A stretch of 37,443 nt of DNA from assembly GCA_024709955.1 (NCBI GenBank), contig JANJVS010000002.1, forward strand, positions 1 through 37,443. Reading direction: 5' to 3'. The DNA is from Rhodocyclaceae bacterium (GTDB lineage: Bacteria; Pseudomonadota; Gammaproteobacteria; Burkholderiales; Rhodocyclaceae). Made by a program: the position numbers and the translations under genes. Positions 1 to 37,443 of this stretch are shown in pieces (the first letter of the stretch is position 1; every line of letters starts with the position of its first letter). The notes beneath the pieces are model-generated. The model worked only from the letters and a program-made list of their open reading frames with translations. It made no database searches and was not told where the DNA came from.

Positions 1-1
1 C

Positions 2-322
2 GACGCGCGCGGCCGGCGGGTGCGCAAGGGCGGTCCGCTGGGCGAACGGCAATACCATTACGACGAAGCGGGCCGGCTGCTCGCCGAAAGCGCCCCGAAC
101 GGCATCCACGACCGGGAATACATTTACCTGGGCGAGCTGCCGGTGCCGGCGGGCCGGTTGTACCGGCGCGGCCGCTCCGCTCATGTCTTCCGTAGTCGAT
201 GTGCCTGGCATCGCGCTGCCCGGCTCTTTGGCTCTGCCGCACGTATCGCCGCGCCGATTTCGACAGTCGGACTTTGCGTGCCGTCAAGCTCGGCATGTCA
301 TGCGGCGACCAGTGCACGCTAG
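2..322 (+). pseudogene. RHS/YD-repeat protein, C-terminal remnant (5' end outside window)
   Basis: The frame is open from the window edge to the TAG at 320-322. Its first part reads as an RHS/YD repeat, with YHYDEAGRLL followed by REYIYLGELPV. RHS proteins are large secreted or surface shells, often toxin carriers. The family normally continues from this point into a conserved core ending around a DPxGL-type motif. Here the similarity stops at about position 150. The remaining roughly 57 codons are rich in Arg, Ser and Ala and look like translated non-coding DNA. I read it as a degraded or truncated RHS gene. It could instead be a short variable tip of an intact gene whose body lies upstream of the window. 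Confidence 0.5.
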
Positions 323-371
323 GCACATTGCCCGCGTATCCCGTGCATTTCCGCATTTCCCCTGTGCGGCC

Positions 372-377
372 TAGAAT
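372..377 (+). promoter_or_regulatory. Candidate -10 box for glgP
   Basis: TAGAAT lies 42 bases before the glgP ATG, in the short gap after the RHS remnant. A weak -35 (TTTCCG, 348-353) lies 18 bases upstream. Similar boxes followed by a CCG-rich stretch precede galE, the kinase-like gene at 14879 and waaC, which makes a shared sigma-70-like promoter style plausible. This rests on pattern only. Confidence 0.35.
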
Positions 378-419
378 CCGTCGATCGCATAAAAACACCA
401 ATACCGAAAGGGGAACCCC

Positions 420-2942
<2,523 letters not shown>

Positions 2943-2962
2943 GCGGGGTGGGCGGGGCATTC

Positions 2963-2985
2963 ACCGTCCCGCCGGCGTCGGCTTT
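2963..2985 (+). repeat. Dispersed 23-bp repeat, copy 1 (intergenic)
   Basis: Starts ACCGTCCCGCC. It differs from the best-matching copies at only two positions, C to T and A to G in the right half, which reads GTCGGCTTT. It lies 20 bases downstream of the glgP stop, in the same direction as glgP, and is preceded by C like all the other copies. Confidence 0.75.
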
Positions 2986-2995
2986 CCATGCGCTT

Positions 2996-3010
2996 CCGAA
3001 GCGGCTTCGG
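2996..3010 (+). terminator. Small hairpin downstream of glgP
   Basis: CCGAAG and CTTCGG form a perfect 6-bp stem around a CGG loop, 54 bases after the glgP stop. No T tract follows, so it is not a convincing intrinsic terminator. It may simply stabilise the mRNA 3' end. Confidence 0.25.
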
Positions 3011-3071
3011 GTGCGCCCGGCAAGGGAAGGAGAAACCTACCTGCCGGGTAGCCTTATCGATGCTTGTGCTG

Positions 3072-3098
3072 TAATACGGTTAGTCCGTCGATTATAAT
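3072..3098 (+). promoter_or_regulatory. Candidate vapBC promoter with overlapping imperfect inverted repeat
   Basis: A consensus TATAAT at 3093-3098 lies 29 bases before the antitoxin ATG. A poor -35 (TGTAAT, 3070-3075) is 17 bases upstream. An imperfect inverted repeat overlaps it: TAATACGG (3072-3079) against CCGT (3085-3088) plus ATTA (3091-3094). VapB-type antitoxins repress their own operons by binding such repeats, so this is a reasonable operator candidate. Autoregulation is inferred. Confidence 0.4.
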
Positions 3099-3127
3099 TG
3101 CCGCAACTTCCCCGGAGGATTCGTCCC

Positions 3128-3334
3128 ATGCAAGCCGTCACCGTTTCCCCGAAATTCCAGGTGGTGATTCCGCAGGCCGTGCGCGAGGCGCTGCATATCG
3201 AGGCCGGGCAGAAGCTTCAGGTGCTGGTGCTCGACAACCGCATCGAGTTGCTGCCGATGGAGCCGGCGCAGGCCTTGCGCGGTTTCCTGGCCGGCATCGA
3301 CACGGGCGTCGAGCGCGAGGACGACCGGGCGTGA
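3128..3334 (+). CDS. vapB: AbrB/VapB-type antitoxin
   Basis: A 68-residue protein with an N-terminal SpoVT/AbrB swapped-hairpin DNA-binding domain, seen in the stretch VSPKFQVVIPQAVREAL at residues 6-22. The C-terminal tail is acidic (GVEREDDRA) and would be expected to wrap the toxin. The ATG at 3128 follows GGAGG at 3114-3118 with good spacing, so it is preferred over the in-frame ATG at 3098. The stop overlaps the toxin start as GTGA. Such antitoxins neutralise a PIN-domain RNase and repress the operon. Confidence 0.85.
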   Translation: MQAVTVSPKFQVVIPQAVREALHIEAGQKLQVLVLDNRIELLPMEPAQALRGFLAGIDTGVEREDDRA

Positions 3335-3705
3335 ATCTGGTCGATTCCTGCGGTTGGCTGGAGTATTTCGCCGATGGTCCGAACGCGGACTTCTTCGCGC
3401 CAGCCATCGAGGACACCGAGCGCCTGATTGTCCCCAGCCTGTGCGTGTTCGAGGTGTTCAAGCGCGTGATGCAGCAACGCGGCGAGGGCGACGCCCTGCG
3501 CGCCGCCGCGCTGATGCGCCAGGGGCAGCGCGTGGACTTGACCGACACCCAGGCGATCGGCGCGGCGCGGCTTTCCGTCGAACTGCGGCTGCCGCTTGCG
3601 GACAGCATCATCTTCCACGCTGCCCGGCAACAAAGCGCCACCCTGTGGACCCAGGACGCCCATTTCGAGGGGCTTCCGGGGGTCAATTACGTGCGCAAGG
3701 GCTGA
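3331..3705 (+). CDS. vapC: PIN-domain ribonuclease toxin (VapC type)
   Basis: A 124-residue protein starting at GTG 3331, overlapping the antitoxin stop. It has the spaced acidic residues of a PIN-domain metal-dependent RNase: D5 in NLVDSCGWLEYF, E41 in the CVFEVFKRV segment, D91 in LPLADSIIF and D109 in LWTQDAHF. VapC toxins cut tRNA or rRNA when freed from their antitoxin. The target of this one cannot be read from sequence. The pair sits alone between glgP and the minus-strand ugd gene, with a 27-base convergent gap to the latter, as expected of a mobile addiction module. Confidence 0.87.
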   Translation: MNLVDSCGWLEYFADGPNADFFAPAIEDTERLIVPSLCVFEVFKRVMQQRGEGDALRAAALMRQGQRVDLTDTQAIGAARLSVELRLPLADSIIFHAARQQSATLWTQDAHFEGLPGVNYVRKG

Positions 3706-3732
3706 AGCGCGGTTCGTTTCGTAGGTCGGGCG

Positions 3733-5064
3733 TCAGCCCTGCGCGCGGCCGATCGGCAGGTACTCGAAGCCGCGGGCGCGCATCTCGCCGGGGTCGTAGA
3801 GGTTGCGGCCGTCGAAGACGACGGGCTGCCTGAGGGCCTGCTTCATGGCGGCGAAGTCGGGGCTGCGGAACACCTTCCATTCGGTGACGATCACCAGCGC
3901 GTCGGCGCCGGCGAGCGCCTCCTGGGGCGTGGCGGCGTAGGCGAGGCGCGGTTCGGCGCCGTGGATGCGGCGCGCCTCGTCCATCGCCACCGGGTCGTGG
4001 GCGACGACGCTGGCGCCGGCGGCGAGCAGGTCGGCGATCAGGTAGCGGCTCGGCGCCTCGCGCATGTCGTCGGTGTTGGGCTTGAAGGCGAGACCCCAGA
4101 GGGCGAAGCGGCGGCCCGCGAGGTCGGCGCCGAAGCGCGCCTGGATCTTGCGTATCAGCACGTGCTTCTGGGCCTCGTTGGCGGCCTCGACGGCGGCCAG
4201 CACCCGGAGCTCGACACCGGCCGCGTCGCGCGCGGTGCGCCGCAGGGCCTGCACATCCTTGGGGAAGCAGGAACCGCCGTAGCCGCAGCCTGGGTAGAGG
4301 AAGTGGTAGCCGATGCGCGGATCGGCGCCGATGCCCTGGCGCACCATCTCGATGTCGGCGCCGAGCTTTTCGGCGAGGTTGGCCAGCTCGTTCATGAAGG
4401 AGATGCGCGTGGCGAGCATGGCGTTGGCGGCGTATTTGGTCAGTTCGGCGGAACGGATGTCCATGACGACGAGGCGCTCGTGGTTGCGCTGGAAGGGGGC
4501 GTAGAGGGCGCGCATCAGCTGGATGGCCCGCTCGTCGTCGGCGCCGACGACGATGCGGTCGGGGCGCATGAAGTCGTCGATCGCCGCGCCCTCCTTGAGG
4601 AACTCCGGGTTGGAGACGACGGCGTAGGGCACGTCCGCGCCGCGCGCGGCGAGCGCGGCGGCGATCGCCTGCCTGACCTGATCGCCGGTGCCGACCGGCA
4701 CGGTGGATTTGTCGACGACCACCTTGTAGTCGGTCATGTGGCGGCCGATGTTGCGCGCGGCGGCGAGCACGTACTGCAGGTCGGCGGACCCATCCTCGTC
4801 GGGCGGCGTGCCGACGGCGATGAACTGGATCGTGCCGTGGGCGACGGCGCGTTCGACGTCGGTGGTGAACCTGAGACGGCCGGCGGCGACGTTGGCGCGC
4901 ACGATGTCGAGCAGCCCCGGCTCGTGGATCGGCATGCCGCCGGCTTCGAGAATGCGGATCTTCTCGGCATCGAGGTCGAGGCAGAGCACGTCGTTGCCGA
5001 CATCGGCGAGGCAGGCGCCGGAAACCAGGCCGACGTAGCCGGTGCCGATCACGGTGATTTTCAT
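3733..5064 (-). CDS. ugd: UDP-glucose 6-dehydrogenase
   Basis: Cytoplasmic enzyme oxidising UDP-glucose to UDP-glucuronate with two NAD+. The 443-residue product starts [12 protein letters not shown], an N-terminal Rossmann glycine motif. The catalytic segment [12 protein letters not shown] has its nucleophilic cysteine at C266, and the C-terminal part carries the [17 protein letters not shown] segment of the family. The start at 5064 has an AGGAGAGG ribosome-binding site. An in-frame ATG 39 bases further upstream lacks this support. It is transcribed away from galE, with a 189-base shared upstream region. UDP-glucuronate would supply core, capsule or exopolysaccharide sugars. Which one is not shown by this window. 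Confidence 0.96.
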
Positions 5065-5218
5065 GCGGGGTCCTCTCCTGGGGAGCGAAATGGCGGGGCG
5101 CATTCTCCCATGCCGGGCGCGGCCGGGAGCGGGCTTGCGCCGCCGTGCGCGGATTATCGCCGCCTTTCATGAAGGAATCGTATCGGCGCGCCGGCGGCCC
5201 GGAGTCCCCCGCCTCTGG

Positions 5219-5224
5219 GATAAT
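5219..5224 (+). promoter_or_regulatory. Candidate -10 box for galE
   Basis: GATAAT followed by GCCGCC lies 29 bases before the galE ATG, in the divergent ugd-galE gap (5065-5253). No good -35 is seen at the right distance, so this is a weak call. Confidence 0.3.
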
Positions 5225-5253
5225 GCCGCCTTCGTCCCATCTCGCGCTTCTCC

Positions 5254-6252
5254 ATGATCCTCATCACCGGCGGCACCGGCTACATCGGTTCCCATGCTTG
5301 CGTCGCGCTCGCCCAGGCCGGGCGCCGGGTCCTGCTGCTCGACAACCTGAGCAACAGCGCGGCCGACGTGGTGGACCGGCTGGAACGCATCTGCGGCGCG
5401 CGGCCGGCCTTCGTCGCCGCCGACGTGCGCGACGCCGCCGCCCTTGACGAGGCGTTCGACCGCCATCCGATCCGGGCGGTGCTCCATTTCGCCGGCCTCA
5501 AGGCGGTGGGCGAATCGAACCAGAAGCCGATCGAGTATTACGACAACAACGTCGGCGGCAGCCTGCAGCTGCTGGCGGCGATGCGCCGCGCCGGGGTGAA
5601 GACCCTGGTGTTCTCCTCATCGGCGACGGTCTATGGCGACGCGGCGTCGATGCCGGTGCGCGAGGACTTTCCGCGCTCCGCCACCAATCCCTACGGCCGC
5701 AGCAAGCTGATGATCGAGGACATCCTCGCCGACCTGCATGCCGCCGAGCCGGACTGGCGCATCGCGCGCCTGCGCTATTTCAATCCGGTCGGCGCCCACG
5801 AATCCGGCCTGATCGGCGAGACGCCCCGGGGCACGCCGAACAACCTGATGCCCTATGTCGCCCAGGTCGCCGCCGGCCTGCGGCCGAGCCTCAACGTCTG
5901 GGGCGGCGACTGGCCGACGCCCGACGGCACCGGCGTGCGCGACTACATCCACGTCATGGACCTGGCCGAGGGCCACGTCGCGGCGCTGGCCTATCTGGAG
6001 CGGGCGGGCGGCATGGCGACCGTGAACCTCGGCACCGGCCGCGGCCATTCGGTGCTGGAGATGGTGCGCGCCTTCGAGCGCGCGAGCGGCCGGCCGGTTC
6101 CCTATAATGTGGCCCCACGCCGCCAGGGGGACATCGCCCAGTGCTGGGCCGACCCGCGGCTCGCCGAGGAACTGCTCGGCTGGCGCGCCCGCCGCGGCCT
6201 GGAGCAGATGTGCGCCGACGCCTGGCGCTGGCAGCAGGGTCTCGCCCGCTAG
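5254..6252 (+). CDS. galE: UDP-glucose 4-epimerase
   Basis: Interconverts UDP-glucose and UDP-galactose, probably to supply galactose for the LPS core. The 332-residue protein is of normal GalE length. It starts MILITGGTGYIGSH (NAD-binding motif) and has the FSSSATVYG segment. The short-chain dehydrogenase pair is Y147 and K151 in NPYGRSK, and the LRYFNPVGAHESGLIGE region is also typical. It opens the plus-strand core LPS run. A copy of the dispersed repeat begins 4 bases after its stop codon. Confidence 0.97.
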   Translation: MILITGGTGYIGSHACVALAQAGRRVLLLDNLSNSAADVVDRLERICGARPAFVAADVRDAAALDEAFDRHPIRAVLHFAGLKAVGESNQKPIEYYDNNVGGSLQLLAAMRRAGVKTLVFSSSATVYGDAASMPVREDFPRSATNPYGRSKLMIEDILADLHAAEPDWRIARLRYFNPVGAHESGLIGETPRGTPNNLMPYVAQVAAGLRPSLNVWGGDWPTPDGTGVRDYIHVMDLAEGHVAALAYLERAGGMATVNLGTGRGHSVLEMVRAFERASGRPVPYNVAPRRQGDIAQCWADPRLAEELLGWRARRGLEQMCADAWRWQQGLAR

Positions 6253-6256
6253 CCGC

Positions 6257-6280
6257 ACCGTGCCGCCGGCGCCGACTTTT
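6257..6280 (+). repeat. Dispersed 23-bp repeat, copy 2 (intergenic)
   Basis: Starts ACCGTGCCGCC and ends GCCGACTTTT, one mismatch from the commonest form (G for C at position 6). It fills much of the 61-base gap between galE and the next glycosyltransferase and is preceded by C. Confidence 0.85.
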
Positions 6281-6313
6281 CGATCTTTTGACCGCGACCA
6301 ACTCCGGCTCGAC

Positions 6314-7099
6314 ATGGGAACACCGGCATTCAGCGTCGTCTTGGTGAATTACAAGACGCCCGAAATCACCCGCATCTGCCTCGAACTGCTGCGCGAGCCC
6401 GCGCAAAGGCTCGGCTTCCCGGTCTGGGTGGTGGACAACGACTCCGCCGACGCGAGCACCGAGTACCTGCGCTCCCTCGACTGGATCCGGCTCATCGAGC
6501 GCAAGCCCGGCGCGGGCGAGCCGGGCTTCATGAACCACGGCCTGGCCCTCGACCTGGTGCTCGAACGCGCCGACACCGACTACCTGTTCCTGCTGCACAC
6601 CGACACCTTCATCCACGATCCGGTCATCTTCGAGCAGATGCTCGCCTTCTGCGCGCGGGACGCCAAGGTGGTCGGCGTCGGCTGCCTCGACCAGATCTAC
6701 CGCGGCCAGTTCCGCATCTACTGGCGCATCGTCACGCGCTTCCTCAAGCATTACGCGCGCCGCCTCAAGCTCGCCCTCGGCCTCAAGTCGCGCCCGCCCA
6801 AGCCCTGGATGGAGCAGTACGTCAAGAGCTTCTGCTCGCTGTGGAACATCCGCTTCATCAGGCAGCAGGGCTGGACCTTCGCCATGGACGGCATGACCCC
6901 GAGCTACGCGATCCAGGACCGCGCGCGCGCCGCCGGCTACAAGATCGCCCTGATCCCGGCTCGGAAAATGTTCCGCCATCTCGACCACATCGAGGCGGGC
7001 ACGGTCGCCGCCATCGGCGGCTACGGCGACCAGCACCGGCGCACGCGGAAATACCTGGCGCTGCTGGACAAGTACCGGGAAACGCCGGACGGCGCGTGA
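6314..7099 (+). CDS. Glycosyltransferase family 2 (GT-A fold)
   Basis: A 261-residue inverting-type sugar transferase. The N-terminal strand FSVVLVNYKTP is followed by VVDNDS at 39-44 (nucleotide-binding loop) and YLFLLHTDTF, where the metal-binding DxD motif is expected. The ATG at 6314 is the first start that gives a clean GT2 N-terminus. The frame is open further upstream only through galE and the repeat. Its stop overlaps the next gene's ATG (TGATG). It lies between galE and core kinase genes, so a role in LPS core extension is likely. The sugar and acceptor are unknown. Confidence 0.85.
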   Translation: MGTPAFSVVLVNYKTPEITRICLELLREPAQRLGFPVWVVDNDSADASTEYLRSLDWIRLIERKPGAGEPGFMNHGLALDLVLERADTDYLFLLHTDTFIHDPVIFEQMLAFCARDAKVVGVGCLDQIYRGQFRIYWRIVTRFLKHYARRLKLALGLKSRPPKPWMEQYVKSFCSLWNIRFIRQQGWTFAMDGMTPSYAIQDRARAAGYKIALIPARKMFRHLDHIEAGTVAAIGGYGDQHRRTRKYLALLDKYRETPDGA

Positions 7100-7875
7100 T
7101 GACGGACTTCGCCAACGACACCTGGCGCGCCGTGCTGGCCCGCAACGGGCTGGACGGCTTCGACGCGCTGTGGAACCTGGAAGCGCCCTGGTTCGAGCCG
7201 CCCAACCGGCGGCGCGGCGGCTGGAGCGGCGTGGCGCGTTGCGAGCTCGAAGATGCCGCCGGCCAGCGGCGCGGCGTCTTCCTCAAGCGCCAGGAAAACC
7301 ACAAGACCTTTTCCTGGCGGCATCCGTTCAAGGGCATTCCCACCTTCCTGCGCGAGTTCCGGCTGATCCGGCGCTACCGCGCCGGCGGCGTGCCGACCCT
7401 CGATCCGGTGTATTTCGCCATGCGCCCGACGGCGGCCGGCCATCGCGCGATCCTCATGACCGTCGCCCTCGACGGCTTCGTGCCGCTCGACGCCTACGTC
7501 GCCGGCGGGCAGGCCAGCCGCCCCGCGCCGGCCGAGCGCCGCCGCGTGCTGGCCGCCGTCGCCGACCTGACGCGGCGCATGCACGCCTGCCGCATCCAGC
7601 ACAACTGCTACTACCCCAAGCACGTCTTCGTGCGCGTCGGGCCGGACGGCGCCGTCGAGGCGCGCGTCATCGACCTGGAAAAGTCGCGCTGGCGGCCGCT
7701 CGCCGTTTTCTGCGCGCTGCGCGACCTCGACACCCTCAACCGCCACGCCCCCGGCTGGAGCCGCGCCGAGCGGCTCTACTTCCTCAAGGCCTACCTGCGC
7801 CGCGACCGGCTGACGCCCTACGGCAAGTGGCTGTGGCACAAGCTCGCCGCGCGCGCGGCGAAGCGGCGCGCCTGA
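7099..7875 (+). CDS. InaA-type LPS kinase-family protein lacking the HRD aspartate
   Basis: A 258-residue protein of the Kdo/WaaP/InaA kinase superfamily. It has the SWRHPFKGIPTFLREFRLIRRYR segment, TRRMHACRIQHNCYYPKHVFVRV around residues 160-182, and an IDLEKSR metal-site segment with D192. WaaP has H-R-D at the catalytic loop. The aligned residues here are H168, N169 and C170, so the usual catalytic aspartate is missing. From memory, the H-N-C-x-Y-P-K-H pattern is typical of the InaA branch, so this is a family trait rather than damage. It overlaps the glycosyltransferase before it and precedes waaG by 13 bases. Pseudomonas core clusters carry a similar gene. Its activity, or a pseudokinase role, is unproven. 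Confidence 0.82.
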   Translation: MTDFANDTWRAVLARNGLDGFDALWNLEAPWFEPPNRRRGGWSGVARCELEDAAGQRRGVFLKRQENHKTFSWRHPFKGIPTFLREFRLIRRYRAGGVPTLDPVYFAMRPTAAGHRAILMTVALDGFVPLDAYVAGGQASRPAPAERRRVLAAVADLTRRMHACRIQHNCYYPKHVFVRVGPDGAVEARVIDLEKSRWRPLAVFCALRDLDTLNRHAPGWSRAERLYFLKAYLRRDRLTPYGKWLWHKLAARAAKRRA

Positions 7876-7888
7876 GGCCGGGACCGCC

Positions 7889-9013
7889 ATGCAGCTGGCC
7901 TTCACCCTCTTCAAGTACTTCCCCTTCGGCGGGCTGCAGCGCGACTTCCTGCGCATCGCGCTGGCCTGCCAGGCGCGCGGCCACGGCATCCGCGTCTATA
8001 CCCTGTCCTGGCAAGGCGAGGTGCCCGCCGGCTTCGAGGTGCTGACGGTGCCGGTGCGCGCGCTCACCAATCCGCGCCGCTACGAGAAGTTCGCCGCCTG
8101 GGTGCATGCCGACCTCGCCAAGCGCCCCGTCGATCGCGTCGTCGGCTTCAACAAGATGCCGGGCCTCGACTTCTATTACTGCGCCGATCCCTGCTACGAG
8201 GACAAGGCGCGCACGCTGCGCGGTCCGCTCTACCGCCTCTCCGGGCGCTACCGCCATTTCGCTGCCTACGAGCGCGCCGTGTTCGCGCCGGACAGCCGTA
8301 CCGAGATCCTGATGATCTCGGCGCTGCAGCAGCCGCTGTTCGTCAAGCATTACGCCACGCCGCCGCGGCGCTTCCACCTGCTGCCGCCGGGCATCGCCGC
8401 CGACCGGCGCGCGCCGCCGGACGCGGCGGCGATCCGCGCCGGTTTCCGCCGGGAATTCGGCCTCGACGATGGGGAAAATGCTGGCGACCTGCTGCTGGTG
8501 CAGATCGGCTCGGGCTTCAAGACCAAGGGGCTGGACCGCAGCCTCAAGGCGCTCGCCGCCCTGCCGCCGGAGCTCAAGGCGCGCACGCAGCTGATCGCCA
8601 TCGGCCAGGACGAGCCGCGTCCCTTCCTGCGGCAGATCAGGCGGCTCGGCCTGGCGCGCCGGGTGTCCATCCTCAAGGGCCGCGACGACATCCCGCGCTT
8701 CCTGCTCGGCGCCGACCTGCTGATCCATCCGGCCTACAACGAGAACACCGGCACGGTGCTGCTCGAAGCCGTCGTCGCCGGCCTGCCGGTGCTGACCACG
8801 GCCGCCTGCGGCTACGCCCACTACATCGAGGAGGCCGGCGCCGGCCGCGTCATCCCGCTGCCCTTCGCGCAGCGCGCCCTCGACACGGCGCTCGCCGCCA
8901 TGCTCGCCGACGCGACGGCGCGCGGGCGCTGGAGCGCCAACGGCCTCGCCTTCGCCGCGCGCGCCGACCTCTACAGCCTGCCCGAGCGGGCGGCGGACAT
9001 CATCCTGCGGTGA
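7889..9013 (+). CDS. waaG: LPS core UDP-glucose:heptosyl-LPS alpha-1,3-glucosyltransferase (WaaG)
   Basis: GT4, GT-B-fold enzyme acting at the inner face of the cytoplasmic membrane. It adds the first outer-core glucose to heptose II. The 374-residue length and the start MQLAFTLFKYFPFGGLQRDF match WaaG. Further support comes from the VVGFNKMPGLDFYYCADPC segment, the KTKGLDR segment, and the C-terminal E-x7-E donor-site motif in NENTGTVLLEAVVAG. It sits directly before waaP with a GTGA stop/start overlap, the classical waaG-waaP order. Confidence 0.95.
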   Translation: MQLAFTLFKYFPFGGLQRDFLRIALACQARGHGIRVYTLSWQGEVPAGFEVLTVPVRALTNPRRYEKFAAWVHADLAKRPVDRVVGFNKMPGLDFYYCADPCYEDKARTLRGPLYRLSGRYRHFAAYERAVFAPDSRTEILMISALQQPLFVKHYATPPRRFHLLPPGIAADRRAPPDAAAIRAGFRREFGLDDGENAGDLLLVQIGSGFKTKGLDRSLKALAALPPELKARTQLIAIGQDEPRPFLRQIRRLGLARRVSILKGRDDIPRFLLGADLLIHPAYNENTGTVLLEAVVAGLPVLTTAACGYAHYIEEAGAGRVIPLPFAQRALDTALAAMLADATARGRWSANGLAFAARADLYSLPERAADIILR

Positions 9014-9834
9014 GCGCAACCGTCTATCTCGAAGAGCCACTGCGCTCCCTCTGGGCCGGCCAGGACCCTTTCGCCGCCGCCGAGGCGCTGGAGGGCGAGG
9101 TGCTGCGCGCCCTCGAAGGGCGGCGCACGCTGCGCACCGAGATTGCCGGACGCGGCTACTACCTCAAGATCCATCGCGGTGTCGGCTGGGGAGAGATTCT
9201 CAAGAACCTGCTCTCCGGCCGCCTGCCGGTGCTCGGCGCCGGCAACGAGTGGCGCGCGCTGCGCCGGCTGACGGCCCTCGGCGTGGATACGATGCGCCCC
9301 GTCGCCTTCGGCGCGCGCGGGGCCAACCCGGCGCGGCAGCATTCCTTCATCCTCACCGAGGAACTCGCGCCGACGATCAGCCTGGAAGACTATTGCCGTA
9401 ATTGGCACGATGGGCGCACCGTCCCGCCGGCGCCGACTTTCAAGCGCGCGCTGATCCGCCGCGTCGCCGAGATGGCGCGGCGCATGCATCGCGGCGGCGT
9501 CAATCACCGCGACTTCTACCTCTGCCACTTCCTGCTGCATCTGCCGGCGGACGCGCGGGCGCCGAAGCTCTCGCTGATCGACCTGCACCGCGCCCAGGTG
9601 CGCGCCAGGACGCCGCGCCGCTGGCGCGACAAGGACCTGGCGGCGCTGTATTTCTCCGCCCTCGACATTGGCCTGACGCGGCGCGACCGGCTGCGCTTCC
9701 TGCGCGCCTACTTCGGCCGCCCGCTGCGGGAAATCCTGGCCGCCGAGGCGGCGCTGCTCGCCCATCTCGAAAGCGAGGCGGCGCGCCTCATGGCACGCTA
9801 CCGCCGCAAATACGCGCCGGGGGCCGGCCAATGA
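9010..9834 (+). CDS. waaP: LPS core heptose(I) kinase (WaaP)
   Basis: Phosphorylates O-4 of heptose I in the inner core, which stabilises the outer membrane. The 274-residue product has the catalytic loop VNHRDFYLCHFLL with D168 and the metal-binding LIDLHRAQ with D191. It is slightly longer than the 265-268 residues I recall for E. coli and Pseudomonas WaaP. The start is GTG at 9010, overlapping the waaG stop. Residues 137-144 (TVPPAPTF) are encoded exactly by a copy of the dispersed repeat. They lie about 24 residues before the catalytic loop, in a segment that is normally variable. The frame is intact, so the gene should be functional. Confidence 0.94.
   Translation: MSATVYLEEPLRSLWAGQDPFAAAEALEGEVLRALEGRRTLRTEIAGRGYYLKIHRGVGWGEILKNLLSGRLPVLGAGNEWRALRRLTALGVDTMRPVAFGARGANPARQHSFILTEELAPTISLEDYCRNWHDGRTVPPAPTFKRALIRRVAEMARRMHRGGVNHRDFYLCHFLLHLPADARAPKLSLIDLHRAQVRARTPRRWRDKDLAALYFSALDIGLTRRDRLRFLRAYFGRPLREILAAEAALLAHLESEAARLMARYRRKYAPGAGQ
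9418..9440 (+). repeat. Dispersed 23-bp repeat, copy 3 (inside waaP)
   Basis: A full-match copy starting ACCGTCCCGCC and ending GCCGACTTT, preceded by C. It is read in frame in the sense direction as TVPPAPTF (waaP residues 137-144). Confidence 0.9.
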
Positions 9835-10580
9835 GCGCGGCCGAGCGCTGGCGCGTCATGCCCGGCACCGAGGCGGAGGCGGCGCAACGCTTCGCCGACC
9901 TCGATGCCGTGTTCGCCCTCGACGGCCAGGTGGTCGCCCAGGATTCGCTCACCCGCACGCTGCGCGTCGAGATCGGCGGCCGCGCCTACTACGTGAAGCG
10001 CTACGCCGGCCTCGGCAAGAAGCCCCTGCGCCGCCTGTTCGCCACGCCGCGCGTCGAAACGGAATGGCGCAACCTCGAACGCTTCGCCGCCTGGGGCATT
10101 CCCACCGCGCGCCTCGTCGCCCACGGCCTCGAACGCAAGGGCGGCCGCTTCCTGCGCGGCGCGCTGGTCACCGCCGAGATTCCCGACACGACCGACCTGG
10201 GCCGGCTCGCCAACGCGGCCGACCCGCGCCTGAAAAGTCGGTGCTGGTGGGACGGTGTCGCGCGCCAGATCGCGGCCATCGCCCGCGCCATGCACGAGCG
10301 CCGCTTCGTCCATGGCGACTTCAAGTGGCGCAACCTGCTGGTGGACGGCGCCGGCCGCGTCTTCCTGATCGACTGCCCGAGCGGCGGCTTCTGGTGGCCG
10401 CCCTTCCTCGAATACCGCGTCGTCAAGGATCTCGCCTGCCTCGACAAGGTGGCGAAATATCACCTGCCGCGCACCCGCCGGCTGCGCTTCTACCTCGACT
10501 ACGCGCGGAAGAAGAAGCTCGACGCCGCCGACAAGCGGCGCATCCGCCGCATCGTCGCCTTCTTCGCGGGGCGCGAATGA
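9831..10580 (+). CDS. LPS core kinase, WaaP/RfaY-like
   Basis: A 249-residue kinase of the LPS kinase superfamily. The N lobe contains YYVKRYAGLGKKPLRRLFATPRVETEWRNLE in sequence. The catalytic loop is RFVHGDFKWRNLL with D163, and the metal site is FLIDCPSGG with D181. The ATG at 9831 overlaps the waaP stop. Its place after waaP and its length match the second core kinase of Pseudomonas clusters, as I recall them. The substrate is probably a heptose or another inner-core sugar. Residues 135-142 (KSRCWWDG) come from an inverted copy of the dispersed repeat, giving an odd Cys-Trp-Trp run just before the helix leading to the catalytic loop. Confidence 0.85.
   Translation: MSAAERWRVMPGTEAEAAQRFADLDAVFALDGQVVAQDSLTRTLRVEIGGRAYYVKRYAGLGKKPLRRLFATPRVETEWRNLERFAAWGIPTARLVAHGLERKGGRFLRGALVTAEIPDTTDLGRLANAADPRLKSRCWWDGVARQIAAIARAMHERRFVHGDFKWRNLLVDGAGRVFLIDCPSGGFWWPPFLEYRVVKDLACLDKVAKYHLPRTRRLRFYLDYARKKKLDAADKRRIRRIVAFFAGRE
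10233..10256 (-). repeat. Dispersed 23-bp repeat, copy 4 (inside kinase gene, inverted)
   Basis: On the minus strand it reads ACCGTCCCACC then AGCACCGACTTTT. Three G-to-A differences from copy 3 all lie in the middle block. It is in frame in the host gene, read antisense to the element, giving KSRCWWDG. It is followed by CAGG, like copies 6 and 7. Confidence 0.85.
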
Positions 10581-11962
10581 GCGCCGCCGCGAGCCTGCGC
10601 GCCGCGGGCCGCCAGCCGCCGGCGCCCTGCGACATCGCGCTCGACGGCGGCGCGCTGACCGTCGAGCGCTGGCTGCGCGTGCTGCCCGGCAAGCGCTTCA
10701 CCGGCGCCGGCCGCTGGAACGGCCAGGCCGTGCTCGCCAAGCTGTTCGTCGCGGCGCGCGGCGCCGAGCGCCACTGGCGGCGCGAATGTCAGGGAGCGGA
10801 ACGGCTCCAGGCCGCCGGCCTGCCGACGCCGGCGCCGCTCGCGGCGGGAGCGCTGGCCGGCGGCGGGCATTACGTCCTCTACGCCTATCTGGAAAACGCG
10901 CGCGGCCCGGATGCCGCCGCCGCCGACGACCTGGCGCGGGTCTGCGCGCAACTCGGCCGCCTGCACGCGGCCGGCCTGCTGCAGGAGGACGCCCACCTCG
11001 GCAACTTCCTGCTGCGCGGCGACGAGGTTTTCGTCATCGACGGCGACGCGGTGCGGCCGCTGCGCGACGCGCGGGACGGCGAAGAAAACCTCGCGCTGCT
11101 GCTCGCCCAGCTGCCGCCGCAAACCGCGACGGACGGGCGCGGCCCGCTGCTGGCCGCCTACCGCGCCGGCAATCCGGCGGCCGATGTCGACGAAGCCCGC
11201 CTGGCCGCCGCCGTCGAGCGCGCGCGCGCCGCCCGCCTCGCCGACTATCTCGGCAAGTGCCTGCGCGACTGCAGTCTGTTCCGGGTCGAGAAGACGGCGA
11301 CGCGCTTCGTCGCCATGGCGCGCGACGAGGCGGACTTCCTCGCCCCCATCGTCGCCGACCCGGACCGCTGGCTCGCCGCCGGCACGCCGCTCAAGCTGGG
11401 CCGCACCTCGACCCTCGCGCGCGTCGAGCATGCCGGCCGCATGCTGGTCATTAAGCGCTACAACATCAAGGGGCCGGGTCATGCGCTGTCGCGCTGCTGG
11501 CGGCCGAGCCGCGCCTGGCATTCCTGGGTGGCGGGCCAGCGCCTGCGCTTCCTCGGCATCGCCACGCCGCGCCCGCTCGCCCTGATCGAGCGCCGCCTCG
11601 GCCCGCTGCGCGGCAAGGCCTGGCTGATCACCGAATACTGCCCCGGAGAAAACCTGGCCGATCGACTGGCGCGCCATCACGATGACAGCGATTCCGCGGA
11701 GGAATTGAATGCCGTCATTCGCTTGCTCAAACAGCTGGCATCGGCGCGGATCAGTCATGGCGACATGAAGGCGACAAATCTGCTGTGGGCAGCCGGGCAG
11801 GTAAAAATCATCGACCTCGACGCGACGCGACAACACGGCAACGACACCTCGTTCCGGAAGGCGTGGAGTCGCGACCGCGCGCGCTTTCTCCGCAACTGGA
11901 AAGAGGAATGCGCTGTCCGGAAAAGGCTGCAAGCGATGCTTGCCGAAAATGGCTTACTGTGA
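10577..11962 (+). CDS. Two-domain LPS kinase-like protein (tandem kinase folds)
   Basis: A 461-residue protein with two kinase-like domains. The first ends near residue 235 and has LLQEDAHLGNFLL (D138) and VFVIDGDAVR. The second has VIKRYNIKG in its N lobe, ISHGDMKATNLL (H394, G395, D396) and IIDLDATR. Both keep the catalytic-loop aspartate. I recall a protein of similar size and position after the core kinases of Pseudomonas aeruginosa. The start overlaps the preceding kinase stop (ATGA). From about 11640 to the end the DNA becomes visibly less GC-rich with different codon use, continuing into the next gene. That suggests a recombination joint inside the second domain. Substrates are unknown. 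Confidence 0.82.
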   Translation: MSAAASLRAAGRQPPAPCDIALDGGALTVERWLRVLPGKRFTGAGRWNGQAVLAKLFVAARGAERHWRRECQGAERLQAAGLPTPAPLAAGALAGGGHYVLYAYLENARGPDAAAADDLARVCAQLGRLHAAGLLQEDAHLGNFLLRGDEVFVIDGDAVRPLRDARDGEENLALLLAQLPPQTATDGRGPLLAAYRAGNPAADVDEARLAAAVERARAARLADYLGKCLRDCSLFRVEKTATRFVAMARDEADFLAPIVADPDRWLAAGTPLKLGRTSTLARVEHAGRMLVIKRYNIKGPGHALSRCWRPSRAWHSWVAGQRLRFLGIATPRPLALIERRLGPLRGKAWLITEYCPGENLADRLARHHDDSDSAEELNAVIRLLKQLASARISHGDMKATNLLWAAGQVKIIDLDATRQHGNDTSFRKAWSRDRARFLRNWKEECAVRKRLQAMLAENGLL

Positions 11963-11980
11963 ATTCACCGGGGGATACTT

Positions 11981-12964
11981 GTGCAGCTACCTGATGCGAT
12001 TGACCGGCCTTGCATAGTCTGCGGCAACACCCAGGGGCATATTTCCCATTACCCGCGGGAAATGATGTTCGGCACCGAGGAGGTGTTTGAATATATGGAG
12101 TGCGGCTACTGCGGCTGCCTGCAAATCAAGGAAGTTCCGCCAAACATCGGAAGCTATTACCCGGAGAGCGACTACTATTCTTACGCGCCGCCACGAACCA
12201 AGACCTATTCTCCATTAATAAAAAAAGCGCGCATTCTGCGGACCCGGCACCTGATCGGTAAAAGCAACATCCTGGGGGCAATATTTTCGGGACTGAGCCG
12301 GCGGAAAAAAGACTACTTCGATTGGTTCCGGCGTGCCGGGATGAATCTGGATTCGCGGGTAATCGATATTGGCTGTGGGGCCGGAAAACTGCTCAACCAA
12401 CTTCATCATGAAGGCTTCACGAACCTGCATGGCGCGGACCCATTCATCCCGCGCGAGATCAACTACCCGAACGGCATCACCATCAAGAAGGCAGGGGTGG
12501 CCGACCTCAAGGAAACCTTCGATTTCGTGATGCTGAATCACTCGTTCGAGCATATGCCGGATCCGGTCGGAAACCTGAAGAACCTGCGAAAGCTGGTTGC
12601 AAATGACGGCAGGCTCCTCTTGCGCATACCGGTCGCGGACTGTTATGCGCGGCGAAAATACGGCGTTCATTGGGTAGCCTGGGATCCACCCCGCCATCTG
12701 TATTTATATACGGTCCGAAGCATGAGAATCCTGGCCGAATTGACCGGTTTCGAGCTCGTCGACGTCGTTTACGACTCCGGACGATTCCAGTTCGCCAGCG
12801 AAGAGCGGATACGCCGCCCATTTGCGCCGACCCGGACCGCTCCGGAAGATCAAGCCGGGATGTCGTTCACCCCCGGGGAACGAAGGGCCATGAAGGCTTT
12901 CGCGCGACAGCTCAATTTATTGCGCGATGGAGATACCGCGGGGTTTTATCTGCGTCCTAAATAG
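11981..12964 (+). CDS. Class I SAM-dependent methyltransferase with N-terminal Cys cluster
   Basis: A 327-residue protein. The N-terminus has paired cysteines C11/C14 and C41/C44 (plus C46), probably a zinc knuckle. The SAM-binding motif VIDIGCGAGK covers 127-136, followed by LNHSFEHMPDPVGNL, typical of Methyltransf_23-type enzymes. The start is GTG at 11981 with GGGGG upstream at 11970-11974. An ATG start is not available nearby. Base composition is clearly lower in GC than its neighbours, with AAA, ATA and TTA codons, so it looks acquired. Context suggests methylation of a core or O-antigen sugar. The substrate is unknown. Its stop lies 17 bases from the convergent msbA stop. Confidence 0.82.
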   Translation: MQLPDAIDRPCIVCGNTQGHISHYPREMMFGTEEVFEYMECGYCGCLQIKEVPPNIGSYYPESDYYSYAPPRTKTYSPLIKKARILRTRHLIGKSNILGAIFSGLSRRKKDYFDWFRRAGMNLDSRVIDIGCGAGKLLNQLHHEGFTNLHGADPFIPREINYPNGITIKKAGVADLKETFDFVMLNHSFEHMPDPVGNLKNLRKLVANDGRLLLRIPVADCYARRKYGVHWVAWDPPRHLYLYTVRSMRILAELTGFELVDVVYDSGRFQFASEERIRRPFAPTRTAPEDQAGMSFTPGERRAMKAFARQLNLLRDGDTAGFYLRPK

Positions 12965-12981
12965 AGCGCGCCCCAGTCCGG

Positions 12982-14787
12982 CTAAGCCATGGGGTCCGGC
13001 TCGTCTTTATCCCGAAATTGCAATGCATGAAGGCGGGCATAGTGGCCGTCGCGCGCGATCAGCTCGGCGTGGCTGCCGCGCTCGACGATCCTGCCCTGGT
13101 CCATGACCATGATGACGTCGGCCTGCTCGACGGTGGACAGGCGGTGGGCGATCACCAGCGTCGTGCGACCGCGCATCGCACCGTCGAGGGCGGCCTGGAT
13201 GTGGCGCTCCGACTCGGTGTCGAGGGCCGAGGTGGCCTCGTCGAGGATCAGGATCGGCGCGTTCTTGAGGAGCGCGCGCGCGATGGCGAGGCGCTGGCGC
13301 TGGCCGCCCGAGAGCAGCACGCCGTTCTCGCCCACCGGCGTGTCGAAGCCCTGGGGCAGCCGGTCGATGAATTCGCGCGCGAAGGCGGCTTCGGCGGCGC
13401 GCTCGATGTCCGGGCGCGGCGCCCCGGCCAGGTCGCCGTAGGCGATATTGTTGGCCACCGTGTCGTTGAACAGCGTGACTTGCTGGCCGACCACGGCGAC
13501 GTGGCGGCGCAGGTTGCGCAGCGCGTAATCCTCGACGTCGACGCCGTCGATGAGGATCTGGCCCTCGCCGTGGTGGTAGAAGCGCGGGATCAGGTTGGCC
13601 AGCGTGGTCTTGCCGCTGCCGGAGCGGCCGACCAGCGCCACCATCTGGCCCGGCTCGATGGCGAAGCTGACGCCCGACAGCACCTGGCGCCCGCCGCCGG
13701 GATAGGCGAAGGACAGGTCGCGCACCTCGATGCGCCCGCTGACGCGCTCCCGCTCCACCGTGCCCCGGTCGGTCTCGGGTTCCTCGTCGAGCTGCTCGAA
13801 GATGCTGCCGGCCGCCGCCACGCCGCGCTGGATCGTCGAGCTGACCTCGGAGAGCTGGCGGATCGGCTTCGGCAGCAGGCCGGCCGCCGTGATGTAGGCC
13901 ACCAGCTCGCCGGGCGAGGCGTCGCCGCGCAGCCAGAGCACGAGGAAGAACAGCACGCCCATGGCGCTGTAAACCAGCAGCTGCAGCAGCGGCGTGTAGA
14001 TCGCGCCGGTGCGGGTCATGCGCAGCTGGCGCTCCATGTTGTTGCGGCTGGCGGCGAGGAAGCGCCGCCGCTCGTAGGGCTCGCCGCCGAAGCTGCGCAC
14101 CACGCGGTGGCCCTGGATGGTCTCGGTGGCGACGTGGGTCACGTCGCCCATCGCCACCTGGATCTTCTTCGCCTGCTTGCGGAACTTGCGGCTGGCGCTG
14201 GTCACCAGCAGCGCGATCACCGGCAGCACCGCGACCATCACCAGGGTCAGCTGCCAGTTGGTCCACAGCAGGTAGGCGAACAGGAAAATCACGGTCAGGC
14301 CCTCGCGGATCACCACCTTGATGGCGTCGGTGGCGGCGCCGGTGACCATGGTCACGTCGAAGGTGATGCGCGAGATCAGGTGGCCGGAGTTGTGACGGTC
14401 GAAGTAGCGGTCGGGCAGGACCAGCAGGCTGTCGAACAGGGCGACGCGCAGGTCGTGCACGATGCCCATCGACACGCGGGCGAGGAAGTAGTTGCCGAGG
14501 AAGGAGCCGAAGCCCTGCCAGAGGGAGATCAGCACGATCATCAGCGGCACGGCGTGCATCATCTGCAGGCCGGCCAGCCCGGGCACGCCGGCGAGCACCG
14601 CGGCCCGCGGGTCGGTCAGGCCATCGACGAAATACTTGAGCACGCCCGCCAGCATCGGCTGGGACGAGGCGAAGACGACGTAGCCGAGGAGGCTGACCGC
14701 GAACAGCCGGGCATAGGGCCTGACATAAGTCAGCAGGCGGAAGTAGACGGCGAGGCTGGACGGACTGGTCTTGTCGTGGGCGGACAT
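12982..14787 (-). CDS. msbA: Lipid A/LPS ABC flippase MsbA
   Basis: Homodimeric inner-membrane ABC exporter that flips lipid A-core to the periplasmic leaflet. The 601-residue half-transporter has six predicted membrane segments in its first ~320 residues, including LFAVSLLGYVVFASS, VIFLFAYLLWTNWQL and LVMVAVLPVIALLV. The ATPase domain has Walker A GRSGSGKT (K393), the signature LSGGQRQR, Walker B ILILDEATS and the switch histidine in VIAHRLS. Length and location within an LPS core locus support MsbA over other exporters. It faces the plus-strand genes and shares a 91-base divergent gap with the kinase-like gene at 14879. Confidence 0.94.
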   Translation of the reverse strand: MSAHDKTSPSSLAVYFRLLTYVRPYARLFAVSLLGYVVFASSQPMLAGVLKYFVDGLTDPRAAVLAGVPGLAGLQMMHAVPLMIVLISLWQGFGSFLGNYFLARVSMGIVHDLRVALFDSLLVLPDRYFDRHNSGHLISRITFDVTMVTGAATDAIKVVIREGLTVIFLFAYLLWTNWQLTLVMVAVLPVIALLVTSASRKFRKQAKKIQVAMGDVTHVATETIQGHRVVRSFGGEPYERRRFLAASRNNMERQLRMTRTGAIYTPLLQLLVYSAMGVLFFLVLWLRGDASPGELVAYITAAGLLPKPIRQLSEVSSTIQRGVAAAGSIFEQLDEEPETDRGTVERERVSGRIEVRDLSFAYPGGGRQVLSGVSFAIEPGQMVALVGRSGSGKTTLANLIPRFYHHGEGQILIDGVDVEDYALRNLRRHVAVVGQQVTLFNDTVANNIAYGDLAGAPRPDIERAAEAAFAREFIDRLPQGFDTPVGENGVLLSGGQRQRLAIARALLKNAPILILDEATSALDTESERHIQAALDGAMRGRTTLVIAHRLSTVEQADVIMVMDQGRIVERGSHAELIARDGHYARLHALQFRDKDEPDPMA

Positions 14788-14845
14788 TGCGGGGCGTTGC
14801 GGCCAAGGCCTTGAGCGGGCTGGGATACTAGCATGCGGGGCAGGC

Positions 14846-14851
14846 TAGAAT
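14846..14851 (+). promoter_or_regulatory. Candidate -10 box for the kinase-like gene at 14879
   Basis: TAGAAT followed by GCCCCGCC lies 27 bases before the TTG start, in the msbA divergent gap. It resembles the boxes before glgP, galE and waaC. No clear -35 is visible. Confidence 0.3.
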
Positions 14852-14878
14852 GCCCCGCCGAAACTTGGAAGCCACCTC

Positions 14879-15496
14879 TTGGAAACGATCTCCGAAGACG
14901 CCTATCTCCGCCTGCGGGAGGGAGCCGAGGCCATCGAACGCGACGGGCACGGCGAGAAGGTGCTGCGCCTGCCGGACGGCGGCTACCTCAAGCTGTTCCG
15001 CCGCAAGCGCCTGATCTCGTCGGCGGCCTGGTATCCCTACGCCCAACGCTTCGCCGACAACGCGGCGGCGCTGCAACTGCGTGGTATTCCCTGCCCGGAG
15101 GCGATCGGGGTGTTCCGCATCCCGGCGATCCGCCGCGACGCCGTGCGCTATCGTCCGCTGGAAGGCACGATCGTGCGCCAGGCCTTCAAGGCGGGCGCGG
15201 CGCCGGCGGATCTGCCGGAACGCCTGGGGCGCTTCGTCGCCGCGCTGCACGAGCGGGGCATCTATTTCCGCTCCCTGCATCTGGGCAACGTCGTGCTCAC
15301 CCCGGCCGGCGAGCTCGGCCTGATCGACATCGCCGACCTGCGCGCCCACGACCGCCCGCTGCGCCCGGGCGAACGGCGGCGCAACCTGGAGCGCCTGCGC
15401 CGCGACCCGGACGACGCGGGGCTGTTCCTGGGCGCGGCCGGCGCGCGCTTCGACGCGGCCTACGCGGCCGGCAGCGGCCGGTCCAGCGCCGCGTAG
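14879..15496 (+). CDS. LPS kinase-like protein ('toluene tolerance' type), HRD aspartate absent
   Basis: A 205-residue kinase-superfamily protein with N-lobe residues LRLPDGGYLKLFRRKR, then FVAALHERGIYFRSLHLGNVVL and GLIDIADLR (D150). Where active relatives have H-G-D, this reads F-R-S with S132, so the catalytic aspartate is missing while the later Asn and Asp are kept. I recall similar proteins annotated as toluene tolerance proteins next to msbA in Pseudomonas core clusters. The start is TTG at 14879, with GGAAG upstream. No ATG or GTG gives a full N lobe. Its last 37 bases overlap the 3' end of the convergent GT2 gene. Function is unproven. Confidence 0.75.
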   Translation: METISEDAYLRLREGAEAIERDGHGEKVLRLPDGGYLKLFRRKRLISSAAWYPYAQRFADNAAALQLRGIPCPEAIGVFRIPAIRRDAVRYRPLEGTIVRQAFKAGAAPADLPERLGRFVAALHERGIYFRSLHLGNVVLTPAGELGLIDIADLRAHDRPLRPGERRRNLERLRRDPDDAGLFLGAAGARFDAAYAAGSGRSSAA

Positions 15497-16398
15497 AGGA
15501 TGTCGCCCATGCGCCGGTAATCCGCCGGCGTCGGTGCCGCCAGGTAGCTGCCGAGCACGGCCGCGGCGATGCCCGGCAGGCGCCAGGGCTGCTTGCCGCG
15601 GATGCGCGTCCACAGGCGCTTGAGGTTGTGGCGGTAATGCCGGCGCAACTCGTCCTGCGGAATCAGGTCCGGATGCGCCGCGATGAATTTCGCGTAGGCA
15701 TGGAACAGCGCCCCCACCATCTTCAGGCGCTGGCGCAGCGAGTTGCCGGGATGCTTGCGGTAGCTCGCCAGCACCTCCGGCACGCGGCCGATGGCATGGT
15801 GGGCGGACAGGCGCAGCCAACAATCGATGTCCTCCAGCGGCAGGCTGGCGTCGAAGCCGCCGAGCGCCAGGAAGCGCTCGCGGTGCAGGGCGACGGTGGG
15901 ATTGGAAATCAGGTTGGCATGGAACAGCCAGCGGTAGGCCTGGCGGTCGGGTCCGGGGGCGGGACGCCGCGCCTTGCGGCGGGTGACGTGCGGCGAGCCG
16001 TCTGCCTCGATGGCGTCGGCGTCCGCATGCACCAGCGCCAGCCCGGACTCGTTCCATGCGGCGATGGCCTCCTGGATGCGCGCCACCTTCCCGGGATACA
16101 GCACGTCGTCCGATCCCAGCAGGTGCACCCATTCCCCCGTGCAGGCCGCGATGCAGGCGTTCGAGTTCGCGCTTACCCCGCGGTTGTCGCTCCGCTCGAG
16201 GACGACGCGGCGGAAGCGTCCGCCGTGCTGCTCAAGAAAGCGCCGCGCCACCTCGAAGGTGTCGTCCGGCGAACCGTCGTCGATGAGGACCAGTTCGAGT
16301 TCTGGATAGGTCTGCGCGCACACCGAGGCCAGGCAGGTCTCGATGTAGGCGGCGTGGCGGTAGGCGGGAATCGCCACGCTGACCAGCGGCAGGTTCAT
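15460..16398 (-). CDS. Glycosyltransferase family 2
   Basis: A 312-residue GT-A enzyme. The N-terminus LVSVAIPAYRHAAYIETCL is followed by LVLIDDGSPDDT (nucleotide binding) and HLLGSDDVLYPG, where the metal-binding acidic pair is expected. It is the last gene of the six-gene minus-strand operon, and its ATG at 16398 overlaps the stop of the GT-C-like gene (ATGA). Likely role: adding a core or O-antigen sugar in the cytoplasm. Donor and acceptor cannot be read. It overlaps the convergent kinase-like gene by 37 bases. Confidence 0.88.
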   Translation of the reverse strand: MNLPLVSVAIPAYRHAAYIETCLASVCAQTYPELELVLIDDGSPDDTFEVARRFLEQHGGRFRRVVLERSDNRGVSANSNACIAACTGEWVHLLGSDDVLYPGKVARIQEAIAAWNESGLALVHADADAIEADGSPHVTRRKARRPAPGPDRQAYRWLFHANLISNPTVALHRERFLALGGFDASLPLEDIDCWLRLSAHHAIGRVPEVLASYRKHPGNSLRQRLKMVGALFHAYAKFIAAHPDLIPQDELRRHYRHNLKRLWTRIRGKQPWRLPGIAAAVLGSYLAAPTPADYRRMGDILYAALDRPLPAA

Positions 16399-17849
16399 GG
16401 CGTGCTTCGGCGCGGCACGGCGACGATCACCGCGTCCTTGTTCGGGTGGATGAAGCGTTGCGTGATTTCCAGGCCGATGCTGCGCAGCCACTCCTCCGCC
16501 GGCGCGTCCTTGCGCGAGAGCTCCAGCACGAACAGCTCGTATTGTCCGCCGCGCGCCGCCTGCTCGATGGCCGCGCGGTCGTCGCGCGGCGCCGGCGCGA
16601 CGTCAAACCAGCCGGCGTAGTAGGCGGTGCGGCTGCTGTCGATATACACGCCGCGCGGCTCCTTGTGCTCCCGCTCCAGCCAGCGGCCGGCGTCGACGAA
16701 ATGCGTCTTGGGCGGATGCATCGAGACCACGTTCGCCAGCACAAGCAGCAGGGCGAGCCCGACGGCGAGGGGCCGCCAGCGCGGGAAGCGCCGCGCCAGC
16801 AGCCAGAAGCCCGTGGCGACGAAGGGCACCAGCAACAGCAGCACCAGCCCGACGTAGCGGCCGGCGAGGAACTGCAGGTCGATGACGAAGACGGCGAGCA
16901 CCAGCAGGTGGGCGGCGATGCCCCAGGCGAACAGCGGATGGCGGGCCAGGGTTTCCCGGCCGGCGCGGGCGGCGAACAGGTAGACCAGCGGCACGACCAG
17001 CAGGCCGAGCTTGCCGAGGACATGCAGCGGCACGATGGCGAGCGAGCCGAACAGCAGGATGGTGCGCGCCTCCTCGTGGGCATAGACGATCAGCGCCGAG
17101 GCCAGCACCCGCGCCTTGGCGTCGAGGCGCTCCATGCTGAGCCGCCCGAGGTCGAAGGCGATGCGGTCCTGCCCCGGCAGGTGGCCGCTCCAGTAGAGGA
17201 TGGCCAGCAGCAGTCCCGCCGCCAGCGGCAGGGCGCCGAGCAGCGCCAGGCGCCGCCAGCGCTCCGCGCGCGGCGCGGCAAACAGCTGCCAGAGCAGCAG
17301 GGCGGGGAACAGGGCGACGGCTTCCGGGCGGAACAGGGCCGCCAGGCCGAGGGCGGCCTGCACGCCGAGCGCCAGCGCCCAGCCGGGCCGTTCCGCCCAG
17401 CGCAGCGCCAGCCGGAAGGCGAGCATGACGAAGAACCAGCAGCCGTATTCGCGCAGCAGTTCGTCGCGGTATTCGTTGAGCCCGGGCATGGCCAGCACCA
17501 TCAGGCAGGCCGCCCAGGCGGCCTCCGGGTGCTTGTCCCGCACGCAGGCCACCATCAGCGCGCAGGCGCCCGCCATGAACAGCGCGTTGAGCAGGTGGCC
17601 GGCGTTTTCCAGTCCCAGTCCGGTCGTCCGCGAGACCAGCGCCATCAGGACCGGCAGGAACAGCCAGTTGAACAGGCGGCCGGCCGCCTCGAAGCCGCCG
17701 TCGATGAAGGCCTGGGCGGCGCGCACGTAGAGCATGCCGTCGCGGTTGAGGGTGCCGGGCGCGTGGGCGACCAGCGACAGCAGCAGGCTGGCGCCGAAGG
17801 TGGTCCGCACGGGATCGAGACCGCGGGCGATTTGCGCGAGATGCCTCAT
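16395..17849 (-). CDS. Polytopic membrane protein, GT-C glycosyltransferase-like
   Basis: A 484-residue protein with about ten or more hydrophobic segments, for example NWLFLPVLMALVS, LALLGALPLAAGLLLAILYW and YVGLVLLLLVPFVA, and a soluble C-terminal ~100 residues. The first outer loop has D37 and Y41 in NRDGMLYVRAAQAF, reminiscent of the acidic loop-1 motif of GT-C enzymes such as ArnT and PMT. Those use polyprenyl-phosphate sugars on the periplasmic side. The stop and start overlap both neighbours. A role in periplasmic decoration of LPS or another glycan is inferred. It could instead be a membrane protein of unknown function. Confidence 0.7.
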   Translation of the reverse strand: MRHLAQIARGLDPVRTTFGASLLLSLVAHAPGTLNRDGMLYVRAAQAFIDGGFEAAGRLFNWLFLPVLMALVSRTTGLGLENAGHLLNALFMAGACALMVACVRDKHPEAAWAACLMVLAMPGLNEYRDELLREYGCWFFVMLAFRLALRWAERPGWALALGVQAALGLAALFRPEAVALFPALLLWQLFAAPRAERWRRLALLGALPLAAGLLLAILYWSGHLPGQDRIAFDLGRLSMERLDAKARVLASALIVYAHEEARTILLFGSLAIVPLHVLGKLGLLVVPLVYLFAARAGRETLARHPLFAWGIAAHLLVLAVFVIDLQFLAGRYVGLVLLLLVPFVATGFWLLARRFPRWRPLAVGLALLLVLANVVSMHPPKTHFVDAGRWLEREHKEPRGVYIDSSRTAYYAGWFDVAPAPRDDRAAIEQAARGGQYELFVLELSRKDAPAEEWLRSIGLEITQRFIHPNKDAVIVAVPRRSTP

Positions 17850-18901
17850 CGCGCTTCCTCCAGCAGGGGCAGCAGCTGCCCGCCGATGCGCGCTTCCCAG
17901 GTGTGCTTGCGCAGGAAGGCGGCGTGCCCCTGGCGGGCGATCGCCCGGCGCTGCTCCTCATGCGCCAGGTAGTAGGCCACCTTGTCGCGCAGCTCGCCCG
18001 AGGAACGGTAGGTCTCGATCTCGACACCGACCTCGAACAGCGCGGCGATTTCCTCGCAGTGGTCGGTGAGCAGGAAGCAGCCCGCCGCGAGCGCCTCGAA
18101 GATGCGCAGGTTCACGCCGGTCTCGGCGCCGTGAAAATCGGTGCGCGTGATGTTGAGCACGATCTTCGCCGCGCCCAGCAGCCCATGCAGTTCGGCGCCC
18201 CAGACCGGCCGGTCGGCGACGCGCGCGCGCAGCGCGGCGGACATCAGCGGGGCGTTGCGCCGCCAGCGGCCGCCGAACACCGTCACCCGGTCGCGGATGC
18301 CTTCAAGCAGGAAGATGCGCCGCAGGTCGGCGCTGCCGACGAACAGCACGTCGCTGGGCGCCGCGTCCGGCGGCGGCGCGATCGGCAGGGCGCCGAAGGG
18401 CAGGTGCGCGGCGTCGAGGCCGCGCGTGTCGCGGAAGAAGCGCGTCGTCACGGCGGAGAACGAGAAGATGCGGTGGTAGGCCGGCAGCTCCTGCTCGACG
18501 AAGAAAATGAACTCGCGCCGGCGTCCGTAGAGGTTGCAGCTGTCGGTGTCGTAGAGGCACAGGCGGGCGCCGTGCTCGTCCGCCAGCCGTCGCAGCAGGC
18601 GCGGGTCGTGGAACTTGTAGATGAAGCCGACGACGAGGATGTGGCTGGGCCGCTCGCGGGCGATCAGCCGGCGCAGGTCGGCGGGGGCGAGCCGGGGCAG
18701 GAAGTGGAAGCCGTCGCGGTCGTCGCGCTTGTTGCGCGCCTTGGCGTAGGCGGAACGCAGGGCGTGGAAGGGGCGGCACGGTTCGCGCAGGCAGTCCACG
18801 TGCGTCGTCTCGATGCCGAGATCGGCGCAGGTGGCGCCGATCTCGCGGCCGAGGGGCACGCCGCCGATGCCGTCGAGGATCAGGAGCTTGCGCACGCTCA
18901 T
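17846..18901 (-). CDS. CgeB-like glycosyltransferase (GT-B fold)
   Basis: A 351-residue protein starting MSVRKLLILDGIGG. The second half carries VLNITRTDFHGAETGVNLRIFEALAAG in sequence, followed by CFLLTDHCEEIAALF. This is the nucleotide-sugar-binding region seen in CgeB/DUF3880-type glycosyltransferases, with the C-terminal domain ending near LRKHTWEARI. It is cytoplasmic, with no membrane segments. It sits mid-operon with ATGA overlaps on both sides, so it is made together with the other core glycosyltransferases. Sugar specificity is unknown. Confidence 0.8.
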   Translation of the reverse strand: MSVRKLLILDGIGGVPLGREIGATCADLGIETTHVDCLREPCRPFHALRSAYAKARNKRDDRDGFHFLPRLAPADLRRLIARERPSHILVVGFIYKFHDPRLLRRLADEHGARLCLYDTDSCNLYGRRREFIFFVEQELPAYHRIFSFSAVTTRFFRDTRGLDAAHLPFGALPIAPPPDAAPSDVLFVGSADLRRIFLLEGIRDRVTVFGGRWRRNAPLMSAALRARVADRPVWGAELHGLLGAAKIVLNITRTDFHGAETGVNLRIFEALAAGCFLLTDHCEEIAALFEVGVEIETYRSSGELRDKVAYYLAHEEQRRAIARQGHAAFLRKHTWEARIGGQLLPLLEEAR

Positions 18902-19923
18902 GTCAGTTCGTCCAGGGCGGCGAGCACGGCGGAGACGCCGACGAAGGGTTTCCAGACGCGCTCGCCGAACCAGGGCAGCGTCAGGCTGGGGCAGACCACC
19001 CTGCCGGGTCCCCAGTCCGGGCGCCAGTGGAACTTCGGGTTGCGCTTGCGGTAGATGGTGACCACGGGCACGCCCAGGAAGGAGGCGAGATGGCCGTTGC
19101 CCGAGTCGTTGGCGATCAGCGCGCCGGATTCGTAGACGAAGGCGGCCAGCGCGTCGATGCCGGGAAAGACCGGGGTGGGGAAGTCGTTGCCGGGCATGTG
19201 CGCCCAGCGCGCGTGGTTGGCCGGCGCGACGACGATCGCGGGCTCGTCGCCGCGCGCGCGCAGCGCGCGGCACAGGCGCAGGAAGGCTTGCGGCGGCCAG
19301 TCCTTGCGCCGGGGCCAGGCGGAGTCCGGGCTCACCACGATGCGGCGGCGGTGGCGGCGGTGCGCCAGGCCGGCGGGCGGCGTCAGCGCCACCTGCCGCG
19401 TCAGCCGCGCGAGGTGCATGCGTTCGCGCAGGTAGGCGAGGGTGATGTCCACCACGCTTTCGTCGGCGAACTTGCGGAAGCGGATCGGCCCGCCGCCGTC
19501 GAGCAGGCCGGCGAGTTCGGCGACGATCTCCGGCGGCCGGCTGGCGGCGAGCGTCGCCGTGAGGTCGTGGCGCCAGCTGGCCGGCGCGCGCTGGCAGACC
19601 AGCAGCCACTTGCGGCGCAGCGCGTCGAGCAGCCGATCGTCCATGCGGTCGCGCAGGAACTGCGGCGGGCTCACGATCGCCAGGTCGTAGTCCGCCAGCG
19701 CCGCGTCGAAGCCGTCGCGGGGCGGATAGGGGCGGATGTCGAGCTGGGGCAGCCAGTGCCGCAGCTGGTGGCCGATGTCGCCGTAATAGGTGAGCTGGTA
19801 GCCGTTGAGGCGCAGGTTCTCCGCCATCATCAGGTAGAGCAGGCCGTCGCCGAGGGAGCTGAAGGCCACCAGGGCGATCCGGGCGCGGCCCGGCACGGCG
19901 GGGGAGGCGGCCTGGTCGGTCAT
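18898..19923 (-). CDS. GT9 heptosyltransferase-family protein
   Basis: A 341-residue GT-B protein of the ADP-heptose:LPS heptosyltransferase family (GT9). Features are the N-terminal IALVAFSSLGDGLLYLMMAENL, the IVVSPDSAWPRRKDWPPQAF segment and the donor-site IANDSGNGHLASFLGVPVV. In WaaC and WaaF the corresponding motif is D-T/S-G-x-x-H-L, and this protein has the related DSGNGHL. It is clearly diverged from the WaaC in the same window, so it could add heptose III or another sugar. Overlapping starts tie it to its operon neighbours. Confidence 0.82.
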   Translation of the reverse strand: MTDQAASPAVPGRARIALVAFSSLGDGLLYLMMAENLRLNGYQLTYYGDIGHQLRHWLPQLDIRPYPPRDGFDAALADYDLAIVSPPQFLRDRMDDRLLDALRRKWLLVCQRAPASWRHDLTATLAASRPPEIVAELAGLLDGGGPIRFRKFADESVVDITLAYLRERMHLARLTRQVALTPPAGLAHRRHRRRIVVSPDSAWPRRKDWPPQAFLRLCRALRARGDEPAIVVAPANHARWAHMPGNDFPTPVFPGIDALAAFVYESGALIANDSGNGHLASFLGVPVVTIYRKRNPKFHWRPDWGPGRVVCPSLTLPWFGERVWKPFVGVSAVLAALDELT

Positions 19924-21044
19924 GGGCGGATGTCGCCGAGGGCGGCACGCACCATGGGCAGCGCGAAGAAGCGCCGGCGCGCGGCGGCGTCGGAGAAATC
20001 GGCCTCCAGGCGCTGCAGTCCCTCCGCGGCGATCCGCGCGCGCGCGTCGGCGGCGGCGAAGAAGCCGGCAAGCTTGTGCGCCAGCGCTTCCGCGTCGCGC
20101 AGCGGGAACAGCAGGTCGGCGCGCTGCACGACCTCGGGGGCGCCGCCGCAGTCGGTGGCCATCACCGGCACGCCGGCGGCCATGGCTTCGAGCAGCACCA
20201 TGCCGAAGGGCTCGTGGTCGGAACTGAGGACGAACAGGTCGAAGGCGGCGAACAGCCGCGCCGCCTGGGGCACCTGGCCGAGGAAGCGCGTGCGCGCGGC
20301 GATGCCGAGCTCCCGCGCCTGGGCCATCAGCCGGTCCCGCAGCGGGCCGCTGCCGACGATGGCCAGCAGGCTGTCCGCCGGCAGCTGCGGCAGCGCGCGC
20401 GCGAAGCCGGCGAGCAGCGTCGCCTGGTCCTTGTCCGGGTGCAGGCGGCCGACGTTGGCGATCACGGTCGCGTCCGGCGGCAGGCCGAGGGTCGCGCGCG
20501 CCGCCGCGCGGGGCAGCAGCGCGGCGCGCGCGGCGGCGACGTCGAGGCGGTTGTGCAGGGTCTCGATGCGCTCGGGCGGCCAGCCCGGCAGGCGGCGGCG
20601 GATGTCGTCGCGCACCGCGTCCGAGACGCCCAGCAGCGCGAGCCGCCGGCGGAAGGCGTGGGCGAACCAGCGCCGCGTCGTGCGCTTGTAGTCGCCGAAG
20701 GCGTGATGCACGCCGATCACCGGCAGGCCGGTGGCCAGGCAGGCGACGTAGATCGGCTTGGCGCGGTGGGCGACGACCAGCGCGAAGTCGCGGCTGGCGG
20801 CGATCTTCCCGAGCGCGCGGATGGCGGCCAGCTTGAGGCCGGCGACCGCGCGGCTGTCGTAGTTGAGGAAGACGACCTCGTCGGAGGCCGAGCCGGCCTC
20901 GACCGCCGGGTCCGGCGCGCCGGTCAGGTAGACCGTGAGCACCTTGTAGGGGCTGTCCCGGAAGAGCGCGGCGTACTGGCGGGCGACGTCGAGGAAGGGG
21001 CCGTAGTGGCAGTGGCAGAACTGCAGGATCCAGCGCTCGGCCAA
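19920..21044 (-). CDS. GT4 glycosyltransferase, possibly WapH-like
   Basis: A 374-residue GT-B enzyme. It has GVHHAFGDYKRTTRRWFAHAF, the hinge region VIANVGRLHPDKDQATLLAGF and the retaining-GT donor motif EPFGMVLLEAMAAGVPVMATDCGG. The start is TTG at 21044, four bases after the carbamoyltransferase stop. In Pseudomonas, as I recall, the carbamoyltransferase WapO is followed by the core glycosyltransferase WapH. The same order here suggests the same job, adding an outer-core hexose. That equivalence is inferred from order and length, not from an alignment. Confidence 0.83.
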   Translation of the reverse strand: MAERWILQFCHCHYGPFLDVARQYAALFRDSPYKVLTVYLTGAPDPAVEAGSASDEVVFLNYDSRAVAGLKLAAIRALGKIAASRDFALVVAHRAKPIYVACLATGLPVIGVHHAFGDYKRTTRRWFAHAFRRRLALLGVSDAVRDDIRRRLPGWPPERIETLHNRLDVAAARAALLPRAAARATLGLPPDATVIANVGRLHPDKDQATLLAGFARALPQLPADSLLAIVGSGPLRDRLMAQARELGIAARTRFLGQVPQAARLFAAFDLFVLSSDHEPFGMVLLEAMAAGVPVMATDCGGAPEVVQRADLLFPLRDAEALAHKLAGFFAAADARARIAAEGLQRLEADFSDAAARRRFFALPMVRAALGDIRP

Positions 21045-21048
21045 GGCC

Positions 21049-22797
21049 CTATCCCCGGTCTTTGACCACCAGCACGTCCTCCATGATCAGGTACTGGAGG
21101 TCCGAGCCGAAGAACATGTTCAGCGCGTCGGTCGGCGAGCAGATCATCGGTTCGCCGCGGCGGTTGAGCGAGGTGTTGAGCACCACGCCGTTGCCGGTGA
21201 GCTTTTCCAGCTCGACCATCAGGTCGTAGTAGCGCGGGTTGTAGTCGCGCTTGAGCACCTGGGCGCGCGAGGTGCCGTCCTCGTGCACGACCTCGGGCAC
21301 GCGTGTCTTCCATTCCTCCGCCACCTCGAAGGTGAAGGTCATGAAGGGCGCCGGATGGTCCGACTGCAGCATGCCCGGCCCGACCGTGTCGAGCATCGAG
21401 GGGCAGAAGGGCCGCCAGCGCTCGCGGAACTTGATCTGGGCGTTGATGCGGTCGGCCACGCCGGCCACGCTCGGGCAGCCGAGGATGGAGCGGCCGCCGA
21501 GGGCGCGCGGGCCGAACTCCATGCGGCCCTGGAACCAGGCGACCGGGTTGCCGGCGGCGAGGATCGCGGCGATCCGGCGCGGCACCTCGGCGTCGCCGTT
21601 GTCGATCTTTTCCCAGCGCGGCTTGTCGGCATGTTGTTCGCAGGCGGCGATCACCTGCTCGTTCGTATAGCGTGGGCCGAGATAGACATGCTCCATCTTC
21701 TCGACCGGCACGCCGCGCTGCACCGAGACGTAGGAGGCCGCGCCGATGGCGGTGCCGGCGTCGCCCGAGGCGGGCTGGACGAAGAGTTCCTTGAGCTCGG
21801 GCCGCGCGATGATCTTCTGGTTGAGCTTGACGTTGAGCGCGCCGCCGCCGGCGAACACCAGCTTGCCGGTCTCCCTGAGGATGTCGCCGAGGTAGTAATC
21901 CATCATCTGCAGCGACAAATCCTCGAACAGCTTCTGCATGCTCGCCGCGTAGTGGATGTAGGGATCGTCGGCGATATCGCCCTCGCGCTTCGGGCCGAGC
22001 CACTCGATCAGCCTGGGCGAGAAGTAGTAGCCCTTGCCCTTCTCCTTGTAGCGGCGCAGGCCGATGACGTTGACGTAGTCGGTGTTGACGATCAGCTCGC
22101 CGTTCTCGAACCTGGCGAGGCGCGAGAAGTCGTATTTCGTCGGGTCGCCGTAGGGGGCCATGCCCATCACCTTGTATTCGCCGTCGAGCATCTCGAAGCC
22201 GAGGTATTCGGTGATCGCGCCGTAGAGGCCGCCGAGGGAATCCGGATCGTAGAACTCCTTGATCTTGTGGATGCGCCCGTTCTCGCCGTAGCCGAAGAAC
22301 GTGGTGGCGTATTCGCCCTTGCCGTCGATGCCGAGGATCGCGGTCTTCTCCTGGAAGCCGGAGCAGTGGTAGGCGCTGGAGGCGTGCGTCAGGTGGTGCT
22401 CGACCGGCACGATCTCGGTCTTGTCCAGGTCGAAGCCGAGCCCGCGCAGGCATTCCTCGATGCGCGCGCGGTAGCGGCGGTAGCGGCGGTTGCCGTTGAG
22501 GATGGCGTCGATGCCGCGGTCGGGCGCGTACCAGTAGCGCTTCGCGTAGTGCCAGCGCGCCTTCTCGAAGATGCTGATCGGCGCGAAGGGGATCGCCACC
22601 GCATCGACGTCGGACGGCTCGATGCCGGCGAATTCGAGGCAGAACTTCGCCGCCTCGACGGGCATGCGGCCCTTGGCGTGCTTGTCGCGGATGAAGCGCT
22701 CCTCCTCGGCTGCCGCCACGAGCTTGCCGTCGATGTAGAGCGCCGCTGAGGGGTCGTGCGACACCGCGCCCGACAGCCCGAGAATGGTCAATGCCAC
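21049..22797 (-). CDS. NodU/CmcH-family carbamoyltransferase (WapO-like)
   Basis: A 582-residue enzyme that transfers a carbamoyl group from carbamoyl phosphate to a sugar hydroxyl, probably via carbamoyl-AMP. The N-terminal Kae1-like domain starts with ILGLSGAVSHDPSAAL (H14, D15) and has the metal-site motif HHLTHASSA (H134, H135, H138). It then has VFAGGGALNVKLNQ. The C-terminal domain has GRMEFGPRALGGRSIL and VVLNTSLN. In Pseudomonas aeruginosa a related enzyme carbamoylates heptose II of the core. This gene heads an operon of core glycosyltransferases, so the same role is likely. The start is GTG at 22797, divergent from waaC. Confidence 0.9.
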   Translation of the reverse strand: MALTILGLSGAVSHDPSAALYIDGKLVAAAEEERFIRDKHAKGRMPVEAAKFCLEFAGIEPSDVDAVAIPFAPISIFEKARWHYAKRYWYAPDRGIDAILNGNRRYRRYRARIEECLRGLGFDLDKTEIVPVEHHLTHASSAYHCSGFQEKTAILGIDGKGEYATTFFGYGENGRIHKIKEFYDPDSLGGLYGAITEYLGFEMLDGEYKVMGMAPYGDPTKYDFSRLARFENGELIVNTDYVNVIGLRRYKEKGKGYYFSPRLIEWLGPKREGDIADDPYIHYAASMQKLFEDLSLQMMDYYLGDILRETGKLVFAGGGALNVKLNQKIIARPELKELFVQPASGDAGTAIGAASYVSVQRGVPVEKMEHVYLGPRYTNEQVIAACEQHADKPRWEKIDNGDAEVPRRIAAILAAGNPVAWFQGRMEFGPRALGGRSILGCPSVAGVADRINAQIKFRERWRPFCPSMLDTVGPGMLQSDHPAPFMTFTFEVAEEWKTRVPEVVHEDGTSRAQVLKRDYNPRYYDLMVELEKLTGNGVVLNTSLNRRGEPMICSPTDALNMFFGSDLQYLIMEDVLVVKDRG

Positions 22798-22800
22798 TGG

Positions 22801-22846
22801 TTGGATTCCGGCAAAAGCGCGAAGTATACAGGCCGGCCACTATAAT
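22801..22846 (+). promoter_or_regulatory. Candidate waaC promoter(s)
   Basis: Two overlapping options lie in the 58-base divergent gap. The better one is TTGGAT (22801-22806), an 18-base spacer and TATACA (22825-22830). It would start transcription about 20 bases before the ATG at 22856. A perfect TATAAT lies at 22841-22846, but used as a -10 it would leave almost no leader. Confidence 0.45.
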
Positions 22847-22855
22847 CCGCCCGCC

Positions 22856-23824
22856 ATGCGCATCCTGCTCGTCAAAACCTCCTCGCTGGGCGACGTGATC
22901 CACAACCTGCCGGTCGCCAGCGACATCCGGCGGCGCCTGCCGGAGGCGCGCATCGGCTGGGTGGTGGAAGAGAACTTCGCCGAAATCCCGCGCCTGCATC
23001 CCGCCGTGGAACAGGTCTTCCCCGTCGCCGTGCGGCGCTGGCGCAAGCGCCTGCTTTCCGCCGCCACCTGGCGCGAGATCGGCGCGTATCGCCGCGCGGT
23101 GCACCGTCCCGCCGGCGCCGACTTCTGGGACGCCGTGCTCGACACCCAGGGCCTCGTCAAAAGCGCCCTGCTCGCGGCCCAGGCGCGCGGCCCGAAGCTC
23201 GGCCACGCGGCCTCTTCCGCGCGCGAGCCCCTCGCCGCGCGTTTTTACGAGCGCGGCTGCGACATCCCGAAAGCCCTGCACGCGGTCGAGCGCAACCGCC
23301 GCCTCGCCGCCGCCGCCCTCGGCTACGCGCTCGACGACCTGCCGCTCGACTACGGCATCGCCGCGCCGCCGCTGCAGGCCGACTGGCTGCCGAAGGGAGA
23401 CTACGCCGTGCTGCTCACCGCCACCAGCCGCGCCGATAAGGAATGGCCCGAGGCGGACTGGCGCGCCCTCGGCGCCGCCCTCAACGCCACCGGCCTGCGC
23501 TGCGTGCTGCCCGGCGGCAGCCCGGCCGAGCGCGCGCGCGCCGCGCGGCTGGCGCAGGACCTCGGCCGCGCCGTCGCCGCGCCGCCGCTGAACCTGACCG
23601 AGCTGGCCGGACTGATGGCCGGCGCGCGCATCGTCGTCGGCGTGGACACCGGCCTCGTGCATCTGGCCGCCGCGCTGGCGCGCCCGACCCTCGCCCTCTA
23701 CCGCGGCTCCGACCCCGCGCTCACCGGCGTGCTCGGCGGCGGCGCCTACCTCAACCTCGGCGGCCTCGGCGCGCCGCCCGGCGCGGCGGAAGTCGTGGCC
23801 GCCGCCCTGCGTCTCGCCGACTGA
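22856..23824 (+). CDS. waaC: LPS heptosyltransferase I (WaaC)
   Basis: Adds the first L-glycero-D-manno-heptose to Kdo in the cytoplasm (GT9). The 322-residue protein starts MRILLVKTSSLGDVIHNLPV and has AVLDTQGLVKSALLA, the lysine segment TATSRADKEWPEADW, and the donor motif GVDTGLVHLAAAL. The ATG at 22856 lies just after the promoter. An in-frame ATG at 22784 would fall inside the divergent carbamoyltransferase start. Residues 83-90 (HRPAGADF), immediately before the conserved WDAVLDTQG strand, are encoded by a copy of the dispersed repeat. I recall relatives as shorter here. The stop overlaps the waaA start (ATGA). Confidence 0.95.
   Translation: MRILLVKTSSLGDVIHNLPVASDIRRRLPEARIGWVVEENFAEIPRLHPAVEQVFPVAVRRWRKRLLSAATWREIGAYRRAVHRPAGADFWDAVLDTQGLVKSALLAAQARGPKLGHAASSAREPLAARFYERGCDIPKALHAVERNRRLAAAALGYALDDLPLDYGIAAPPLQADWLPKGDYAVLLTATSRADKEWPEADWRALGAALNATGLRCVLPGGSPAERARAARLAQDLGRAVAAPPLNLTELAGLMAGARIVVGVDTGLVHLAAALARPTLALYRGSDPALTGVLGGGAYLNLGGLGAPPGAAEVVAAALRLAD
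23103..23124 (+). repeat. Dispersed 23-bp repeat, copy 5 (inside waaC)
   Basis: Starts ACCGTCCCGCC and ends GCCGACTT, then C. It matches copy 3 except for the last base. It is sense to waaC but in a different frame from copy 3, encoding HRPAGADF (residues 83-90) with its flanking C. Confidence 0.88.
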
Positions 23825-25104
23825 TGGCGCGCCTGCTCTACACCCTCGCCGTCCACGCCCTGCTGCCCTGGGCCATGCTGCACCTCTTGTGGCGCGCGCG
23901 GCGCCAGCCGGAATACCTGCGCCACTGGGGCGAGCGCTTCGGCGTTTACCCGCGCACCCGGCCGGCCGGCCCGATCATCTGGATTCACGCGGTCTCCGTC
24001 GGCGAGACCCGCGCCGCCCAGCCCCTCGTCGCCGCGCTGCGCGCGCGCTATCCGGACCACCGCATCCTGTTCACCCACATGACGCCCACCGGACGCGCGA
24101 CTTCGGAGGCGCTGTTCGGCGCCGCGGTCGAGCGCGTCTACCTGCCCTACGACATGCCCTGGGCGATGCGCCGCTTCCTGCGGCATTACCGGCCCGCCCT
24201 CGGCCTGGTCATGGAGACCGAGCTCTGGCCCAACCTGATCGCCGCCTGCCGGGACGCGGCGGTGCCGCTGCTGCTGGTCAACGCGCGGCTGTCGGAAAAA
24301 TCGGCGCGGCGCTACGCCCGCTTCCCGGCGCTGACGCGCGGCGCGCTGCAGGGTCTCGGAGCGATCGCCGCCGGCGGCGCGGCGGACGCGCGGCGCCTGC
24401 GCGAACTCGGCGCCGCCGAGGTCGCGGTGCTCGGCAACATGAAGTTCGACATCGCGCCGCCGGCGGCGCAGCTGGAACTTGGCCTGCGCCTGCGCGAGCG
24501 CTGCGGCGGCCGCCCCGTTTTCCTCTGCGCCAGCAGCCGCGAGGGCGAGGAGGCGCTGATCCTCGATGCGTGGAAGGCCACCCAAAATCTCGGTTCTGGC
24601 GACACGGTGGCCGCGCCGCTGCTCGCCATCGTGCCGCGCCATCCGCAGCGCTTCGACGAGGTGGCGCGCCTGATCGAGGCGCGCGGCTTCGCGCTGCAGC
24701 GCCGCTCCGACGAACGGCCGGTTGCCGCCGCCACCCAGGTCTGGCTCGGCGACAGCATGGGCGAGATGTTCGCCTACTACGCGGCGGCGGACGTCGCCTT
24801 TGTCGGCGGCAGCCTGCTGCCCTTCGGCAGCCAGAATCTCATCGAGGCCTGCGCCGTCGGCACGCCGGTGCTGCTCGGTCCCTCGACCTACAACTTCGCC
24901 GAGGCCGCGCAAGCGGCGCTGGCCGCCGGCGCCGCGCGCCAGGTGGCCGACGCGGAGGAACTCGTCGCGGCCGCGCTGGCGCTGCTCGCCGACCAGCCCG
25001 CGCGCGCCGCGATGGGCGCCGCCGGCCGCGCCTTCAGCGCCGGGCATCGCGGCGCCACCCAGCGCACGCTGGCGCTGCTGGAAAACTTCGTCGCCCCCGC
25101 CTGA
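23824..25104 (+). CDS. waaA: 3-deoxy-D-manno-octulosonic acid (Kdo) transferase
   Basis: Inner-membrane-associated GT30 enzyme that adds Kdo from CMP-Kdo to lipid IVA. The 426-residue product has an N-terminal hydrophobic anchor, the acceptor segment WIHAVSVGETRAA with the general base E61, LVMETELWPNLI, and C-terminal VGGSLLPFGSQNLIEACAVGTPV with the donor-site residues. It overlaps waaC by ATGA. Residues 254-262 (QNLGSGDTV), in the loop before LLAIVPRHPQRF, correspond to a divergent copy of the dispersed repeat. They look like an insertion in a variable loop. Confidence 0.96.
   Translation: MARLLYTLAVHALLPWAMLHLLWRARRQPEYLRHWGERFGVYPRTRPAGPIIWIHAVSVGETRAAQPLVAALRARYPDHRILFTHMTPTGRATSEALFGAAVERVYLPYDMPWAMRRFLRHYRPALGLVMETELWPNLIAACRDAAVPLLLVNARLSEKSARRYARFPALTRGALQGLGAIAAGGAADARRLRELGAAEVAVLGNMKFDIAPPAAQLELGLRLRERCGGRPVFLCASSREGEEALILDAWKATQNLGSGDTVAAPLLAIVPRHPQRFDEVARLIEARGFALQRRSDERPVAAATQVWLGDSMGEMFAYYAAADVAFVGGSLLPFGSQNLIEACAVGTPVLLGPSTYNFAEAAQAALAAGAARQVADAEELVAAALALLADQPARAAMGAAGRAFSAGHRGATQRTLALLENFVAPA
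24584..24608 (-). repeat. Possible divergent copy of the dispersed repeat (inside waaA)
   Basis: On the minus strand it begins CACCGTGTCGCCAG and ends CCGAGATTTT. Compared with the clear copies it has one extra base and several substitutions. It keeps the CACCG left end, the CGCCAG middle and the T-rich right end. It may be a second sub-family or a decayed copy. Confidence 0.45.
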
Positions 25105-25226
25105 CCGGCGCGGGCGATCGGCGGGAACTTTTTCCGCAGCGGGGCGTCGGCTAAAGGAAGGGGAGAGTCATGCCGACGGTTCGCGGGTGGCTTTCATGCC
25201 ATTACCGCTACTGGAGGAGTCGATCC

Positions 25227-25670
25227 ATGACGAAGAAAACATCGCTTGCCCTGCTGCTCGCCGCCCTGTGCCTGCCCGGCGCCGCCTCCGCCCTGTGCGT
25301 CGGCGTGTCCGAGGCCAACCTGCGCCAGGGCCCGGGCACGCGCCACGAAAAAAGCTGGACCGTCTACAAGTACATGCCGCTCGAATCGCTGGGCCGGCAG
25401 GGGCGCTGGTATCGCGTCAAGGACGTGGATGGCGATGTGCATTGGGTGAATCGCCGGCTGGTGACGCAGGCGATGCGCTGCGCCGTGGTGAAGGCCCAGC
25501 GCGCCAACGTGCGCACCGGGCCCGGCACGCACCATGCCCGGGCGCCGCTCGGCACGGTCGAGAGGTATTACGCCTTCCGCGTCATCGGCCGCGAGGGCAG
25601 GTGGGTGCGGGTGCAGGACGAGCTGCGCAACCGGGGCTGGATTGCCCGGGCGCTGCTGTGGATACGCTGA
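25227..25670 (+). CDS. Secreted protein with two bacterial SH3 domains
   Basis: A 147-residue protein with a clear signal peptide (MTKKTSLALLLAALCLPGAASA) and two SH3b repeats. The first (about 23-80) contains SEANLRQGPGTRHEKSW and RWYRVKDVDG. The second (about 84-147) contains QRANVRTGPGTHHAR and RWVRVQDE. SH3b domains bind peptidoglycan or peptides, so a periplasmic cell-wall role is likely. The ATG at 25227 has GGAGGAG seven bases upstream. An in-frame ATG at 25170 also has a purine-rich site, but would put 19 extra basic residues before the signal peptide. A weak hairpin (25121-25137) lies between waaA and this gene. Confidence 0.85.
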   Translation: MTKKTSLALLLAALCLPGAASALCVGVSEANLRQGPGTRHEKSWTVYKYMPLESLGRQGRWYRVKDVDGDVHWVNRRLVTQAMRCAVVKAQRANVRTGPGTHHARAPLGTVERYYAFRVIGREGRWVRVQDELRNRGWIARALLWIR

Positions 25671-25680
25671 CGGACGCGGT

Positions 25681-27009
25681 TTATTCCAGCAGCGCGTTGA
25701 TCGCCGCGAGGTCGTCCACCGTCAGGGTGCCGGCGGCGGCCTTGAGCCGGAGCTGGGCGACCAGGGTGTCGAGGCGCGCCTTGGCGAGCTTCTGGCGCGT
25801 GTCGAAGAGCTGGCTCTGGGCGTTCAGCACGTCGATGTTGATGCGCACGCCGACCTCGTAGCCGAGCTTGTTGGATTCGACCGCGAGCTGGGATGAGGCG
25901 ACGCCGGCTTCGAGGGCGCGCACCTGGGCGAGGCCGGCGCTGACGCCGAGATAGGCCTGGCGCGCGCCAAGAGTCGCGGAACGGCGCGCGTTGTCGAGAT
26001 CGGCGCGCGCCTTTTCGTTGAGGGCGACGGCCTCGCGTTCCTTCGAGGCGGTGGCGCCGCCGGCGAACAGCGGCACGGCGAGCTGCAGGCCGATGGTGTT
26101 GCTCCGGGTATCGCTGCCGCTGCCGGTGGTGGAGCTGTAGCCGGTGCCGCTCTTGCCGTGGCTGGCGACCAGGTCGAGGGTCGGGAAGTGGCCGGCGCGC
26201 TGCTTCTCGATCTCGCGCGCGGCGACTTCGAAATTGGTCTGGGCGAGCTGCACGGACAGGTTGCCGCCCTCGGCGGATTCGACCCACTTGGCGATGTCGT
26301 CGGGCTGCGGGCGGCCGATCTGCACCGCGGGCTTGAGGCCCTTGAGGGTCTCGGGTTCCTTGCCGGTGAGGGTGCGCAGGGTCTGGCGCTTCACCGCGAG
26401 GTCGTTCTCGGCGGCGATCACCTGGGCGTCGGCGAGGTCGTAGCGCGCCTGGGCCTCGTGGGTGTCGGTGATGGTGGCGGTGCCGACCTCGAAGTTGCGC
26501 TTGGCCGATTCGAGTTGCTCGGCGATGGCGGTCTTCTGCGCCTGGGCGGTGGCGAGGGTTTCCTGGGCCAGCAGCACGTCGAAATAAGCCTGGGTGGCGC
26601 GCAGCATCAGGTCCTGGCCGGCCAGGGTGAACTGCAGTTCGGCGGCGGCGGCGGCGAGTTCGGCCTGCTTGTAGCCGACCCAGTTCTGCCAGCGGAACAG
26701 CGGCTGGGAGAGGGAGACGTTCCAGCCGTTGTTGTTGTACTCGACGCCGCGTGTCGTGCCGGTGGCGCGCGCGGTGGCCTCGACGTCGTTCCACGTGGTG
26801 CTGGCGGAGAGGCCGAGGGTTGGCAGCAGGCCGGCGCGGCCCTGGGGCAGCTTCTCCAGGCCGGCGTCGCGCTGCGCGCGCGCGGCGGCGTACTGGGCGT
26901 CGAAGGCGGCGGCGTCGCGGTAGACCTGCAGCAGGTCGGCGGCGGCACGAGCATTCAGCGCGCTGCCGGCGAAGGCAAGGGCGATCATGAGTTTGAGGGA
27001 ATGCTTCAT
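25681..27009 (-). CDS. tolC: TolC-family outer-membrane efflux/secretion channel
   Basis: A 442-residue protein with signal peptide MKHSLKLMIALAFAGSALNARA. The two long repeated helical halves are typical of outer-membrane factors: LQVYRDAAAFDAQYAAARAQRDAG near the N-terminus, VSLSQPLFRWQNW, and LQLAVPLFAGGATASKEREAV in the second half. It forms the trimeric outer-membrane exit duct for RND pumps or type I secretion. It is the last gene of the minus-strand run that includes two RND pumps, and is likely their partner. Its end lies 10 bases from the convergent SH3 gene. Confidence 0.92.
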   Translation of the reverse strand: MKHSLKLMIALAFAGSALNARAAADLLQVYRDAAAFDAQYAAARAQRDAGLEKLPQGRAGLLPTLGLSASTTWNDVEATARATGTTRGVEYNNNGWNVSLSQPLFRWQNWVGYKQAELAAAAAELQFTLAGQDLMLRATQAYFDVLLAQETLATAQAQKTAIAEQLESAKRNFEVGTATITDTHEAQARYDLADAQVIAAENDLAVKRQTLRTLTGKEPETLKGLKPAVQIGRPQPDDIAKWVESAEGGNLSVQLAQTNFEVAAREIEKQRAGHFPTLDLVASHGKSGTGYSSTTGSGSDTRSNTIGLQLAVPLFAGGATASKEREAVALNEKARADLDNARRSATLGARQAYLGVSAGLAQVRALEAGVASSQLAVESNKLGYEVGVRINIDVLNAQSQLFDTRQKLAKARLDTLVAQLRLKAAAGTLTVDDLAAINALLE

Positions 27010-27034
27010 GCTGGACTCCGGAGGGGTGGTTTTT

Positions 27035-27367
27035 TTAATAAGTCGGGGCGGCGGGATCGACGTCGCGCGACCAGGCGGCCATGCCGCCGTAGAGGTTGAT
27101 GACGTTCTGGAAGCCCTGGTGTTCGAGGAACATCGCCACCTGGTAGCTGCGCGCGCCGTGGTGGCAGATCACCACGGTCTCGGCGTCGCGCCGCAGCTCC
27201 AGGTAGCGCGCCGGGATCGAGCGCATCGGCATCAGCTTGGCGCCGGGGATGCGCACCACGTCGAACTCCCAGGGCTCGCGCACGTCGATCAGCACCGGCG
27301 CCGGGCGCTGGCCGGCCTGGGCCGCGTCGAGCCATTCCTTGAGCTGGGCGGCGGTCAGCTGCTTCAT
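27035..27367 (-). CDS. Rhodanese-like sulfurtransferase domain protein
   Basis: A 110-residue single rhodanese domain. It has VLIDVREPWEFDVVRIPGA near the N-terminus, the catalytic cysteine C68 in VVICHHGARSYQVA, and the NLYGGMAAWS end motif. Single-domain rhodaneses move sulfane sulfur from thiosulfate or another donor to thiols or cyanide. The ATG overlaps the last base of the preceding stop (TGATG), so it is translationally coupled to the Pcm-like gene. In betaproteobacteria this gene is commonly found between pcm and tolC, as I recall. The physiological substrate is unknown. Confidence 0.92.
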   Translation of the reverse strand: MKQLTAAQLKEWLDAAQAGQRPAPVLIDVREPWEFDVVRIPGAKLMPMRSIPARYLELRRDAETVVICHHGARSYQVAMFLEHQGFQNVINLYGGMAAWSRDVDPAAPTY

Positions 27368-28029
27368 CAGAATACGAAGGGCTTGGCGCTGGCGGCGTTC
27401 CGCAGCATCGGCACGGCGGTTTCGACCAGGTCCGTGCTGGCGTAGACGTCCTCGGCCCGGCGTTCGACGCGGCGCAGCACCATGACCGGCGCCTTGTCGG
27501 CGAGGGCGACGAAGGCGAGCAGGCGGCCGCCGACCTTGAGCTGGGCGAGCAGCGCGGCGGGAATCTCCGCGACGCCGCCGGAGACGACGATGCAGTCGTA
27601 GGGCGCGTGGGCGGGCAGGCCGGCAAGGCCGTCGCCGACTTCCACCGCGACGTTGGCGACGCCGTCGCGCTCCAGGTTGGCGCGCGCCAGGGCGGCGATC
27701 TCGGGGTCGATCTCCATGCTCCAGACCTGCTGGGCCTGCTCGGCCATCAGCGCCGCCATGTGGCCGGAACCGGCGCCGATCTCCAGCACGCGGTCGCCGC
27801 GCTGGAGCCGCATCTCCTGCAGCAGGCGGGCTTCGAGGTGGGGCGTCAGCAGCGCGGTGCCGCGGCCGAGGGGGATGGCGATGTCGGCGAAGGCCAGCGC
27901 GCGGTAGGCCGCGGGCACGTACTCCTCGCGCCGGTCGGCGTAGAGCAGGTCGACGACCGGCGTCGACAGCACCTCGGCGGTGCGCAGCTGCTGCTGGATC
28001 ATGTGGTGACGGGCCAGTTCGTAGTTCAT
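27367..28029 (-). CDS. Protein-L-isoaspartate O-methyltransferase-family protein (Pcm-like)
   Basis: A 220-residue SAM-dependent methyltransferase-fold protein. It starts MNYELARHHMIQQQLRT and has YVPAAYRALAFADIAIPLG, the SAM motif VLEIGAGSGH at 81-90, and YDCIVVSGGVAEIPAALLAQLKVGGRLLAFV. Classical Pcm has a TISxPHM segment, GTGSGY and AAAPxxIP. Here these read TALLTPHLEA, GAGSGH and SGGVAEIP, so it belongs to the diverged branch found next to tolC. Whether it repairs isoaspartate is uncertain. It begins 42 bases after the RND pump stop and overlaps the rhodanese start. Confidence 0.85.
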   Translation of the reverse strand: MNYELARHHMIQQQLRTAEVLSTPVVDLLYADRREEYVPAAYRALAFADIAIPLGRGTALLTPHLEARLLQEMRLQRGDRVLEIGAGSGHMAALMAEQAQQVWSMEIDPEIAALARANLERDGVANVAVEVGDGLAGLPAHAPYDCIVVSGGVAEIPAALLAQLKVGGRLLAFVALADKAPVMVLRRVERRAEDVYASTDLVETAVPMLRNAASAKPFVF

Positions 28030-28071
28030 GGGATCGCTCGCGGAAGGATGGGTTGGCGGAATGCCTTCATT

Positions 28072-31000
28072 TTACGCCGGCTTTGAGGGCGGCTCCGTCA
28101 CCCGGTACCAGGCGGCGTAGAGGGCGGGCAGGAACAGCAGGGTCAGCACGGTGGCGACGATCAGGCCGCCCATGATGGCGACCGCCATCGGCCCCCAGAA
28201 GATCTGGCGCGACAGCGGGATCATCGCCAGCACGGCGGCGGCGGCGGTGAGCATGATCGGACGGAAGCGGCGCACCGCCGAGCCGACGATGGCCTCCCAG
28301 CGGTGCTTGCCGGCCTTCTCGTCCTGCTCGATCTGGTCGAGCAGGATCACCGAGTTGCGCAGGATCATGCCCATCAGCGCGATGACGCCGAGGTTGGCGA
28401 CGAAGCCGAAGGGCTTGCCGAAGGCCATCAGCGCCAGCGCCACGCCGATCAGGCCGAGGGGGGCGGTGAGCAGCGCCAGCGCGGTGCGGCGCAGGCTCTG
28501 CAACTGGATCATCAGCAGCGTGATCACGCCGACGATCATCAGCGGGAACACCGCCTTGAGCGCCTGCTCGTTCTTCGCCGATTCCTCGATGGTGCCGCCG
28601 GCCTCGACGCGGTAGCCCGCCGGCAGCCGGGCGCGCAGCGCGCCGAGGCGCGCGTCGATGCGCTGCGAGAGGGTCGGGCCGGTGAGGCGCTCGTCGGCGA
28701 GGTCGGCGCGGACCTGGATCGTCGGCTGGCGGTCGCGTCGCCAGATCACGGCCTCTTCCAGGGCCGGCTCGATCCGCGCCACCTGGGCGAGGGGCACCCA
28801 CTTGCCGCCGCCGGACGAAGCGAGCGGCACCGGCAGGTCGGCGAGGCGGTCGAGGCTGCCGCGCTCCGGGCCGCCGGCGCGCCAGACGATGTCGATGAGC
28901 TGGTCGCCCTCGCGCCACTGCGCCAGCGTGGCGCCGACCTGCTGGGCCTGCAGCGCCTGGGCGACGTCCTGGCTCGATGCGCCGAGCAGGCGCGCGCGGT
29001 CCTGGTCGATGGCGATGCGCACGCTCTTGGCCTTCTCGTTCCAGTCGAGATGCACGTTGTGGGCGGCGGGGTCGGCGCGCATTACTTCCGCCACCTCGGC
29101 GGCGATGGCGCGCAGGGTATCCGGGTCCGGGCCGCTGGCGCGGAATACCACCGGGTAGCCGACCGGCGGGCCGTTCTCCAGCCGCAGCACGCGCGCGCGC
29201 AGGTGGCTCCAGGAACCGTCCGGCGCGGCGAAGGCGGCGGCGAGATGGGCCTTGACCGCCTCGCGTTCCGCGAAGCCGCGGGTGACGATCACGAGCTGGC
29301 CGAAGTTGTCGTTGAACAGCTGCTGGTCGAGGGGCAGGTAGAAGCGCGGCGCGCCGTTGCCGATGTAGGAGGCGTGGTTGACGATCTTGTCCTTGACGCC
29401 CGGGTCGGCGAGCAGCGCCTCGACGCGCTTCACTTCCCGCGCGGTCGCGCCGAGGGCTGCACCGTGAGGCAGCCAGAGATCGACGAGCAGCTCGGGGCGG
29501 TTCGAGGGCGGGAAGAACTGCTTCTGCACGCCGAGGTTGAAGGCGACCAGGCCGAGGACGAAGGCGACGACGGTCAGGCCGATCACGCTCCAGCGCCGGC
29601 GCAGGCACCATTCCACCAGGGCGCGGAAGCGGCGGTAGAAGGGCGTGTCGTAGGGATCGCCGTGGTGCTCGCTGCCGTACTTGCGCAGCGCCCGTTCGTC
29701 GAGCAGCTGGTAGCCGAGATAGGGCGTGAACACGACGGCGACGACCCAGGAGGTCAAGAGCGCGATGGCGGTCACGGCGAAGATGGCGAAGGCGTATTCG
29801 CCCGCGCCCGAGCGGGCGAAGCCGACGGGCGTGAAGCCGGCGGCGGTGATCAGCGTGCCGGTGAGCATCGGGAAGGCGGTGGAGGTGTAGGCGAAGGTGG
29901 CGGCCTTGAACTTCTCCCAGCCCTGCTCGATCTTCACCACCATCATCTCGGCGGCGATGATCGCGTCGTCCACCAGCAGGCCCAGCGCGATGATCAGCGC
30001 GCCGAGGGAAATGCGGTGCAGGTCGATGCCGAAGATCTTCATCAGCAGGAAGGTGAGCGCCAGCACCAGCGGGATCGACAGGGCGACCACCAGGCCGGTG
30101 CGCAGGCCGAGGGAGAGGAAACTCACCGCCAGCACGATCGCCAGCGCCTCGGCGAGGGATTGCAGGAACAGCTTGAGCGAGACCTGGACGATGGCCGGCT
30201 GGTCGGCGACGTTGCGGATTTCCATGCCCGCCGGCAGCGCGGCGCCGAGGCGCGCCATGGTTTCCTTGAGGTGCGTGCCGAGGCCGATGACGTTGCCGCC
30301 CTTGGCCATCACCACGGCGATGCCGACGGCGTCCTGGCCGTCCACGCGCATGCGCGGGTTGGGCGGGTCGGCGAAGCCGCGCGTCACCGTCGCGATGTCG
30401 CCGAGGCGGAAGTGGCGGCCGCCGACCGCGAGGTCGGCCTGGCGGATCTGCTCCACGGTATCGAAGGCGCCGCTGACGCGCAGGCGCACGCGGTCGCTGG
30501 CGGTCTCGACGAAGCCGGCGGGCGCCACGGCGTTCTGCTTCGCCAGCGCCTCGGCGAGCTGCGCCGGCGCGATGCCGAGGGCGGCCAGGCGCGCGGGGGC
30601 GATCTCGACATACACCTTCTCGTCCTGCACGCCGAGCAGGTCCACCTTCTTGACGTCGGCGATCAGGCGCAGTTCGCGCGCCATCTCGGTGGCGCGGCGG
30701 CGCAGCTCGCCCATGTCGAAGCCGTCGCCGACCAGGGCGTAGATGTTCACATAGACGTCGCCGAACTCGTCGTTGGGAAACGGGCCCTGCACGCCGGCCG
30801 GCAGCTGGTGGCGGATGTCGTCGAGCTTCTTCCTCACCTGGCGCCAGGCCTCGGGCACCTCGGCCTTCGGCGTGTAGTCCTTGACCTGGACGAACACCAG
30901 CGATTCGCCGGCGCGCGAGGCCGAGCGCAGCACGTCGAGCCAGGGTGTCTCCTGCAGCTTCTTCTCGATGCGCTCGGTGAGCTCCTGCTCCACCTCGCGC

Positions 31001-31176
31001 GCCGTGGCGCCCGGCCACTGGGTGCGCACCACCATGATCTTGAAGGTGAAGTCCGGGTCCTCGGCGCGGCCGAGCTGGAGGAAGGACAGGACGCCGGCGA
31101 TGGTCAGCACGACGATCAGGTAGAGCACCATCGACGGGTGCTCCAGCGCCCACTCGGAGAGGTTGATGTGTTTCAT
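28072..31176 (-). CDS. RND efflux pump permease (HAE-1 type), pump 1
   Basis: A 1034-residue inner-membrane proton-driven exporter subunit, typical of 12-helix RND pumps with two large periplasmic loops. The N-terminus MKHINLSEWALEHPSMVLYL precedes helix 1. RAEDPDFTFKIMVVRTQWPGATAREVE is the porter-domain entry in sequence. The helix-4 proton-relay pair is D403 and D404 in LGLLVDDAIIAAE. The later GFVANLGVIALMGMILRNSVILLDQIEQ is the helix-11 region. It resembles TriC-type permeases in its RAEDP segment, by memory only. The ATG overlaps the stop of adaptor 1. It likely works with that adaptor and TolC. Substrate unknown. Confidence 0.93.
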   Translation of the reverse strand: MKHINLSEWALEHPSMVLYLIVVLTIAGVLSFLQLGRAEDPDFTFKIMVVRTQWPGATAREVEQELTERIEKKLQETPWLDVLRSASRAGESLVFVQVKDYTPKAEVPEAWRQVRKKLDDIRHQLPAGVQGPFPNDEFGDVYVNIYALVGDGFDMGELRRRATEMARELRLIADVKKVDLLGVQDEKVYVEIAPARLAALGIAPAQLAEALAKQNAVAPAGFVETASDRVRLRVSGAFDTVEQIRQADLAVGGRHFRLGDIATVTRGFADPPNPRMRVDGQDAVGIAVVMAKGGNVIGLGTHLKETMARLGAALPAGMEIRNVADQPAIVQVSLKLFLQSLAEALAIVLAVSFLSLGLRTGLVVALSIPLVLALTFLLMKIFGIDLHRISLGALIIALGLLVDDAIIAAEMMVVKIEQGWEKFKAATFAYTSTAFPMLTGTLITAAGFTPVGFARSGAGEYAFAIFAVTAIALLTSWVVAVVFTPYLGYQLLDERALRKYGSEHHGDPYDTPFYRRFRALVEWCLRRRWSVIGLTVVAFVLGLVAFNLGVQKQFFPPSNRPELLVDLWLPHGAALGATAREVKRVEALLADPGVKDKIVNHASYIGNGAPRFYLPLDQQLFNDNFGQLVIVTRGFAEREAVKAHLAAAFAAPDGSWSHLRARVLRLENGPPVGYPVVFRASGPDPDTLRAIAAEVAEVMRADPAAHNVHLDWNEKAKSVRIAIDQDRARLLGASSQDVAQALQAQQVGATLAQWREGDQLIDIVWRAGGPERGSLDRLADLPVPLASSGGGKWVPLAQVARIEPALEEAVIWRRDRQPTIQVRADLADERLTGPTLSQRIDARLGALRARLPAGYRVEAGGTIEESAKNEQALKAVFPLMIVGVITLLMIQLQSLRRTALALLTAPLGLIGVALALMAFGKPFGFVANLGVIALMGMILRNSVILLDQIEQDEKAGKHRWEAIVGSAVRRFRPIMLTAAAAVLAMIPLSRQIFWGPMAVAIMGGLIVATVLTLLFLPALYAAWYRVTEPPSKPA

Positions 31177-32216
31177 CGGCCCGCGTCCGCCGCGATGCGC
31201 ACCTGTTCGCCGTCGGCGAGCGTGAAGGCGCCGGCGGCGACGATGGTCTCGCCCGCCGCCAGGCCGTCCTTGAGCAGCGCGCCGGCGTCGGTGTAGCGCT
31301 CGATCGCGACGGCGCGCCGGCTCAGCGTGCCGTCGGCGCCGACGATCCAGACGGCGGCCCGCTCGCCCTGCTGGATCAGCGCGGCGAGCGGCACGACGAT
31401 GCGTTCGTCGCCGGCCGCCGCGAAGTCCACCGTCGCCGTCATGCCGAGGGCCACGCCTGCATCGGCGTCGAGGATGGCGACGCGCGCGGCGAAGGTGCGC
31501 GTCGCCGGGTCGGCGGCTGGCGCCAGCTCGCGCAGTCGGCCCCGGTAGGTCCTGCCGGCGCCGTCGGCCCAGAGCGTCACCGTCCCGCCAGCGCCGACTT
31601 TCAGGGCGGCAACGCGGGATTCGGGAATCGCGATCGCCACCTCGCGCTCGCCGTCGCGGGCGACGCGCAACACGCCCTGGCCGGCGGCGACCACCTGGCC
31701 CGGCTCGGCCAGCACGGCGGCGACCACGCCGGCGGCATCCGCCGTCAGCGTGGTGTAGGCGGCCTGGTTCTGGGCCAGTTTGGCCTGGGCCTCGGCGGCG
31801 CGGCTGGCGGTGTCCTTGGCGTCGAGGGCGGCCTGGCTGACGAAGTTGCGTTCCCGGAGTTCCTGCGTGCGCCTGAGCTCCGCGGCGGCGAGGGCGCGGT
31901 TGGCCTCGGCCTGCGCCGCCGTCAGGCGCGCGTCGGCGGGGTCGAGGCGCGCCAGCGCCTGGCCGGGCACGACGCGCGCGCCGGCATCGACCAGGCGCTC
32001 GACGAGCTTGCCGCCGACGCGGAAGCCCAGCGTCGTCTCGTGACGCGCGCGCACCTCGCCGCTGTAGCGCTGCCGGTTCACCGTCGCGCCGGCGCCGACT
32101 TTCAGGGCCTTGACCAGCTTGGGCCCGGCGGGCAGGACGGCGGCGGGCGGGACCTGATCCCCGCCGCAGGCGACCGGCAGCAGGGCGAGGGGAAGAAGGA
32201 AAATGACGGTTCTCAC
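31173..32216 (-). CDS. RND efflux periplasmic adaptor lipoprotein 1
   Basis: A 347-residue membrane-fusion protein joining the RND pump to TolC. The GTG start at 32216 overlaps the stop of pump 2 (GTGA). A lipoprotein signal is present, MRTVIFLLPLALLPVAC, with lipobox cysteine C17. The barrel and lipoyl regions include RARHETTLGFRVGGKLVERL and VVAAGQGVLRVARDG, with a helical hairpin between (about 88-140). Two copies of the dispersed repeat lie in this one gene, encoding KVGAGATV (39-46) and KVGAGGTV (206-213). The second replaces residues of the conserved strand before TLWADGAGRTYRG without an obvious length change. Confidence 0.92.
   Translation of the reverse strand: MRTVIFLLPLALLPVACGGDQVPPAAVLPAGPKLVKALKVGAGATVNRQRYSGEVRARHETTLGFRVGGKLVERLVDAGARVVPGQALARLDPADARLTAAQAEANRALAAAELRRTQELRERNFVSQAALDAKDTASRAAEAQAKLAQNQAAYTTLTADAAGVVAAVLAEPGQVVAAGQGVLRVARDGEREVAIAIPESRVAALKVGAGGTVTLWADGAGRTYRGRLRELAPAADPATRTFAARVAILDADAGVALGMTATVDFAAAGDERIVVPLAALIQQGERAAVWIVGADGTLSRRAVAIERYTDAGALLKDGLAAGETIVAAGAFTLADGEQVRIAADAGR
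31579..31601 (+). repeat. Dispersed 23-bp repeat, copy 6 (inside adaptor 1)
   Basis: Starts ACCGTCCCGCC and ends GCCGACTTT, with one mismatch (A for G) from copy 3, followed by CAGGGC. It is antisense to its host gene and encodes KVGAGGTV there (residues 206-213). Confidence 0.88.
32080..32102 (+). repeat. Dispersed 23-bp repeat, copy 7 (inside adaptor 1)
   Basis: Starts ACCGTCGCGCC and ends GCCGACTTT, with one mismatch (G for C) from copy 3, followed by CAGGGC like copy 6. It is antisense to its host gene and encodes KVGAGATV (residues 39-46), just after the lipoprotein linker. Confidence 0.88.
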
Positions 32217-35200
32217 GGCGTTTCCTGGCGAGAGTGGGATTGGGGCAGCCAGCCGCGCACGCGCTCGATGAGGTCGTCCACGTAGGTGAACACCACGGGG
32301 ATCACCAGCAGGCTGAGGAAGGTGGAAGTGATCAGGCCGCCGATGACGACGATCGCCATCGGCGCGCGGAAGCTCGGGTCGGTGCCGATCCCCAGCGCGA
32401 TCGGCAGCATGCCGGCACCCATGGCGACGGTGGTCATGACGATCGGGCGCGCGCGCTTGCGGCAGGCGTCGAGCAGCGCGTGCCAGCGGTCGAGGCCGTG
32501 CTCGCGGCGCGCCAGGACCACGTAGTCGATCAGCAGGATCGAGTTCTTGGTGGCGATGCCCATCAGCATGATCAGGCCGATCATCGAGGGCATCGACAGG
32601 GCGGTCTGGCTGACGAACAGCGCGAGGAAGGCGCCCGGCACCGAGAGCACCAGCGCGGCGAGGATGGTCACCGGCTGGACGAAATCCTTGAACAGCAGCA
32701 CCAGCACGACGTAGATGCACAGCACGCCGGTGAGCATCGCCAGGCCGAAGCTCTGGAACAGCTCGCCCATCGACTCGGCGTCGCCGACGGTGGTCTGAAT
32801 GATGCCCGGCGGCAGGTTCTTCAGGCTCGGCAGCGCGAGGGCGCGCTTTTCCACCTCGCCGAGAGGCTCGCCGTTCAGTTCGATCTCGAAGTTGATGTTG
32901 CGCAGCCGGTCGTAGCGGTCGATCTCCGCCGGTCCGCCGCCGATGCGCAGGTCGGCGACGGTGCCGATCATCACCGGGCCGTGCTTCCCCGGCACGGTCA
33001 GGCGTTCGAGCAGGTGGATGTCCTGGCGCGCCGCCGCCGGCAGCCGGACGACGATGGGCACCTGGCGCTGGGAAAGGTTGAGCTTGGCGACGCTCTGGTC
33101 GTAGTCGCCGGCGGTGGCGATGCGCAGCACGTCGGCGATGGCCTCGGCGGTGACGCCGAGGTCGGCGGCGCGCGCCGAGTCGGGGCGCACCACGAGTTCC
33201 GGGCGCGTCAGGCTCGCCGTGCTGGTGACCGCGCCGATGCCGGGGATGCCGCGCAGCTCGCGTTCGACCGTGCGCGCGTGCTCGGCGAGCAGCGGGCCGT
33301 TCTCGCTCGCCAGCACCAGCACGTATTTCTCGTTGGCGCCGGCGAGGCCGACCTTGACCTGCGCGCCCGGCAGGTCGGCGAGCGCCGCGCGCAACTCGGC
33401 CTCGATCGCCTGCTTCTTGACGCCGCCGCGTTCCCCGCGCGGCGTCAGGTTGATGGTCAGCGTCGCCTTGCGCACCTCGGCGGCGCCGCGCGGCGCGAAG
33501 GGATCGCTGCCGGTGGCGCCGCCGCCGCTGGCGGTGTAAACGAGCTTGACGTGCGGGTTGCCGGCGACGCGGCGGCGCGCCGCCTCGGCGACGGCGAAGG
33601 TTTCCCCGAAGGTGCTGCCCGGCTGCAGCGTCAGGGAAACCTGGGTCTGCGACAGGTCGTCCGGCGGGATGAAGCCGGTGGGCAAGAGGGGCACGAGGGC
33701 GAAGGAGGCGACGAAGAAGGCGCCCGCCGCCGCCAGGGTGGCGACGCGATGGCGCAGGCACCAGGCCGTCCAGCCGGCGTAGAGATCGAGCCAGCGCGGC
33801 GCGTCGTGGGCCTGGCGCGGCGGCCGCAGCAGATAGGCCGCCATCATCGGTGTCAGCAGGCGCGCGACGACGAGGGAGAAGAACACCGCGATGGCGGCGG
33901 TCCAGCCGAACTGGACGAAGAACTTGCCGGCGATGCCGCTCATGAAGGCGGTGGGCAGGAACACGGCGATCAGCGTGAAGGTGGTGGCGATCACCGCCAG
34001 GCCGATCTCGTCGGCCGCCTCCATGGCCGCCCGGTAGGGCGTCTTGCCCATGCGCAGGTGACGCATGATGTTCTCGATCTCGACGATGGCGTCGTCCACC
34101 AGGATGCCGACGACGAGGGAGAGCGACAGCAGGGTGACGACGTTGAGGCTGAAGCCCATCAGGTACATCGCCGCGAAGGTCGGGATCGCCGAGAGCGGCA
34201 GGGCGGTGGCCGAGACCAGGGTCGCGCGCCAGTCGCGCAGGAACAGCCAGACGACCAGCACCGCGAGCAGCGCGCCCTCGATCAAGAGCGCCATCGAGCC
34301 CTCGAAGTTCTCGATCACCGGATCGACGAAATTGAAGGCCTCGGTGACGACGATGTCGGGATGCTCGGCCTGCAGCTGGCGCAGCCGGGCGCGCACCCCG
34401 TCGGCCACCTCCACCTCGCCGGCGCCCCGGCTGCGCGTGATCTCGAAGCCGACCACCGGCCTGCCGTCGAGCAGCGCGGCGGAGCGCTGTTCGGCCACCG
34501 TGTCGGTCACCGTGCCCAGCGTGTCGAGGCGCACGCGGCGGCCGTCGGACAGGGCGATTTCCATGGCGCCGAGCTCTTCCGCGCTCCGCACCGTGGCGAT
34601 GGTGCGCACCGATTGCTCGACGCCGCCGATGTCGGCGCGGCCGCCCGAGGCCTCCTGCTGGATCAGGCGCAGCTGGCGCGAGACGTCCGCCGCGCTGGCG
34701 CGCAGGGCCAGCAGGCGCGCCGGGTCGAGCTCGACGCGCACCTCGCGCGTGGCGCCGCCGACGCGCGCCACCGCGCCGACGCCGCGCACGCTGAGCATGG
34801 CCTTGGTCACCGTGTTGTCCACGAACCAGGAGAGCGCCTCGTCGTCCATGCGCGCCGAGGCGACGGTGTAGGTGAGGATGGGGGCGCCGGCGACGTTGAT
34901 CTTGGCGACCACCGGGTCCTTGAGGTCGCCGGGCAGGTCGGCGCGGATGCGCGCGACGGCGTCGCGCGTGTCGTCGAGGGCCTCCTGGGTCGGTTTTTCG
35001 AGGCGGAACTCGGCGGTGACGACGGCCGTGCCGTCCTGCACCTTGGTGTAGATGTGCTTGAGGCCCTGCAGGGTGGCCACCGAGTTCTCGATCTTGCGCG
35101 CCACCTCGGTTTCCATCTGCGCCGGCGCGGCGCCGGGCAGGGTGGCGGTGACCGTGACCATGGGCAGGTCGATATCCATGAACTGCTGGACCTTCATGCC

Positions 35201-35290
35201 CTTGAAGGCCATCAGGCCGAACAGGGTGAGCAGGGCGAACAGCAGCACCCCGGGGATCGGGTTGCGGATCGACCAGGCGGAGACGTTCAT
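32213..35290 (-). CDS. RND efflux pump permease (HAE-1 type), pump 2
   Basis: A 1025-residue RND exporter. It starts MNVSAWSIRNPIPGVLLFAL. The porter entry VTVTATLPGAAPAQMETEVARKIE is in sequence, the helix-4 proton-relay pair is D399 and D400 in VVGILVDDAIVEIENI, and the late helix region is MIGLIMLMGIATKNSILLIDYV. It differs clearly from pump 1 in its first loop, so the two are paralogues of different sub-branches rather than a recent duplication. It follows adaptor 2 by 4 bases and overlaps adaptor 1. The order adaptor-pump-adaptor-pump suggests two pairs, or a mixed complex as in MdtABC. Confidence 0.93.
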   Translation of the reverse strand: MNVSAWSIRNPIPGVLLFALLTLFGLMAFKGMKVQQFMDIDLPMVTVTATLPGAAPAQMETEVARKIENSVATLQGLKHIYTKVQDGTAVVTAEFRLEKPTQEALDDTRDAVARIRADLPGDLKDPVVAKINVAGAPILTYTVASARMDDEALSWFVDNTVTKAMLSVRGVGAVARVGGATREVRVELDPARLLALRASAADVSRQLRLIQQEASGGRADIGGVEQSVRTIATVRSAEELGAMEIALSDGRRVRLDTLGTVTDTVAEQRSAALLDGRPVVGFEITRSRGAGEVEVADGVRARLRQLQAEHPDIVVTEAFNFVDPVIENFEGSMALLIEGALLAVLVVWLFLRDWRATLVSATALPLSAIPTFAAMYLMGFSLNVVTLLSLSLVVGILVDDAIVEIENIMRHLRMGKTPYRAAMEAADEIGLAVIATTFTLIAVFLPTAFMSGIAGKFFVQFGWTAAIAVFFSLVVARLLTPMMAAYLLRPPRQAHDAPRWLDLYAGWTAWCLRHRVATLAAAGAFFVASFALVPLLPTGFIPPDDLSQTQVSLTLQPGSTFGETFAVAEAARRRVAGNPHVKLVYTASGGGATGSDPFAPRGAAEVRKATLTINLTPRGERGGVKKQAIEAELRAALADLPGAQVKVGLAGANEKYVLVLASENGPLLAEHARTVERELRGIPGIGAVTSTASLTRPELVVRPDSARAADLGVTAEAIADVLRIATAGDYDQSVAKLNLSQRQVPIVVRLPAAARQDIHLLERLTVPGKHGPVMIGTVADLRIGGGPAEIDRYDRLRNINFEIELNGEPLGEVEKRALALPSLKNLPPGIIQTTVGDAESMGELFQSFGLAMLTGVLCIYVVLVLLFKDFVQPVTILAALVLSVPGAFLALFVSQTALSMPSMIGLIMLMGIATKNSILLIDYVVLARREHGLDRWHALLDACRKRARPIVMTTVAMGAGMLPIALGIGTDPSFRAPMAIVVIGGLITSTFLSLLVIPVVFTYVDDLIERVRGWLPQSHSRQETP

Positions 35291-35294
35291 CGGC

Positions 35295-36362
35295 TCAGGG
35301 CACCACGCGCACGGTGTCGCCGTCGGCGAGCAGGCCGGCGCCGCTCGCCACCACGCGGGCGGCGGGATCGAGGCCGCTCACCTCGACGCGCTCGGCGTCG
35401 CGGCGGCCGGTGGCGACCTTGGTCTGCAGCACCTTGTTGTCCTCGACGCGGAAGACGTAGGCGAAGCCCTCGCGCAGCAGCAGCGCCGATTGCGGCACGG
35501 TCAGGGCCGGGGCGCGGCCGAGCAGGAATTCGCCGCGCGCGAACATGCCGGCGCTCACCGCGCGCCCCGCCTCCGCCGGCAGATCCACATAGACGAGGGC
35601 ATTGCGCGTTTGCGGGTCCACGGTCGGCGCCACGGCGCGCACCCGGCCCGTCACCGTCTCGCCGTTCGGCCCTGTCAGCACGGCTTCCAGGCCGGGCTGG
35701 AGACGGGAAAGCTCGGCGGCGGTCACCTCGGCGCGCCATTCGAGCCGGCCGCCGCGGATCAGGCGAAACAGTTCCTGGCCCGGCTGGGTCGGCGTGCCGA
35801 CCGTGGCCGTGCGCGCCGAGATCACGCCGTCGTCGGGCGCGCGCACGGCGGTCCGCGAGCGCTTGAGCTCCGCCGATTGCAGACGCGCGCGCGCGGCATC
35901 GAGGCGCGCCAGCGCCGTGTCGGCGGCGGTCCGCGTCTGGGTGTTCTGCTGGGCGCTGTAGAAGCCCTTGGCGGTCAGCTGGCGCGCGCGCTCGTGGTTG
36001 GCGCGCGCCTCGGCCAGGGTCGCCTCGGCCTCGGCGACGGCGGCGCGCATCTCGGCCAGCTCGCTGTCCAGCGTGTCCGGGTCGATGCGCGCCAGCACCT
36101 GGTCTTTCTTCACCCGGTCGCCGACGTTTACCAGCACCGCCGTCAGCCGGTAGTTGCTGAGCTCGGCGCCGATCACCGCCTCCTGCCAGGCGGCGATGTT
36201 GCCGGCGGCCTTGAGGGTGTGCGGCCAGTCGAGGGTTTGCGGCGCGACGGCGTTCACGGCGAGGGCCGGCTTGGCGGCCGGGGCGACAGCCTCGGCGGGC
36301 GGTTCCTCGCAGCCGGCCAGCGCGAGCAGGCCGGCCAGCAGCCAGGACGGGTTGCGGATCAT
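35295..36362 (-). CDS. RND efflux periplasmic adaptor lipoprotein 2
   Basis: A 355-residue membrane-fusion protein with a lipoprotein signal, MIRNPSWLLAGLLALAGC (C18). The lipoyl half-motifs are AVLVNVGDRVKKDQVLARIDPD and RSRTAVRAPDDGVISARTATVGT, separated by a coiled-coil hairpin (about 105-165). The C-terminal barrel has VPQSALLLREGFAYVFRVEDNKVLQTKVATG. Its ATG overlaps the TetR stop (ATGA), so regulator and pump are co-transcribed. It is probably the partner of pump 2, which starts 4 bases later. Confidence 0.93.
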   Translation of the reverse strand: MIRNPSWLLAGLLALAGCEEPPAEAVAPAAKPALAVNAVAPQTLDWPHTLKAAGNIAAWQEAVIGAELSNYRLTAVLVNVGDRVKKDQVLARIDPDTLDSELAEMRAAVAEAEATLAEARANHERARQLTAKGFYSAQQNTQTRTAADTALARLDAARARLQSAELKRSRTAVRAPDDGVISARTATVGTPTQPGQELFRLIRGGRLEWRAEVTAAELSRLQPGLEAVLTGPNGETVTGRVRAVAPTVDPQTRNALVYVDLPAEAGRAVSAGMFARGEFLLGRAPALTVPQSALLLREGFAYVFRVEDNKVLQTKVATGRRDAERVEVSGLDPAARVVASGAGLLADGDTVRVVP

Positions 36363-37021
36363 GTCGCGCTCCCGCCCGCGCCGGCGCCGTGCAGCCCGCG
36401 CAGAATGATGTCGAAATAGGCGGCGAAATAGTCCTCGTTGGCGACGCCGGCCTCGGCGCAGCAGTCGAGGGAGTGGTTCCAGATCATGCGCATCAAGAGC
36501 GGCGCCATGACGACGAGGAGCGCCGCCTCGACGTTCGCCGGCGCGAACTCGCCGCGCGCGATGCCGCGCGCGACGACGCCGCGCGCCAGCCCCGTGCCGC
36601 GCTGGATCACCTCGCGGTGGTAGAAGGCGGCGATCTCGGGGAAATTGCGCGCCTCGGCGAACACCAGCTTGGGCAGGCCGCCGATGCGCTGCGATCCCAC
36701 CAGGCGCCAGATGGCGCAGACCACCTCGCGCAGCAGCTCGTCGGTGGGGCCGGCGAAGCCGGCGACGAGCTTTTCGGCCTCGGCGAGCGCCGGCAGCAGG
36801 CCCTCGCGCACCACCGCCTGGAACAGCGCCTCCTTGTTCTCGAAATAGAGGTAGAGCGTGCCCTTCGACACGCCGGCCAGGGCCGCGACATCCTCCAGGC
36901 GCGTGGCCGCGTAGCCGCGCTCGACGAAGAGTTCCAGCGCGGCGGCGGTCAGCTCGGCGGGACGGGCATCCTTGCGGCGGCGGCGCGGCGTGGCCCCGGA
37001 TACGGCGGGTTTTGTTGACAT
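36359..37021 (-). CDS. TetR/AcrR-family transcriptional regulator
   Basis: A 220-residue regulator with a basic N-terminal tail (PRRRRKDARP) and a TetR helix-turn-helix at about 24-70. The recognition part is LEDVAALAGVSKGTLYLYFENKEALFQ. The C-terminal ligand domain includes a TetR_C-like region (RIGGLPKLVFAEARNFPEIAAFYHREV). It is the first gene of the efflux operon and overlaps adaptor 2. Most such regulators repress their own pump operon and release it on ligand binding. A perfect palindrome just upstream (37031-37042) is the likely operator. The ligand is unknown. Confidence 0.92.
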   Translation of the reverse strand: MSTKPAVSGATPRRRRKDARPAELTAAALELFVERGYAATRLEDVAALAGVSKGTLYLYFENKEALFQAVVREGLLPALAEAEKLVAGFAGPTDELLREVVCAIWRLVGSQRIGGLPKLVFAEARNFPEIAAFYHREVIQRGTGLARGVVARGIARGEFAPANVEAALLVVMAPLLMRMIWNHSLDCCAEAGVANEDYFAAYFDIILRGLHGAGAGGSAT

Positions 37022-37030
37022 CTTGACGTG

Positions 37031-37042
37031 GTCATTAATGAC
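37031..37042 (-). promoter_or_regulatory. Candidate TetR operator palindrome
   Basis: GTCATTAATGAC is a perfect 12-base palindrome, 9 bases upstream of the TetR ATG. Further GAC/GTC half-site-like words (TTGACG at 37023-37028 and AAGGTC at 37046-37051) flank it. Its AT-rich composition stands out from the surroundings. Autorepression of the regulator-pump operon is inferred from position and family habit. Confidence 0.5.
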
Positions 37043-37107
37043 TTGAAGGTCAGTAATCTATCCGCGCCTTTTCGCCCTGTCAATGCGGATTTCGGTCCTG
37101 CGGGCCG

Positions 37108-37132
37108 AAAAAGTCGGCGTTGGTGGGACGGT
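37108..37132 (-). repeat. Dispersed 23-bp repeat, copy 8 (intergenic)
   Basis: On the minus strand it begins ACCGTCCCACC, continues AACGCCGAC and ends in a run of five T. Three G-to-A changes from copy 3 lie in the middle block. It is preceded by C on that strand and lies between the TetR operator region and the hairpin repeat. Confidence 0.85.
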
Positions 37133-37265
37133 GAACGGAGCGCAGTCCAGGCAGCCTTGCCGAAGGGCCGCTCCCGAGGCAAGGCGGCACGCGCCGCAGG
37201 CGCAATCCGCACCGCCACCCAATTAACCCTCCCCGTAATAAACGCGCGCAGCGCGCACAAAGTTT

Positions 37266-37285
37266 CCCCTCCTGTGAAGGAGGGG
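37266..37285. repeat. Intergenic hairpin element (REP-like)
   Basis: A perfect 8-bp stem (CCCCTCCT with AGGAGGGG) around a GTGA loop. It is followed by CTGGGGGAGGT. I recall very similar C-rich/G-rich hairpins scattered between genes in many proteobacteria. No T tract follows, so it is not a standard terminator. Confidence 0.5.
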
Positions 37286-37379
37286 CTGGGGGAGGTCGGG
37301 TCCAATTGTCGCCGCGGCGATTGTCTTGGCGGCAATAGGACGGCAGAATCGGCCATTCACGATCAGGAGGGGAGCCAAC

Positions 37380-37443
37380 ATGTCGAGCATCGTCAGCGTC
37401 GTCTTCGAGCGCAACCGCGAATACGAACTCATCGCCCACGCCG
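37380..37443 (+). CDS. Unidentified protein, first 21 codons only
   Basis: An ATG at 37380 follows a strong AGGAGGGG ribosome-binding site (37365-37372, seven bases away) and opens a frame MSSIVSVVFERNREYELIA that runs off the window. The composition (GC-rich third positions) suits a real gene. I do not recognise the protein from this fragment. Confidence 0.55.
   Translation, partial: MSSIVSVVFERNREYELIAHA

Follow-up and report, generated by a model that had tools for sequence, protein, structure and literature searches.

The genome of the Rhodocyclaceae bacterium studied here contains 696 copies of a word of about 24 bp, and we propose, with a probability of roughly 80% and on the basis of sequence comparisons, that this word serves as a DNA uptake sequence, by which cells undergoing natural transformation would recognise DNA of their own kind. 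The initial annotation of the window, which is the whole 37,443-nucleotide stretch of DNA that was analysed, had described the repeat and listed three possible natures without choosing among them: a mobile miniature repeat, an uptake-like word, or a chromosome-organisation site. The uptake-like word fits best because of the density of the copies, their presence on both strands, their use of reading frames, the mostly non-insertional sites, the dialects, and the lack of copies in one prophage sample, whereas the other two natures are disfavoured.

Word and its copies

The general form of the word is C-RCCGT-NYCR-CC-R-GCGCCGACTTT-T, and the dialect of the window is CACCGTCCCGCCRGCGCCGACTTTT. The unit has a constant length, sharp ends, and two blocks arranged around four variable bases. 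A search for ACCGTCCCRCCRRCGCCGACTTT with up to three mismatches gave eight matches in the window, compared to an average of 0.01 and at most 1 per shuffle in 100 dinucleotide shuffles, in agreement with the earlier claim that the repeat is too frequent to be expected by chance. All eight copies listed at that time were found, with ends within 1–2 bases of those reported. Together with a ninth, decayed copy, they are:

2963–2986, + strand: word copy, intergenic, 20 nt past the end of a phosphorylase gene (420–2942, +); 2 mismatches
6257–6280, + strand: word copy, 4 nt past the end of an epimerase-family gene (5254–6252, +); 1 mismatch
9418–9441, + strand: word copy in a Kdo/WaaP-kinase-family gene (9010–9834, +), sense, encoding T-V-P-P-A-P-T-F; 0 mismatches
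10233–10256, − strand: word copy, antisense in the next called gene (9831–10580, +); 1 mismatch
23103–23126, + strand: word copy in a family-9 glycosyltransferase gene (22856–23824, +, Pfam PF01075), H-R-P-A-G-A-D-F; 1 mismatch
24584–24608, − strand: ninth, decayed copy, antisense in gene 23824–25104 (+); passes the weight matrix
31579–31602, + strand: word copy, antisense in an RND-pump adaptor gene (31173–32216, −), L-K-V-G-A-G-G-T-V; 0 mismatches
32080–32103, + strand: second word copy of the RND-pump adaptor gene, L-K-V-G-A-G-A-T-V; 1 mismatch
37109–37132, − strand: word copy, intergenic, 87 nt upstream of a TetR-family gene (36359–37021, −); 0 mismatches

The ninth copy, previously described as divergent, has more than three mismatches. 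It passes a weight matrix made from the copies of the genome, and the aligned place in the congener G016 holds a good copy, CCGCCTCGCCAGCGCCGAGTTT, in the dialect of G016, compared to CCGTGTCGCCAGAACCGAGATT in the window. The copy at 9418–9441 has the word at the same aligned place in G003 and G016, and a homologue with 78% identity lacks the word at the place of the copy at 10233–10256 without a gap there. Sixteen sequences of the adaptor gene from the genus, including that of the window, were compared. The word, with up to three mismatches, is present at the codons of the copy at 32080–32103 in 13 of them. At the place of the copy at 31579–31602, four have the word, one has it with four mismatches, ten have non-word codons of the same length, and one has 12 extra bases. 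The left end of the word was described correctly as far as the conserved C-ACCGT, but the positions that follow are variable (with C in 63, 72, and 91 of 99 copies). A CAGG tail beyond the right end, as proposed earlier, is not conserved; only the next base is, being T in 72 of 99 copies.

The genome scan suggested in the initial annotation made the observation larger than first described. The copies with up to three mismatches in the genome of the window comprise 363 in the forward and 333 in the reverse orientation, at a density of about 200 per Mb, and the same search with the reversed word gave no matches in 3.5 Mb of this genome. The refuting test proposed earlier was applied to 396 kb of its coding DNA, where 47 copies were found, compared to none in each of 20 codon-order shuffles and to 6–14 in 20 permutations of synonymous codons that kept each protein. 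The top 12-mer found de novo in a sample of genome G017 is part of the word. Mismatch counts drop gradually and reach the background at 5–6 mismatches, which softened an impression from the weight matrix that there were almost no intermediate copies.

Placement and origin of the sites

The placement of the word was determined in samples of three genomes, containing 104, 72, and 84 copies. Genes contain 51 of 104, 50 of 72, and 61 of 84 copies (49–73%), which answers the earlier question of the gene versus intergenic share, and the copies are 3–6 times over-represented in non-coding DNA. The orientation within genes is about even (24 sense and 27 antisense, 23 and 27, 26 and 35, respectively). 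The use of reading frames is far from uniform (P 0.001, 2e-7, and 1e-11), and mainly four of the six frames are occupied. Non-coding copies are concentrated within 20 nt of gene 3′ ends (32 of 53, 14 of 22, and 12 of 23, compared to 10–14% expected), and no enrichment was found at gene 5′ ends in the three samples. Largely the same positions of the word vary in coding and non-coding copies.

The distribution along a chromosome was assessed in G017, the sole single-contig chromosome sampled, using 20 evenly spaced 20-kb samples. According to a rough skew rule, the leading strand holds 29 copies and the lagging strand 24, so that the strand check suggested earlier gave no clear bias, and no positional gradient was visible among the samples. 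The word is missing from two of the 20 samples, one of which is a prophage and the other a ribosomal-protein cluster. Inverted half-copies follow some of the copies in G017. In the genome of the window, pairs of intergenic copies 82–105 nt apart occur, several of them within a larger repeat. Inverted pairs within 300 nt number 3, 0, and 1 among the 104, 72, and 84 copies, and the three in the sample from the genome of the window are spaced by 26–107 nt. No inverted pairs of strict words within 80 nt were present in five samples.

The comparison of loci with and without copies, proposed in the initial annotation, indicates that the copies do not look inserted and that the sites are mostly not insertions of whole words. 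For 48 in-gene copies with a word-lacking homologue, 27 homologues align ungapped. A gap of 7–9 residues is present at one site, and two more sites (gaps of 4 and 4 residues, and of 12 residues) could mask an insertion. Gaps, mostly of 1–4 residues, occur at 21 of the 48 sites, compared to 4% of control windows, and in nucleotide alignments of G016, 14 of the 21 best word-lacking homologues are gapped at the site. Therefore, the birth of the word is not purely by substitution, and small indels may have a part in it. In the adaptor gene, ten of the 11 genus sequences without the copy at 31579 have non-word codons of the same length, which, like the ungapped sites, favours substitution in place. 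For about half of the alignable copies (30 of 58 and, in the G016 set, 20 of 39), none of the genomes compared has a copy at the same position.

Where amino acids are identical, the codon is also shared in 528 of 815 cases (65%) at the sites and in 12838 of 22652 cases (57%) in the flanks, in a comparison that pools homologues with and without the word and in which pairs are not independent. Split by word status, the value at the sites is 75% (346 of 460) for pairs that both have the word and 51% (182 of 355) for pairs with one member lacking it. Since possession of the word was judged on DNA, the former value is partly circular, and the pooled value alone is used.

Distribution among relatives and dialects

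A degenerate form of the word reaches 20 or more copies in 37 of 297 Rhodocyclaceae genomes, which belong to six genera, and forward and reverse copies are about equally frequent in word-rich genomes. Seventeen of the 18 other congeners have 36–507 copies with up to two mismatches. G187 (54% G+C) has the word and the sample of G005 (61% G+C) does not, and a de novo check of 278 kb of G005 for another word found none that stood out. The samples of G026, G079, and G187 were chosen where copies were known, so no conclusion was drawn from their densities. Nearly all named records with the word are metagenome-assembled genomes. Some otherwise word-free genomes hold a few copies near one another. 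Among 2.9 million viral contigs of a collection, 54 stretches match 22 bases of the word exactly.

Slight differences in the word distinguish G000, G017, and G026, and G016 has a dialect of its own. The form CCGCCYCRCCRGCGCCGAGTTT has 219 exact copies in G016 and 0–1 in each of 18 other genomes of the genus; the classification of G016 as a word-poor genome was dropped when its dialect was found. Another compared genome has the word at the same place for 19 of the 39 alignable sites of G016. In all 26 comparisons, G016 has C at position 4, and the other genome has T there in 25 of them. The change at position 19 is only partial, with G against C in 12 of 26 comparisons and G in both genomes in seven. 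That scattered sites have changed in concert suggests a recogniser acting in trans.

Nature of the word

REP/BIME and other miniature mobile repeats are short, dispersed, and present in many copies, and they are inserted mainly outside of genes. A repeat of this kind, similar to REP, MITE, or Rickettsia palindromic elements and inserted in frame as 24 bp, equal to eight codons, would account for the constant length and sharp ends of the word, the intergenic pairs, and the gaps at 21 of the 48 sites. Nevertheless, mobility is very unlikely, since most of the word-lacking homologues align ungapped, only one has a gap of the appropriate length with two ambiguous, and orthologous places in the adaptor gene have non-word codons of the same length. 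Unlike REP/BIME, the word has 49–73% of its copies in genes, and insertion of the whole word does not account for most of the sites that could be tested. The difference in dialect at position 4 of shared sites, in 25 of 26 cross-species comparisons, is hard to square with independent insertions, and no terminal repeats or palindrome were seen by eye in the consensus. The mobile repeat considered in the initial annotation is thus not supported, although small indels are common. An artefact of chance or of codon usage in a genome of 70% G+C has a negligible probability: permutations of synonymous codons still yielded 6–14 copies, but 47 were observed and codon-order shuffles gave none, the reversed word is missing from 3.5 Mb, and the occurrence of the word in G187 and its absence from the G005 sample do not follow G+C content.

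The binding site of an intracellular chromosome-organising or replication protein, of the matS, KOPS, Chi, or nucleoid-occlusion kind, would be maintained by selection and track the specificity of the protein. The genome-wide spread, the greater likeness of codons at the sites than in the flanks, the concerted difference in dialect, and the prophage sample without copies are consistent with such a site. It is nonetheless unlikely, since the strands of G017 are used about equally without a visible gradient over the 20 samples of its chromosome, copies lie in both orientations inside genes, and about half of the alignable copies are unmatched at their place in the genomes compared. We know of no chromosome-organising site with more than 20 specified bases and hundreds of copies. 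The clustering of non-coding copies past stop codons, the inverted half-copies in G017, and the three inverted pairs in the genome of the window could reflect an element acting in RNA or transcription, such as a terminator or a regulatory RNA motif. This is highly improbable, because antisense copies within genes are as frequent as sense copies, inverted pairs are rare within 300 nt and, for strict words in five samples, absent within 80 nt, and an Rfam search of the window gave no match.

A DNA uptake sequence would have precedents. A 2025 account names Neisseriaceae and Pasteurellaceae as the only families known to use such words to select DNA (PMC12616744). According to published descriptions, uptake words are not palindromic, show no bias in orientation, are over-represented in non-coding DNA, and originate through point mutation (PMC1939737). 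In Neisseriaceae, the minor pilin ComP reads the DUS, which is reported as a single lineage-restricted word of very high copy number whose dialects track species (PMC3630211). The word described here is likewise lineage-restricted, present in many copies, and divided into dialects, and the relatives encode ComP_DUS-family pilins. However, it is about twice as long as the 9–12 nt given for DUS and USS (PMC12616744), and its number of copies, about 200 per Mb, is lower than the roughly 1,900 or more reported for neisserial genomes (PMC3630211). The CTG core is invariant in all DUS dialects, whereas the position of the complementary CAG is A in 58 and G in 41 of 99 copies in the genome of the window. 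The DUS 10-mer GCCGTCTGAA has 0–2 copies in samples of 0.28–0.43 Mb from five genomes. Some copies share the letters GCCGTCT with DUS, by chance or kinship. The excess in non-coding DNA and the lack of orientation bias are shared with the USS of Pasteurellaceae, which is described as evolving by point mutation (PMC1939737), but the word and the class of bacteria are different, and the USS words AAGTGCGGT and ACAAGCGGT have 0–3 and 1–3 copies, respectively, in the same five samples. The Betaproteobacterial repeat element BRE is also dispersed, with some copies in genes (Hot et al. 2011, PMC3110155). In a comparison by description and not by sequence, it differs in its length of about 90 bp and its 29 or fewer copies per genome, and its table gives one copy in the one Rhodocyclaceae listed (PMC3110155). 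No paper in the literature searched paired a DNA uptake sequence with Rhodocyclaceae, or an uptake sequence with Sulfuritalea or Rhodocyclales, or contained the letters of the word in any of four forms.

We infer uptake, a receptor, and a drive that would together explain the distribution of the word. A receptor on the cell surface, most likely a minor type IV pilin, would bind the word in free double-stranded DNA, and word-bearing fragments would thereby enter preferentially. Homologous recombination would swap the resident allele for the better-matching one. The biased import may add copies where coding tolerates them, in variable stretches within genes and a few bases past stop codons. If the specificity of the receptor drifts, the whole genomic set would follow and give rise to dialects. 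ComEC is encoded in 55 of 61 relatives and ComP_DUS-family pilins in 53 of 61. Both also occur in word-free genomes, including G005 and many other genera, and thus nothing found so far tracks the word. ComEC was discarded as a discriminator because word-bearing and word-free genomes have it alike, and ComP_DUS-family pilins were discarded as the receptor, since 53 of 61 genomes have them and, in the sequences read by eye, no feature tracks the word.

The long, two-block word of Rhodocyclaceae, with its putative receptor, probably represents a third, independently evolved system of self-DNA recognition. If so, this third case, in genomes of 54–70% G+C, would hint at repeated evolution of DNA self-tagging. 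The few close copies in otherwise word-free genomes suggest that the word could mark DNA imported between species. The dialect of G016 allows the passage of a genome between dialects to be studied by direct comparison and provides a handle for finding the receptor. A genome-wide dialect switch in at least one species would, if true, isolate it genetically from its congeners and constitute a natural experiment for mapping the receptor.

Copies, anatomy and distribution of the word

The eight copies listed in the initial annotation were all found, and the window contains 8 matches at ≤3 mismatches versus 0.01 in shuffles. Coding DNA totalling 396 kb held 47 copies. None turned up in any of 20 shuffles of codon order, and 20 rounds of permuting synonymous codons with the proteins unchanged left 6–14. 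The word is thus commoner than in shuffled sequence, contrary to the outcome that the initial annotation named as refuting it. The ninth, divergent copy at window positions 24584–24608 is likewise supported, as the aligned place in the related genome G016 holds a good word. The whole genome of the window (3.51 Mb, 237 contigs) contains 696 copies, of which 363 are forward and 333 reverse; the reversed pattern has no match.

The element, C-ACCGT..., is about 24–25 bp long and has sharp ends, with nothing clearly conserved beyond them in the flanks of 43, then 99 copies. Two blocks, RCCGT and CC-R-GCGCCGA-TTT, flank more variable bases. The consensus differs slightly per genome. The window's genome, sampled over 434 kb, has CACCGT(C/G)CCGCC(A/G)GCGCCGACTTTT; the relative G017, 100% complete in a single contig and sampled over 400 kb, has GTGCCGTCCCGCCAGCGCCGACTTT; and the relative G026, sampled over 385 kb, has CGCCGTCCCGCCAGC(G/A)CCGACTTTT. 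A weight matrix built from the window genome's own copies scored at least 20 in 104 of its 111 matches scoring at least 8, and produced 0–1 matches on fifth-order random sequence. The number of copies per mismatch class declines gradually and reaches background at 5–6 mismatches. The most over-represented 12-mer of an evenly spaced G017 sample, found without prior knowledge, is part of the word. The word is retained at 54% G+C in G187. Unrelated 12-mers (e.g. CAGAGCGCAAAT, CCCAATCTGCTA) occur 38–39 times in 140 kb of that genome (samples L296–L302), perhaps within a single array of repeats, for instance a CRISPR.

At ≤2 mismatches, 17 of 18 other congeners carry 36–507 copies. G005 (87% complete) is the sole congener of the 18 with no copy, and no over-represented word stands out de novo in 278 kb of it. 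Two further genera of the family are rich in the word among 61 genomes searched at this threshold. A degenerate form, CCGYNNYRCCRRCRCCGANTTT, searched with no mismatch allowed in 297 family genomes, has at least 20 copies in 37 genomes of six genera, 1–14 copies in 62 further genomes and none in 198, and the reversed form, used as a control, gives 0 or 1.

Genomes with at least 20 copies of the degenerate form, by genus
g1: 11 of 12
g2: 11 of 12
g9: 1 of 1
g62: 1 of 1
g70: 4 of 4
g88: 9 of 9

Among the matches listed, most named records that contain the exact word are assemblies of Rhodocyclaceae, some of them labelled Sulfuritalea, Sulfurisoma, Propionivibrio or Azonexus; a few other records are labelled Thiobacillus, Casimicrobiaceae, Gammaproteobacteria bacterium or Proteobacteria bacterium. 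G123 has 6 degenerate-form copies in 3.66 Mb and is otherwise nearly without the word. Five words lie there within 41 kb on one strand (contig 1, 1461267–1502266; L303:11267, L304:5624, L305:722, 10592 and 12245), perhaps in an imported tract. Closely spaced copies also occur in G097 and G064.

A changed dialect in G016

The view of G016 as a word-poor genome (36 copies at ≤2 mismatches) was discarded, and its own word, CCGCC(C/T)CGCC(A/G)GCGCCGAGTTT, changed at positions 4 and 19, was found de novo. Exact copies of this form number 219 in G016, none in 15 and one in 3 of the 18 other genomes of the genus. In 397 kb, 39 of 81 G016 sites were alignable to another genome compared, and at 19 of the 39 one or more of these genomes also has a word there. 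All 26 comparisons show C at position 4 in G016, and 25 show T in the other genome; at position 19, 12 of the 26 pair G in G016 with C, and 7 have G on both sides. At 21 of the 39 sites the word is absent from the best homologue, with a gap there in 14. Hundreds of scattered G016 sites appear to have changed together, many at places with words in other species. Such a concerted change is the strongest sign of a trans-acting reader of the word whose specificity has drifted.

Contig 63 of G016 contains two words with the left end of the window's dialect (CACCGTCC...), 1.4 kb apart (L390:17576, 19006), which suggests import of the pair from a relative similar to the window's genome.

Placement and birth of copies

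In samples of the window's genome, G017 and G026, 51 of 104, 50 of 72 and 61 of 84 copies lie in genes; the non-coding or gene-edge copies (53, 22 and 23) compare with about 9% expected from the coding share of about 91% called by a simple purpose-made gene finder. Sense and antisense in-gene copies are about equal, and two of the six frames are nearly empty (frame-uniformity P = 0.001, 2e-7 and 1e-11). Of the non-coding copies, 32/53, 14/22 and 12/23 lie no more than 20 nt from the 3′ end of a gene (expected 10–14%), with no enrichment near 5′ ends (3, 4 and 2) in the three samples. Coding and non-coding copies vary at largely the same positions. The reader of the word, rather than codon constraint, thus seems to set the variation.

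Along the G017 chromosome, 18 of 20 evenly spaced samples contain 2–5 copies. The two word-free samples are a prophage (portal, head and tail genes) and the ribosomal-protein cluster. By a rough assignment from the skew of each sample, 29 copies are leading and 24 lagging.

Some words occur in pairs or are followed by half-copies.

Paired and half-inverted copies
Direct pairs, intergenic, 96–105 nt apart, window's genome: L221:153/251, L229:326/422, L230:13727/13832, L233:1955/2060, L016:899/1001, L027:1501/1598
Inverted pairs, 26–107 nt apart, three, sample from the window's genome: L217:550/585, L218:16426/16533, L222:2077/2103
Words behind genes followed by an inverted half-copy (e.g. GGCGCCCGGCGGGAC) and then by another partial copy in direct orientation, G017: L182:3338, L185:7569, L186:5030, L187:5552

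Several direct pairs enclose a related segment (CGGCCGCTGCGCTT ... AAAGTCGG), and are apparently a larger repeat with the word at both ends. The G026 sample has one inverted pair (213 nt) and the G017 sample none; the G017 words with half-copies may form a terminator-like fold.

Two copies lie in the window's RND adaptor gene (31173–32216, minus strand). At 32080–32102, the word is present within 3 mismatches in 13 of 16 genus sequences, the window's own included. At 31579–31601, it is present in 4 of 16 and in one more at 4 mismatches; the 11 sequences without it comprise 10 with different codons at the same length and one with 12 extra bases. Two congeners (L153, L159) have 12 extra bases mid-site at the place of 32080–32102 and carry the word at that of 31579–31601 instead. 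G005 is the one sequence of the 16 whose compared stretch is free of the word at up to 4 mismatches. The window also encodes lipopolysaccharide-core-type genes (three Kdo/WaaP kinase family matches and glycosyltransferases) and two apparent RND efflux sets, in which adaptors were matched and the neighbours are pump-sized; these regions span 5254–11962, 22856–23824 and 28072–36362.

Of 162 in-gene copies tested, 58 had a usable homologue in the genomes compared and 48 a homologue without the word. Of these 48 alignments, 27 are ungapped, 14 lack residues in the homologue and 7 have extra residues there. The gap rate of 44%, versus 38/960 (4%) in control windows of the same alignments, places word sites in stretches of variable length, and small indels may have taken part in some word births. 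Where amino acids are identical, the codon matches as well in 528 of 815 cases (65%) at sites versus 57% in flanks, pooling homologues with and without the word.

Nature of the word

Of the three natures initially proposed, the uptake-like word is favoured, and a mobile repeat and a chromosome-organising site fit less well. A mobile repeat would require insertions of the whole word; these are absent from most alignments, and a gap of 7–9 residues was found in 1 of the 48 word-lacking homologues. Drift in the specificity of a chromosome-organising protein would explain the dialect change too, but the word has no clear strand or position bias in the G017 samples and its sites turn over between species.

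Of the machinery that uptake needs, two parts are encoded, ComEC in 55 of 61 relatives and ComP_DUS-family pilins in 53, and neither tracks the word, as word-free genomes have both. The failure of a candidate receptor to track the word, the indel-rich sites, the single prophage sample and a copy number lower than in Neisseria count against reading the word as an uptake sequence. Literature searches, with most subscription papers and all bioRxiv preprints outside their scope, found neither the word's letters nor uptake sequences in Rhodocyclaceae, Rhodocyclales or Sulfuritalea.

Uptake sequences are described as evolving by point mutation, with no orientation bias, a non-coding excess and many copies within reading frames (PMC1939737), and as having dialects that track species (PMC3630211). 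The word resembles them in orientation balance, non-coding excess, many copies inside genes and dialects, and differs from the neisserial and Pasteurellaceae words in sequence and in its greater length; we therefore call it uptake-like. This reading, by which the word would belong to an uptake-sequence-like system, rests mainly on the counts, the placement and the dialect result.
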